DNA of 64,000 nucleotides from the NCBI RefSeq assembly GCF_028640845.1, contig NC_080543.1, positions 97,143,825-97,207,824 on the forward strand. The letters run 5' to 3'. This DNA is from Ahaetulla prasina (taxonomy: Eukaryota; Chordata; Lepidosauria; Squamata; Colubridae). Numbering within the stretch: the first letter of the stretch is position 1; each line of letters opens with the position of its first letter. Positions 1-64,000 of the stretch are shown here, one piece after another. Below the pieces are notes generated by a model. It worked only from the letters and a program-made list of their open reading frames with translations, was not told the DNA's origin and did not search any database. The position numbers and the translations under genes are program-made.

Positions 1-91
1 GAGGGTCACTCCAGTCGGCAGCTGTTGGTAATAAACCTTCCTCAGGCTCACATGCTGTGGAGGAGGGGGAGGGGTCTACTTGCTCCGTTTG

Positions 92-192
92 CCTGGGCAT
101 GGAGCCAGAGCTGGGGGCTGGAGGTATTTCTTCTTCTTCAGCCTGTCTGGGCATGGAGCCAGGGCTGGGGGCTGGAGGTATTTCTTCTTCCG
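92..192. repeat. Two-copy ~54-bp tandem repeat
   Basis: The phrase beginning tgggcatggagccag and running into ggaggtatttcttcttc occurs twice in a row with a period of about 54 bp. The two copies differ at a few positions. No gene is recognised in the first 287 bases; positions 251-287 are the 3'-side piece of the CR1 fragment that resumes at 1017. Confidence 0.7.
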
Positions 193-287
193 TGTTCGGA
201 AGCAGATAAGCAGGCCCCGGCTGAGGTGAGATTGGACGAGACACAACAACCTCCTCTTCATTGTGGCAGCCCCTCAAATGTTGGAAC

Positions 288-1016
288 TGTTCTGACTCAG
301 CCTTCACAAGCAATGAGAAACTGCTAACTCACAAGTTAAACAACCCCCTTTTTTCTTAAAACAGGGCACGAGCAGTCTTTATTCACATTGGATAGACAGA
401 ACCAAAAATAATTAGCCACAAATGAAAGTCTTTTCCCCTTTTGAAACAGTATCTTTTCACATGAGAACTCAAGATAAAATAGTCCTTCAATGATTGAGCC
501 AAGCAGAAACAGTTTCTGTTCACACCAGGTGAGGCAAATGCACTATCTAGTGTGTCCCAGCAGGGAGATTCAACTGGCACTCAAATACAGAACAATTAGT
601 CATGACAAACATGGTTCTACCAAAGGAATCCAACTTGATTGATGTACACGGGAAAACAAATGGTTGTCTGTGACAACAGGCCATTCCCAAACCCCTACTA
701 TTTATTTCCCAGCCAGGGAAGCATCTATGTCTTCTTTTCCCTGAGAGCTGGCTTATTGCTTTCCATTGTTCTCCTCATCCCTCTTCATTATGCATATGCA
801 CATCTGGGATGGGCCCCATCTGTTCCTCCCCCTCATTCAGCTCAGGCCCCAAAGACAGCTGCCTCTCCACCTGGGGATGGGCAGAAGGCTCCAGCTCTGC
901 ATCTGCCTTCCTCATCAGAGCTTTCCAAAGGCTCCAAAGCTGGCCCAGGTCCCCCCTCCCCCTCCCCCACGTCTGACTCTGCTGCTAGCTCTGCAGACAA
1001 CTGATGGGTCACAACA
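288..1016 (-). mobile_element. Probable solo LTR inserted in a CR1 LINE
   Basis: This 729-bp block has inverted ends of TGTT..AACA type (TGTTCTGACTC at the left, GGTCACAACA at the right). It is flanked by an exact 5-bp direct repeat, ggaac, at 283-287 and 1017-1021. The flanks are consecutive parts of one minus-strand CR1 LINE, so the block is an insertion. Read on the minus strand it starts TGTTGTGACCC and carries an AATAAA (complement of 378-383) about 90 bp before its end, as expected of an LTR. No gag, pol or second LTR lies beside it, which fits a solo LTR left by LTR-LTR recombination. I cannot assign it to an endogenous retrovirus or Gypsy family. Open frames inside it look like chance. 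Confidence 0.6.
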
Positions 1017-1335
1017 GGAACATTGCTCTCTAGTCCTTCTTTGCACTAGACTAGACATACCCAATTCCTGCAGCCATTCTTCATATGTTTTAGCCTCCAA
1101 CCTCCTAATCATCTTTGTTGCTCTTCTTTGTACTTTTTCCAGTCTGAACATTTTTTTTTATATTGTGGCAACCAAAACTGGATGCAATATTTCAAGTGCG
1201 GTCTTAGCAAGCCATTATAAAATGATATTAACACTTCACATGATCTTGATTCTATCCCTTTGTTAATACAGCCTAGGACTGCATTGGCTTTTTTGGCAAC
1301 TGCAGCATACTGATGGCTCATATTTAAGTGACTGT
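1017..1335 (-). mobile_element. CR1 LINE fragment (ORF2 C-terminal region)
   Basis: On the minus strand two overlapping frames read like the C-terminal part of CR1 reverse transcriptase (LRPHLKYCIQFW, then LEKVQRRATKMIR), with a frameshift between them. The same stretch occurs in the CR1 at 38.5-38.8 kb. The copy is 5'-truncated at about 1335. Its 3' continuation is at 251-287, beyond the solo LTR. It is decayed and cannot code. Confidence 0.8.
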
Positions 1336-1499
1336 TATAAAAATAAAAAATCTTAAGGGAGACAGAAACTCAGAGCTTCAGCAGATATTTGGTGCCCATT
1401 GAGAAGAACTGGGCCAGCCTATCTACAAGATTAAAGACGTTCAGCTCCAGGGTGATGGGATTAAGACATGACCCTCCAGGACATAATAGGATTATCTAG

Positions 1500-1593
1500 C
1501 AGCACTTGAAGACCAGTCTCATTGGGATGCAGATGCTGCTGGAGGCCTGTGTGGAGATAAAGGTCCTGAAAGTGGAATGGAAGGAAGGCAAAG
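1500..1593 (+). pseudogene. ASMT: ASMT copy 1, truncated exon 2
   Basis: This is the 3' half of ASMT exon 2. It reads in frame as HLKTSLIGMQMLLEACVEIK and on to KEGKG, and aligns with the full exon 2 at 51833-52007. It ends AAAG|GTGATC, a good donor in phase 1, which matches the phase needed by exon 3 at 1963. The 5' half of the exon, equivalent to ASQLGIFDLL downstream, is not found. An in-frame TAG at 1497-1499 sits directly upstream, and sequence from about 1372 to 1497 does not resemble exon 2. Either the exon is broken or a functional exon 2 lies outside the window. Exon 1 is not visible. Confidence 0.65.
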
Positions 1594-1962
1594 GTGATCC
1601 TGTTAGCAGGAGGAAGCAGTTGTTTTAAAAAGAGCATATGGCAACCTTTTTATGGAGTTAGCAGTTTCTGATCATTTTTTCCTCATTTTTCTTTTAATTT
1701 ATTTACTGTAAAGTAGGTACACAAAGTTTTCAGTTTTGCTTATTTATTTATGTTATAAATCTTATGTCCAGAGAACTCAGCCACTTTGTTTCAGGACTGT
1801 CAGGAACTCTTTTTGGAATGCCAAATCAAATTTGAAATATTTCACCAAACTGAAATAAATTGAAATGTTTATGATGAATCTTATGCTTTGCTCATCAAAT
1901 GCATGTGGAATTCAGCAATGGTGTTTTGAAGCAATTGTTTTATAATATGCTTTCATTTTTAG

Positions 1963-2092
1963 ATCTTTATGGAAACACCGAGTTTGCCAATCTCTTTCTG
2001 GCTAAATCAAGGCCAAAGTCTCAGTATTATACCATGAAATTTCTTTCAGAAATCATATATGGATCACTGCAATACTTGCCTGAAGCTGTGAG
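1963..2092 (+). CDS. ASMT: ASMT copy 1, exon 3
   Basis: This 130-bp exon lies between tttttag (acceptor) and AG|GTAAGA (donor), entering in phase 1 and leaving in phase 2. It encodes DLYGNTEFANLFLAKSRPKS and ends LQYLPEAVR, the helical region of ASMT between the N-terminal dimerisation part and the SAM-binding domain. The match to vertebrate ASMT is by family knowledge (NTE, SPKSQY-like and DAVR motifs). The reading frame is intact. The paralogous exon at 58432-58561 has the same length and phase. Confidence 0.85.
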
Positions 2093-2797
2093 GTAAGAAT
2101 GGAGCATCGGTGAAGTAAAACATCTTTTCACCAAGAGCATGTTAGAAACCAGGATTCTTTGTAGGCTTCCTTTCCCACACAAGTAACAATTTGAGTCATC
2201 ACTTGGACGTTGCTGTTTAGTTTTTATAATTATGCACTAAATTATTCTAAAATCATAATTATTCAATACAGTTTGCCTGTTTTCTCAGCTGTCTCTCCAG
2301 AGATAAAAGAAAATCTAATAATTGAAGCTGTGCATTTGTTTAAGCATCATTCTGTGTTGCTTATTAAAGGTAGCATTTCAACAGATGCACTGGTTATGAA
2401 CTGATTACACACACCCATTTCCTTTTATACTTTCCAGTGGTGCATATTACTAATTCACTTAATCAAAATTTAATTCTTGTTCAATGTCTTTGGAAAAGAT
2501 GCCTGTACACATACAGACAAACAAAGCTAACTTGCAAAAAGAGGGGTTAAGGTTTTTAATCTGATTAAAAACTTTAAATTGTGTTAGCATTTTAATTTAG
2601 AAAGACATTTTGATGATTGAAGCAAAACTCAATATCAGAATTCGAAGAGCTTAATATTCAAAGTAAAAAAAAATCCTGGATAAAGGAATTTGTTTGGTTT
2701 TTCTACTATTTAATAATTAAAAACATAGTGACACAAGATGGGTATAAAGGTTTCAATTTAATTCACTCACTCCCCATGTTTCTATTACTGTTTAGAG

Positions 2798-3018
2798 CAG
2801 TGGTTCCCAACCTTTTTTTTGGCCATGCCCCATCTAAGCATCTCTAAAATCCTGATGTCTCCTGTGACATATAATTCTTACTATTCAAAAAGTGAACTCC
2901 TACTCATGGGGAGGAAGCCTAAAAGGCCATTAACTTGGTTTAAACAAGGTTCCAATTGCCCCCATTAAAATTCAAATTATCCCTTTGTGGGGCGTGGGCC
3001 CCATGTTGGGAACCACTG
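2798..3018. mobile_element. hAT-type MITE (CAGTGGTTCCCAACC ends)
   Basis: This 221-bp element has terminal inverted repeats CAGTGGTTCCCAACC and GTTGGGAACCACTG. It is flanked by a perfect 8-bp target duplication, gtttagag, at 2790-2797 and 3019-3026. The 8-bp duplication and CAG..CTG ends are diagnostic of hAT transposons, and the element is too small for a transposase. It lies in intron 3 of ASMT copy 1. The matching intron position in copy B (about 59250) is empty. Confidence 0.9.
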
Positions 3019-3187
3019 GTTTAGAGCCTACAATATTTTTAGAGTAACTTTTACAAGTAATACAATTCACTAGTTGAATGTAAGCACTATTTGATGCTGG
3101 GGATGAAGAAGAATATAATCACTAATGGTATTTTTGTTGATTTCATTTTTTTTTTTTGAAAAAACAAACAAAAAAAATCTGCTTCAG

Positions 3188-3256
3188 GGATGGGAAACCT
3201 CAGATTCTATCAATATATGGCATTTCTTCAAATGAGTTATATGGAGCACTGTACAG
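3188..3256 (+). CDS. ASMT: ASMT copy 1, exon 4
   Basis: This 69-bp exon follows gcttcag and ends CTGTACAG|GTAAAA. Entered in phase 2 from exon 3 it reads (R)DGKPQILSIYGISSNELY and ends GALYR, matching the EGRNQY..FG..YR segment of vertebrate ASMT. Only this frame gives the family motif; the frame giving MGNLRFYQYMAF is spurious. The exon leaves in phase 2. The next exon recognised, at 8139, needs phase 1, so an intervening exon is required but was not found. Confidence 0.8.
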
Positions 3257-3550
3257 GTAAAAGCAGTTTTTTATAACTTTGTTTTGCAAAGATTGGGCAG
3301 TAAATAGCTCTTTGGCTTTTATTATATCGCACTTTTGAGAATCTGCAAATATTTTCAGTTTTTTAGTTAGACAGAAACACTAGATAAGCAACACTAGCCA
3401 CCAACAGTGATTTGGCCAATCTGCCACAAACCGAAGCAAAGCCCAGTTTTTTTCTAACGATACTTACACTATTCCATCCAATGTATAATCACAAATTTGG
3501 AGACTAGATTGTAAACCAGTCCATCAGTCAATTTATCACCATTTTATGGA

Positions 3551-3771
3551 AATAGTAATAGCACTTAGAGTAATATACCCCTCCATAGTGTTTTACAGCA
3601 CTCTGAATGGTTTACCATGTCAGCATATTGACCCCAACAGTGTAGGTCTCATTTTACTGATCATGGAAGCATGGTAGGCTGTGTCAGCCTTGAATCCCAT
3701 CAGGATGAAATTCCAGAATGTGGGCAGAGTTAGCCTACAATGCTGCATTCTAACCACTGCACCACCCAGAG
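3551..3771 (-). mobile_element. Sauria-type tRNA SINE, degraded
   Basis: Read on the minus strand this runs from a tRNA-like head (gtggtgcagtggttagaatgc) to a tail ending gtgctattactattt. It matches the layout of the better-preserved copies at 45887-46118 and 60754-60965. The tail resembles the Bov-B-like end of Sauria SINEs. It lies antisense in intron 4 of ASMT copy 1. Confidence 0.7.
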
Positions 3772-4489
3772 TATTCTTGTGAAAAAATGGATGATTTGCA
3801 AGGAGTAGAAGGCATGGAGAGATGTGCTGAATAATGTTGATGCAATCTTGGCATGGTCTTTTTTCTCATTATTTTCTACTTCCCAACTTATCTGTTCATT
3901 ATTTCTTTGGTTTTGCATAACATTTCAAATCCTGAAAGGAATAGTATGAAAAATAGCTATATTTGAATCTTAATGAAGTATGAATAAGATATTTATTGCC
4001 CATGTCCTTTCTGTTTTATGATGGTTTTTTTTCTTCTTCTAGTCTTCAATCTCTCTTTTTCAGGACTATTCTTACAACCTGTCTCACTGACTAAGAATTA
4101 ATTTTCAAAAGACAGAACTGGAATCTATAGCTAGAACTGGATCAACCACCTCTCAATTGCTAGAAACTGCAGGGTAGTCCATTATAGGAACAAAGATACT
4201 TTCATTAATTACCCAGAGATTCTCCCAAATTTTTATCATGTATTTTGTCATGTCACATATGGAGTCACTGGTTGCAATTGCATTGTATTTGCATAGTACC
4301 AGAAATTGTTGGGATGAGCAGCCTATGGCGACTTCAAGAGGACTGAGACTGGGTCCAGTGGAGCAAGGGAGCACCCCATGTGCCTAACATGCAGACAATT
4401 TTGTCTCCCAAAAGGTGGAAAAGGGAACTAGGGGATCAGCCATATTGGACTGAATTCTCACTAGCAGAGATGAAATGATAGAAAGCATT
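3772..4489. other. Intron 4 of ASMT copy 1, no feature seen
   Basis: Positions 3893-3990 are homologous to 60366-60460, the intron after exon 4 of copy B, which supports paralogy of the two loci. I looked here for ASMT exon 5 (about 38 codons ending in a glycine-rich SAM motif) and did not find it. Confidence 0.5.
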
Positions 4490-6200
4490 GAAGTTATAGG
4501 AAACTTGGGGGAGGGGGGAGGAAATGATCATGCAATATTGGAATTCAAAATTATGCAAGCATGAGCAATAGAAAAAAAATCAAACCAGAGTCTTGGACTT
4601 CAAGAGAGCCGATTCCAATAAATTTAGAGAGAGCTTGAAGAGGATTCCATAGACCTGAATCCTCAAGGGGAAAACAACCCAAGAAGCTTAGGAAACTTTG
4701 AAAGCATAATTCCAATGAAAAAGAAAAATAAGAGATCTTCAAAGAAACCAGCATGGCTGGACAAAGAACTCTCTGATAAACTGAAATAGAAAAAGGACAA
4801 GTATAAAAAGTGGAGCACACAACTAAAGCAGAATATCATCAAATAGCCCAAATCTGCAAAGATGAAGTGAGGAAAGCTAAGGCTCAAAATGAACTAAGGC
4901 TTGCATCAAAAGTCAATAATAACAAAAAAAAAGCTTCTTTCAACATGTAAAAAACAAGAAAAAAAATCAAGGAAACGATTGGGAGAAAATGGCAAGAAGG
5001 TGACAAGAAGCAGGGAGAGACCAGAACTGTTTAATTCATTTTTTGCATATGTCCTTACCCAAAAGGGGAAAAAAACCCCAGTCTAATTTATGAAAACTGC
5101 AGATTAGGAATGCAAGTCAAAATAAGTAAGAAAATGACAAGAAAGTTCAAATCACCAGGACCAGATAGATTACATTTCAAGGTTCTGAAGGAATTGGCAG
5201 ATGTGATCTCAGAACCACTAAACTATATCTTTCAAAGATCCTGGAGCACCAGGGATCTATCAGATGACTGAAAAGAGCTGATGTAGTTCCTATGTCCAAA
5301 AAAAGGGGGGAAATGGATCCAGGAAACTACAATACTATCAGCCTGACATCAATACCTGGGAAGGTTTTAGAAAAGATAATTTATCAACAAATGTGCAAAC
5401 ACCTAGAGGCAAATAAACCAGAAGCCAAAATGGGTTTATCAAAAACAGATCATGCCAATGGAATCTTATTGAATTCTTCGACAACGTGATAAAATTAGTG
5501 GTCCAGCAAAATGCTGTGGATATAATTTACTTGGACTTCAGTAAGGCATTTGTCAAAGTAGACCACAACCTACTACTTGATAAGATAGAAAAATGTGGGT
5601 TAGATAACATCACCACCAGATAGATCTATAACTGGCTGCCCAACCACCCTCAATGTGTAGTCCTTAATGGAACTGCATCTACATGGAGTGAAGTATGCAG
5701 TGGGATATCCCAAGGCTCTGTCTTAGGCCCAGCACTCGTCAATAAAAATAAAAAAATAAAATAAAAAATAAAAATAAAAAAATAAAAATAAAAAAAAATA
5801 AAAAAAGACTATTGCTTAACATAGTGTAAGCCGCCCTGAGTCTTCGGAGAAGGGCGGGGTATAAATGTAAATTAAAAAAAATATATCTTAATCAATTATT
5901 TAGAAGAAGGGATAGAAGTAAAACTATCAAATTTGCAGATGACACCAAACTGGCAGGAATAGCCAACTATCCAAAAGATAGCCTCAAGATACAGAATGAT
6001 CTTGACAGACTTGAACCCCGGGCCCTAGCTAACAAAATGAAATTCAATGGTGAGAAGAGAAAGGTTCTACATTTAGGCAAGAAAATCAACTGCACAGGTG
6101 TAGAATAAGTGATATCTGGCTCAATAGTAGTAACTACTATATATTATATAGTAAAACTATTATAGTAAAAGTCCCTTCCAACTCTGTTATTCTGTTACTT
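4490..6200 (+). mobile_element. CR1 LINE fragment, decayed, with internal insertion
   Basis: Consecutive broken frames match CR1 ORF2. They include a KKKLLSTCKKQEKK linker, then FKSPGPD and LKELADVISEPLNYIFQRSW, then GNYNTISLTSIPGKVLEKII, and after 5890 the catalytic-loop equivalent FADDTKLAG. Stops and frameshifts are frequent. An A-rich tract and a short LINE/SINE 3' end (5741-5890) interrupt the copy. It ends near 6200 in the CR1-type 3' sequence cttccaactctgttattctg. It sits in the region where ASMT exon 5 would be expected. Confidence 0.85.
5741..5890 (+). repeat. A-rich (aaaaat)n tract plus short retroelement 3' end
   Basis: An irregular (aaaaataaaa)n tract at 5741-5805 is followed by a hairpin-forming end (gccgccctgagtcttcggag..gggcgg) at 5829-5868. 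The same end occurs in reverse at about 26757-26805 and resembles the 3' ends of the L2-like LINEs here. It interrupts the CR1 copy. Confidence 0.6.
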
Positions 6201-6262
6201 CTGTTATGTTTCTCAAATGCCAGTCCACAAGAAAGTTGGACTATTTTTGAGATTTTTCAGTT

Positions 6263-6500
6263 GAGCTGACCAACCTGGATGCATTCATGCAAGTACTGCA
6301 AGAGCAGTTTGAAGACCCCATGGCAACTCAATGTGAAGTAGCCAACATCCGTACCCCAAAGTATGGAAAGGAGCCAGCGACAGAATACATCTAAGACTTC
6401 CACAGCCTAGCTAGCCACCTGAGAGCCTGGCCGAAGTGGATGCTGGTTTGCCAATTTTGGGAAGGACTGAACAAAGAGTTATACACAACCTCCTCAAGGA
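6263..6500 (+). pseudogene. Retrotransposon gag relic (Ty3/Gypsy-like)
   Basis: One frame reads LDAFMQVLQEQFEDPMATQ, then YGKEPATEYI, a stop, then DFHSLASHLRAWP and FWEGLNKELYT. The order (FE.P, ..EYI.., ..LA..L.W, F..GL..EL) is that of capsid-type gag proteins in Gypsy-class retroelements. It is short, contains an internal stop and has no visible LTR. It could not be joined to the other Gypsy copies in the window, whose gag is different. Confidence 0.5.
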
Positions 6501-6529
6501 TAAAACCATCCCAAAGATAAAACACCCAG

Positions 6530-7135
6530 GTACAAACTGAGCAATGTAGTATATGCAGTACAATGCAGTGAGACATGTACATTGAGGAAACAAAACAACC
6601 ACTTCATAAACGCATGGCACAACATAGGAAAATATACCTACCAAGACAAGATTCAGCAGTCCAAACAGCCGTGTCTCAGCAGGGATATGACATAATCTAT
6701 CTCCAGTCTATCATACAGTCCTTTCAGCAGTTCCAAGAAGGCTCTACACCCATTTGCACCACTCAGGTAACCCTGAAGACACAGATAAACCTCCAAGTGG
6801 CCTCAATGACTCTCTAAAACAGGGGTGTCAAACTCATGGCATCATGGTGGCAATAATTGACATATTGTAACTTTTTTCCCCTTCGCTAAATTGGGCGTGG
6901 ACAACGCATGATGAATCCGGCTCGTGGGCCGTGAGTTTGACAGACCTGCTATAAAAGAATGCAAATGATCAGCTGTCTGCAAGGAATATAAATCCTTCCA
7001 TTCTCCACCCTCCAGTCAGAGCTGAAGAAACTTCTTGGATAAGAAGTAAAATGTCTTCAAAAAAAAACAAGAAGTCCAGTTGTCTCTTGAAAAAAAGTAC
7101 CTTTGACAATTCACACCAAAGTTTTGGCAGGAAGT
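6530..7135 (+). mobile_element. GIY-YIG endonuclease relic, Penelope-like
   Basis: Around 6575-6690 the frame reads YIEETKQPLHKRMAQHRK followed by QDSAVQ, the typical GIY-YIG-like C-terminal domain (YIGETKQPL..R..QH) of Penelope-like and related retroelements. From 6957 to 7135 there follows the usual 3' part (ctgaagaaacttcttggat). The preceding frame (VVYAVQCSE) is offset by a frameshift. A hAT MITE at 6820-6948 splits the copy. It is decayed. Assignment to Penelope rather than another GIY-YIG element is from memory of the motif. Confidence 0.5.
6820..6948. mobile_element. hAT-type MITE (CAGGGGTGTCAAACTC ends)
   Basis: This 129-bp element has ends CAGGGGTGTCAAACTC and GTGAGTTTGACAGACCTG. 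It is flanked by 8-bp near-identical repeats ctctaaaa (6812-6819) and ctataaaa (6949-6956). This is a common vertebrate hAT MITE type without coding capacity. Confidence 0.85.
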
Positions 7136-7436
7136 CTTCAGTTTAATAGGCTCATCCCAGGGACTTAGAATGTACGAACTCAGTCCTGGAATAATACCCG
7201 TGATGTTATGTGAATTACCAACAGACCAATTGGATGGGGTTTCTGCCATTCGCAGAAGTGACCTACAATAACTCAGTGCATTGTAGCGTTAGATTTACCC
7301 CTAGGTAAATCCACTAGGATAGAGTTCATGCCTATGCCAGAACTCTCTCAAAAGAGGCCAATGGGGTGATTGGCAGGTGCTATTTAGTTTTGATAAAGCA
7401 AAGCAATCAAGGAAAAATTGATACAAAGAATCACTG

Positions 7437-7840
7437 TATCAACCTTCCCATTTGTCACATTCAACAAAAGAAATTGCCAGCTCTTTAGATTAACCAAGAG
7501 TGTAGTTTTATTGAAAAATCCATCTAGGCACAGCAGAAGCAAAATCAGTTCTAAGATTTTTCCTGCAAAAACCCACATAGGTAACTCCCTTTTTCCCCTC
7601 TGGGCCACCCACAGTTCACCAATTGAGTTCAGTTCTTTTGCTTTGGAAAAACTGTCTGCTTTGGTCAAAAACGTTCTTCATTCCTTGGGCTTGTTGCATA
7701 ACCCCGGCAACAGACGGTTCACTTGCATTCCACAGCCTCCCTCTACCCTTAAGAATTTGCCACCCTTCCACTGTCACTGTTTGGCAAAGCTGCAAGAAAG
7801 CAGGTACAGGCAACTGTGCAGAGCTGAGTCAAGTTTGACA
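7437..7840 (-). mobile_element. Possible solo LTR
   Basis: The block is bounded by an exact 5-bp repeat, cactg, at 7432-7436 and 7841-7845. On the minus strand it begins TGTCAAACTTG, contains AATAAA (complement of 7507-7512) and ends GGTTGATA, a mutated CA end. There is no coding sequence. The atypical end keeps confidence moderate. A different boundary (TGTCAC at 7453) gives better termini but no target duplication. Confidence 0.4.
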
Positions 7841-8138
7841 CACTGGATGGGAGTCGATTGGGAAATAATATCCAGTAGGATAGATGTTAAAATAAATTAA
7901 TGAATTTCTGAGCATAGTAAAAGGACAGTAATAAAAATATAACCTTGAAATGAATCACATGATATATTTTAATGAACATATTTGTTTAAATCACAATATT
8001 ATATGACTGCTTAGTCCAGTAAAACAATGAGGTAAGTTTAAAAAGACATGATAAATATTCTAGTAAACTATTTAAAATGTTGACATGCAGGATATTTTTT
8101 CTTACATAGTTTCTTTCTTTTTTTGTTCTTTTTTCAAG

Positions 8139-8279
8139 GAAGTAGCGGTGGCTTAGCTAAGGAATTTATTTCAAAGTATTCAAATTGTACTGTGACACTT
8201 TTTGATCTTCCTGAAGTTATGGAAATATCTAAAAAATATAATGCATTTTCAGATGGATCCCAAATCACTTTCCATGAAG
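8139..8279 (+). CDS. ASMT: ASMT copy 1, exon 6 (SAM-binding domain)
   Basis: This 141-bp exon follows ttttcaag and ends CATGAAG|GTAATA, entering and leaving in phase 1. It encodes (G)SSGGLAKEFISKY, then NCTVTLFDLPEVMEIS and QITFHEG. The glycine-rich start is motif I of class I SAM methyltransferases, and TLFDLPEV is the strand carrying the acidic residue that binds the SAM ribose. The reading frame is intact. The first part of motif I (DLG) belongs to exon 5, which I could not find. Joining exon 4 directly to this exon would give a frameshift and an immediate stop. Confidence 0.9.
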
Positions 8280-8864
8280 GTAATATTTGTTTGGCCGTTT
8301 ATGCAAAATGAAAATGAATATATATCATCATAGGCTTTGCAGCATAATTTTCTGTGGGTAGAGAAGTAAATGTATAACATCGACAGTAGTATTTCCATTT
8401 AGTTGCTTACAGAAGTATGCTTTTATAGCCTATTTTAAATCTTTGCCATCTGGTGTTAAAAAAGCCCATGCTTTTTGTTTTATAATATTAATGGATGCTG
8501 CTAAGCTCTTTCTTACCCATAAAGCTCATTACATTACCAGTCAGTGAAATGATTAAGATCTTTCTTTAGACTGGGAAAAGTCTAGCTTAAGAAGTGTACA
8601 GTGATTCAGTTTTAACTTATTTTTGAAAAAGCTTCTGAGAAATATTTTGAGTTTTCAAATAAAATATTAATGAATGGGAAGGCAGAAATTCATATTACCA
8701 ATGAAGGTAATATTTGTTTAGAAACAATATCTCTGGCATTTCAAAAAACACTTCTGAAAGAAGCTAGTAGCATTTTCGAGCCAAATCTTCAAAGGGGAGA
8801 ATAAATTCTGTTTCCAAGGTGATAATAGATTCCTACCTTATTAAAGGATTTATTCTTTTTGCAG
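8280..8864. other. Intron 6 of ASMT copy 1
   Basis: This 585-bp AT-rich intron has canonical gt/ag ends. No repeat or other gene is recognised. Confidence 0.6.
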
Positions 8865-8987
8865 GGGATTTTTTTAAAGATCCAATTCCTGAAGCAGATC
8901 TTTACCTCTTATCAAGAGTCTTGATTAACTGGAATGATGAAAAGTGTATCCAGCTACTTACCAAAGTATTTACAGCCTGTAAGCCAG
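8865..8987 (+). CDS. ASMT: ASMT copy 1, exon 7 (catalytic segment, key residues changed)
   Basis: This 123-bp exon lies between tttgcag and AAGCCAG|GTAGGC. It encodes GDFFKDPIPEADLYLLSRV then LINWNDEKCIQLL and TACKPG, the most conserved part of ASMT and related plant and animal O-methyltransferases. In characterised ASMT the segment after RVL is HDW, where His (255 in the human enzyme) is the catalytic base and Asp is its neighbour. Here it is INW, so both polar residues are lost. The frame and splice sites are intact, so expression is conceivable, but classical N-acetylserotonin methylation seems unlikely. Confidence 0.9.
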
Positions 8988-9527
8988 GTAGGCATATTCA
9001 CATTGCTAGAAAGAGAAAAACTGCCATTGTGAATGGGAAGTCAAGCAAGCCAATCAGGGCCCACCATGGCTTTTTTATATATTTGCAACAACCTTTGACA
9101 CTATACAGATAGTGCTTGACTTATGACTTTAAATGGGCTCAGAATTTTGATTGTAGGTCATTGCAGTCATTAAGAGAGTGACCACATGACCGCTTCACTT
9201 TGCTCACTAACCACACTCCTTACTCTTCCAGTTGGACTTGTTAAGCAGTTGTATGAATCAGTAAATAGGCAGAATGAAAACCGGATGCCAAAAGAGGAGA
9301 GGCAGTTCCTCCCCATACATGGAAGGGAATCTTTGCACTGGGATGCAGAAAAGAAGCCTGAAAGATCTGATATATGATGGAATGTAGTAGGGCACTACAT
9401 TCCACTTCCTAGGAAGGAGTAGGAATATTCCATAAGAGTAGGCATTCTGAGCAGCAAGGGTGCATATTCCAGAAGAGTAAAAGACAACTCAATTCAGTAG
9501 TTCCCAGAATGCATGGTTCATGTAGGT

Positions 9528-9620
9528 AGAATAGAATAGAATAGAATTTTTTATTGGTCAAGTGTGATTGGACACACAAGGAATTTGTCTTAGTGCATAT
9601 GCTCTCAGTGTACATAAACA
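9528..9620 (-). mobile_element. Snake1/L3-type LINE 3' tail with (AATAG)n
   Basis: On the minus strand it reads ..gcatatgcactaagac..ttccttgtgtgtccaatcac and ends in a short (ATTCT)n run, antisense to the better tails at 12300-12425 and 47710-47814. It is a strongly 5'-truncated copy. Confidence 0.8.
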
Positions 9621-10421
9621 GTGTAGTGTCCTGCTTTAGCTTGGCAAGATTCTGTGTATACATATAGAACAATAAACAGATCAGTTTGGAAGAATCATTA
9701 TGTGTGTTTTATTGTTTTTGGAGCCTTGCAGATCTTTGTTGGGAACTTCTGTGCTAGGACAGAGAAAGGGAACTCAGATCTTTGGGATCCAAGTTTCTTT
9801 TCTACAACCGACTGCAAAGGATTATTTCTTCTCTATCTTGTATGGCATCTTTTGCACTGGCCTAGAGAAACTCTTTAGGATCTGAGCTTCTTTTTTTGGC
9901 CCAACAATAGGAGTTCCCCTCTGCTCTGTGTACAGGAGAGAACTACTGTGGTTGGCCAGAGAAAGAGAACTTTTGGCCTTCAGGCCCTGATTCCTTTCTC
10001 CACCCATACTGGAGATCCCCTCTGCTCCATGTGGTAGCCTTTCTATCCTTCAAAAACATCAGTTTGCTAGCTGTTTGGCTTTTCCTCATATTGGCCTAGC
10101 TCATCTGTCAGCAGCTGCACAAAAAGATAAATGTAGTAGACCAGGGCTAGTGCAGCAGGGAGAAAGCCTGGGACTTCTGCGTGGTTGGGGCTACATGGGC
10201 ATGGACCAGACTCTAAGACCATGGCAATTTTGTGTGTGCTGGAAGGCTAGTTGGGCAACTGATCTGTGAGGAAGAGATTGGTGAGTGGGATATAGTAGTA
10301 GCACCTGAGGTGTAAGTACTGGTGTGTGCTACCAAGTAGCAAAATTTTAATCATATGACTGTGGGGATAATGCAAAGCCATAACTTTGCCCAGAGTTGCC
10401 TCTAGATCATATGGGTGGCAC

Positions 10422-11100
10422 CAGTGGTGAAATCTGAACCGATTTGCTACTGGTTTGTTGGCCGTGCATGCGCGCTGCGTGCCAAGCGTGCACTGCATGC
10501 GCATGTGCAGTTTGCACCATAAGTGCGCTGTGTGTGCATGCACAGTACACATCAAAGGAGGCTTGGGAAGGTAAGTAGAAGAGTGAGGGGGGAGAATCAG
10601 CTGTAGCTGGGAGCCTTTTTAAAAACCTTTTTAAATCATTTTTTACTACCTTTCGGGCAAATAGGTAGTAAAAAAATGCTTTAAAAAAGTTAAAAAAAAA
10701 GGCTCAGACCATTGCGCAGCACAGCTGTGATCTTGGGAACTTTTTTTTTTACCCTTTTAAAGCATTTTTTTACAACCAGTTCCGGTGAATAGGTAGTAAA
10801 AAATGCTTTAAAAAAGCAAAAAAAAAAAAAAAGGCTTGGATGATCACAGCTGTCCCACGCGATCATCCGAGCCTTTTTTTTTTTACTTTTTTAAAGAATT
10901 TTTTACTACCTATTCACCTGAACTGGTAGTAAAAAAATGCTTTAAAAGTGTTAAAAAAAAGTTCCAACAATCACATTTTGCTCAGTTGATTGTCAGTACT
11001 TTTCTTTTAACATTTTTTTTTACTACCGGTTCAGTGAACCAGTAGCATTTTTACTTCCAGTTAGGGCGAACCAGCCCGAACTGGTAGCATTTCACCCCTA
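10422..11100. mobile_element. hAT element of the CAGGGGTGAAAT family, foldback interior
   Basis: Ends CAGTGGTGAAATCTGAACC and GGTAGCATTTCACCCCTA are inverted repeats. The flanks ggtggcac (10414-10421) and ggtgacac (11101-11108) are 8-bp target duplications with one mismatch. The interior repeats a module built around tttttactacct and aggtagtaaaaa in both orientations, at least four arms between 10640 and 10940, so single strands could fold extensively. No transposase frame is present. The family recurs at 17512, 59405 and 61264. Confidence 0.8.
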
Positions 11101-11223
11101 GGTGACACATTAATGTTTTCAATAAATAAACAAACAACTAACTTGTTAACTTGAGACAGGGGTCATAACTCTCTTTGTTTAACATCATAATTTTGAATAG
11201 TCATAAACCGAGGACTACCTGTA

Positions 11224-11992
11224 GAAGAAATCAATTGTATTAGTGCTAATTCAAAACTGTATTGCTGAAATGAATAGTAGCAAATTTAGAAAAAGAAAAG
11301 TGCCACTTTTCTACTTAATAAAATTAGAATAGGATCCATTCATAGACAAAATACATGCTATAGCTCTCCTGGAGGTAACCCTGACAGTTATTAAAGCTCA
11401 TACAAAATTTATTAGTTATTAAATCTGAACTTGCAAAAGAAATAGGATCATTGCACTTTGAGTCACACTGAACTTTTGGAAGGAATTGGATGATTACTCT
11501 TTGGGTTGCACTCCCTAAATAATATTGAACCATTACTATCCTGCAGAATCTATTTCCTCCCATAAGTACCTATGAAAACTGTGTTTTGAAACCTGTTCGT
11601 TTGTTAACTGTCTAAGACAGAAAATTGCCACTTTTGATGAATTTAAGCAAAGTCAGATTGAGGAAAGATTGCTTAGAAGTTCAGGGTTTCTTCAGTCATG
11701 AAATATAGGCAGAGCCTTGGAAGCAATCCTGTGGTAAATGGGCTAAAATAGCATGTGTAATGAGTTATTCAATGCTGAAGATGCTGGGGCGTGGCATAGT
11801 ATTTAAATATCTTTTATGATACTAAAATGGACTATGGATTTAGCCTAGGAAAAATGAGTCCAAAACAATATTTTAATGAGGGGGAAAGTAGTAGAAGACA
11901 GACTATGGCCATAGGAATTAAAATAAGATTCATGGACATGTTTTCTTTTCTAGGCAACTTATTTTTGAGTTAACAAATTACTTTTGCAACAG
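11224..11992. other. End of the last ASMT intron, no feature seen
   Basis: AT-rich unique-looking sequence leading to the acceptor ttttgcaacag before exon 8. No repeat family is recognised. Confidence 0.4.
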
Positions 11993-12201
11993 GTGCGGGA
12001 GTCTTAGTAATGGAGCCAACTGTTGATGAAGAAATAGCTGGGTCTTTTCCTGCCCATATGTACGCCATGATAGCATTGCTTTTGACTAGAGGAAAACTAC
12101 AGAAACCATCAGAACTTTGTATGCTCTTCAACACAACTGGTTTTAAAGATATTCAGTTCAAGAAAGGAAATGTCTTTGATGTCATTTTGGCCAGAAAATA
12201 G
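11993..12201 (+). CDS. ASMT: ASMT copy 1, last exon (exon 8) with stop
   Basis: The exon follows tttgcaacag in phase 1 and reads (G)AGVLVMEPTVDEEIAG, then MYAMIALLLTRGKLQKPSEL, ending FKKGNVFDVILARK and TAG at 12199-12201. The C-terminal FKK..DVILARK is a clear ASMT signature. The Glu of the QTEG segment, which lies near the substrate in the human enzyme, aligns with Arg in LTRGK. This is a third change at a substrate-side position after the two in exon 7. The frame is open to the natural C-terminus, and a polyA signal follows at 12245. Confidence 0.9.
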
Positions 12202-12244
12202 TATTCAACATGCTCCATTCCTACTTAGTGCTAAAAAAATACAA

Positions 12245-12250
12245 TAATAA
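12245..12250 (+). promoter_or_regulatory. Likely ASMT polyadenylation signal AATAAA
   Basis: AATAAA occurs 44 bp after the stop codon, within an AT-rich 3' UTR, and just before a Snake1 LINE tail. The position is plausible for the 3' end of copy 1. Confidence 0.55.
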
Positions 12251-12289
12251 AATTGCTTTACTATTGCATTGATTTTAACCTCTGTGTCT

Positions 12290-12425
12290 ATGTATGTATT
12301 TTTATGTACACTGAGAGCATATGCACCAAGACAAATTCCTTGTGTGTCCAATCACACTTGGCCAATAAAAAATTCTATTCTATTCTATTCTATTCTATTC
12401 TATTCTATTCTATTCTATTCTATTT
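12290..12425 (+). mobile_element. Snake1/L3-type LINE 3' end with (ATTCT)n
   Basis: The phrase tgtacactgagagcatatgc, then ccaagacaaattccttgtg and cacacttggccaataaaa, is the 3' UTR of the LINE whose coding end is seen at 46.9-47.6 kb. A pure (ATTCT)n run follows at 12371-12422. Snake1 LINEs seeding AATAG microsatellites are known from colubroid snakes. Confidence 0.85.
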
Positions 12426-12426
12426 A

Positions 12427-12600
12427 TAATAATAATAATAACAACAGAGTTGGAAGGGACCCTGGAGGCCTTCTAGTCCAACCCCCTGCCCAGGCAGGAA
12501 ACCCTACACCATCACAGAGAGATGGTTATCCAACATTTTCTTTAAAATTTCCAGTGTTGGAGCATTTACAACTTCTGCAGGCAAGTCGTTCCACTTATTA
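12427..12600 (-). mobile_element. CR1 LINE, 3' part (split by L2-like LINE)
   Basis: On the minus strand this is the CR1 C-terminus (NDLP-type end, EIFKKMLDNHL-like) and 3' end ccttccaactctgttgttatt with an (ATT)n tail. It continues without loss at 15524 after the 2.9-kb L2-like insertion; the uninterrupted phrase ccacttattaattgttc is present at 38400. About 5 bp (tatta) is repeated at the two junctions as target duplication. Confidence 0.85.
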
Positions 12601-15523
12601 TTTTTTATTTATTTTTATTTATTTATTTGATTTTTATACCGCCCTTCTCCCGAAGGACTCAGGGCGGTGTACAGGCAGAAGTAAAAAAGACAATACCAAT
12701 GTACAATTTAAAATGCAAATTAAAAAACTTATTATAATTAGCCTGAAAACTTTAAAATATATAAAAACTAAAATCCCATTTAAAATTAATAATAAAAATT
12801 TAAGAAATTTAAAAGACCGATAAAATTTTAAGCCAGCCCAGAATGAAAAGATGTGTCTTCAGTTCGCGGTGGAAGGTCCGAAGGTCAGGTATTTGGCGTA
12901 AGCCCGGGGGAAGCTCGTTCCAGAGTGTGGGAGCCCCCACAGAGAAGGACCTTCCCCTGGGGGCCGCCAGCCGAGATTGCTTGGCGGACGGCACCCTGAG
13001 AAGTCCCTCTCTGTGAGAACGTACGGGTCGGTGGGAGGCGTGAGGTAACAGCAGGCGGTCCCGTAAGTACCCAGGCCCTAAGCCATGGGCGCTTTAAAGG
13101 TCGTAACCAAAACCTTAAAGTGCACTCGAAGGCCACAGGTAGCCAGTGCAGTCTGCGCGGGAGGCGGTGTTACATGGGAGCTACGTGGCTCCTCTATCAC
13201 CAGCAGCTGCATTCTGGACTAACTGAAGCCTCGAGTGCACCTCAAGGAGCCCCATGTAGAGAGCATTACAATAATCCAAGCGAGAGGTAACGAGCGTGAG
13301 TGACTGTGCACAAGGCATCCCGATCAAGGAAGGCGCAACTGCCGAACCAGGCGAACCTGGTTGAAGGCCCTCCTGGAGACGGCCGTCAAATGATCTTCAA
13401 ACGACAGCCGTTCATCCAGGAGGACACCTAAGTTGCGCACCCTATCCTTTGGGGCCAATAACTCGCCTCCAACAGTCAGCCGCGGCTGCAGCTGACTGAA
13501 TCGGGATGCCGGCATCCACAGCCACTCCGTCTTGGAGGGATTAAGCTTGAGCCTGTTTCTCCCCATCCAGACCCGTACGGCTTCCAAACACCGGGACAGC
13601 ACTTCAACAACTTCATTGGGGTGGCCCGGGGTGGAAAAGTACAGCTGGGTGTCATCAGCGTACTGCTGGTATCTCACCCCGAAGCCACTGATGATCTCAC
13701 CCAACGGCTTCATATAGATGTTGAACAGAAGGGGCGAGAGAATCGACCCCTGCGGCACCCCACAAGTGAGGCACCTCGCGGTCGACCTCTGCCCCCCTGT
13801 CAACACCGTCTGCGACCGGTCGGAGGGATAGGAGGAGAACCACCGGTACACGGTGCTTCCCACTCCCAATCCCCCCAACGGGCGCAGCAAGATACCATGG
13901 TCGATGGTATCAAAAGCCGCTGAGAGGTCTAATAGGACCAGGGCAGAGGAATAACCCCTGTCCCTGGCCCTCCAGAGATCATCCACCAATGCGACCAAAG
14001 CTGTCTCCGTGCTGTATCCGGGTCGGAAGCCGGACTGGAATGGGTCTAGATAGACGGCTTCATCCAGGTATTGGGGTAGCTGTCGCGCCACAGCACTCTC
14101 TACAACCTTCGCAACGAAGCGAAGGTTGGAGACTGGACGATAATTACCCAAAATAGTTGGGTCCAGGGAGGGCTTCTTGAGGAGGGGTCTCACCACCGCC
14201 TCTTTGAAGGCGGCAGGGAAAACCCCTTCCAACAAAGAAGCATTGATAATCCCCTGGAGCCAGCCTCGTGTCACCTCCTGAGTGACCAGTACCAGCCAGG
14301 AAGGACACGGGTCCAGTAAACATGTAGTGGCGTGAAGCCTCCCCAACAACCTGTCCACGTCCTCGGGAGCCACAGGGTCAAACTCATCCCAAACAGACTC
14401 AACAAGGCGTGCCTCCTCTCTCACGCGTGGATCATCCCAATTTCGGTCCAGACCATCCCGGAGCTGAGCGATTTTATCGTATAGATAACCACTAAACTCC
14501 TCGGCACGTCCCTGCAAGGTCATCCGCACCTCCTGATGAAGGAGGGCGGGTCACCAAACAGGGCGGCCGGGCGGTTATCTGCCGGCGCAATGAGGGTGGG
14601 CGTGGGCGCCTCGCCTCCTCATTGCCACTAGGTAGGTCCTAGAATAGGTCCTAACTAGTGTCCGATCAACTGGAGCGACTGGACCTCCAGGTGCTCTCTA
14701 GGCGTCTTCTCCGGCGTTTCATCTCCCTCAGCCTCGGAGAACCAAGGGGCCGGACGAGATCTCGCCGGGTCAGAGGCCGCAAAGGCACGACACGGTCCAA
14801 GGCCCCAGCGCGGCCTGTTCCCAGGCCACGACTAGTTCCTCAGTCGTGCCGTGGGCCAGATCCTCAGGAATGGCCCAAGCTCCGTCAGGAACCTCTCGGG
14901 GTCCATCAGGCGCCTGGGGCGGAACCAGCGTATAGGTTCCGTCTCCCTGCGATGGTGGTGGCGGTTCGGAAGTCTAGGCGAAGGAGAAATGATCGACCAT
15001 GACATTGGTTCTGTTACTATATCATCTAATACCAGATCATTTAACCACTGTCCAGAGATATAAATCAAATCCAGCGTGCCTCCCCCAATGTGCATAGGGC
15101 CATCATTTACTTGAATCAGGTCCAAGGCCGTCATGGAAGCCTGGAACTCCTGAGCTGCAGTCGATAACAAGCCAGCTGATGGCAGGTTGAAATCCCCCAT
15201 GACTATAAGTCTGGGGGTCTCAACCGCCACAGCGGCAAGTACCTCCAACAGCTCGGGCAGGGCTGTGGTCACGCAGCAAGGAGCCAGGTACGCGATCAAC
15301 AAGCCCAACTGATTCCTATGGCCCCACCTCACATAGAGGGATTCACAGCCGGCAATCTGAGGAACAGTGGCCTCCCTCGGCTCTAGATCTTCCTTGATGA
15401 CAACCGCCACCCCCCCACCCCTACCTTGGGCCCTCGGCTGATGAAATGCTCGGAAACCTGGAGGGCACAGCTCAACAAGGGGTACCCCCCCCTCTGGCCC
15501 CAACCAGGTTTCCGTAATGCCCA
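12601..15523 (-). mobile_element. L2-like (CR1-group) LINE, long 5'-truncated copy
   Basis: On the minus strand an endonuclease segment (GDFNLPSAG, about 15184-15210) is followed by a 401-residue open reverse-transcriptase frame (14529-13324) with LLDLSAAFDTIDH, GVPQGSILSPLLFNIYM and the catalytic YADDTQLY, then a C-terminal part and a 3' UTR with the hairpin ataccgcccttctcccgaag and an ATTTA-rich tail at 12601-12630. Frameshifts separate the pieces, so the copy cannot move by itself. It is inserted in a CR1 LINE. Clade naming (L2-like) rests on the NAAARVI..LHWLPV and LWNELPP..LRTF motifs. Confidence 0.88.
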
Positions 15524-16930
15524 TATTAATTGTTCTAACTGTCAGGAAATTTCTCCTTAGTTCTAAGTTGCTTCTTTCTTGATCAGTTTCCACCCATTGC
15601 TTCTTGTTCTACCCTCAGGTGCTTTGGAGAACAGCCCGACTCCCTCTTCTTTGTGGCAACCCCTGAGATATTGGAACACAACTATCATGTCTCCCCTAGT
15701 CCTTCTTTTTATTAAACTAGACATACCCAATTCCTGCAACCGTTCTTCATATGTTTTAGTCTCAGTCCCCTAATCATCTTTGTTGCTATTCTCTGCACTC
15801 TTTCTAGAGTCTCAGCATCTTTTTTACATCATGGCAACCAAAACTGAATGCAGTATTCCAAGTGTGGCCTTACCAAGGCATTATAAAGTGCACTAACACT
15901 TCACGTGATCTTGATTCTATCCCTCTTTTTATGCAGCCCATTATGTGTTGGGTTTTTTAGCAGCTGCTGCACACTGCTGGCTCATATCTAAATGGTTGTC
16001 CACTATGACTCCAAGATCCCTCTCACAGGTATTACTATTGAGCAAGGTACCACATATACGGTACCTGTGCGTTTTGTTTTATTGGCCTAAATGTAGAACC
16101 TTACTTTTTTCACTGTTGAATTTCATTTTGTTAGATAGCGCCCAATGTTCAAATCTGTCAAGATCCTTCTGTAACTTGAGCCTATCTTCTGGAGTGTTGG
16201 CTGAAGATATAGTTCAGTGGTTCTGAGATCACATCTGCCAGCTTGGTGTCATTTGCAAATTTGATGAGTTCCCCATCTATCCTCTTGTCCAAGTCATTGA
16301 TGAAGATGTTGAAGATTACTGGGCCTAAAACAGAGCCTTGGGGTACTCCACTGCATACTTCTCTCCATGTGAATGTAGTTCCATTGAGAACTACACGTTG
16401 AGTGCAGTTGGTCAGCCAGTTACGAATCCATCTGGTGGTGGTGCTGTCTAACCCACATTTTTCTACTTTATCTAGTAGTAGGTTATGGTCTACTTTGTCA
16501 AATGCTTTACTGAAGTCCAAGTAAATTATATCGACAGCATTCCTCTGGTCTACTAATTTTGTCACTTTGTCACTTTGTCAAAAAATGCAATAAGATTAGT
16601 CTGGCATGATCTGTTTTTGACAAACCCATGTTGGCTTTTGGTTATTACTTTGTTTGCTTCTAGGTGTTCGACAATTCATTGCTTGATTATCTTTTCTAGA
16701 ATCTTCCCCGGTATTGAGGTCAAGCTGATAGGTCTGTAGTTTCCTGGATTTATTTTTTTTTCCTTTTTTGAAGATGGGAACTATATCAGCTCTTTTCCAG
16801 TCCTCTGGCAGCTCCCCTGTGCTCCAGGATCTTTGAAAGATATAATTCAGTGGTTCTGTGATCATGTCTGCCAGTTCCTTCAGAACCTTGGGGTATAATC
16901 CATCCAGTCCTGGTGATTTGAACTCGTCTA

Positions 16931-16935
<5 letters not shown>
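15524..16935 (-). mobile_element. CR1 LINE, reverse-transcriptase part
   Basis: Minus-strand frames give [71 protein letters not shown] and FANDTKLADV, the CR1 polymerase in order, followed by the C-terminal part to 15524. The catalytic loop reads FANDTK instead of FADDTK. Frameshifts and a stop make it inactive. It is 5'-truncated at the (ATT)n array. Confidence 0.88.
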
Positions 16936-16936
<1 letters not shown>

Positions 16937-17004
<68 letters not shown>

Positions 17005-17006
17005 CA

Positions 17007-17085
<79 letters not shown>
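16937..17085. repeat. (ATT)n microsatellite, about 150 bp
   Basis: Nearly pure TAT/ATT trinucleotide repeat with two interruptions (catcat near 17004). It gives long poly-Tyr or poly-Ile open frames that are not genes. Confidence 0.97.
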
Positions 17086-17087
<2 letters not shown>

Positions 17088-17511
17088 CCTATTACCATCT
17101 ACTAACCCTACTCTGATGTATCTCTCAACTATAATATCCTCACTAGAAGAAAATAATTTAGTTTGAAAAGAGTCTTGAGAGTTTGAAATTCTTCAGGGGT
17201 TTATTTTTTGTAAAAAATAAGATATAAACTGTTGTAAGACAGCTTATATGACAAGATATGTATACTGTGGAACATCTGATCAGTCTGTGTTAGAGTGCCT
17301 ACTAGCCTCTGTTGTAAGAAACAGTAAAATACTGGGGAAGGTGAGAATTTCGTAGTGTATGGCCTTTAGTAGTCAGAATTACAAGGTAGACCAGATCAGA
17401 AAACCATAGGAACACAAAAAATACTTTTCATCGTAATAACAGTATATTGCAATTCTCTTTACGTTTCACCTTCTCTCTCCAATGCCCCTTTTCATCAAGG
17501 AGGAGTCAGAC
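17086..17511 (+). pseudogene. ASMT block A: intron sequence upstream of exon-2 relic
   Basis: Homologous to 60450-61040: shared phrases include gaagaaaataatttatg/agtttg, tatactgtgga.catctgatcag and ttctctctccaatg. In block C this sequence precedes an ASMT exon-2 relic, so it is old paralogous intron 1-type sequence. No coding potential. Confidence 0.65.
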
Positions 17512-19301
17512 CAGGGGTGAAATCCAGCAGGTTCGGACATGTTCTGGAGAACCGGTAATGGAAATTTTGAGTAGTTCGGAGAACGGCAAATACCACCTGT
17601 GGCTGGCCCCAGAGTCAGGTAGGAATGGAGATTTTGCAATATTCTTCCCCCAGAGTGGTGAGGGAATGGGGATTTTGCAGCATCCTTCCCCTGGAGTGGG
17701 GTGGAAATTATTATTATTATTATTATTATTTAAATTTGTATACCGCCCTTCTCCCGAAGGACTCAGGGCGGTTCACAGCCAAGTAAAATGCACAATACAT
17801 ACAATTAAAATACTAATAAAAAACTTATTTAAATTGGCCATAATTAAAATTTGGAAGTAAAACCCATTTAAAAACCCATAACTTAAAAAACTAACCCAGT
17901 CCAGCGCAGATAAATAAGTAAGTTTTGAGCTCGCGGCGAAAGGTTCGGAGGTCCGGAAGTTGGCGAAGTCCTGGGGGCTCGTTCCAGAGGCGGGGGCCCC
18001 ACAGAGAAGGCCCGTCCCTGGGTGTCGCCAGGCGACATTGTCGCGCCCGGCGGCACCCTGAGAGTCCCTCTCTGTGAGGCGCCTGGTCGGTGAGAGGTAT
18101 TTGGTAGCAGCAGGCGGTCCCGTAAGTAACCCGGCCCTATGCCATGGGCGCTTTAAAGGCGTTCACCAACACCTTGAGCGCACCGGAAGGCCACAGGTAG
18201 CCAGTGCAGCCTGCGCAGGATAGGTGTCACTCGGGAGCCACGAGGGCTCCCTCTATCACCAGCAGCTGCATTCTGGACCAACTGCAGCCTCGGATGCCCT
18301 TCAGGGAGCCCCATGTAGAGAGCATTGCAGTAGTCAGGCGAGGCGTCACAAGGGCGTGGTGACTGTGCACAAGGCATCCCGGTCTAGAAAGGCGCAACTG
18401 GCGCACCAGGCGAACCTGGTGGAAAGCTCTCCTGGAGCGGCCGTCAAATGATCTTCAAAAGACAGCCGTGCATCCAGGAGAAACCAAATTCGCACCCTCT
18501 CCGCCGGGGCCAATGACTCGCTCCCGACAGTCAGCCGCGGACTCAGCTGACTGTGCGGGATGCGGCATCCACAGCCACTCCGTCTTGGAGGATTGAGCTT
18601 GAGCCTGTTTCTCCCCATCCAGACCCGTCGGCTTCCAAACACCGGGACAGCACTTGATAGCTTCATTGGGGTGGCCGGTGTGGAAAAATACAACTGGGTG
18701 TCATCAGCGTACAGCTGGTACCTCACACCAAAGCCACTGATGATCTCACCCAGCGGCTTCATATAGATGTTGAACAGAAGGCGAGAGAATCGGCCCTGCG
18801 GCACCCACAAGTGAGGCGCCGCGGGTGACCTCTGCCCGTCAACACCGTCTGCGACGGTCGGAGAGATAGGAGGAGAACCACCGATAAGCGGTGCCTCCAC
18901 TCCCAACCCCCAACCGGCGCAGCAGGATACCATGGTCGATGGTATCAAAAGCCGCTGAGAGGTCTAATAGGACCAGGGCAGAGGAATAACCCCTATCCCT
19001 GGCCCTCCAGAGATCATCCTGCTTGACGACCAAAGCCGTCTCAGTGCTGTAACCGGGTCGGAAGCCGGACTGGAACGGGTCCAGATAGACAGTTTCCTCC
19101 AGGTGCAGGGGAAACTGATATGCCACCATACTCTCTACAACCTTCGCCGCGAAATGGGGATTTTGCAGTAACCTTCCCCTGGAGTGGGGTGGGAATAGAG
19201 ATTTTACAGTAACCTTCCCCTGCCGTGCTCCCCAAGCCACACCATGACCCCCAAGCCATGCCCACAGAACAGGTAATTTAAAAAAATGAATTTCACCACT
19301 G
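17512..19301. mobile_element. hAT element (CAGGGGTGAAAT family) carrying an L2 fragment
   Basis: The ends CAGGGGTGAAATCC and GAATTTCACCACTG are inverted repeats flanked by a perfect 8-bp duplication agtcagac (17504-17511 and 19302-19309). Removing it restores the paralogous sequence gaggagtcaga.caagtct seen uninterrupted at 61030. The element's own sequence is only about 350 bp; the rest is an L2-like LINE inserted at about 17706-19149 with gaaat repeated at both junctions. Confidence 0.88.
17710..19149 (-). mobile_element. L2-like LINE fragment inside the hAT element
   Basis: Same family as 12601-15523. On the minus strand YRWFSSYLSDR, GEIISGFGVRYQLYADDTQL and the 3' UTR hairpin are visible. 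Compared with sister copies it has many one- and two-base deletions, particularly in G and C runs. This either reflects age or consensus errors. Confidence 0.85.
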
Positions 19302-19383
19302 AGTCAGACCAAGTCTCATTGTCCAGGGCTGAAGAGAGATGCTTCTGATCTTGTTTCTGTAACAGCTTCTGAATATTCAGCTT

Positions 19384-19470
19384 ACAGCATACAGAAGCTG
19401 CTGTACATGATTAAAACACCTGACCCTGAAGTGGAAGGAAAGAAAAGTAATCCCATGAGATGCAGAAAAC
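19384..19470 (+). pseudogene. ASMT block A, exon-2 relic
   Basis: The stretch cagaagctgctgtacatgat, then cctgaccctgaagtggaagg and agatgcagaaaacaactgc, aligns with the 3' half of ASMT exon 2 (atgcagatgctgctggaggc .. gtggaaggaagg .. aggaggaagcagtt). It has lost the reading frame and the 5' half. The alignment is by eye and weak base by base, but block C shows an intermediate form at 62310-62430. Confidence 0.5.
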
Positions 19471-19545
19471 AACTGCAATAGCCAACGATTATTCTATAAC
19501 TGTGGGCAATACATGGCTGCACCTAATAAGCTTGACAGAGTCCAA

Positions 19546-20003
19546 GAACTCCGCCGCCTTCGACATGACCTGAGTTTAACTCATAGAATCATCCATTACA
19601 ATGTCCTTCCTGTTGAAGACTACTTCAGCTTCAATTGCAACAATACACGAGCACACAATAGATTTAAGCTTAATGTTAACCGCTCCAATCTCGACTGCAG
19701 AAAATATGACTTCAGTAATAGAGTTGTTAATGCTTGGAACACACTACCTGATTCTGTGGTCTGTTCCCAAAATCCCCAAAGCTTCAACCAAAAACTATCT
19801 ACTATTGACCTCACCCCATTCCTAAGAGGTCTGTAAGGGGCGTGCATAAGAGCACAAGCGTGCCTACCATTCCTGTCCTATTGCTTCCTTTCATTATATC
19901 CAATTAATATAGTTATTACATACTTATGCTTATATATATGCTTATAAATTGTATTATTATTTCATGCATATGCTTATATATACTGTTGTGACAAAAAAAA
20001 AAA
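19546..20003 (+). mobile_element. CR1-group LINE 3' end
   Basis: The frame LRRLRHDLSLTHRIIHYNVL, then NRFKLNVNRSNLDCRKYDF and AWNTLPDSVV ending PFLRGL, is a LINE C-terminus of the same family as the minus-strand copy at 26166-26745. Block C lacks it (the join is near 62477), so it is an insertion in block A. It ends in a short A tract at 19992-20003. Confidence 0.8.
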
Positions 20004-21002
20004 GAGCGGGAGTTTCCAGACATGCCAGGCCAGAAAGTTGATGTGATAGTAAAACATGTCTCTCTGCATGTGTTTGTGCATGTGTTGAGTCCATTATCAC
20101 TCTGTTTGTAATTTTGGGATGGCTTGCCTCACAGGACCTATTTCCTCTTCTCGATGTTTTGTATTTGTATATTTATATATTGTATTTATAAATTTATTTA
20201 ATATACAAAACAATTTATATTAAGTCAGACAAAACAGAAGGGGAAAAACAAAACAAAACTACAGGGCTGAGCTGATTACCAAATTGAAATAATATTCAAA
20301 TCCAAACTGTCATGAAAGTTGAAAGAATGGTCATTATACTCAGCCAAATAGTTTACATGCATCTAAGACAGGATCCTCATTATGTCCAGCTAACCACCTC
20401 ATGAATGTGTCTCAATAACAGGGGAGAAGTGGACCTGTGGTTCTCCCCTCACCTTGACTGACTTTTTTTTAATCTTCCTTCCTTCACTATTTCAGTTTGG
20501 AAAAAAGTGGTCCTGCTTGTGTGAAATAACTTCTTGAGATTGCTCTCCACACTTCTCCTGCCAGCCCCTAAAAGGTGTCAAACATGATAGTAACACAGTG
20601 TGACACCAGGAAAATGTAAACATGTTCCCTGCAATATCACTCCAATCTTCATCAGGTGGGCCTCCTCCATCTTTGCCAACTACTAGAATAATCACAACTG
20701 TTCATAACAGCGGAAACAAATGCAAGCAATGAAGATCAATTGAAAGTTGATTTAGGAACAGCTGTACTGTATGTGAGCTACCCAGGCCCAGTATAAATCT
20801 TAAGGCAAAAGATTTGGAATTATTTTTTACTGATCAATGACCAGTGAATTCACAATCATATTTCCTTTGTCCCAAAATCTTCTTTTAAACCAGCACAGTG
20901 GGAAGCATTAAAAATACTGCAAGACATTCAGGGCCTATGTATGTACAGAAGAAATGTCAGGATTATTGTCCTTGTTACTTTCTAATTTTTAATGCCTTTT
21001 AG
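20004..21002. other. ASMT block A intron sequence
   Basis: Positions 20010-20370 are homologous to 62495-62890 (shared phrases gagtttccagacat.ccag and cattatactcagccaaatag). I searched for an exon-3 relic and saw none. No other feature is recognised. Confidence 0.5.
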
Positions 21003-21069
21003 AAATGGAAGAAACAAATTTACTCAATATATGGCACTCCCTCAAACAAACCTTTGAGGCCTTTTACAG
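21003..21069 (+). pseudogene. ASMT block A, exon-4 relic
   Basis: Flanked by gccttttag and ACAG|GTAAAA, this 67-bp stretch aligns with the 69-bp exon 4 of copy 1 (shared tcaatatatggca). In the ASMT frame it begins NGRNKFT, close to the family's EGRNQY, and then a deletion shifts the rest to SIYGTPSNKP. The splice sites survive but the length is 2 bp short, so the exon cannot keep the frame. Confidence 0.7.
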
Positions 21070-21317
21070 GTAAAATTAAAATTTCAGAGAATGAACATGA
21101 AATACAGTAATTGTTTCATTGGCAACTAGTCAATATGATACATGTTCATAATTTCAGAGTTCTACTCTATCATATCATCTTGACCCATCATCATCACCAT
21201 AATCTTTTCTGATGGCACTGGAATATTCTTGTGACATATCTAATTGACCAGACATTTCTTTATAATGTATAAACCACAAATCTGCAATTAGAGTGACTAC
21301 ATCAGACTGCTTTGTTT

Positions 21318-21634
21318 CAAGAACAGAGTAACATTACTGCCAACCTGCCTTCCATTGTGGATCTGTATACTGCACGAGTCAAAAAGAGGGCTGTGAAAAT
21401 ATTTACAGACCCCTCACATCCTGGACATAAACTGTTTCAACTCCTACCCTCAAAACGACGGTATAGAGCACTGCACACCAGAACAACTAGATACAAGCAC
21501 AGTTTTTTCCCAAATGCCATCACTCTGCTAAACAAATAATTCCCTCAACACTGTCAAGCTATTTACTAAGTCTGCACTAATTTTAATCTTCTCATCGTTC
21601 CCACACCCATGTCCTTCCACTTATGGACTGTAAC
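21318..21634 (+). mobile_element. Snake1/L3-type LINE, coding end, interrupted by Gypsy element
   Basis: The frame LPSIVDLYTARVKKRAVKIF, then LLPSKRRYRALHTRTTRYK and FFPNAITLLNK*, is the C-terminus of the LINE also seen at 46876-47530. Its 3' UTR continues at 26096-26165 and again at about 26880-27015 (tgtacgctgagagcatatgc .. attctattatcc), with other insertions in between. Confidence 0.85.
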
Positions 21635-21824
21635 TGTAATGTATCTTTAAGGGTTTTGGAGGGAAAATAGAGCGGGAAATAGCACGTTGCTAATTGGCTG
21701 AAGCCTCCAGCTGAACTGTATATAAGGAGGGGTTTTTACCGTTTGCTTTTGCTGGGTTCACTATAAACTAAAGAGCTGTTGTTACTCATCTGGTCTCCTG
21801 CCTCGTTATTGCCCGAATCTAACA
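21635..21824 (+). repeat. E1 5' LTR (190 bp)
   Basis: Starts TGTAATGTATC, contains a TATA-like ctgtatataagg, ends GAATCTAACA. The 3' copy differs only by short deletions. Confidence 0.93.
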
Positions 21825-21899
21825 CTGGCGACGAAGATGGGATCTCGAGGCAAAAGAGCACCAGGAACGAACCCAGCAAAATAAGGGCGGTTAGCAACG

Positions 21900-23816
21900 A
21901 TGTCCAGCTATACACCGCCAGCGCCATTCGACCCAGCCAAAGAAAAATGGGGGTCATACATGGCTCACTTCGAGTGTTTCCTCGAAGCCAACGAGCTCCA
22001 AGGAGTCTCGGACAACAGGAAACGGGCGTACTTCCTGAGTCACTGCGGTCCCGAGGTTTTCGACACCGCGGAATCGCTTTCTGAGCCAACGCCGGTACAG
22101 GCGGTACCGTGGCAAACTCTGCAGACTGTTTTGAAAGCCCACTATGCACCAACGCCTTCCAAGTTCGTTCAACGGTTCGAATTAAGGCAGCGCATGCAGC
22201 AAGAGGGCGAGTCCATCAGTGTGTACATGGCAGCACTGAGGAAAGCCGCGAACCATTGTGAGTACCGAGACTTGGAAGACGCGTTGCTCGACCAGCTAAT
22301 TTGCGGGGTCAGGGACATCCGTTTGCGACGGCGGCTGCTGTCCAGAAGCAACCTAACGCTCGCAATCGCCCTGGACGAGGCAAGGGCTCACGAGATGTCT
22401 ACCCAAGCAGCAGAAACACTACAAAAGCCGGTCGTGCCAGGGGCGGCAGCGAAAACAACCCCGGTCCACAACGAGGAAGTCCAGACCAAGTCGGAAGAGG
22501 AGGAAGAGGAAGAAGTCTTCCACACCGGGAGGCCGGAGAGGGAAGACCGGGGCGAATGCGCGAGTTGCGGGGGCCAACATCAACGGCAACATTGCAAATT
22601 TAAGGATGCCACGTGTCGGCGATGTGAAAAAAAAGGGCACATCGCGAAAGCCTGCCGAGCGCCCCAACCTTCCCGCCAAAAATTCAAACCGACCAATCAA
22701 AGCGCGGGAACCGTGAAACGGCCTGGGATTGGTCAAGGGAAAAAAGGCGCGAAGTTGAATCAGACCGCCGTGGGAGTGGGCCAGGCATCAACACGCCTAG
22801 AAAAAAAAATCTTTATTAAAACACTCATTGAAGGAGTGCCGTGCCGAATGGAAGTGGACACTGGATCTTCAATTACGATCATGTCCTGGAGCAACTTAGA
22901 AAAAAACTTGCCGGCTATTGCGAAACGCAAACTGCGGCCACAGAAGCTACGAGTGCAGGACTATCAAGGGAACAGGATCCCTGTCCGAGGGGCGACAACC
23001 GTCCACGTCAAGTATGGACAGTTCGAAAAAACTCTGCCCATCACCATCGTCGATGGGACTCTGCCGAGTTTGTTGGGACTAGACTGGTTCCGGGCATTGG
23101 GCATGGGAGTGACCGGAGTCTTCCGAAATGAAGTCGACCTCAAGGACGAACTCATGAAGGAGTTCAAGGACGTTTTCAAAGACTGCCTGGGCAAGTACAA
23201 GGGGACCCCCATCTCCTTCAACCTAGACCCTCAAGTTGCCCCTATCCGTTTAAAGGCTAGGAGGGTTCCCTTCGCCCTGAAGCCCAAGATTGACCGGGAA
23301 CTGGACAAACTAGTAAGCCAGGGGATACTAGTGCCAGTCGACCATGTGAAGTGGGAGACGCCGATAGTCACCCCGGTGAAACCAGACGGGTCAGTCAGGA
23401 TTTGCGCCGATTACAAGGCGACGCTAAACAAAGCTTTGCAAAAAAGCGCTTACCCCGTCCCAGTGGTGCAACACTTGCTGCACTCGCTAGGGCAAGGGCA
23501 GGTTTTTGCCAAACTAGATTTGGCCCAAGCCTATCAACAGTTACCCGTAGATAGCAGCACGGCCGAAGCTCAAACAATCGTAACGCACAGGGGTGCTTTC
23601 AAATGCACCAGGTTACAGTTTGGGGTCAGTGTGGCACCAGGATTATTTCAAAATTTAATGGAGTGGCTTGCAGGCTCCCGGGTGGTACCGTACTTTGATG
23701 ACGTACTGGTATCCGCTGATAATATGGAAGAACTAGGGGTGCGACTGAGGAAAGTTTTGAGTATTTTCCGGTCCGCCGGTTTAAAAGTCAAATTAAACAA
23801 GTGCCAGATCGGGTAG
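21900..23816 (+). CDS. E1 gag-protease-RT open frame (638 codons, ends early)
   Basis: A single frame without stops. The capsid-type gag occupies about residues 1-200, two zinc knuckles start near residues 220 (CASCGGQHQRQHC) and 239 (CRRCEKKGHIAKAC), the aspartic protease active site DTGS is at 320-323, and the reverse transcriptase has LDLAQAYQQLP and the catalytic YFDD near 598. Gag and pol share one frame with no shift between them. The frame stops at 23814-23816, where the sister element at 55040 continues with VESVEFLGYRID, so the stop is due to a lesion. RT also lacks a few residues just before YFDD relative to the sister copy. It acts, if at all, in retrotransposition, not as a host gene. 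Confidence 0.9.
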   Translation: MSSYTPPAPFDPAKEKWGSYMAHFECFLEANELQGVSDNRKRAYFLSHCGPEVFDTAESLSEPTPVQAVPWQTLQTVLKAHYAPTPSKFVQRFELRQRMQQEGESISVYMAALRKAANHCEYRDLEDALLDQLICGVRDIRLRRRLLSRSNLTLAIALDEARAHEMSTQAAETLQKPVVPGAAAKTTPVHNEEVQTKSEEEEEEEVFHTGRPEREDRGECASCGGQHQRQHCKFKDATCRRCEKKGHIAKACRAPQPSRQKFKPTNQSAGTVKRPGIGQGKKGAKLNQTAVGVGQASTRLEKKIFIKTLIEGVPCRMEVDTGSSITIMSWSNLEKNLPAIAKRKLRPQKLRVQDYQGNRIPVRGATTVHVKYGQFEKTLPITIVDGTLPSLLGLDWFRALGMGVTGVFRNEVDLKDELMKEFKDVFKDCLGKYKGTPISFNLDPQVAPIRLKARRVPFALKPKIDRELDKLVSQGILVPVDHVKWETPIVTPVKPDGSVRICADYKATLNKALQKSAYPVPVVQHLLHSLGQGQVFAKLDLAQAYQQLPVDSSTAEAQTIVTHRGAFKCTRLQFGVSVAPGLFQNLMEWLAGSRVVPYFDDVLVSADNMEELGVRLRKVLSIFRSAGLKVKLNKCQIG

Positions 23817-25580
23817 GATCCAGAGAATTCCTGGGCTATCGGATAGACAGGAGGATTCACCCACTGAGAGCAAGGTTAGGGCAATCAGAAGGCCCCAGCA
23901 TCCCAAAACAAAACAGAGTTGCAGGCGTTTTGGGTCTGGTAAATTTTACGCGGTTTTTTAAAAATAAGGCTACCATAGCCGAGCCGCTACACAAATTACT
24001 AGGAAAAAATGCTGCATGGTCTTGGGAAAGGCGGAAGCTAGAGCATTTGAAGCAATAAAAAACCTCCTGTCTAGTGATAGCCTATTGATCCAATACAATA
24101 GCACACTACCATTGGTGCTAGTTTATGATGCATCCCCTACGGGTGGGGCTGTGCTCAGCCACAGGCTGCCAAATGGCACAGAAGCCCTATAGTTTACTCC
24201 GAACAATGTCCTCAGCTGAAAGGAACTATAGCCAGTTGGATAGGAAGCCTTGGCCATAGTCTCCGGGTAAAGAAGTTCCATGAATATGTTTTCGGTCGAC
24301 TTGAAATCGTCACAGACCATAGACCCCTACTAGGGTTGCTGGCGGCGACGCCCAACGCCCGTGGCACTTTCGCCCAGATTGACCCGATGGACTATCTTTC
24401 TGGCTGCATATTCTTACAAACTGCTACATCGGCCAGGAAAGGAGTTAGGGCATACAGACGCCTTGAGCAGATGCCCTTTACCAGCAACTATCGAAGACCC
24501 CACTCCGGGCACACCGTCTTGTTAATTGACTCTTTGGACTCTGGTCCAGTCACTTCCAAAGAGGTGGCTCGGCTTACAAGGACATTACATTAAGGACTGT
24601 AATGGGTTGGGTGCAAGAGGATGGCCAGCTCGCCGGTGTGAGCGTTTTAGGAATATGTAAAAAGCGGGGAATTGTCGGTGCAAGGGGTGTTTGCTCTGGG
24701 GGATAGAGTGGTGGTCCCAGAGAAATTGCGGAAAAAGGTTCTGGAACTTCTGCGAAGGCCATCCTGGAATCGTGAGAATGAAGGGTTTAGCCAGGAGCTA
24801 TGTGTGGTGGCCCTTGATGGACATGGAGATTAGCGATAGGGTTGGGAAATGCCAAGCATGCCAGGAAACCAGACCACTACCACCAACGGCCCCAATCCGA
24901 GAGTGGAGAAACCCCAGGGCCCATGGTCCCAATCCATGATTTTTGCGGCCCTTTCCACGGCCAAACATTCTTAGTGGTGGTAGACGATTTTCCAAATGGC
25001 TGGAAATCATTCTAATGAAATCCATGACCGCAGAGGCTGTAATTTCAGTCCTGGCACCTTTTTGTAACACACGGGTTACCAGACACACTCGTTTCAGACA
25101 ACGGGCCACAGTTCACGGCGACCCTTTTGAGGGTACTTGGCGGAAGAGGGCATCCGGCATGTCCTCTCGGCGCCTTTCCACCCTGCGACGAACGGCCTTG
25201 CAGAGCGTTTCGTCCGAGTGCAAAGAGGCATTGTCTAGAATCAGACCAGGGGATTGGCAATTAAAATTGACACCTTCTTAGCGGTACAAGACAGAACCCC
25301 TTGTGTAGCGACTGGCGCAGCCAGCAGAGCTACTGATGGGAGAAAGCTTAGATGCCCATTAGACCGGTTAAACCCGAACTACACACCAGACGGGTATAAA
25401 ACAACACCGGGCAAAACAAGAGAATTGACAGTAGGGAGTTCCGTATGGGCACACAATTATGGTGAAGGCCCAAACTGGCAAAGGAACAATCCTAGAAACA
25501 ACCGGGCCCAAATCATATCTCGTAGAAATAGAGGATGGCCGGGTTTGGAAACATACATGGACCAGTTAAGAAAAGAATAG
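23817..25580 (+). pseudogene. E1 RNase H and integrase region, frameshifted
   Basis: Pieces in different frames show RNase H (KFHEYVFGR and a DHRPLLGL-like segment near 24300) and integrase: an H2C2-type finger ending KCQACQETRP near 24850, then core fragments (AEAVISV, PFHPA-like) and a C-terminal PNYTPDGYK. At least five frame changes are needed to follow it, so this part is not functional as written. Confidence 0.85.
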
Positions 25581-25907
25581 CCACCAGTCTAGAAACAGAT
25601 GAAACAGGCCCTGACTATCCAATGATTGAATCCACAGCTAACTCAAACCCGAAAACCGAGGACTTATCTGAGTTCCAGCGACACCAACCGTCCCTCCGAA
25701 GGAAAGCAGGAACGACTCTGCAGTAATCCAAGGCCGGATGGCCTGGAGGAGGAGCTGAGAGGAACGAACAGTCCCTCCGGCCAGCTCGACTCACTCCCAG
25801 ATAATGAACGAGGTCCAAAGAGTTAGGAGACGCTGCATTTACGTGACTACGAGAAAAATAATTATTCATTTTATGTAAATAGGGTAAAAGTTTTCTGGGA
25901 GGAGGAG

Positions 25908-26090
25908 TGTAATGTATCTTTAAGGGTTTTGGAGGAAAATAGAGCGGAAATAGCACTAATTGGCTGAAGCCTCCAGCTGAACTGTATATAAGGAGGGGTT
26001 TTTACCGTTTGCTTTTGCTGGGTTCACTATAAACTAAAGAGCTGTTGTTACTCATCTGGTCTCCTGCCTCGTTATTGCCCGAATCTAACA
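25908..26090 (+). repeat. E1 3' LTR (183 bp)
   Basis: Identical to the 5' LTR apart from three deletions (1, 1 and 5 bp) in the first 60 bases; I see no substitutions. Confidence 0.93.
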
Positions 26091-26165
26091 GTAACTTTGT
26101 TGTTTGTATCCTTATGATTTATATTGATATTGTTTCCTGATTGCTTATTTGTTCCCTATGATTAG

Positions 26166-26745
26166 CTCTTATGCTCGCCCCTTATGGTCCTCTTAGGAAT
26201 GGGGTGAGGTCAATATTAGAAAGGTTTTGGTTAAAGCTTTTGGGATTATGGGAAGAGACCACAGAGTCAGGTAAAGTGTTTCAAGCACTGATGATTCTGT
26301 TACAGAAGTCATATTTTCTGCAATCTAGATTAAAGCGGTTAACATTAAGTTTAAATCTATTGGTTGCTCTTGTATTATTGCAATTAAAGCTGAAGTAGTC
26401 TTTAACAGGAAGGACATTACAATAGATGATTCTATGAGTTAAATTTAGGTCTTGTCGAAGGCGACGGAGTTTCAAGTTTTCTGAGCCTAGGATTTCAAGT
26501 CTGGTGGGATAAGGTATTTTGTTGTTTTCAGAGGAATGGAGAATTCTTCTTGTAAAATATTTCTGGACATGTTCAATTGTATTGATGTCAGAAATGTGGT
26601 GAGGGTTCCAGACAGGCGAGCTGTATTCTAGAATTGGTCTAGCAAATGTTTTATATGCTCTGGTTAGTACTGTAGTGTTTTTGGAAAAGAAGCTACGCAA
26701 GATTAGGTTTACAATTCTTAGAGCCTTTTTTGCTATGTAGTTTTT
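26166..26745 (-). mobile_element. CR1-group LINE 3' part
   Basis: The minus-strand frame 26700-26281 reads TYPE-like ARPILEYSSPVWNPHH, then IEHVQKYFTRRILHS and LRRLRQDLNLTHRIIYCNVL, the polymerase C-terminus of the same family as 19546-20003. It is inserted in the 3' UTR of the Snake1 LINE. Confidence 0.8.
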
Positions 26746-26749
26746 TTTT

Positions 26750-26815
26750 GTTTTTGTTTTACATTTATACCCCGCCCTTCTCCGAAGACTCAGGGCGGCT
26801 TACAATGTAAGTTGC
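26750..26815 (-). mobile_element. Short retroelement 3' end
   Basis: Contains the hairpin ataccccgcccttctccgaag..gggcgg, the reverse of the one at 5829-5868. It immediately precedes the tandem duplication. Confidence 0.55.
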
Positions 26816-27145
26816 AGTGGGCTTTGGCACTTAGATCATTTATCACTTAGATCACTTATCACTTAGATCATTATCATTAAGTGTTGTGCTGTATGATTCT
26901 TGATGAATGTATCTTATCTTTTATGTACGCTGAGAGCATATGCACCAAGACAAATTCCTTGTGTGTCCAATCACACTTGGCCAATAAAAAAATCTATTCT
27001 CTTCTATTCTATTATCCATTGAAATGACAGGACTGTTTCATGTATCACAGATTCACAAATCCTGATCATTTAAATGATGCTACAAAAAAGTCAGATATGA
27101 ACAGAAATTTAAGAACAATAGCAACAACAGAAATCACAATCTACA

Positions 27146-27243
27146 ATCTCATTTTACTGACCTTGGAAAGATCAAAGGCTGAGTCAACCTTGAGCCAGCC
27201 AGGACTGAACTCTAGCAGTACTGCATTCTAACAACTGTGCCAA
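27146..27243 (-). mobile_element. Sauria-type SINE fragment (unit 1)
   Basis: Contains aatctcattttactgacctt, then aaggctgagtcaaccttgag and ctgcattctaacaactgtgcc, the middle and head of the tRNA SINE in reverse. Duplicated at 29600-29697. Confidence 0.65.
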
Positions 27244-27362
27244 CAAGATATATAAAGAATATTTGGAACTGAGCAACAAAAGGCAGAATGAATTATGTAC
27301 ATACAGTGAGCATGTAATTGCCAAATGTATAGATTCTTTGGTCAGCAAAGATGAGTAACAAG

Positions 27363-27600
27363 CAGAGGTGGTATTCAATTAGTTCGGGCAAATTGGTTGG
27401 AGAAATTTTAACTGGTGCACCAAACCGGCAGATACCACCTCTGGCTGGCCCTGCCCCCATCTGCCCGGTCACCCTGCCCACCCACTCTGCCTACCCCTCC
27501 CACCCCTGTCCTACCCCACCCTATATATGTTGCCTTTGCCACGTGGCCCAGCTAATCACCTCGAGACTTCTTCAGGCTTCTTTTTCAGCCTGTAGTTTTC
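27363..27600. mobile_element. hAT-family-like fragment (unit 1)
   Basis: Shares agttcgg..aattttaactgg..accgg.agataccacctctggctggcc with the hAT element at 17530-17620. No right terminus or target duplication was found. Duplicated at 29817-30060. Confidence 0.45.
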
Positions 27601-27944
27601 AGTAATTTTGGCACAAGAAGCCTGCAGCTGCCTCCTCTTTTTCAGTGAGAGAAGCCTCCAAGCGCTGCTGCTGGCTCAGTTCCGGCTGCCTTACAATTTC
27701 CAGTTGCACCCCAATGCAATTACAGAGTTTAATTGATCTTGGCATAGTGGCAATTTCATTATCCACTGCATGCCTATATGCCAATGTGTGTGCTAATATG
27801 TCTTCCCTGTTCTTCTTACACATGTTACGCATGGATGAAGCCACTGGAGGCAATTAATTTCTACAATTTATTTCACTAGTCTTAACCTTTAGGTGTTTCT
27901 GGAATTTTATTTAGCGTCTCCCTTATATTTTTAAGTTTATTTAT

Positions 27945-29281
27945 TTATTTATTTATTATTTAGACTTTTATACCGCCCTTCTCCTGAAGGACTCAGGGCG
28001 GTGTACAGCCAAATTAAAATATACAATCTACAATATTAAAACAACAAATTAAAATAACATATTATATAACGGCCGAAAAATTTAAAAATTTAAATGTAAA
28101 ACCGTCCAATTGACCCCAATAAAACACAGTAACCCAATTTAAAATTATTAAAATTCAGATTTCAGAATTTAAAAATATTAAGAATACCCAATTAAAATTC
28201 ATCAATAATTATGCCAGTCCGCTTTAATGAATAAATATGTTTTGAGCTCATGACGGAAGGTCCAAGATCAGGCACTTGACGAGGCCAGGGGAAGTTCGTT
28301 CCAGAGGTAGGTGCTCCTACAGAGAAGGCCCTTCCTGGGGCCGCCAGCTGACATTGCTTGGCGGACGGCACTGAGAAGACCCTCTCTGTGGGAGCATACG
28401 GGTCGGTGGGAGGCATAGGGTAACAGCAGGCGGTCCCGTAAGTACCCGGGCCCTAAGCCATGGAGCGCTTTAAAGGTGGTAACCAACACCTTGAAGCACA
28501 CCCGAAAGACCACAGGTAGCCAGTGCAAACTGCGCAGGAACGGTGTTACCCGGGAGCAGCGTGTGGCTCCCTCGATCACCCACGCAGCTGCGTTCTGGAC
28601 TAACTGAAGCCTCCGAGTGCACTTCAGGGGTAGCCCCATGTAGAGAGCATTACAATAATCCAGACGGGAAGTGACTAAAGCGTGAGTGACCGTGCATAAG
28701 GCATCCCAGTCAAGGAAGGGGCGCAACTGGCGAACCAGGCAAACCTGGTAAAAAGCTCTCCTGGAGACGACCGCCAAATGATCTTCAAATGACAGCCGTC
28801 CATCCAGGAGAACACCCAAGTTGCGCACCCTTTCTGATGGGGCCAATGACTCGCCCCCAACAGTCAGCCGCGGTTGCAGCTGACTGTACCGGGGTGCCGG
28901 CATCCACAGCCACTCCGTCTTGGAGGGATTGAGCTTGAGTCTGTTTCTCCCCATCCAGACCTGTACAGCTTCCAGGCACTTCGACCGCTTCGTTGGGGTG
29001 GTCCGGGGTGGAAAAGTACAGCTGAGTATCATCAGCGTACAGATGATAACTCACCCCGAAACCACTGATGACCTCACCCAGCGGCTTCATATAGATATTG
29101 AACAGGGTAGGCGAGAGAATCGACCCCTGAGGCACCCCACAAGTGAGGTGCCTCGAGGACGACCTCTGCCCCCCTGTCAACACCGTCTGCGACCGGTCAG
29201 AGAGATAGGAGGAGAACCACCAATAAACGGTGCCCCCACTCCCAATCCCTTCAACCGGCGCAGCAGGATACCATGGTCTAC
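27945..29281 (-). mobile_element. L2-like LINE 3' part (unit 1), many small deletions
   Basis: From the ATTTA tail and hairpin at 27940-28005 to the RT core (GVPQGSILSPTLFNIYM, HLYADDTQLYFS). Frames are broken by 1-3-bp losses that are absent in unit 2, for example in cccttcctgggg against cccttcccctggggg. It is truncated at the duplication junction. Confidence 0.88.
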
Positions 29282-30400
29282 CACTTAGATCATTTATCAC
29301 TTAGATCACTTATCACTTAGATCATTATCATTAAGTGTCGTGCTGTATGATTCTTGATGAATGTATCTTATCTTTTATGTACGCTGAGAGCATATGCACC
29401 AAGACAAATTCCTTGTGTGTCCAATCACACTTGGCCAATAAAAAAATCTATTCTCTTCTATTCTATTATCCATTGAAATGACAGGACTGTTCCATGTATC
29501 ACAGATTCACAAATCCTGATCATTTAAATGATGCTACAAAAAAGTCAGATATGAACAGAAATTTAAGAACAATAGCAACAACAGAAATCACAATCTACAA
29601 TCTCATTTTACTCACCTTGGAAAGATCAAAGGCTGAGTCAACCTTGAGCCAGCCAGGACTGAACTCTAGCAGTACTGCATTCTAACAACTGTGCCAACAA
29701 GATATATAAAGAATATTTGGAACTGAGCAACAAAAGGCAGAATGAATTATGTACATACAGTGAGCATGTAATTGCCAAATGTATAGATTCTTTGGTCAGC
29801 AAAGATGAGTAACAAGCAGAGGTGGTATTCAATTAGTTCGGACTAGTTCGGGCAAATTGGTTGGATAAATTTTAACTGGTGCACCAAACCGGCAGATACC
29901 ACCTCTGGCTGGCCCTGCCCCCATCTGCCCGGTCACCCTGCCCACCCACTCTGCCTACCCCTCCCACCCCTGCCCTACCCCACTCTATATATGTTGTCTT
30001 TGCCATGTGGCCCAGCTAATCACCTCGGGACTTCTTCAGGCTTCTTTTTCAGCCTGTAGTTTTCAATAATTTTGGCACAAGAAGCCTGCAGCTGCCTCCT
30101 CTTTTTCAGTGAGAGAAGCCTCCAAGCGCTGCTGCTGGCTCAGTTCCGGCTGCCTTACAATTTCCAGTTGCATCCCAATGCAATTACAGAGTTTAATTGA
30201 TCTTGGCATAGTGGCAATTTCATTATCCACTGCATGCCTATATGCCAATGTGTGTGCTACTATGTCTTCCCTGTTCTTCTTACACATGTTACGCATGGAT
30301 GAAGCCACTGGAGGCAATTAATTTCTACAATTTATTTCACTAGTCTTAACCTTTAGGTGTTTCTGGAATTTTATTTAGCTTCTCCCTTATATTTTTAAGT

Positions 30401-30431
<31 letters not shown>

Positions 30432-31767
30432 TTATTTAGACTTTTATACCGCCCTTCTCCCGAAGGACTCAGGGCGGTGTACAGCCAAATTAAAATATAC
30501 AATCTACAATATTAAAACAACAAATTAAAAATAACATATTATATAACGGCCGAAAAATTTAAAAATTTAAATGTAAAACCGTCCAATTGACCCCAATAAA
30601 ACACAGTACCCCAATTTAAAATTATTAAAATTCAGATTTCAGAATTTAAAAATTAAAAATTAAAAATTAAGAATTAAGCCAGTCCCGCTTGGATGAACAA
30701 ATACGTTTTCAATTCACGGCGAAAGGTCCGAAGGTCAGGTAGTTGACGCAAACCAGGGGGAAGTTCGTTCCAGAGGGTAGGTGCTCCTACAGAGAAGGCC
30801 CTTCCCCTGGGGGCCACCAGCTGACATTGCTTGGCGGACGGCACCCTGAGAAGACCCTCTCTGTGGGAGCATACGGGTCGGTGGGAGGCATAGGGTAACA
30901 GCAGGCGGTCCCGTAAGTACCCGGGCCCTAAACCATGGAGCGCTTTAAAGGTGGTAACCAACACCTTGAAGTGCACCCGAAAGACCACAGGTAGCCAGTG
31001 CAAACTGCGCAGGAACGGTGTTACCCGGGAGCAGCGTGTGGCTCCCTCGATCACCCGCGCAGCTGCGTTCTGGACTAACTGAAGCCTCCGAGTGCACTTC
31101 AGGGGTAGCCCCATGTAGAGAGCATTACAATAATCCAGACGGGAAGTGACTAAAGCGTGAGCGACCGTGCATAAGGCATCCCGGTCAAGAAAGGGGAGCA
31201 ACTGGCGAACCAGGCGAACCTGGTAAAAAGCTCTCCTGGAGACGACCGCCAAATGATCTTCAAACGACAGCCGTCCATCCAGGAGAACACCCAAGTTGCG
31301 CACCCTTTCTGATGGGGCCAATGACTCGCCCCCAACAGTCAGCCGCAGTTGCAGCTGACTGTACCGGGGTGCCGGCATCCACAGCCACTCCGTCTTGGAT
31401 GGATTGAGCCTGAGTCTGTTTCTCCCCATCCAGACCCGTATGGCTTCCAGGCACCGGGACAGCACTTCAACAGCTTTGTTGGAGTGGCCCGGGGTGGAAA
31501 AGTACAGCTGAGTGTCATCAGCGTACAGCTGGTAACTCACCCCAAAGCCACTGATGACCTTGCCCAACGGCTTCATATAGATGTTGAACAGGAGAGGCGA
31601 GAGAATCAACCCCTGAGGCACCCCACAAGTGAGGGGCCTCGCAGTTGATCTCTGCCCTCCTGTCAACACCGTCTGCGACCGGTCAGAGAGATAGGAGGAG
31701 AACACCGATAAACGGTGCCTCCCACTCCCAAACTCTCCAACCGGTGCAGCAGGATACCATGGTCGAT
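29282..31767. repeat. Tandem duplication, unit 2
   Basis: Second copy of 26828-29281. The (TTTA)n run is longer and the L2-like LINE is better preserved and continues past the point where unit 1 stops. This shows that unit 2 holds the original right flank, while the junction at 29279-29282 is new. Confidence 0.95.
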
Positions 31768-31945
31768 GGTATTGAAAGCCGCTGAGAGATCTAACAGGAC
31801 CAGGGCAGAGGAACAACCCCTATCCCTGGCCCTCCAGAGGTCATCCACCAACGCGACCAAAGCTGTCTCAGTGCTATATCCGGACCGGAAGCCGGACTGG
31901 AACGGGTCCAGATAGACAGCTTCATCCAGGTACCGGGGAAGTAGT
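30405..31945 (-). mobile_element. L2-like LINE 3' half (unit 2)
   Basis: A 380-codon open frame on the minus strand (31816-30674) reads from the RT core through YADDTQLYFS, LDYCNALYMGLP, NAAARVIEGATR and LHWLPVVFR to APTLWNELPPG and the C-terminus. The 3' UTR holds the hairpin at 30445-30480 and a (TTTA)n tail at 30405-30434. It is 5'-truncated at about 31945. This is the best-preserved 3' half of the family here. Confidence 0.9.
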
Positions 31946-33444
31946 TTTTCAGTGGATTAATGGAGTACATTGACAGCTATGTATGCTATCTTTTTTTATA
32001 GAAAGAAACAAATAAGTAAATATGTTGCTGTCTGAACTTGAAGGAAGCAATACACTGAATCGTAGTATTGGAAATCTTGCCTCCATTTTGAATGACTGCC
32101 TTTCCCCAAAGCCCGATACAATTATGCTACAACTATGATAATCACAGAATGCTGTGTCCAAGTAGGCAATATGGATTTCCATGGAATCAGATGGAATATA
32201 GATTATCTCAATAAAGAATTCCTTTGTAATGTGGACATGTTGGATTCTATAAGGATGAAAGGCTAGAGCCTTTTGGATTTGCTCCAGTCTGGTGTCACCT
32301 CTTGCTTTGGGATAGTTGTTTGATAAGTTTTTTCTGACACTATCTAACATCCAGAGGACATCTCATCTGGTGCTATAACACTTGTATGCAAGGGAGATAT
32401 GTCTACCACATTTCATGTTTTTTCTCTGATGACTAACAAGTCACTATATTTCCTTCTTTATGAAATGTAGAACAGAATGTAAAATGCCAGAGAGTTCCTA
32501 GAAGCCAATGAAAGTTAACTTGCAAAAAATAGCCTACAGGGCTTAGGTAAAGCAATATTATGCAATTTTTTTTTAATTAAGAACAAAACAAACAAAAAGG
32601 GTTTACTGCCCTTTCCTAAGGGCAGTAAACTTGAACTCATGCCATCTGAAATAATAAATAACAAGAACAGAACTGGTCTGGCAGATTGATTATGTAACAT
32701 TTGGGGTGGGACACCTGTGCTCTGAAAATATATATCCACTCTGACTTTGTGTTTGAGTTGTGTACAGCTGAGATTTAGCCTGAACATCTCACAAAACTAT
32801 TATTGAAAACTGAGTTTTCTTCTCAGCTATTAACTGCATAAAACTTCAACAACTTAACTAAGAAGTATCTGTGAAGAACTGCCTGCATTACCTGTAATAA
32901 GCTTCTAATTTACTATCCAGTTTTTCTGGGCTTTTCTTTCAGTTTTTTCCCAAGGGCTTCAGAGAAATTTAAAGTGAGCCTTTTTAAAGTACCTAATAAA
33001 AGAGCTTCCAGAATGTATGATGATTGGATCTGCATAAAAGAAAAGCTATAGATAATTAAGAGGTGGTTGTTTTCAACTGCAAAGAAAGAAAGGAAAGAAT
33101 AACAGTATAAGTAAATAAGCCAAATAATAACTGCAGGAGCCAAAATGCTAACGTTAAACTCCTATGAAGACTATTGTCTCAAAATCCATTAAAGTTATCT
33201 TCAGAGCTCTTCAGAATTTCCTAGTCAGAACTTCATCTTTCTTCTGCTCACTTCCTAAAAGCCTGGAAAAATGTCTTTAGTAGAAGTTACTTCTGGGATT
33301 TCTGGAGCTGGAATGCACCTGAGATGACTGTGGTGAACTCATGAGGTTAGACTGTCAAGTTTGTAATGCTCTGTCTTTCCACCTTAGAGAGAGAGTACTT
33401 TTTTAGTTGCAGTTTGCAATACACCCAATATTCTACTTGAAGTT
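31946..33444. other. Region without recognised genes; contains a perfect hairpin
   Basis: About 1.5 kb of AT-rich sequence in which no coding region or repeat family was recognised, apart from the inverted repeat at 32601-32630. Small open frames look random. Confidence 0.5.
32601..32630. repeat. Perfect 13-bp inverted repeat, 4-nt loop
   Basis: GTTTACTGCCCTT and AAGGGCAGTAAAC are exact reverse complements separated by tcct. An A/T-rich stretch precedes it. No target duplication was found, so its origin is unknown. Confidence 0.9.
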
Positions 33445-36400
33445 ATTTATTTATTTATTTATTTATTAAATTTTTATACCGCCCTTCTCCCGAAGGACTC
33501 AGGGCGGTGTACAGCCAGAAATAAAATACAAGATATGTACAGTTAAAAACGAATTAAAACGTAGCAAAATTACGAAAACGGCTGATAATTAAAATTTAAA
33601 TTTAAAATATTTAAAATATTAATAAAACCCCAGTTTAAAATCAAACTATTATGCCAGTCCCGCTTGAATAAATAAGTATGTTTTTAGCTCACGACGGAAG
33701 GTCCGAAGATCAGGCACTTGACGTAGGCCAGGGGGGAGTTCATTCCAGAGCATCGATGCTCCCACAGAGAAGGCCCTACTCCTGGGGGCCGCCAGCCGAC
33801 ACTGTTTGGCGGACGGCACCCTGAGGAGACCCTCTCTATGAGAGCGTACGGGTCGGTGGGAGGCATAAGGTAACAGCAGGCGGTCTCATAAGTACCCGGG
33901 TCCTAAGCCATGGAGCATTTTAAAGGTGGTAACCAAAATCTTGAAGCGCACCCGAAAGACCACAGGAAGCCAGTGCAGACTAAAGAGCAGTGGTGTTACG
34001 TGGGAGCCACGCGCGGCTCCCATTACTACTTGCGCAGCCGCATTCTGGACTAACTGCAGCCTCCGGGTGCACCTCAAGGGCAGCCCCATGTAGAGAGCAT
34101 TGCAGTAATCCAACCGAGACGTAACCAGAGCGTGAGTGACTGTGCATAAGGCATCCCGGTCAAGGAAGGGACGCAACTGGCGGACCAAGCGAACTTGGTA
34201 AAAGGCCCACCTGGAGACAGCCACCAGATGTTCATCAAAGGACAACCGTCCATCCAGGAGGACGCCCAAGTTGCGAACCACCTCCTTTGGGGCCACTAAC
34301 TCGCCCCCAACAGTTAGCTGCGGATGCAGCTGACTGTACCGGGTTGCCGGCATCCACAGCCACTCCGTCTTGGAGGGATTGAGCTTGAGTCTGTTTCTCC
34401 AGACCCGTACAGCTTCCAGGCACCGGGACAGCACTTCGACCCATTCGTTGAGGGGTCCGGGGTGGAAAAGTACAGCTGTGTATCATCAGCGTACAGATGA
34501 TAACTCACCCTGAAACCACTGATGACCTCGCCCAGCAGCTTCATATAGATGTTGAACAGGGTAGGCGAGAGAATCGACCCCTGAGGTACCCCACAAGTGA
34601 GGCGCCTCGCGGACGACCTCTGCCCCCCTGTCAACACCGTCTGCGACCGGTCAGAGATAAATGGTGCCTCCCACTCCCAATCCCTCCAACCGGCGCAGCA
34701 GGATACCATGGTCGATGGTATCAAAAACCGCTGAGAGATCTAATAGGACCAAGGCAGAGGAATGACCCCTGTCCCTGTCCCTCCAGAGGTCATCCACCAA
34801 CGCAACCAAAGCCGTCTCCGTGCTGTAACCGGGTTGGAAGCCGGACTGGAACGGGTCTAGATAGACAGCTTCCTCCAGGTGCCGGGGGAGCTGCCACGCA
34901 ACCACACTCTCTACAACCTTCGCCACAAAGTGAAGGTTGTAGACTGGACGGTAGTTTCCCAAAATAGCTGGGTCCAGGGAAGGCTTCTTCAGGAGAGGTC
35001 TCACCACCGCCTCTTTCAAGGCGGCGGAGAAAACCCCTTCAACCAAAGAAGCATTTATAATCCCCTGGAGCCAGCCTCGTGTCACTTCCTGAGCAGCCAG
35101 CACTAGCCAGGAAGGACACGGGTCCAGTAAACATGTAGTTGCATGCAACCTCCCCAGCAACCTGTCCATGTCCTCGAGAGCCACAGAATCAAACTCATCC
35201 CAAATAACCTCAACAAGACGTATCTCCGCCATCTCGGTTGGATCACGAAGCTGAACGATTTTATCGTATAGATAACCGTTAAACTCCTCAGCTCGTCCCC
35301 ATAGGGGGTCATCCCGTTCCTCCTGTTGAAGGAGGGAACGGGTCACCCAAAACAGGGCGGCCGGGCGGTTATCTGCCGATGCAATGAGGGTGGAAACGTA
35401 GGAATGTTTCGCCTCCCTCATTGCCACTAGGTAGGTCTTAGTAAAATACCTCACTAGTGTCCGATCAGCCTCGGAACGGCTGGACCTCCAGATACTCTCT
35501 AGGCGTCTTCTCCGGCGTTTCATCTCTCTTAGCTCCTCGGAGAACCAGGGAGCCAATTGAGATCTACGCCGGGTCAGAGGCCGCAAAGGCACGACATGGT
35601 CCAAAGCCCCAGCCACAGCCCGTTCCCAAGCCGCAACCAGTTCTTCAGTCGTGCCGTGGGTAAGATCCTCAGGGAACGGCCCAAGCTCCGTCAGGAACCT
35701 CTCCGGGTCCATCAGGCACCTGGGATGGAACCAACGCATTGGCTCCATCCCCCTGCGGTGGTGAGCGGCGGTCCGAAAGTCTAGGCGAAGAAGGAAATGA
35801 TCTGACCATGACACCGGTTCTTTCACTATATCTCCTAAATCCAGATCATTAACCCACTGACCAGAGATAAAAATCAAGTCTAGCGCGCCTCCCCCAATGT
35901 GTGTAGGGCCATCAGTTACTTGAATCAGGTCCAAGGCCGTCATGGAGGCCTGGAACTCCTGAACCACCGTTGATGACAAGCCGGCCGATGGCAAGTTGAA
36001 ATCCCCCAAGACCAAAAGTCTGGGAATCTCAACCGCCACACCAGCAAGCACCTCTAGTAGCTCAGGTAGGGCTGTAGTCACGCAGCAAGGAGCCAGGTAT
36101 GTGATCAACAGCCCCATCTGATTCCGATGGCCCCACTTCACAAGGAGGGATTCACAGCCAGCTATCTGAGGAACAGTGGACTCCCTCGGCTGCAGACTTT
36201 CTTTGATCACAACCGCCACCCCTACCTTGGGCCCTCGGCTGATGGAATGCACGGAAACCCGAGGGCACAGTTCAACCAGGGTACACCCCTTCTGTGCCCA
36301 ACCAGGTCTCCGTAATGCCCATAAAGTCATGACTCCCTCTGAATAAGGTCACAAATCAGGGGAGCCTTGTTGACCACGGACCGGGCATTGCAGAGCATCA

Positions 36401-36760
36401 GCCGAAGACCCAAGCTCTGGGGATCTTGACCATCCGGGGAACGAGTGAGAACTGGGGGGCCGGAGCACGTGATCGCTTTTAAACATCAAACACGTGCTCC
36501 CAAAGGACGATACGGCCCCCTGCCTCCGCCATATCTGCCCCTCCCACTTACCGTACAGATAGAATAGCACTCTCTGCCCTGTACAAACCCCTCCCCCCTG
36601 TCTTCGGACCAACTGAAATAGTGTCATGAGCACGCGCTGGGACTGAGCATACCCTCCCTGACGGGTTTCCCCCAACACCCGCCCTTACCCTCCCCCCCTT
36701 TAAAAATTCCCTATTTAAAAATCCCCAAAGGCTCTTCCTAGACGCATGGTTATATGGTAT
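33445..36760 (-). mobile_element. L2-like LINE, nearly full-length copy
   Basis: On the minus strand the order is: about 430 bp of GC-rich 5' sequence, an endonuclease, reverse transcriptase, C-terminal part, 3' UTR hairpin (33475-33515) and ATTTA tail (33445-33470). A 559-codon open frame (36330-34651) carries the APE-type GDFN near residue 109, SWSDH near 176 and the RT start NYRPV..LDLSAVFDTIDH. The RT catalytic loop lies in a second frame (HLYADDTQLYFS), and the C-terminus in a third frame (34434-33886). A small deletion near 34650 and others break the frame, so it is probably inactive. Confidence 0.92.
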
Positions 36761-38230
36761 AGTAGCCTGATGTAGCTTGGTTCTGATCACAGTGAAGTCT
36801 GACTCACCCTTAGGTTTGGTGCTGCTCCTATTGAAAAGATTTTAGAGCACATAACTTAGTTGATCATAGGTCAGGATCAACACCTTCTGGAATTAGGATT
36901 AATTCAAAGTCTGCAGGCCTTGATTGCCCATATACAATTTTATACTGAGGTATTTTTGATTTCTTTAAAGGTGAGATTTTGACAGCCAGGAGTGCCATGG
37001 GAAATACAGGGGCAAGTCAGCAAAGTTGACATGTCTCTTCAAACACAGTATCTCATTCTAGGCAGTCAGGAGGAATGTGGCATCAGCCCTGTTCCCTTAG
37101 CAAACTGCACATCTGCCAGTTATCTCCTATGCCTCTATATGAATTTCTTTGCCTGTCCAATTTTGTTTAAACCTCTGGGCTAATGCTTCTGGTCCTTCAA
37201 GTCCTTAGTTCTGCTAGTTGGATTGAAATTGGGGCACGGTCCCAGCTTGTATGCTAGAGCATTCTGTTTTGTGATGACTGTATATTCTTTCTTACATTGT
37301 GCACTCCCTCCCCCAAATGATGGAACCAGTATCACAGTAAAATTTAAATATGCAATAAAACTGGGTGTAACTTTTAGATCCTCCCTTAGCTTTATCATTG
37401 CTATTGTGAAAAACAGGGAATTCTGATATTCTGCCATGGGAGGCAGGGGCCCAGCTTGTATGTGCTCTTCTCCCCTCTCCTGATGAAACTAGTTTCATTA
37501 CAGTAAAATTTAAAGTACACATTAAAACTGGGTGTATCTTTTAAATCCTCATTTAAGTTTATTGCTGCTGTTATGAAAAACAGGCAGTCTTGATGTTCTG
37601 CCATGGGAGTCAGGAATAATTGATTGGATTTTTAAAAGGAGCTTTGGAAATTGTTACACTTAGATTCTGTAGACATTGCATATCATAGGCTGTAAGGCAT
37701 GATGCAGAAATGGGCAAATGATATGCATGATTGAGAAACTCATCCTGGCCAATTCACCAAGGCCAATTTGCTGCAAGAAAACTCACAGCGGGGCAACAAT
37801 ATCACAGCAGTTACACTAATATTGAAGAAATTGTGGAATAGAATCATTAAAAAAAGAATTCAAAAGGAAGGAGAAAATGAAATGTGAATGACAAAAATTA
37901 AAATAAATTTTTAATTGCTTTAAATAATTAAATTGAATTGTTGAATTGTCTAGGGATGAGTTGGGCTGTAGCAAGTTGGCCATGGCAAGTTAGCTGTACA
38001 CAAATTCCTTCAAACATCCCTGAAAGAGATTCTGTGAGTCCTCTTGACCCAGGATGATCCATGTCATGCAAAATAGGGCTATGGGGTTGCATTCTGCAGG
38101 TACAATAACAGTGGAGCAGTACTGACAGTCTACTTCCACTCCTATTTCACCTCTGTCAACAATGCTGGAAACTATGGGGAGTGATGGGATACTCTAAAGG
38201 GGAAAGGTTGCAGCCTTGCAATCCAATGCA
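36761..38230. other. Region without recognised genes; internal tandem repeat
   Basis: Contains the two-copy repeat at 37237-37612. The remainder shows no clear gene or repeat family. Confidence 0.45.
37237..37612. repeat. Two diverged ~190-bp tandem copies
   Basis: The order cccagcttgtatg, cagtaaaatttaaa, aaaactgggtgta, gaaaaacagg and ttctgccatgggag occurs at 37237-37442 and again at 37450-37612. Copies differ by many substitutions and short indels, so this is an old duplication. Confidence 0.8.
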
Positions 38231-39800
38231 AGGATCATAACATAACATAACATCAGAGTTGGAAGGGACCTTGGAGGCCTTCTAGTCCAACCCCCTGCCC
38301 AGGCAGGAAACCCTACACCATCTCAGTCAGATGGTTATCCAACATTTTCTTAAAAATTTCCAGTGTTGGAGCATTCACAACTTCTGAAGGCAAGTCGTTC
38401 CACTTATTAATTGTTCTAACTGTCAGGAAATTTCTCCTTAGTTCTAAGTTGCTTCTTTCCTTGGTCAGTTTCCACCCATTGCTTCTTGTTCTACCCTCAG
38501 GTGCTCTGGAGAACTCAACTCCCACTTCTCTGTGGCAGCCCCTGAGATATTGGAACACTGCTATCATGTCTCCCCTAGTCCTTCTTTTTATTAAACTAGA
38601 CATACTGAGTTCCTGCAACCGTTCTTCATATGCTTTAGCCTGCAGTCCCCTAATCATCTTTGTTGCTCTTCTCTGCACTCTTTCTAGAGTCTCAACATCT
38701 TTTTTACAAAACTGGATGCAATATTCAAAGTGTGGCCTTACCAAGGCATTATAAAGTGGTACTAGCACTTCACGTGACCTTGATTCTATCCCTCTGTTTA
38801 TGCAGCCCAGAACTGTGTTGGCTTTTTAAACAGCTGCTGCACACTGCTGGCTCATATCTAGATGGTTATCCACTAGGACTCCAAGATCCCTCTCACAGGT
38901 ACTACTATTGAGCAAGGTACCACATATACGGTACTGGTGCATTTTGTTTTTGGCCTAAATGTAGAACCTTACTTTTTCACTGTTGAATTTCATTTTGTTA
39001 GATAGCGCCCAATGTTCAAGTCTGTCAAGATCTTTCTGTAACTTGAGCCTATCTTCTGGAGTGTTGGCTATTCCTGCCAGCTTGGTGTCATCTGCAAATT
39101 TGATGAGTTCCCCATCTATCCCTCGTCCAAGTCATTGATGAAGATGTTGAAGAGTACTGGGCCTAAAACAGAGCCTTGGGGTACTCCACTGCATACTTCC
39201 TCCATGTGGATGTAGTTCCGTTGAGGACTACACGTTGAGTGCGGTTGGTCAGCCAGTTACGAATCCATCTGGTGGTGGTGCTGTCTAACCCACATTTTCT
39301 ACTTTATCTAGTAGTAGGTTATGGTCTACTTTATCAAATGCTTTACTGAAGTCCAAGTAAATTATATCAACAGCATTCCTCTGGTCTACTAATTTTGTCA
39401 TTTTGTCAAAGAATGCGATAAGATTAGTCTGGCATGATCTGTTTTGACAAACCCATGTTGGCTTTTGGTTATTACTTTGTTTGCTTCTAGGTGTTCGGTG
39501 ATTCGTTGCTTGATTATCTTTTCCAGAATCTTCCCCGGTATTGAGGTCAGACTGATAGGTCTGTAGTTTCCTGGATCTGTTTTTTTTTCCTTTTTTGAAG
39601 ATGGGAACTACATCAGCTCTTTTCCAGTCCTCTGGCAGCTCCCCTGTGCTCCAGGATCTTTGAAAGATATAGTTCAGTGGTTCTGAGATCACGTCTGCCA
39701 GTTCCTTCAGAACCTTGGGGTGTAATCCATCCGGTCCTGGTGATTTGAACTCGTCTAGGGTAGACAGGTGTTCACTTACCATTTTCTTCCATATTTTAAC
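38231..39800 (-). mobile_element. CR1 LINE, 5'-truncated
   Basis: Minus-strand frames give the CR1 polymerase from FKSPGPDGLHPKVLKELADV through PEDWKRADVVPIFKKGKKN, DIIYLDFSKAFDKVDH and, after frameshifts, the C-terminus VQRRATKMIRGLQ..NKWNDLPSEVV..EIFKKMLDNHL. The 3' end is a short (ATAAC)n tail at 38230-38247. The reading frame is broken several times. It is the best reference here for the uninterrupted CR1 family. Confidence 0.9.
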
Positions 39801-40114
39801 TTGTGTTTCTAATCTGTTTTTTGTAGTGCTGTTTTTGATAGGTTGGATTGTTTTTTCCTTTTGTGTAATGTATCAGATGGTACATTACACCATAATTAGG
39901 GGCAGATAAATGTGGATGGGATGAAAACTTCATTTATTATTATAAATATATATTTTGGAGGATTTCTGAACATAAAACACCCTAGTGAGCATAAATGGAT
40001 AGAGGTTGAACAGTTACTCTATTCTTTCTTTTCCTCTTTAACAGATTTTTTTTCCTAGTAAGGACAAAGCTGAAGCAGAGTTAGGAAATCATGGGAGGAA
40101 GGACAGTGTTGTCT
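39801..40114. other. No feature recognised
   Basis: AT-rich spacer between the CR1 and the L2-like LINE end. Nothing recognised. Confidence 0.4.
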
Positions 40115-40508
40115 AACCCGTACGCTCTCACAGAGAAGGTCTCCTCAGGGTGCCATCCGCCAAACAGTGTCGGCTGGCGCTCTGGAATGAACTTCCCCCT
40201 GGCCTACGTCAAGTGCCTGATCTTCGGACCTTCCGTCGTGAGCTAAAAACATATTTATTTATTCAAGCGGGACTGGCATAATGGTTTTAATAGTTTTAAT
40301 CTTAAATTGGGGTTTTTATTGGGTTTTTTAAATTTTTTATAATTTTAAATTTAAACTTTTAATTATCAGCCTTTTGTAATTTGCTAGGTTTTAATTGTTG
40401 GTTTTAATTGTATATGTATTGTGTTTTATCTTTGGCTGTACACCGCCCTGAGTCCTTCGGGAGAAGGGCGGTATAAAAATTTAATAAATAAATAAATAAT
40501 AAATAAAT
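40115..40508 (+). mobile_element. L2-like LINE 3' end, plus strand
   Basis: Encodes the C-terminal stretch ALWNELPP..RQVPDLRTFRREL-like in a damaged frame, then the 3' UTR with accgccctgagtccttcggg and an (AATA)n tail at 40485-40508. It is the only plus-strand copy of this family in the window besides tiny fragments. Confidence 0.88.
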
Positions 40509-41464
40509 GCTTGAAAAATATTATTTTCAGTGTTAATTGCACAACATTGTATGGAGTTAGAAGCAGTCAAGGTGAAGTTTACACTGACTTCTTCCTGATT
40601 AATAATTGTATTAGATGTTTCTTTTCTTTACTACATTAACATTGAAATCTAGAGATCTAGGAATGAGAGAAAGCAACAGGGCTTGAAAACTGAGGGCATT
40701 CAATTTTGTCTGAAAAGTCTACTTAATTTCAAATAGTTCAAAAATTTAAAAAGTCTTTTATTTTTCCTTTTAATTGGTTGAAATAAGTCCTCTCACACAA
40801 AAATATATCTAGATTTTTTAAATGGAAAAAATCCATAGTCAATTTGGAAAATAATATTGCTATATTATTACATTATAAATAATCTGTTTTTAATCTGGGA
40901 AATCATTTTCACCCTTCTTCAGAGTTTCAGACCTTTAACATCTTTTAAAAGCATGTTCTTGCTTTCATTATCAAGCCATTGTCTCCTAGCCAATATAATC
41001 TGCATTCTAATTACATTCTAAAGGAAGAAAGTGAGCTTTTCCTAATGTGTATGATTAAGATACTTGGTTTTTTTTTAAAAAATATATCTTAGAATCAGTG
41101 ATAATATTCCAACTATATTTATTCTACTTGTGCTTCTGTTAATAGTAGTAATTCTGCAGGATCCAATCTGAGTCGGTCACCAGGACCAGAGGTTTTTGCC
41201 TTCCGAGTTTCTATTTGTACCTTCATTCATAAGTAGTAATTCTCATTATCATATATTTGATGATATTTCCCTACCGTCTTTTCTTTCGCAGATTTTCTGG
41301 TTCTGGCAGCAAGCCATAAATATCTGAAATGCTGGCCGTATGAAGTGGAGATATTTGATTTAATATGAGAAGAACTACTGCAGAACTTCCTAAGGACACA
41401 ATGAGTTCATCCAAAGAAACTGAAAATGTTAAAATATTATTTCATTACCAGCATTTATTTATAA
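40509..41464. other. No feature recognised
   Basis: About 950 bp of AT-rich sequence without a recognisable gene or repeat. Confidence 0.4.
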
Positions 41465-42975
41465 TTTTTTTTGGTAAAAAAAAATTATTTATTTTTTAAC
41501 AAAAAGAAAACTCATCAAACCAATTACAACGTGCTCCATGGGTGTTAACATATCTTCTCGTGCAATCACAAAATAAACATCTCTTTCATACATATATCTT
41601 ATATTATCTTTTCTAACATATCTTTCCATCTAACCAATAGTAAAATAAATCCCATATTTTGTAATATTGCTTGTCTTCTTGCTCTCTAATTTCAATGTCA
41701 ATTTATCATCTCTGCACGTTCCACCATCTTCCTAATTATTTCGTCTTGTGAAGATAACTTCTCATTTTTCCAATTTTTAGCAAACACAATCCTGGTTGCT
41801 GTAATAATATTCACAATCAAGTATTTTACATCTCTAGTATATATCTCAGGTATAATTCCCAACAGAAAGACTTCTGGCTTAAAGTCAATATGTTTTTTGA
41901 TCATTTTCTCCAACCATGTGTGTATTGTAGTCCAGTATCTTTTCGCTTCCAGACATGTCCACCACATACGGTAATACGATCCAGGTATCTGATGACACTT
42001 CCAGCATTTTTCAGATTTGTCCTTGAACATTCTAGCAATTCTCGTCGGGGGTACATGCCACCTGTAAAACATCTTATACAAATTCTCTTTATATGCTGTA
42101 GACGTTGTCATTTTATAATTATACATCCATAATTTCTGCCAAGCCTCTAAATCTATCCCATGACCAAAATTCTTCCCCCAAGAAATCATTGTCTCTTTTA
42201 CTTGTTCTTCCTCCAATTTCACCTCTAATAAATATCCATACAATTTCCTAATCAAATTGTCATCTGAACCTGTTAAGATCTCATCAAAACCGGTCATATT
42301 ATTGTAAAAGCCTTCTGTTTTGGCATCTTTATCATATCTGGATTGTATTTGCAAATAAGAAAACCAGTTCATTGTTATGCCATCTGCCTCTAATTCTAGT
42401 TTAGATTTTAACTCACCCTTTTCATTCAACAATTAATTGTATCTAACAATATGTTCCTTTTTAAATGTTATTGAATATGAGAATGCCTCAATAGATGATA
42501 CCCAAATTGGAATTTTTAAAAAGTGACTTTTCTTTATCTTCTCCCAATTTGACAACAACGCTTCTCTGAGTGTCTTCTAAAATATACCTGTGTTTAGCTT
42601 GTCCATACCATAAAAAAGCATGCCATTCCAACATCAAGTCATGGCCTTCTAAAGTCAATATTCTGTTATTTCTTAGGGTTATCATTGGCATAGTCTGGAA
42701 CAAATACAAAATTCTAGGTAATATATTCATCTTAATTGTTGATATTCTTCCCAGCAATGACAATTGTAAATGTTCCCATTTAGCCAAATCTGTCACAATC
42801 TGCTGTTTGAGTTTACCATAGTTACTCTCTTTCAACGTACTACACCTTGCAGTCAGATATATCCCCAAGTATTTAACTTTATTTGTAACCTGAATCCCTG
42901 ATCGTTCTACCAACTCACTTTTTTGCTTCATCAACATATTTTTTGTCAAAATTTTCGTTTTATCCTTATTAAAAA
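41465..42975 (-). mobile_element. L1-clade LINE, ORF2 C-terminal part
   Basis: Two minus-strand frames (42949-42488 and 42432-41698) read VKYLGIYLTARC, LSLLGRISTIKMNILPRILY, then WGKNFGHGIDLEAWQKLW, RWHVPPTRIARMF, KCWKCHQIPGSYYRMWWTC and the C-terminus. These are typical of L1/Tx1 ORF2: the segment after the polymerase and the CW.C...G....WW.C cysteine motif. A frameshift separates the two frames and the copy is 5'-truncated. Confidence 0.85.
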
Positions 42976-43173
42976 TCTAATAAATAAATAAAAATAAATA
43001 AATAAATAATTTTCAACCCTGCCACTTTCCGACATTTATTTATAATTTTAAGGGTAAGACACATAATACCCATAAATAATGTATCAAGTATTAAAACTTA
43101 CAAAAACATTCTGTGTATAAAATTTCAGTGAATATAAAGTATCAATTTTACAAACTTTATTCAGAATTATATA

Positions 43174-43559
43174 CAGTTAATCCTCATTTTATTACCGTTA
43201 ATGAGCCCTGAATTATGGTTGTAAGTTATTATGCTAGTAAGTAAATGTTCAGACTTTTTAACGGCAATTAAGCAAATATCATAGTTGTTAAGTCAACACC
43301 ACAGTTATTAAATGGATGCCCAATTCATTAAGCAAATCCATTCATTTGAAACTGGCAAAAAGCATCATGAAGTATAGTTATGTAATTGCATAATGCTGCA
43401 GGAGGTAAAAAAGTCTGACCCTTTCAACATACATTCATGTGACCACAAGGAGAGGGTGCAATCATTTATGATGCCTGGCATTTGCTCTACTGGCTGTAAA
43501 GCACCAATTCTGTAGTAATTGTGAACTCAAACAACCAGTCATTAAGTGAGGACTACCTG
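43174..43559. mobile_element. Tc1/mariner-like MITE
   Basis: Left end CAGTTAATCCTCATTTTATTA and right end CATTAAGTGAGGACTACCTG form imperfect inverted repeats next to TA (43172-43173) and a mutated CA on the right. Internal repeats of gttgttaagt type match the 9106-11221 family. No transposase. Confidence 0.6.
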
Positions 43560-43926
43560 CATTAAACCAGATAATGTACTAAAAATGATATAGAGTCCTT
43601 TTAAAATAAAATTATTTCCCCGTGTTTAGATGATACAGAAAAGCAACTGTTATTTACTCCTCCATCTCAGGTAGAATTAAATAAATAATAAAAACAAAAA
43701 ACAGTAAGTGGTAAAGTATCAGAATAAGATGGGTTTCCTCTGGAGTGGTATAAAAAAGGTTTAGATCTTTTGGTGCCAAACCTTTGTCAAATGTATGAAG
43801 AGACATTTGATTAGGTAAGTTTATCACTAACATTTAATCCTGTTTATATTGCATTTATACCAAACGCATGTAAAGATCACACTCAGTGTGCTAATCCTTG
43901 TCCAAACTCATTGATAATGGTGTTTA
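43560..43926. other. No feature recognised
   Basis: AT-rich sequence leading into the duplicated segment at 43927. Confidence 0.4.
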
Positions 43927-44655
43927 ACATCAGTGTTGGCAAAATATTACAGCAAGAGATATTGTTTGTTATTAAGAATAGTCACGCAGGATTTATAAAA
44001 ACTAGGCTTCTGCTATTAGGTAATATTGAAAGATCTACAAGAGTAGTTCATAGTTCAGTTGAACACAAATTGGTTTTATCTGAAGACAACATTCTTTTGT
44101 TTATTTTTAAACCACATACAATTACCTCAGTATTGATGCAATAGATAGAAGCCTTTAGTAAAATACTATATTAAATGTTCCAAATTGTAATCAATGTCAA
44201 TCGGTGAAAATTTGGCAAATCCTTCATCAATTCTGTATTTGTACTAAATCATTATATTTGGTGTACCAAAAGATATAACTCACTTAGTAACTTTTAATAT
44301 AGGTAAAATATGGAGACAGGTTTCTTCAGATAATGATTAATGAGAATTATTAAACTTTACGATTTGGGGAAAGGTGAATACTCGAAAAAATGAATATTAT
44401 TCCCAGATTAGTTTTTATTCTGAGGGAATACAGTTTGTATTTGGAATATTTTCATAAAATAATTTATTTAGGAATTTCTGTGGGGTTCCTTGATTCTCAG
44501 AATTTCTTTACGAAAATGCATCAATTAATGAAGGAGGATTTTGTTTTCTGAATCTGAAGTCATGTCACTATACTTACCTATTGTATGAAATATTGAAAAC
44601 CAACAATTGGTGTTAATTTTCTAATTGAGCAATTTTGGGATTGACAGATACAGAT

Positions 44656-44720
<65 letters not shown>
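44656..44720. repeat. (GATA)n array, upstream copy
   Basis: About 16 GATA units in nearly pure form. The same array in the other duplicate (50302-50388) is longer and interrupted. Confidence 0.95.
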
Positions 44721-45886
44721 GCAGACAGATGATAGAGCACCTTTAGTGGAAATAAATGTTACAGAATGCATCTATTAAAAAAGATTCAATCCTTTTTCCC
44801 TTCCTAATTTAACTTTATCAGGAAACCCAACTATAAAAAGTTGGGGAAAAGATTGTCAGAAACAATCGTTTGTCAAGTTTTAGGAAAAGGTAGTGAATTA
44901 TATAAATATGATTGTACAACAAAAGCTAACATTTTCAGAGAATAATATTATCTTGAATCACATATATAATACATGGAATTAGTTAAAAGGACAATGTAAA
45001 GGGATTCTTGGAACCTCTTTTATGTCCAAAAGACTAATTTGCAGCATTGGAAAGCTGTTTATTCAATAGATTGAAGATCTGATAGTACTTGCTATTTATG
45101 AGAAGACTGAATATAGACATGGACTTTGTATGGACAGGTATAATGAAATATGGGACTCATTTATACAAAATACAATAAGTTAAAATGATAGTCATATATA
45201 TGTATTAAACATTTATTAATACATATGTATACCTTATTTATGTATGTATTAAAAATTTATGCATAAGTAAATAATATTGGCATTAGATCATTAAAAATAG
45301 AATTGTAACTGTTTACAGTTACTGTTTACAGTTACAGTGAATTATATTATTTTTGGTTGTATTTATTTCACAAAGAAATGTTCATTTTCCCTCTTTTTTG
45401 GCAAACTGTATATTTCCATCATTATCTTTCTCTTTTGCTTCTTTTCTTTCTCTATAATTTTAATGTAAATTAAAAATTAAAAATGTTCTCCCACAATCCT
45501 TAACCACTGAATGCTTTCTTTCAGTGTACATGTGTCTCTTTCTAGCTGTTTCCCCATGGATTAGCTAAACAAGCCAAGCAGTGAAAAGAGAAGTAAACTT
45601 AGAAATGCCATTTTGTTGCTACACTTAATTTTTATTTATATATTTATAAAATTTATATGCCATCCATCTTGCACTGGGCTGTTAATCATTCCAGACTGAA
45701 TGGATATGGTTGTTCAAAGGTGTCTATCTACAAGCCAATTTTTTTCTCTTGCTCATCAACAACACTTACAGTGGGCAAGTTTGGTTGCCATACATAATCA
45801 TGCCTGGTTTCTAGAGAACATCATTCTCTGGAGTGTGAATATGATTCTTTGTGTGATCTGGAACTCTCAAAAGTTTACTTTGTTGT

Positions 45887-46118
45887 AGCAATAGCAATAG
45901 CACTTAGACTTATATACCACTTTACAGTGCTTTACAGCCCTCTCTAAGTGGTTTACAGAGTCAGCATACTGCCCCAACAATTTGGGTCCTCATTTTACCA
46001 CCTTGGAAAGATGGAAGGCTGAGTCAACCATGGTGAGTTGACTGGTGAGATTTGAACTGCCAAATTGGAGGTAAGTAACCTGCAGAATTGCACTCTAACC
46101 ACTGCACATCGAGGCTCA
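45887..46118 (-). mobile_element. Sauria-type tRNA SINE
   Basis: On the minus strand: gagcctcgatgtgcagtgg head with a tRNA-like promoter (B-box-like ggttcaaatct-type, seen here as ggtgagatttgaactgcc), body ccttccatctttccaaggtg, tail ending taagtctaagtgctattgc. Duplicated at 51551-51778. It lies about 60 bp upstream of an ASMT exon-2 acceptor. Confidence 0.8.
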
Positions 46119-46174
46119 GTGTACTCACACCTTCTCCTTTTTTTTTTTTTTTACATCTGCTGATTTTTTTCCAG

Positions 46175-46348
46175 ATTATATTTACTGCCAGTCAATTGGG
46201 CATTTTCGATCTGCTGAGAGAGTCAGAAGAACTACTATCCTTTACAACTGTAGCAGAGTACTTGAAGACTAGTCTCAATGGGATGCAGATGCTGCTGGGG
46301 CCTTTGTGGAATTAAAGGTCCTGAAAGTGAAATGGAAGGATGGCAAAG
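46175..46348 (+). pseudogene. ASMT: ASMT copy B exon 2, upstream duplicate (frameshifted)
   Basis: Follows tttttttccag and reads IIFTASQLGIFDLLRESEEL, then LSFTTVAEYLKTSLNGMQM before a shift to LLGPLWN and stop. It is 174 bp, one less than the sister exon at 51833-52007, because a run of five G is four here. The donor position AAAG|GGGATC has lost its GT, as in the sister exon. In ASMT this exon forms part of the N-terminal dimerisation domain. The homopolymer nature of the lesion means a sequencing error is possible. Confidence 0.8.
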
Positions 46349-46414
46349 GGGATCCTGTTAGCAGGAGGAAGCAGTTACATTGTTTTAAAATGAGCAGATA
46401 GCTTTCTGATTCAG

Positions 46415-48090
46415 TTCATTGTTCCTGTTCATACTTGCAGGTGGATAATCAGCTTTTTGACAGATAGGAAACAAGTGAAGCTAGGATAATTTACATCTAC
46501 TATCCAGCAATTAACAGAGGGTCCCCTCAGGGCTGGATGTTTTCTTCATTGCTCTTCTCTCTCTATACCAATGATTGTACCTCAAGGGAATCCTCTGTTA
46601 AAGTATTGAAGTTTTCAGATGGTTCAAAAATCATTAGCGTCATTCAAGATGGCGATGAGTCTTCATATAGATGGGAGGTTGAACAACTGGCCCTATGGTG
46701 CAGCCATCATAATCTGGATCTGAATATGCTTAAAAGGGTAGAGATGAGAGTGTATTTTAGGTGCAGCTCTTCCATTCTAACAATTCCAATCATCCTACCT
46801 TCCATAGAAGATCTGTATATTATATGATCCAATGATCCATTTGTTAAGCTACTGAAGTTCGCAGATGACACAACATTGATTGGTCTCATTCGAGACAATG
46901 ACGAATCCGCATATAGACGAGAGGTCGAACGACTAGCCTTGTGGTGCAACCAAAACAATCTGGAACTGAACACACTCAAAACCGTAGAAATGGTGGTAGA
47001 CTTTAGGAAAAACCCTTCCATACTTCCACCTCTCACAATACTTGACAACACAGTATCAACAGTAGAAACCTTCAAATTTCTGGGTTCCATCATATCGCAA
47101 GATCTCAAATGGACAGCTAACATCAAAAACATCATTAAAAAAGGACAACAAAGAATGTTCTTTCTGCGCCAACTCAGTAAGCTCAAACTGCCCAAGGAGC
47201 TGCTGATCCAATTCTACAGAGGAATTATTGAGTCTGTCATTTGCACCTCTATAACTGTCTGTTTGGTTCTGCAACCCAACAAGAAAACACAGACTTCAGA
47301 GGATAATTAGAACTGCAGAAAAATAATTGCTACCAACTTGCCTTCCATTGAGGACCTGTATACTGCACGAATCAAGAAGAGGGCCGTGAAAATATTTGCA
47401 GATCCCTCATCCTGGACATAAACTGTTTCAACTCCTACCTCAAAACGACGCTATAGAGCACTGCACACCAGAACAACTAGACACAAGAACAGTTTTTTCC
47501 CGAAGGCCATCACTCTGCTAAACAAATAATTCCCTCAACACTGTCAGACTATTTACTGAATCTGCACTACTATTAATCGTTTCATAGTTCCCATCACCAA
47601 TCTCTTTCCACTTATGACTGTATGACTATAACTTGTTGCTGGCAATCCTTATGATTTATATTAATATATTGATTATCAATTGTGTTGTAAATGTTGTACC
47701 TTGATGAACGTATCTTTTCTTTTATGTACACTGAGAGCATATGCACCAAGACAAATTCCTTGTGTGTCCAATCACACTTGGCCAATAAAAATTCTATTCT
47801 ATTCTATTCTATTCTATATTGTATGGGTCAGAAGAAGGGCTGAGAAGGTATCTGCAGACCCGTCACATCCTGGAGATAAACTGTTTCAAGTCTTCCTCTT
47901 GGAATGGTGCTACAGGGCATTTCATGCCAAAACTACTTGACACAGGGACAGGCTTTTCCCTGTGCCATCACTTCCCTGAACACCTAATTCTTAGAATGCT
48001 ATCTAATGTCTGTGTATATTTATTCATATACTGTGGTTGTAGCATTATTATTTATCCTTCTTATTATCTTCTTTACTCCATCTTTTTATT
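46415..48090 (+). mobile_element. Old LINE (Snake1-like family), internally deleted, carrying a young Snake1 copy
   Basis: Frames 46537-46820 (SSLLFSLYTNDCTSRES, KVLKFSDGSKIISVI, QLALWCSHHNLDLNML) and 47820-48000 (VWVRRRAEKVSADPSHPGDK) belong to one polymerase with an internal deletion between them. In the sister duplicate (52090-52740) the two halves are directly joined. The younger insertion is annotated separately. Confidence 0.8.
46822..47814 (+). mobile_element. Young Snake1/L3-type LINE, present in one duplicate only
   Basis: The frame reads DTTLIGLIRDNDESAYRREV, then LALWCNQNNLELNTLKTVEM, STVETFKFLGSIISQDL and LSKLKLPKELLIQFYRGIIE, ending after frameshifts in LHTRTTRHKNSFFPKAITL. Its 3' UTR (tgtacactgagagcatatgc) and (ATTCT)n follow. 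The target duplication tatatt lies at 46816-46821 and 47815-47820. The matching site in the other duplicate (near 52480) is empty, so it inserted after the duplication or the segment lineages split. Confidence 0.92.
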
Positions 48091-48961
48091 GGTAATATTG
48101 TTGTTGTTGTTGTTCATCATACAGCCAGTCAGATATTCAGATTGGGTTTGGCATTTTTGCCTATCTATCGAGTCCTTTCGAAGGATTTGGGATAGGTAGG
48201 TTAGGTGTGGATGTTTAATGGTGTTACAGATATCGTCACAAGATGGAAGATGTTCCGAGTAAAGCCACCTTTTGCAATTGACTGATGGAGAATTTGTCAG
48301 TGCCAATGGTGTTCAAGTGGTGCACCAGTAGTTTTGGAATTGCACGCAAGGTGCCTATTACTATTGATACTACCTTTGCCTCCTTTTGCCACACTTGTTC
48401 TATTTCTATTTGTAGTCTTTGTATTTTGTTATCTTCTCCAGTTCTTTCTCTTCTGTTCTGCTGTCTCCAGGCACTGCCACATCTACTATCCAGACTTTTT
48501 TGTCTTTCTAATAAACAGTTAAGTCTGGGGTGTTATGTGACAGGTGCCTGTCTATTTGAATTTGAAAGTCCCAGAACAATTCAGCTTCTTCATTTTCTAT
48601 TGTTTTATTTTACGGTTCCACTAGTTCTTGCTTGCAGCAAATGATATTTCTGAAAGATTTTCCAGTGCATCATTGTTGCTACTTTGTTATGCTGTTGCTT
48701 GTAGTCAGTCTGTGCAACCTTCTTGCAGCAGCTTACCGAACAGTCTACTGTCCTTCAGCTTCTTTGCATGGGTGGCACTTACTGTCTGTTGCTGTCTTAA
48801 TTCTGGCTTTGTATGCATTTGTTCTTAAGACTTGGTCTTGTGCAGCTAGAATTGGTCCATCAGTCTCTTTCTTCAACTTTCCTGCTCTTAGTCATTGCCA
48901 GACCTTGTTATTATCTGCATTCCCTGGCCATATAGTCTTCCCATGCTTCCATTTTGTTCTT
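48091..48961 (-). mobile_element. R4/Dong-like LINE 3' part (upstream duplicate)
   Basis: Minus-strand pieces read TVDCSVSCCKKVAQTDYKQQ then HNKVATMMHWKIFQKYHLL (a cysteine/histidine motif), and nearer the 3' end IVIGTLRAIPKLLVHHL and ISQLQKVALLGTSSIL, followed by an (AAC)n tail at 48099-48114. These are typical C-terminal segments of LINEs with a restriction-like endonuclease (R2/R4 group). Frameshifts are frequent. The group name is from motif memory and uncertain. It is cut at 48961 by the Gypsy fragment. Confidence 0.6.
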
Positions 48962-49583
48962 CAATGTTTTGAGGCTTTTCCTCAGGGCGCCATGTATGCG
49001 CTGATGGACTCGCCTTCGCTGTCTGCCCCGAATTCAAAACTGCTGCACATACTTGGATGGCATTGGTGCAAAATGGGCTTTCAAAGGTCTGCAGAGTTTG
49101 CCACGGTACCGACTGTACCGGCGTTGGCTCAGCCAGGATTCTGCGGTGTCGAAAACTTCTGGACCGCAGTGGCTCAGGAAATAGGCTCGCTTCCTGTTGT
49201 CTGAGACTCCTGAAGTTCGTTCGGAGGAAACACTCAAACGAGCCATGTATGACCCCCATTTTTCCTTAGCTGGGTCGAATGGCGCTGGCGGTGTGTAGCC
49301 GGACATCGCTGCTTTCCGCCCTTGTTTTGCTGGGTTCGCGCCTTCCTGGTGAGTTCAGCTCTTTTCCTGGCGCTCTTAGCCTCGAGATCCCACCTTCGTC
49401 ACCAGTGTTAGATTCGGGCAATAACGAGGCAGGAGACCAGGATAGTGACAACAGCTCTTTACTATATGGTGAACCCAGCAACCAGTGCTGGGAAAAACCT
49501 CTCCTTATATACAGTTTAGCCGGTGGCTTCAACCAATCAGCAACGTGCTATTTTCCCGCCAAAACTTTTAAAGATACATTACA
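48962..49583 (-). mobile_element. Truncated Ty3/Gypsy-like element E3 (5' LTR plus gag start)
   Basis: On the minus strand: LTR (49583-49406), primer-site region ctggtgacgaaggtgggatc, and a gag start (MSGYTPPAPFDPAKEKWGSY) that soon frameshifts and stops at 48962. It belongs to the same family as E1 and E2, in opposite orientation. No 3' LTR is present. Its LTR end coincides with the start of the second duplicate, sharing only aca with the original left flank at 43927. Confidence 0.88.
49406..49583 (-). repeat. E3 LTR (178 bp, minus strand)
   Basis: TGTTAGATTCGGG..GATACATTACA in the given orientation, the reverse of the E1/E2 LTR. Confidence 0.9.
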
Positions 49584-50301
49584 TCAGTGTTGGCAAAATA
49601 TTACAGCAAGAGATATTGTTTGTTATTAAGAATAGTCACGCAGGATTTATAAAAACTAGGCTTCTGCTATTAGGTAATATTGAAAGATCTACAAGAGTAG
49701 TTCATAGTTCAGTTGAACACAAATTGGTTTTATCTGAAGACAACATTCTTTTGTTTATTTTTAAACCACATACAATTACCTCAGTATTGATGCAATAGAT
49801 AGAAGCCTTTAGTAAAATACTATATTAAATGTTCCAAATTGTAATCAATGTCAATCGGTGAAAATTTGGCAAATCCTTCATCAATTCTGTATTTGTACTA
49901 AATCATTATATTTGGTGTACCAAAAGATATAACTCACTTAGTAACTTTTAATATAGGTAAAATATGGAGACAGGTTTCTTCAGATAATGATTAATGAGAA
50001 TTATTAAACTTTACGATTTGGTGAATACTCGAAAAAATGAATATTATTCCCAGATTAGTTTTTATTCTGAGGGAATACAGTTTGTATTTGGAATATTTTC
50101 ATAAAATAATTTATTTAGGAATTTCTGTGGGGTTCCTTGATTCTCAGAATTTCTTTACGAAAATGCATCAATTAATGAAGGAGGATTTTGTTTTCTGAAT
50201 CTGAAGTCATGTCACTATACTTACCTATTGTATGAAATATTGAAAACCAACAATTGGTGTTAATTTTCTAATTGAGCAATTTTGGGATTGACAGATACAG
50301 A

Positions 50302-50302
50302 T

Positions 50303-50375
<73 letters not shown>

Positions 50376-50388
50376 TTAGATAGATAGG
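50302..50388. repeat. (GATA)n array, downstream copy
   Basis: About 21 units with one gttagata interruption; five or so units longer than the array at 44656. Confidence 0.95.
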
Positions 50389-51550
50389 CAGACAGATGAT
50401 AGAGCACCTTTAGTGGAAATAAATGTTACAGAATGCATCTATTAAAAAAGATTCAATCCTTTTTCCCTTCCTAATTTAACTTTATCAGGAAACCCAACTA
50501 TAAAAAGTTGGGGAAAAGATTGTCAGAAACAATCGTTTGTCAAGTTTTAGGAAAAGGTAGTGAATTATATAAATATGATTGTACAACAAAAGCTAACATT
50601 TTCAGAGAATAATATTATCTTGAATCACATATATAATACATGGAATTAGTTAAAAGGACAATGTAAAGGGATTCTTGGAACCTCTTTTATGTCCAAAAGA
50701 CTAATTTGCAGCATTGGAAAGCTGTTTATTCAATAGATTGAAGATCTGATAGTACTTGCTATTTATGAGAAGACTGAATATAGACATGGACTTTGTATGG
50801 ACAGGTATAATGAAATATGGGACTCATTTATACAAAATACAATAAGTTAAAATGATAGTCATATATATGTATTAAACATTTATTAATACATATGTATACC
50901 TTTATTTATGTATGTATTAAAAAATTTATGCATAAGTAAATAATATTGGCATTAGATCATTAAAAATAGAATTGTAACTGTTTACAGTTACTGTTTACAG
51001 TTACAGTGAATTATATTATTTTTGGTTGTATTTATTTCACAAAGAAATGTTCATTTTCCCTCTTTTTTGGCAAACTGTATATTTTCATCATTATCTTTCT
51101 CTTTTGCTTCTTTTCTTTCTCTATAATTTTAATGTAAATTAAAAATTAAAAATGTTCTCCCACAATCCTTAACCACTGAATGCTTTCTTTCAGTGTACAT
51201 GTGTCTCTTTCTAGCTGTTTCCCCATGGATTAGCTAAACAAGCCAAGCAGTGAAAAGAGAAGTAAACTTAGAAATGCCATTTGTTGCTACACTTAATTTT
51301 ATTTATATATTTATAAAATTTATATGCCATCCATCTTGCACTGGGCTGTTAATCATTCCAGACTGAATGGATATGGTTGTTCAAAGGTGTCTATCTACAA
51401 GCCAATTTTTTTCTCTTGCTCATCAACAACACTTACAGTGGGCAAGTTTGGTTGCCATACATAATCATGCCTGGTTTCTAGAGAACATCATTCTCTGGAG
51501 TGTGAATATGATTCTTTGTGTGATCTGGAACTCTCAAAAGTTTACTTTGT

Positions 51551-51778
51551 AGCAATATAATAGCATTAGACTTATATACCACTTTACAGTGCTTTACAGC
51601 CCTCTCTAAGTGGTTTACAAGTCAACACTGCCCCAACAATTTGGGTCCTCATTTTACCACCTTGGAAAGATGGAAGGCTGAGTCAACCATGGTGAGTTGA
51701 CTGGTGAGATTTGAACTGCCAAATTGGAGGTAAGTAACCTGCAGAATTGCACTCTAACCACTGCACATCGAGGCTCAG
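51551..51778 (-). mobile_element. Sauria-type tRNA SINE (duplicate)
   Basis: Copy of 45887-46118 with short losses, for example tttacaagtcaacactg against tttacagagtcagcatactg. Confidence 0.8.
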
Positions 51779-51832
51779 TGTACTCACACCTTCTCCTTTT
51801 TTTTTTTTTTACATCTGCTGATTTTTTTCCAG

Positions 51833-52007
51833 ATTATATTTACTGCCAGTCAATTGGGCATTTTCGATCTGCTGAGAGAGTCAGAGGAACTACTATCCTT
51901 TACAACTGTAGCAGAGTACTTCAAGATCAGTCTCAATGGGATGCAGATGCTGCTGGGGGCCTTTGTGGAGTTAAAGGTCCTGAAAGTGAAATGGAAGGAT
52001 GGCAAAG
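51833..52007 (+). CDS. ASMT: ASMT copy B exon 2, downstream duplicate (open frame)
   Basis: A 175-bp exon after tttttttccag, entering in phase 0 and leaving in phase 1, the same exit phase as copy 1 exon 2 and the one required by exon 3. It encodes IIFTASQLGIFDLLRESEEL, LSFTTVAEYFKISLNGMQM and LLGAFVELKVLKVKWKDGKG, which fits vertebrate ASMT from FTACELGVFDLL onward. The donor is AAAG|GGGATC, lacking the GT that copy 1 keeps. The next GT (CCT|GTTAGC) would change the phase. So the exon is open but probably cannot be spliced normally to exon 3 at 58432. Confidence 0.8.
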
Positions 52008-52089
52008 GGGATCCTGTTAGCAGGAGGAAGCAGTTACATTGTTTTAAAATGAGCAGATAGCTTTCTGATTCAGTTCATTGTGCCTGTTC

Positions 52090-52745
52090 ATACTTGCAGG
52101 TGGATAATCAGCTTTTTGACAGATAGGAAACAAGTGAAGCTAGGATAATTTACATCTACTATCCGGCAATTAACAGAGGGTCCCCTCAGGGCTGGATGTT
52201 TTCTTCATTGCTCTTCTCTCTCTATACCAATGATTGTACCTCAAGGGAATCCTCTGTTAAAGTATTGAAGTTTTCAGATGGTTCAAAAGTCATTAGCGTC
52301 ATTCAAGATGGCAATGAGTCTTCATATAGATGGGAGGTTGAACAACTGGCCCTGTGGTGCAGCCATCATAATCTGGATCTGAATATGCTTAAAAGGGTAG
52401 AGATGAGAGTGTATTTTAGGTGCAGCTCTTCCATTCTAACAATTCCAATCATCCTACCTTCCATAGAAGATCTGTATATTGTATGGGTCAGAAGGAGGGC
52501 TGAGAAGATATCTGCAGACCCGTCACATCCTGGAGATAAATTGTTTCAAGTCTTCCTCTTGGAATGATGCTACAGGGCATTTCATGCCAAAACTACTTGA
52601 CACAGGGACAGGTTTTTCCCTGTGCCATCACTTCCCTGAACACCTAATTCTTAGAATGCTATCTAATGTCTGTGTATATTTATTCATATACTGTGGTTGT
52701 AGCATTATTATTTATCCTTCTTATTATCTTCTTTACTCCATCTTT
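52090..52745 (+). mobile_element. Old Snake1-like LINE, internally deleted (duplicate without insertion)
   Basis: The frame 52196-52567 reads through LFSLYTNDCTSRES, LKFSDGSKVISVIQ and LPSIEDLYIVWVRRRAEKIS without interruption. It is the pre-insertion form of 46415-48090. Confidence 0.82.
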
Positions 52746-52881
52746 TTATTGGTAATATTGTTGTTGTTGTTGTTCATCATACAGCCAGTCAGATATTCAG
52801 ATTGGGTTTGGCATTTTTGCCTATCTATCGAGTCCTTTCGAAGGTAGGTTAGGTGTGGATGTTTAATGGTGTTACAGATAT
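52746..52881 (-). mobile_element. R4/Dong-like LINE 3' end (left of E2)
   Basis: The (AAC)n tail and last coding stretch, as at 48091-48236. The rest of this LINE lies beyond E2 at 57338. Confidence 0.6.
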
Positions 52882-53071
52882 TGTAATGTATCTTTAAGAG
52901 TTGTGGAGGGAAAACTGAGCGGGAAAAAGCACGTTGCTGATTGGATGAAGCCTCTGGCTAAACTGTATATAAAGAGAAGGTTTTCCCAGCCCGGGTTGCT
53001 GGGTTCACCATATAGTAAAGAGCTGTTGTCACTATCCTGGTCTCCTGCCTCGTTATTGCCCGAATCTAACA
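52882..53071 (+). repeat. E2 5' LTR (190 bp)
   Basis: TGTAATGTATC..GAATCTAACA with a TATA-like ctgtatataaag. One difference from the 3' LTR. Confidence 0.95.
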
Positions 53072-53170
53072 CTGGCGACGAGGATGGGATCTCGAGGCTA
53101 AGAGCGCCAGGAAAAGAGCTGAACTCACCAGGAAGAGGCGAACCCAGCAAACAAGGGGCGGAAAGCAGCG

Positions 53171-56100
53171 ATGTCCGGCTACACACCGCCAGCGCCATTC
53201 GACCCAGCTAAGGAAAAATGGGGTCATACATGGCTCGTTCGAGTGTTTCCTGAGTGAAACGAACTTCAAGGAGTTTCAGACAACAGGAAATGAGCGTATT
53301 TCCTGAGCCACTGCGGTCCAGAAGTTTTCGACACGAGAATCCCTGGCGAGCCAACGCCGTACAGTCGGTACCGTGGCAAACTCTGCAGACTTTATTGAAA
53401 GCCCATTATGCACCAACGCCTCCAAATATGTGCAACGGTTGAATTCGGGAGCGCAGACAGCAGGGCGAGTCCATCAGCGCATACATGGCCGCCCTGAGGA
53501 AAGCCTCAAAACATTGTGAGTACCGAGACTTGGATGAGGCATTGCTGGAGCAACTCATCCGGGGTCAGGGACATCCGTTTGCGGGCGGCTGCTATCCAAA
53601 AGCAACCTAACGCTGGCAAACGCCTTGGACGAAGCCAGGGCTCACGAGATGTCTACCCAAGCGGCGGAAACCCTACAAAAGCAGGTCGCACCAACGGCTG
53701 GTGTGAAATCAACCCCGGTCCACAATGAACAGGTCCAGGCCGAATCGGACGGTGAGGAGGAGGAAGGAGTCTTCCACACCGGGAGGCGGAGAAAGAAGAC
53801 CGGGTGACTGCGCGAGTTATGGAGGGCAACACCAACGACAACAATGCAGATTTAAGGATGCAACTTGTCGGCGGTAAAGAAGGAAGGGCACCTAGCACAG
53901 GTCTGTCGAGCACCCCAACCTTCCTGCCAAAAATTCAACCCGACCAACCAGAGCGCGGGAACGGCGAAGCGGTCCGTGATTGGTCAATTCAAAAAAGGCG
54001 CGAAGTTGAATCAGACTGTCGTGAGAGTGGGTCACGCAACAACACGCCTAGAAAAAATCTTTACAAAGCAAAGATTGAGGGGTGCCGTGCCGATTGGAGG
54101 TGGACACCGGCTCAGCGATCACGATCATGTCCTGGGACACTCTCGTGAAAGCCTTACCCGCCATCGCGCGCAAGCTGAAAACACAGAAATTAAAGGTACA
54201 AGACTACCAAGGAATCGCATCCCTGTTCGAGGGGTAGCGTCCGTCCGCCGAGTATGGACAATACGAAAACTCTGCCCATCACCACCGTCAATGGGACCAT
54301 GCTAAGCTAGTTGGGAATGGACTGGTTCGGAGCACTGGTCATGAGAGTGAGCGAAATCTTCATAAACGAAGTCGACCTCAAAGACGCACTCATGAAGAAT
54401 TTGGGGACGTTTCAGAGACTGCCTGGGCAAGTACACGGGACCCCTATTTCTTTTAACTTAGACCCCAAGTTGCCCTATCCGTCTAAAGGCTAGGAGGGTC
54501 CGTCGCCCTAAAGCCCAGGATTGACCGGGAACTGGACAAGCTAGTAAACCAGGGAATTCTAGTGCCAGTTGACCATGCTAAGTGGGAGACCCCTATAGTC
54601 ACCCCAGTCAAACCGGACGGGTCGGTCCGGATTTGCGCTGACTATAAGGCAACGCTTAACAAAGCGTTGCAAAAGAGTGCTTACCCCGTCCCGGTGGTAC
54701 AGCACTTACTGCACTCAATGGGGCAAGGGCAAGTTTTTGCCAAGTTAGACTTGGCCCAAGCCTATCAACAGCTGTAGATAGCAGCACAGCCAAGCGCAGA
54801 CAATTGTGACTACAGAGGGCTTTTAAGTGTACCCGGTTACAGTTTGGGGTTAGTGTGGCTCCAGGGTTATTTCAGAACCTAATGGAGCGGCTACTGCAGG
54901 GACTACCAGGGGTGGTACCATACTTTGACGATGTACTGGTATCCGCTGAGAACCTAGAGGAATTAGGGGTAAGGCTGCGAAAAGTTTTGGGCATTTTCCG
55001 GTCTGCCGGTCTCACAGTTAAACTGAACAAATGCCAGATCGGGGTTGAGTCTGTGGAATTCCTGGGCTACCGGATAGACAGGAAGGATTCACCCACTGAG
55101 ACAAAGGTACGGGCCATCAGGAAGGCCCGGTTCCAAAGAACAAAACAGAGTTGCAGGCATTCTTAGGTCTGGTAATTCTACGCGGTATTCTTAAGGAATA
55201 AGGCAACAGTAGCCGAGCCGCTGCATAAATTACTAGCAAAGACGGCTGCATGGTCTTGGGGAAAGGCGGAAGCTAGGGCATTCAAGGGGTAAAGAATCTC
55301 CCATCGAGTGATAGCCTCCTTATCCAATACAATGGCACGCCATTGGTGTTGTTGCGATGCATCTCCCTATGGGGTGGGGCTGTGCTCAGCCACAGGTTGC
55401 CAAATGGCACAGAAGCCCCTATTGCATACTACTCCCGAACCATGTCATCAACTGAAAGGAATTATAGCCAGCTTGATAAGGAAGCCTTGGCTATAGTCTC
55501 AGGAGTAAAGAAATTCCATGAATATGTATTTGGTCGTGATTTGAAATCATCACGGACCATAGACCTTGCTAGGCCTGTTGGCAGGCGACGCCCAACGCCC
55601 GTGGCACTTTCGCCCAGACTGACCAGATGGACTATCTTCCTGGCAGCTATTCTTACAAATTACTACACCGGCCAGGAAGGAATTAGGGCATGCAGACGCC
55701 TGAGCAGATGCCCGTTACCAGAGACTATCGAAGACCCCACTCCGGGGACACCAGTTCTGCTAATTGACTCTTGGGACTCTGGCCCAGTCACATCCAAAGA
55801 GGTGGCTCGGCTTCGTATAAGGACATTACAATAAGGACTGTAATTGGTTGGGTACAGCTGCGCCGGGCGGCTGCTTTAAGAGTTTGTAAAACGTGGGAAC
55901 TCTCGCTCAAGGGGTGCCTGCTATGGGGGATCAGTGGTGATCCCGGAGAAATTGAGGAAAAGGTATTGATCCTTCACGAGGGCCACCCAGGGATCGTGAG
56001 AATGAAGGGTCTAGCGAGAAGCTATGTGTGGTGGCCCTTAATGGACACGGAAATTGCTGAAAGGGTAGGAAATGCCAGGCCTGCCAGGAGTCCAGACCGC

Positions 56101-57130
56101 TACCCCAACGGCCCGATTCGAATGGGAGAGACCCCAGGGCCCTTGGTCTAGGATCCATATCGATTTTGCCGGCCCTTCCACGGCCAAACCTTTCTGGTAG
56201 TAGTCGATGCCTACTCCAAATGGCTGGAAATCATTCTCATGAGATCCATGACAGCCGAGGCCGTGATTTCAGTCCCACGGCACCTATTTGTAACCCACGG
56301 GTTGCCCGACACTTTAGTCTCCGATAACGCCCGCAATTCACGGCAACCCAGTTTGAGGGTACTTGGCAGAGGAGGGCATCCGCATGTCCTCTCGGCGCCT
56401 TTCCACCCTGCGAACGGCCTTGCAGAACGCTTGCTCGGAGCGCAAAGGAAGCATTGTCCAGAATCAGGCCAGGCGATTGGCAAACAAAATCGATACATTC
56501 CTAGCAGTCCAACACAGAACCCCTGTGTAACAACTGGCGCAGCCCGCAGAGCTATTAATGGGTCGGAAGCTTAGGTGCCCACTAGACCGTTTAAACCCAA
56601 ACTACACACCAGACGGTTACAAAGGGGCACACGGTAAAACAAGAGGATGGCAGTAGGCAACCTAGTGTGGGCACACAACTACAGCGAGGCCCGACCTGGT
56701 TAGCAGGAAAAATCCTAGAAATAACAGGACCAAAATCATATCTAGTAGAGATAGAGGATGGCCGGGTATGGAAGCGCCACATAGACCAAATAAGGAAACG
56801 ATAACCGTAAATCAGAATCAGATAAACAGGCCCTGACTATCAATGTTTGAATACACAGCTGACTCAAACCCGGGGCAAACGCGGGACTTATCTGAGTTCC
56901 TGGAGGTCCAGCGACGCCAATCGGTTCCTCCTGAAAACAGCAGGGACGACTCTGCAAATAATCCAGGGCCGGATGGCCTAGAGGAGGAATAAACAGTCCC
57001 TCCGGTCAGCTCGACTCACTCCCAGAAAATGAATTGCGCAGGTCCGAAAGAGTCAGGAGACGCCCAGTCTACTTGCGTGATTATGTTGAAAAATAAGATG
57101 TTAATTCTATGTAAATATTGGTAAAGTGCT
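53171..57130 (+). pseudogene. E2 gag-pol, multiply frameshifted
   Basis: Recognisable parts in order are the gag start, gag linker (EARAHEMSTQAAETLQKQ), RT (VDHAKWETPIVTPVKPDG, FAKLDLAQAYQQL; then APGLFQNLMERL and YFDDVLVSAENLEEL), RNase H (YYSRTMSSTERNYSQLDKEA, VKKFHEYVFGRD) and integrase (HPGIVRMKGLARSYVWWPL, AEAVISVPRHLFVTHGLPD). At least ten frame changes are needed. It retains YFDD-flanking residues and VEFLGYRID that E1 has lost. Confidence 0.88.
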
Positions 57131-57147
57131 TTCTGGGAGGGAAGGAG

Positions 57148-57337
57148 TGTAATGTATCTTTAAGAGTTGTGGAGGGAAAACTGAGCGGGAAAAAGCACGT
57201 TGCTGATTGGATGAAGCCTCTGGCTAAACTGTATATAAAGAGAAGGTTTTCCCAGCCCGGATTGCTGGGTTCACCATATAGTAAAGAGCTGTTGTCACTA
57301 TCCTGGTCTCCTGCCTCGTTATTGCCCGAATCTAACA
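57148..57337 (+). repeat. E2 3' LTR (190 bp)
   Basis: Preceded by the purine tract gggagggaaggag and followed by the target duplication gatat. Confidence 0.95.
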
Positions 57338-58105
57338 GATATCATCACAAGATGGAAGATGTTCCGAGTAAAGCCACCTTTTGCAATTGACTGATGGAGA
57401 ATTTGTCAGTTCCAATGGTGTTCAAGTGGTGCACCAGTAGTTTTGGAATTGCACGCAAGGTGCCTATTACTATTGATACTACCTTTGCCTCCTTTTGCCA
57501 CACTTGTTCTATTTCTATTTGTAGTCTTTGTATTTTGTTATCTTCTCCAGTTTTTTCTCTTCTGTTCTGCTGTCTCCAGGCACTGCCACATCTACTATCC
57601 AGACTTTTTTGTCTTTCTAATAAACAGTTAAGTCTGGGGTGTTATGTGACAGGTGCCTGTCTATTTGAATTTGAAAGTCCCAGAACAATTCAGCTTCTTC
57701 ATTTTCTATTGTTTTATTTTACGGTTCCACTATTTCAGCTGTGTACCTAATTATTGGAATTTCCAAGGTGTTGATTGCCTTAATGGTATTTTCTCCATTG
57801 AGTTGGACTTTAAGATCTTCTTCACTCTCTTGATCTATTCACCTCTAATCTTTTTCTTGACTTCAGTATGCCTGATGTTGTCAGTTTGAAGGATAACCAG
57901 GTATTTGTAGTAATCATCTTTATCCAGTCTCTTGATGTTATTTTCTTAGGGTATTTTGATTCCTTTAGTTTTCACTATTTCCCCCCGCTTGATGGTGATA
58001 ATGTACTGCTCCGGATAGACACAGTATAACATAATCAAGTTTTGGGTGCTCTAACACTGGAGGTTTTTAAGAAACATTTCTCTGAAGAATTATTTCCTGC
58101 CTGAC
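57338..58105 (-). mobile_element. R4/Dong-like LINE, polymerase part (right of E2)
   Basis: Minus-strand pieces read IITIKRGEIVKTKGIKIP, KRLDKDDYYKYLVI, EVKKKIRGEYIKRVKKIL-like and SMEKIPLRQSTPW-like, the part after the RT catalytic core, then IVIGTLRAIPKLLVHHL and QLQKVALLGTSSIL nearer the tail. An internal deletion at about 57731 removes the cysteine/histidine region kept in the other duplicate. Confidence 0.6.
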
Positions 58106-58431
58106 TTGAACTAGAAGTCCTCTAAGGTCTCTCCAAACTCTGTTACTTGTTTGTTGTTATTCAGTTTTGCTTACTGATTTGTTATATTTTAAATTGACAT
58201 GGTATGTTCAGAGATCTTGGCCACTTTGTTTCAAGATTATCAGGAACTATTTTTGGAATGCCAAATCAAATGTTTTGAGTTTGATGACTGAAATATACTG
58301 AATATTATATGAATTAAATAAACTGAAATGTAATCATTTATAATGAATCTTAGGCTTTGCTCATCAAATGTATGTGGAATTCAGAAATGGTGTTTTGAAG
58401 TAACTGTCTTATAATATCCTTTCATTTTCAG

Positions 58432-58561
58432 ATTTTTATGGAAACATAGAGTTTGCAAATCTCTTTCTGGCTAAATCAAGCCCAAAGTCTCAGTATCATA
58501 CCATGAAGTTCCTTTCAGAAAATATATATGAATCACTGCAATACTTGCCTGAAGCTGTAAG
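58432..58561 (+). CDS. ASMT: ASMT copy B exon 3
   Basis: A 130-bp exon between ttttcag and AAG|GTAAGA with the same phases as copy 1 exon 3. It encodes DFYGNIEFANLFLAKSSPKS, then QYHTMKFLSENIYESLQYL and PEAVR. The frame and splice sites are intact. SSPKSQYH is closer to known ASMT sequences than SRPKSQYY of copy 1, so copy B may be the more conserved paralog here. Flanking intron sequence (ccactttgtttca..ggaatgccaaatcaaat) is shared with copy 1 at 1780-1830. Confidence 0.85.
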
Positions 58562-59392
58562 GTAAGAAGGGAACACTGGTGAAGTAAGAATCTTTTCACC
58601 AAGAACATGTTAGAGACCAGGATTCTTTGTGGGCTGCCTTTCTCACACAAGTAACAAAGATTTGCATCCTCACTTAGGGATTGCTGTATCATTTTTACGA
58701 TTATGCATTAAATTATTCTAAATTATCATCATTCAATATAGTTTTTCTCAGCTGTCTCCTCTGAGATCAAAGAACTAATAACCTTTGAACCTGGGGATTT
58801 AACCAACCATAGAATCATCATTCTGTGTTGCTTACAAAAGGTGGAGTTTCAACAGATTAATTGATTACACGCCCATTTCCTTTTGGTGTTTTCAGTGGTG
58901 CCTGTTACTTGTCCATTTAATCAATATTTTATTCTTGCTCAATGTCTTCAAAAAAGTTGCCTATATACATAGACATAGAAAGCTAATTTGTAAAAAGATA
59001 AGTTAAGCTTTTTAATCTGATTAAAAGTTTAGGAAGACACTTTGATGATTGAAACAAAACTCGGTAGATCAAATATCAAAATTCAGAGAGCCTAATATTG
59101 AAAGTAAAAAAAAATAATCCTGCAAAGGATTAGTTAAAGTAATTTGTTTGGTGATAATACTATTTAGTAATAATAATAATAAAAAATAGTGAAACAAGAT
59201 GGATACAAAGATTTCAATTTAATTCATTCACTTCACGTCTTTCCATTACTTTTTAGCTCCTGTAATAGTTTTGAAGTAATGATTGTCTATTTGAATATAT
59301 ATTTGATTCTGGAGATTTAAAAGAATATAATCACTACTGGTATTTTTGTTGCTTTCAATTTTTAAAAAATAAAACAAAAGAATCTGCTACAG
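58562..59392. other. Intron 3 of ASMT copy B
   Basis: Homologous to 2093-3187 of copy 1 throughout, but without the hAT MITE found there at 2798-3018. No other feature. Confidence 0.7.
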
Positions 59393-60325
59393 GAATGGGA
59401 AACCCAGGGGTGAAATCTAAAAATTTTCCCTATCGGTTCTGTGGGCGTGGCTTAATTGGTGGGTGTGGCTTGGTGGTCACATAACTGAGTGGGCGTGGCC
59501 AATAACAATAAATAATAAAAATAATAAACAAAGTATAAAAAACAATAAGAGGTTCCAAAAACCAACTTTTACACTTTACACATACACAACAAAACACAAC
59601 TGACTCACACACACACACACAATACCACATACAGCTTTCTGAGCTTTTGTGTGTTTGTGTAGTTAGAGTGAAACACTACAGAAACACCAAATCTCAGAAA
59701 GCTGCACAAATATTTTATTTTATTATTAAGGTTTATGGACTTCAATTCCCAGAGTTCCTCAGCCAGCAAAGCCAGCCAGCATTAGTTGCTCAGTGATGAA
59801 ATAGATTAGCTAAGTTTAGATTAGTTCCGTCTGGTGCTGAAAGTGAAACTGGAGCTTTCGGGCTGGGAAAAAAGCCATGCGGTCAATCAGTAATCAGGTA
59901 AGTACCTTAGAATTTCTTAAAATGTTTTCTACAGAAAACATGTTTTTTAAGGTTCTGCTGATGAGGAACTCAGGTGAGATCACCAGAGGAGCCTTATTTT
60001 TTTTTTTAAGTTTAAAGGCTCTGCCGATCTCACCTGAAGAGCGGGATCCTCAAAGGCTTTTTTTTTTTACTTTTAAAGGCATGTTTCAGCTGAAGAAAAA
60101 CCTGTTTTTAAAAGTTAAAAAAAAACCCTCTGTTGATGGTGCGGCTCAGCAGAGGTGGGGGGGCGGGGCCAGGGATTTTTGCTACCGGTCCTCTGAACCA
60201 GCAGCTGCCATCGCTACCGGACCGTGTGAGCCGGTCCGAACCGGGAGCATTTTACCCCTGGAGAAACCTCAAATTCTATCAATATGTGGCATTTCTTCAA
60301 AGGAAGTTTATGACGCACTATATAG
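59393..60325 (+). pseudogene. ASMT: ASMT copy B exon 4, split by a hAT element
   Basis: The exon starts after ctgctacag with GAATGGGAAACC (59393-59404), is cut by the element at 59405-60260 and its 8-bp duplication, and resumes at 60269 to end TATAG|GTAAAA. Without the insertion it would read (R)NGKPQILSICGISSKEVY and DALYR, a good match to vertebrate ASMT. The insertion plus duplication is 864 bp, a multiple of three, but brings stops in frame. Unless spliced out, it disables copy B. Confidence 0.85.
59405..60260. mobile_element. hAT element (CAGGGGTGAAAT family) inside an ASMT exon
   Basis: Ends CAGGGGTGAAATCTAAAA and GAGCATTTTACCCCTG; target duplications gggaaacc (59397-59404) and gagaaacc (60261-60268). 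The interior has gtgggcgtggcttaattgg and a (CA)n run at 59597-59622, and shares these with the element at 61264-62278 in opposite orientation. No transposase. Confidence 0.92.
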
Positions 60326-60753
60326 GTAAAAGTAGCATTTTTATTACTTTCTTTTGTAAAAATCATCTGTTCATTATTTCCTGGGCTTTGAATAAAGTTG
60401 CTACCCTGAAAAGAATAATATGAAAACTAGCTATGGGTGGCTCTTAGTGAAGCATGAATAAGCATGATGTATCCCTCCACTATAATATCCACACTGGAAG
60501 AAAATAATTTATGTTAAAAAGAGTCTTGAGTTTTTTTTAATTGTGCAGGAGTTTACCTGTTGCCCAAGGTAGCTTACTTCATTACTTACAAGATCAATGT
60601 CTATATACTGTGGAGCATCTGATCAGTTGATGTTAGAATGCCTACTAGGCCTCAGTTGTAAGAAACAATAAAATACAGCACTTTGGGGGGAAGGTGCCTA
60701 TATGCTTGTCAGACCTAAAAGTTAGAACAGACCAGAAAACCATGGGTACACAA
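60326..60753. other. Junction of copy-B intron 4 with block-C upstream sequence
   Basis: 60326-60460 matches the intron after exon 4 of copy 1 (3893-3990); from about 60466 on it matches 17110-17510 of block A, which lies before an exon-2 relic. The switch marks an old duplication junction. Confidence 0.6.
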
Positions 60754-60965
60754 GAAATAGACTTATATACCACTTTCTAGCACTTTCCAGCCCTCTCTAA
60801 GCAGTTTACAGCATATTGTCCCCAACAATTTGGGTCCTCATTTTACCCATTTCAGAAGGATGGAAGGCTGAGTCAACTTTGAGCCTGGTGAGATTTGAAC
60901 TGCCAAATTGCAGACAGCTGGCAGTCAGCAGAAGTAACCTTTAACCACTGTGCCACTGTGGCTCA
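60754..60965 (-). mobile_element. Sauria-type tRNA SINE
   Basis: On the minus strand: gagccacagtggcacagtgg head, tRNA-like promoter, cagccttccatccttctgaa body and tail ending tatataagtcta. Absent from block A at the matching place. Confidence 0.8.
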
Positions 60966-61199
60966 TAGTAAGGGAATCTTGCAAAAATGTTTATGTAATA
61001 TCTTCTCTCTCCAATGGCCCATTTTATCAAGGAGGAGTCAGATCAAGTCTAATTTCCCAGGGCTGAAGAGATACTTCTGTTCTTGGTTCTGTAACAGCTT
61101 TTGAATATTCTGTTCAAATCCAGATCCACAGCTCTCTATAATGTTCCAGATCTTGCTTGCAGATTGGGTTACAAGACAACCATAACACCTCAGGGTTTG

Positions 61200-62430
61200 T
61201 TCCATGGCTGTGGCTATCAGAAATCAAGTGGAACCCTAAGAGAGTCGAGCAAACAATTATTCTCAGGGGTGAAATGCTCCCGGTTCGGACCGGCTCATGC
61301 GATCTGGTAGCAATGGCAGCTGCTGGTTCGGAGGACTGGTAGCAAAAATCCCTGGCCCCGCCCCCTGCCTCTGCTGAGCCGCATCATCAGCAAAGGTTTT
61401 TGTTTTTTTTACTTTTAAAAGCAGTTTTTCTTCAACCAAAATATGCCTTGAAAAGTAAAAAAAAAATCCTCTGATGATCGCAGGGCTGAGCAGAGATCAT
61501 CAAGACCCTTTAAAAGTTTTTTTTAAAAAACCCTCTTCAGCCGAAGGGGAGATAAAAGAAAAAAAAAGAGGTTTTAAAAGCCTCCTCTGGCAATCCCAGA
61601 GGAGTTTCCTGATCTTCACAGGCTTTTAAACTCACTTTTTAACAGCCCCCACTTACAAGAGCCCCCATCCATACACAGCCAATTCCCCCTCCTCACTTAT
61701 TTATAATTACTGCTCCTTTCGGCAACGGCATGCTTTTTCTTCAGCTACTGATTACAGTTTGCTTTGACTTCCTGCTTTGCTGATGAGGAATTCTGGGAGT
61801 TGAAGTCCACAAACTAAGTTACTAAGGTTGGAGACCCTGATCTAAAAAAAATAAATAAAAATAATAAAATAAAATATTTGTGTAGCTTTCTGAGATTTGG
61901 TGTGTTTCTGTAGTGTTTCACTCTAACTACACACAAAATCTCACAAAGAAGTATGTGGCATTGTGTGTGTGTGAGTGAGTCAGTTGTGTTGTGTGTGTGT
62001 AAAGTGTGAAAGTGTGAGGTTCCTGCTTGTTGCAGGGGCCATTTTGGGTGAAGTGCAGCTGCTTTTACATTGTGTGTGAGTCAGTTGTGTTGTATTGTGT
62101 GTGTGTAAAGTGTGAAAGTTGGTTTTTGTACTTCTTATTGTTTTGTATACCTTATTTATTATTTTTATTATTTATTGTTATTGGCCATGGCCACCCAGTC
62201 ATCTGACCACCAAGCCACGCCCACCAATTAAGCCACGCCCACAGAACCGGTAGAGAAATTTTTTAGATTTTACCCCTGATTATTCTCCACAACTTTTGCC
62301 AAACTCTTGAGCACCAGCCCCAATAGGATACAGTAACCCGTTGTAGAGGCCAGTGTGAGATTAAAGCCCCTGACATTGGACTAAAAAGATGGAAGAGTTA
62401 TCCCATGAGATGCAGGAAGCAATTGGAATA
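61200..62430 (+). pseudogene. ASMT block C, exon-2 relic split by a hAT element
   Basis: 61210-61263 and 62287-62430 together align with exon 2 at 51833-52007: agagagtcgagcaaacaatt / attctccacaacttttgcc against agagagtcagaggaactact / atcctttacaactgtagc, then ccccaataggatacag against tctcaatgggatgcag, and gagattaaagcccctga against gagttaaaggtcctga. The frame is lost (TAA in the ASMT frame) and the donor is gone. Recognition is by alignment of DNA, so moderate confidence. Confidence 0.6.
61264..62278. mobile_element. hAT element (CAGGGGTGAAAT family), 1015 bp
   Basis: Ends CAGGGGTGAAATGCTCC and AGATTTTACCCCTG; perfect 8-bp target duplication attattct at 61256-61263 and 62279-62286. It contains tandem and inverted A/T-tract modules, gt-rich repeats (61955-62110) and agccacgcccaccaattaag near the right end. 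No transposase. Confidence 0.93.
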
Positions 62431-62888
62431 GCCAATAATTATGGGCAACACATGGCTGCATCTAATGAGTTGATAGAGTCCAAGAGTTTTTAGAAAGAGA
62501 GTTTCCAGACATCCCAGACCAGAAAGTTGGAAGTTGGTGTGGTGATAACATCTCTCTCACCCTCCCTCCCTCCCCCCCTCTCTCCCTCCTCTCCCTCTCC
62601 CTCTCCTTCCCTCTCTCTCTTTTCCCACCCCAAATCCATTATCACTGTCTTTATGTTTTGGGTCAGTCTGGCTCACAGGGCATATTTCTTCTTGAAATGT
62701 TTTATATTTATATGTTGTATTTATATATTTATAATATAATTTATATTGTAAAGTCAGATAAACTAGAAGAACAATTTAAAAAAAGCTACAAGATTGAGCT
62801 GATTTCCAAGTTGAAATAATATCCAATTCCCAACTCTAATGAAATTTGAAAGGAAGGCCATTATACTCAGCCAAATAGTCTCTATGCA
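62431..62888. other. ASMT block C intron sequence with a CT-rich tract
   Basis: Homologous to 19480-20370 of block A. A pyrimidine tract, (CCCT/CTCT)n, occupies 62552-62622. The frame MEELSHEMQEAIGIANNYG at 62393 looks tempting but is a by-product of the exon-2 relic. Confidence 0.6.
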
Positions 62889-63340
62889 AGAAATCGTGCC
62901 AACCCAGAGACTTCCGATCTGGCTCCGCTGCGTTGAAAAGCAGTCTTGTTTAGACTGCTAACTCCGTAGTCTGTAGAGCTGTCAGGACATCGTAAATCAA
63001 TTGTCCGACAGCTTGTAAATCTCCCCCACGGGCAAAGAGGGAGAGATGAGCATTCAGGCGGAAGTTGAGACACCCAAAAAAGCCACAGAAAAAGTTTCTG
63101 GAGGCTTGAGGGGAGTGCTTCTTCCATAGCCTGAAAAACTCCAGACTCGGAGGGGCATCTGCCTTTTGGCAGAAAAAAACGTAGCGTCCAGTCTCTGTGG
63201 CAGAAATTGATTTGTGATGGATTGTAACGCCGACAGAGCAGAAACTGGAGTTCTAGCATTTGTTTGTAAGAAGACTGCAAGCCCCTGAGGATACATTTGT
63301 TGAGAAGATAGGAGAGAGGAAAGCAAATGGCATTTTGTGG
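62889..63340 (+). mobile_element. Possible L1 5' UTR
   Basis: Moderately GC-rich sequence directly upstream of an ORF1-like start, separated only by an L2 fragment. No direct homology could be shown from the window; the call rests on position. Confidence 0.3.
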
Positions 63341-63402
63341 AATTTATTTATTTATTTTATTTTATTTAATCGCATTTTTATACCGCCCTATCTCCCGGGG
63401 GA
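63341..63402 (-). mobile_element. Tiny L2-like LINE 3' end
   Basis: An ATTTA-rich stretch followed by atttttataccgccctatctc, the start of the L2-like 3' hairpin in reverse. Strongly truncated. Confidence 0.7.
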
Positions 63403-63618
63403 ATGTGTGTATTGGAAATGAAAGTTAAGGAAATGCTTATTAACAGCTAGTGTGGAACTAGGAGATATACAAGAAGACACTGACTAAATGGAAGAAATGA
63501 GAATTTTATGATTTATATTTTTTCTTCTTCTTTGGGATTATAGTGATTTAGAAGAAAAGTTTTTTGAATTTTTCTTTTTTAACCTCTTTTTGTCCATTGT
63601 TAGGTTATATTTTAAAAA

Positions 63619-63785
63619 ATGGCTTTTAAGTAAATAGTACCAAAAGCCACTAAAAACTTTGAAATTTCTTCAGTTCAGATTCGAAAATTAAAAGAAGAAA
63701 TTAAAGAAGAATTAAGAAATTTTTTACAGGAGTTTTTGGAGATTTGTTTTTCAGAAATAGATCAAAAATTTGATAAAAAAGAGAA
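63619..63785 (+). pseudogene. L1 ORF1-like start, decayed
   Basis: ATG at 63619 opens MAFK and a stop; the same frame continues IVPKATKNFEISSVQIRKL then KEEIKEELRNFLQEFLEICF and SEIDQKFDKKEN, a charged coiled-coil-like segment typical of the N-terminal part of L1 ORF1. No downstream RNA-binding domain lies in the window. Nothing is recognised after 63793. Confidence 0.4.
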
Positions 63786-64000
63786 TCACCCGCAAACAAA
63801 GTATTTAGGGTACCCAGGTTCAGGTCCCTGCCCTCCCAAGCTTGTCAGGATCACAATAAAATTAGTGCATGCCACAGATATCTAAATTAACTTCAAGCCT
63901 GGTGCCATGTTACTAAGCTTTACTATCATGAGAGAAAACTAAAATGAATTGGAGGGAGGATCCACACCCCTACCTCCTTTTTTAAAAAAAATCTTACTAT

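Follow-up and report, generated by a model that had tools for sequence, protein, structure and literature searches.

Melatonin synthesis ends with the step performed by ASMT (HIOMT), whose inactivation has reportedly been seen in a study of Cetacea. The canonical protein (human 4A6D; snake P0127, P0130 and P0203) carries the Methyltransf_2 and Dimerisation domains. According to a 2017 survey, tetrapods have one ASMT gene (PMC6151645). The teleost ASMT1 and ASMT2 are attributed to genome duplication, and ASMTL to fusion with maf, in two papers (PMC6151645, PMC7010912). Mammalian ASMT inactivation, with the canonical gene lost, is described in PMC7613276, and PMC10784701 presents RedM, DnrK and SibL as bacterial COMT-type methyltransferases without the catalytic histidine.

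Here, we analysed a window, the whole stretch of 64,000 nucleotides of Ahaetulla prasina DNA. In all likelihood this snake sequence covers a decayed part of a tandem ASMT-like multigene family, whose copies broke after a probable block duplication. Copy A has both domains of canonical ASMT, but the window copies differ in falling in squamate ASMT-like clades outside it. The original prediction guessed such an array to be undescribed; this held, and no paper on a squamate ASMT expansion was found in a targeted search on snake, squamate and reptile ASMT copies, losses and expansions (subscription papers and preprints excluded).

Among the database relatives, squamates including snakes have many ASMT-like genes, which look intact in snakes and bear automatic-looking names. 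They resemble the teleost genes in being duplicated ASMT-family genes with diverged paralogues (PMC6151645, PMC7010912). They differ from the teleost duplicates in that many ASMT-like copies of one snake have the same longest-contig value: Erythrolamprus reginae has 13 ASMT-like clusters, each with a longest contig of 139,269,582, the same as its canonical ASMT. The Pfam lists of 120 ASMT-like proteins hold no Maf domain.

In the mammals, ASMT-family genes are inactivated too, but there it is the canonical one (PMC7613276). Unlike in those mammals, it is extra paralogues that decay here, and the canonical gene is kept in the listed snakes. Querying with the canonical Anolis ASMT recovered it as a separate gene (P0127, P0130, P0187 and P0203), so its loss in snakes was rejected. 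Searches for 'ASMT' in snakes can catch these paralogues or their pseudogenes, a pitfall for work on whether melatonin was lost or retained.

Four ASMT-like remnants on one strand

Self-alignment and tblastn with ASMT proteins found four remnants: A (1501-12201), C1 (17114-21332), B (41401-60462) and C2 (60465-62888). All four lie head-to-tail on the same strand, with intron sequence in common. This bears out the predicted minimum of at least four partial copies on one strand, and every element named was recovered. The exon order is 2′-3-4-6-7-8 at 1501-12201, then 2′ and 4′ at about 19387 and 20998, then 2-2-3-4 at 46175, 51833, 58432 and 60261, then 2′ at 62280; the exon list for B had missed exon 1 at 41401 (E 3e-8).

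Two intron matches quoted earlier also hold, in pieces. That of 2093-3187 with 58562-59392 consists of 1727-2795 with 58158-59256 (76%, E 3e-172) and 3050-3203 with 59269-59407, the gap between them being unmatched. That of 17110-17510 with 60466-61080 consists of 17114-17454 with 60465-60785 (72%, E 3e-37) and 17423-17596 with 60955-61129. The introns are present and homologous between copies, which argues against processed pseudogenes (no introns, poly-A tail).

All four copies carry disabling changes or are left as scraps. The damage comprises missing exons, a hAT-like element inserted into one exon, a lost splice donor and the clean change from B intron 4 to C2 at 60463, and exon 5 was found by tblastn nowhere in the array. 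Copy A has the following parts.

1501..1593, + strand: 3′ portion of exon 2, lacking the 5′ half; donor GTGATC kept (tblastn, splice sites)
1963..2092, + strand: exon 3, open, splice sites intact
3188..3256, + strand: open exon 4; its 24 aa are all the same in Pantherophis P0001 (100%)
8139..8279, + strand: exon 6, with the SAM-site GSSGG
8865..8987, + strand: exon 7; Ile-Asn where human ASMT has His255-Asp256
11993..12201, + strand: exon 8, stop codon included; AATAAA follows at 12246

Apart from exon 5, the exons of A are laid out as in vertebrate ASMT, and their splice phases match. Exons 3, 4, 6 and 7 are flanked by AG/GT, exon 8 has AG and the stop, and the phases fit. Exon 5 is absent by tblastn between 3256 and 8139, and the best match of two snake exon 5 peptides in 3257-8138 covers 10 residues on the opposite strand at 18.5 bits, the level of chance. 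Joining exon 4 to exon 6 breaks the frame, and exon 2 is truncated within its coding part. A stop after exon 4 in tblastn was rejected as a disabling mutation; it is intronic, downstream of a good donor.

The A composite scores 130.8 bits with PF00891 (cut-off 22.3) and 30.5 with PF08100 (25.6), and matches human 4a6d at E 2e-69. Its closest relative among the matches listed is the full-length Pantherophis guttatus P0001, 93% identical over 253 columns and paired with A in the trees (99 SH-aLRT; 100/99 in the second tree). P0001 is probably the orthologue of A, and A would then have broken late, in this lineage. Copy B reads as follows.

41401..41466, + strand: exon 1 with ATG, matched by exon 1 of Pantherophis P0001 (tblastn, E 3e-8)
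43927..48627, + strand: repeat unit 1, with an insertion of about 1 kb at 46827-47814
46175..46348, + strand: exon 2, first instance; frameshift, donor GG
49581..57736, + strand: repeat unit 2, holding an LTR element; 14 differences in 2882 aligned bases from unit 1
51833..52007, + strand: exon 2, second instance; open, donor GG
52882..57337, + strand: LTR element in unit 2; its 190-bp LTRs share 99.5% identity, 5 bp of target are duplicated, and unit 1 has the empty site
58432..58561, + strand: exon 3, open, splice sites intact
59393..59404, + strand: first 12 bases of exon 4, from the sequence and alignment to A 3055-3199
59405..60260, no strand given: insertion in exon 4; ends CAGGGGTG/ACCCCTG, 8-bp target duplication with one mismatch
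60261..60325, + strand: remainder of exon 4 (tblastn)

The insertion at 59405-60260 is presumably hAT-like. The splice donor is broken to GG in both instances of exon 2, and exons 2-3 score 54.9 bits with PF08100. A 5-kb repeat inside B, its units about 99.5% identical, doubles exon 2; identity this high could reflect either a recent duplication or an assembly effect. C1 and C2 are scantier.

17114..17700, + strand: upstream part of C1; 17114-17596 homologous to C2 60465-61129 (0/300 shuffles)
19387..19547, + strand: C1 exon 2 remnant and following intron (0/300 shuffles against A and B exon 2)
20998..21332, + strand: what is left of C1 exon 4 (20998-21068), then the beginning of intron 4 (0/300 shuffles against A)
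60463..60464, no strand given: junction of B intron 4 with C2; B matches A to 60462, C2 matches C1 from 60465
60465..62888, + strand: what is left of C2, split by a SINE-like stretch (60758-60954) and by an element (61260-62278)
62280..62396, + strand: remains of C2 exon 2, carrying stops and a frameshift; the His255-keeping snake clade matches it best

Weak matches were tested in 13 pairs, each against 300 dinucleotide shuffles. Exon 2 of C1 and of C2, each compared with A and B, beat all of them, as did exon 4 and intron 4 of C1, each compared with A. Intron 4 of C1 against that of B was not above chance, with 234 of 300 shuffles equally good.

The predicted switch near 60460 is confirmed. 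Up to 60462, B aligns with intron 4 of A (0/300 shuffles as good), and A beyond 3988 finds no match from 60463 onward (131/300 equally good). The 'intron 1' label for what follows has only its position before exon 2′ behind it, and self-alignment of the sequence after 60465 with B intron 1 matched nothing beyond the SINE-like stretch. A merely diverged intron 4 was rejected as a reading of the switch: a gapped alignment crosses it, but A 3989-4500 is at shuffle level there (131/300) and against C1 as well (61/300).

Many further self-matches in the window resemble transposable elements, as judged by their open frames, their motifs and the pattern of their copies. Rejected as array members were 12605-15525, 33443-36323, 30413-31941, 28144-29278 and 17704-19156 (CR1-like); 15524-16930, 38405-39757 and 5144-6135 (a repeat family); 21635-26091 and 52882-57337 (LTR elements); 59405-60260 and 61260-62278 (hAT-like, the latter, in C2, inverted relative to the former); and 45905-46070, 51567-51729, 60758-60913 and 3551-3692 (SINE-like).

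Clade membership and history of the array

By sequence, A and B are placed in one snake ASMT-like clade without His255 (human numbering), and C1 and C2 more likely belong to another that keeps it. In the trees, A lies inside the snake ASMT-like clade and outside the canonical ASMT clade; with columns 255-256 left out, it sits in a 25-row snake clade with support 100/98. B is within a 33-row clade at 100 SH-aLRT, the window holding no exon 7 of B from which residue 255 could be read, and its exon 1 scores 60.1 bits against the non-His clade and 39.3 against the His clade. The C matches are short: 35.4 bits for C2 exon 2 with the His clade, 29.6 with lizards and 24.3 with the non-His clade, and, weaker still, 28.5 versus 24.3 for C1 exon 4 and 23.5 versus 20.8 for C1 exon 2 (His versus non-His clade).

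Non-coding K80 is 0.138-0.292 between A and B and 0.210-0.249 between C1 and C2, with one block at 0.451. These ranges resemble each other without being equal, and they vary with how gaps are treated; the similarity fits one duplication of an A-C pair. The A/B exons, at 0.095 and 0.099, are below the A/B introns, hence one lineage at least stayed under coding constraint once the two had split. That intron 4 of C1 matches A yet not B counts against the overall reading.

Hardly any credence is due to one ASMT gene whose internal exons were repeatedly duplicated by unequal exchange in a single locus. The 5-kb repeat does truly double exon 2 in B, and no 3′ end lies between B and C2, but A has its own 3′ end (stop, AATAAA), B has its own exon 1, the best-scoring snake clade is not the same for A/B as for C1/C2, and a full-length probable orthologue exists for A. 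Also very improbable is a working A, with open exons 3, 4, 6, 7 and 8, an exon 5 changed beyond recognition and an exon 2 located upstream, beyond the window. The exons seen are free of stops and frameshifts, the splice sites are good and the identity to P0001 is 93%; at such identity, however, a P0001-like exon 5 should stand out rather than match at chance level, the frame breaks without it, and exon 2 is cut in its coding part.

The two units in B may be two haplotypes placed in series, one with a heterozygous LTR insertion, although we find this assembly artefact unlikely. Their 14 differences in 2882 bases are, in our judgement, near allelic distance, and each unit has an insertion absent from the other. 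Against this, the window is without any N, 953 bp including an inverted LTR fragment abutting unit 2 lie between the units, and the sequence after unit 1 (from 48628) differs from the continuation after unit 2 (from 57737). Even a true artefact leaves A, C1, B and C2 standing.

The different clades, the full-length Pantherophis relative and the separate canonical ASMT together make the copies neighbouring genes of a multigene family. The array is one decayed part of such a birth-and-death family, not fragments of one ASMT locus, and its copies were made partial mainly by deletions and insertions. Of the predicted 'repeated unequal exchange within an ASMT locus followed by decay', the decay is well supported and the single-locus exchange is too narrow.

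For this multigene array, we infer a tandem origin by unequal crossing-over. A neighbouring A-type/C-type pair would have been duplicated as a block, probably by that route. Exon deletions would have come next, taking exon 5 and one half of exon 2 from A, and exons 5-8 from B together with the C2 start. Insertions would also have destroyed copies, with the hAT-like element in B exon 4 and the LTR and CR1-like elements, and the latest step would be the doubling of 5 kb of B, exon 2 included.

Active-site residues of the A/B-type clade

In human ASMT, His255 is usually considered catalytic and Asn302 a substrate residue, which we take as our reference. Among the listed sequences, none of the 36 A/B-type ones with a residue at 255 has His there, and 32 have Phe or Tyr. 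The A-type rows have Asn at 256 in 33 of 36, Asn at 302 in 0 of 38 and Phe at 135 in just 2 of 26. A itself has Ile-Asn at His255-Asp256 and Ile at the Asn302 position. The canonical snake P0127, P0130 and P0203 retain His255, Asn302 and Phe135, although Asn302 is not universal among canonical rows (Asn in 11 of 15).

Most SAM-site residues and the predicted fold are retained in the A/B-type clade, and the model of Crotalus tigris P0003, an A-type relative, matches 4a6d at TM 0.92. We know of no activity for the A-type snake proteins. They may tentatively be read as a snake-private, expanding ASMT-derived family that lost its catalytic His before the boa/colubroid split and now puts the ASMT fold and SAM site to another reaction or substrate. 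The window may be a burial ground of this non-His255 family, beside genes that perhaps still work. If the clade is functional, a vertebrate O-methyltransferase family changed its catalytic residues while multiplying.

RedM, DnrK and SibL are likewise without the histidine (PMC10784701), and a changed use of the ASMT fold in snakes might conceivably parallel theirs. RedM has Asn-Trp after the lost-His position, as have most A-type snake proteins (SNW versus FNW). Where DnrK has Tyr142, most A-type snake proteins have Tyr by our own placement (21 of the 26 rows with a residue). However, RedM is only 22-24% identical to snake P0003, as against 45-52% for canonical vertebrate ASMT. Perhaps the His was lost after the alternative capping-helix tyrosine had been gained. 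Most members of the sister snake clade, in which His is kept, have this Tyr too.

Four broken ASMT-like copies and their shared sequence

Translated searches find four groups of ASMT exons in the window, all on the + strand, here called copies A, C1, B and C2. The joined exons of copy A match the human ASMT structure 4a6d (E 2e-69), and both PF00891 and PF08100 are above the cut-off in them.

ASMT exons found by translated search
1501-1593, +, copy A exon 2, 3′ part
1963-2092, +, copy A exon 3
3188-3256, +, copy A exon 4
8139-8279, +, copy A exon 6
8865-8987, +, copy A exon 7
11993-12201, +, copy A exon 8 with stop
about 19387, +, copy C1 exon 2 remnant
20998-21068, +, copy C1 exon 4 remnant
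41401-41466, +, copy B exon 1
46175-46348 and 51833-52007, +, copy B exon 2, two instances
58432-58561, +, copy B exon 3
59393-59404 and 60261-60325, +, copy B exon 4, split
62280-62396, +, copy C2 exon 2 remnant

Non-coding homology accompanies the exon homology in a self-alignment of the window. A 1727-2795 matches B 58158-59256 (E 3e-172) and C1 17114-17454 matches C2 60465-60785 (E 3e-37), with further C1/C2 matches at 19409-19547/62359-62485 and 20088-20361/62633-62888. The original prediction of an ASMT array with shared intron sequence is thus borne out.

Thirteen pairs were compared with 300 dinucleotide shuffles each, and 8 of the 13 beat all the shuffles. These are exon 2 of C1 and of C2, each against both B and A, C1 exon 4 against A exon 4, intron 4 of C1 and of B, each against A, and the C1 start against the C2 start. 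The A intron 4 tail has no match above chance to C2 (131/300 shuffles equal it) or C1 (61/300), and chance level is also found for the whole A intron 4 against the C1 start (112/300) and for C1 intron 4 against the C2 start (168/300) and B intron 4 (234/300). Because the intron 4 pairs fail against the C1 and C2 starts, these tests support a true junction at 60463-60464, where a sequence switch had been predicted near 60460. Since C1 and B intron 4 match only at chance, the link between them depends on A alone.

The A/B non-coding K80 values are 0.138, 0.179, 0.182, 0.266 and 0.292 in five blocks, and those of C1/C2, in four blocks, are 0.216, 0.451, 0.249 and 0.210; one C1/C2 block includes the exon 2 remnant. 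Given this similarity, one duplication of an A-C pair would fit. The A/B exons 2 and 3 give 0.095 and 0.099, lower than all intron blocks, so constraint probably acted on one or both lineages for some time following the split, as judged from only 220 bases.

Decay and internal repeats

The decay of the copies, also predicted, is evident as lost exons, altered donors, a frameshift and an insertion. Copy A is missing the 5′ half of exon 2, and its exon 5 was not found in 3257-8138, where the best match to the relatives' exon 5 peptides is 10 residues on the opposite strand (18.5 bits). Without exon 5, the frame is broken between exons 4 and 6. Both exon 2 instances of B are followed by GG, not GT, and the first is also frameshifted.

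B exon 4 is interrupted at 59405-60260 by an insertion whose ends are hAT-like and which has an 8-bp target duplication (one mismatch). B intron 4 passes into C2 at 60463, and therefore B exons 5-8 and the beginning of C2 are absent at this place. Of C1 and C2 only remnants are left. A related hAT-like element lies in opposite orientation at 61260-62278, and together the two, an inverted pair about 1 kb apart, flank exon 4 of B as well as the B-C2 junction.

Within copy B, 43927-48627 (unit 1) and 49581-57736 (unit 2) are one unit present twice. Their stretches 43927-46826 and 49581-52485 have 14 differences in 2882 aligned bases (98.1% identity with gaps counted), and the last 391 bases of the units are 99% identical. 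An LTR element lies in unit 2 at 52882-57337 and has a 5-bp target duplication; the corresponding site in unit 1 is empty. The pair could be two haplotypes placed serially in the assembly; we consider this rather unlikely. As to a duplication of the unit, an inverted LTR-element fragment at 48962-49583, its end abutting unit 2, may mark how it arose. Exon 2 (177 bases) holds 5 of the 14 differences (Fisher p 0.001, the test being picked after the data were seen), and a small gene conversion could account for this excess.

Another direct tandem duplication, of 2.45 kb units head to tail, occupies 26828-29278 and 29282-31764, with 96.7% identity over 2438 aligned bases and no ASMT match. At 21635-26091 lies another LTR element, which belongs to the family of the one in unit 2. 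Its LTRs are identical across all 183 aligned bases, with a 7-bp gap, and its open frame at 21885-23816 has aspartyl protease and reverse transcriptase domains.

Family placement and loss of His255

Taken alone, the array is a graveyard of the ordinary kind in a gene family that evolves by birth and death. The interest lies in the family, which is multiplied in squamates, an expansion for which a targeted search of the open-licence PMC literature found no paper. A snake clade in it dropped the usual catalytic residue, yet full-length proteins persist in many species. As background, passages of PMC7010912 set fish with two asmt genes against tetrapods, and passages of PMC7613276 treat the regression of melatonin genes in placental mammals and also cover crocodylians.

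Searching proteins with copy A brings up a large family in squamates, whose members mostly carry the name acetylserotonin O-methyltransferase-like (best 120 of 217 matches). Further rows came from a search with P0061, a protein of the snake clade retaining His255 in human numbering (His clade; best 120 of 1325 matches). Three trees were built: one of 120 rows (human, chicken, the two window rows and 116 of the 120 listed proteins, of at least 280 aa), one of 101 rows (99 proteins hand-chosen out of 239, copy A and human) and one of 59 rows (58 hand-chosen out of 239 and copy A, columns 255-256 omitted).

In the trees, copy A pairs with Pantherophis guttatus P0001 (SH-aLRT 99 in the 101-row tree; 100/99 in the 59-row tree), with 93% identity over 253 columns of the 101-row alignment (251 columns in the 59-row alignment). 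Copy B falls in the same 33-row clade as copy A with support 100 in the 120-row tree. Exon by exon, A and B score best with the snake clade without His255 (non-His clade), and C1 and C2 with the His clade. The C1 margins are small (2.7 and 4.2 bits); C2 exon 2 scores 35.4 bits with the His clade, followed by a lizard protein at 29.6 and then the non-His clade at 24.3. By these placements, the window probably derives from a relative of Pantherophis.

Canonical ASMT, the melatonin-making enzyme gene, is separate from the window copies. The Anolis canonical ASMT search has snake P0127, P0130, P0187 and P0203 among the best 120 of 1807 matches, and the 101-row tree places all four in the canonical clade. 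Erythrolamprus reginae has at least 13 ASMT-like clusters among the matches listed (8 non-His and 5 His clade), these being 90% identity clusters, not a gene count. All 13 and its canonical P0130 have the same longest contig figure, 139,269,582, from which we infer one chromosome.

Residues were counted in a 120-protein alignment of the matches listed, whose rows include isoforms and fragments of single genes. The non-His set consists of the 38 snake rows that do not belong to the His clade; they represent 13 snake taxa, and 21 of the rows are at least 335 aa long. Position 255 has a residue in 36 of the 38 (F 16, Y 16, V 2, I 1, L 1, H 0). Among the rows listed, histidine is present in 28/29 of the His clade, 15/15 canonical and 39/40 lizard ASMT-like. 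The non-His rows are monophyletic (28 rows, SH-aLRT 99, in the 101-row tree; 25 rows, 100/98, without columns 255-256) and include the boa Candoia by a single partial protein (P0050, 239 aa).

The exception in the His clade, Erythrolamprus reginae P0058, has Leu at 255. As it sits apart from the non-His clade, 255 changed twice, and by its sequence P0058 appears to be a second, independent histidine loss.

Most SAM-site residues are kept in the non-His rows with a residue (Asp185 33/37, Gly188 36/36, Asp236 34/36). Position 189, however, is Ser or Asn in 34/36, and Gly or Cys in canonical rows. Asn302 is present in 11/15 canonical rows and in 0/38 non-His, 0/27 His-clade rows with a residue and 0/40 lizard ASMT-like rows. 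As it is missing also in the His clade and lizards, the substrate pocket was probably altered before the histidine. At 256, Asp in canonical ASMT, the lizard ASMT-like rows have Cys in 11/40 and Leu in 4/40 (lizard rows include P0066, P0070, P0074 and P0098), so the site adjoining the histidine appears to drift in lizards too.

A candidate replacement tyrosine and the predicted fold

In an alignment with DnrK, a bacterial COMT-type methyltransferase, the SIYG tyrosine of exon 4 (Phe135 in human) pairs with a DnrK tyrosine, which we infer to be Tyr142, as chains 7oy1 and 1tw2 are offset by 6. This position has Tyr in 21/26 non-His rows with a residue, 26/29 His-clade, 10/36 lizard rows with a residue and 0/15 canonical. 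The SNW of RedM, likewise bacterial, pairs with the snake FNW. A tyrosine here as replacement for the catalytic histidine is a lead from these alignments. However, 12/38 non-His rows have a gap at 135, mostly proteins without exon 4, five others have another residue, copy B has Cys, and RedM's own tyrosine is aligned to a gap.

The AlphaFold2 model of Crotalus tigris P0003 (mean pLDDT 90.1, 54-row alignment) has 4a6d as its top PDB match (TM 0.92), with RedM next, so the ASMT fold is predicted to be retained in P0003. Whether through splicing, exon loss or annotation, exon 4 is missing from several snake protein models, including P0002, P0005, P0012, P0025, P0028 and P0051.
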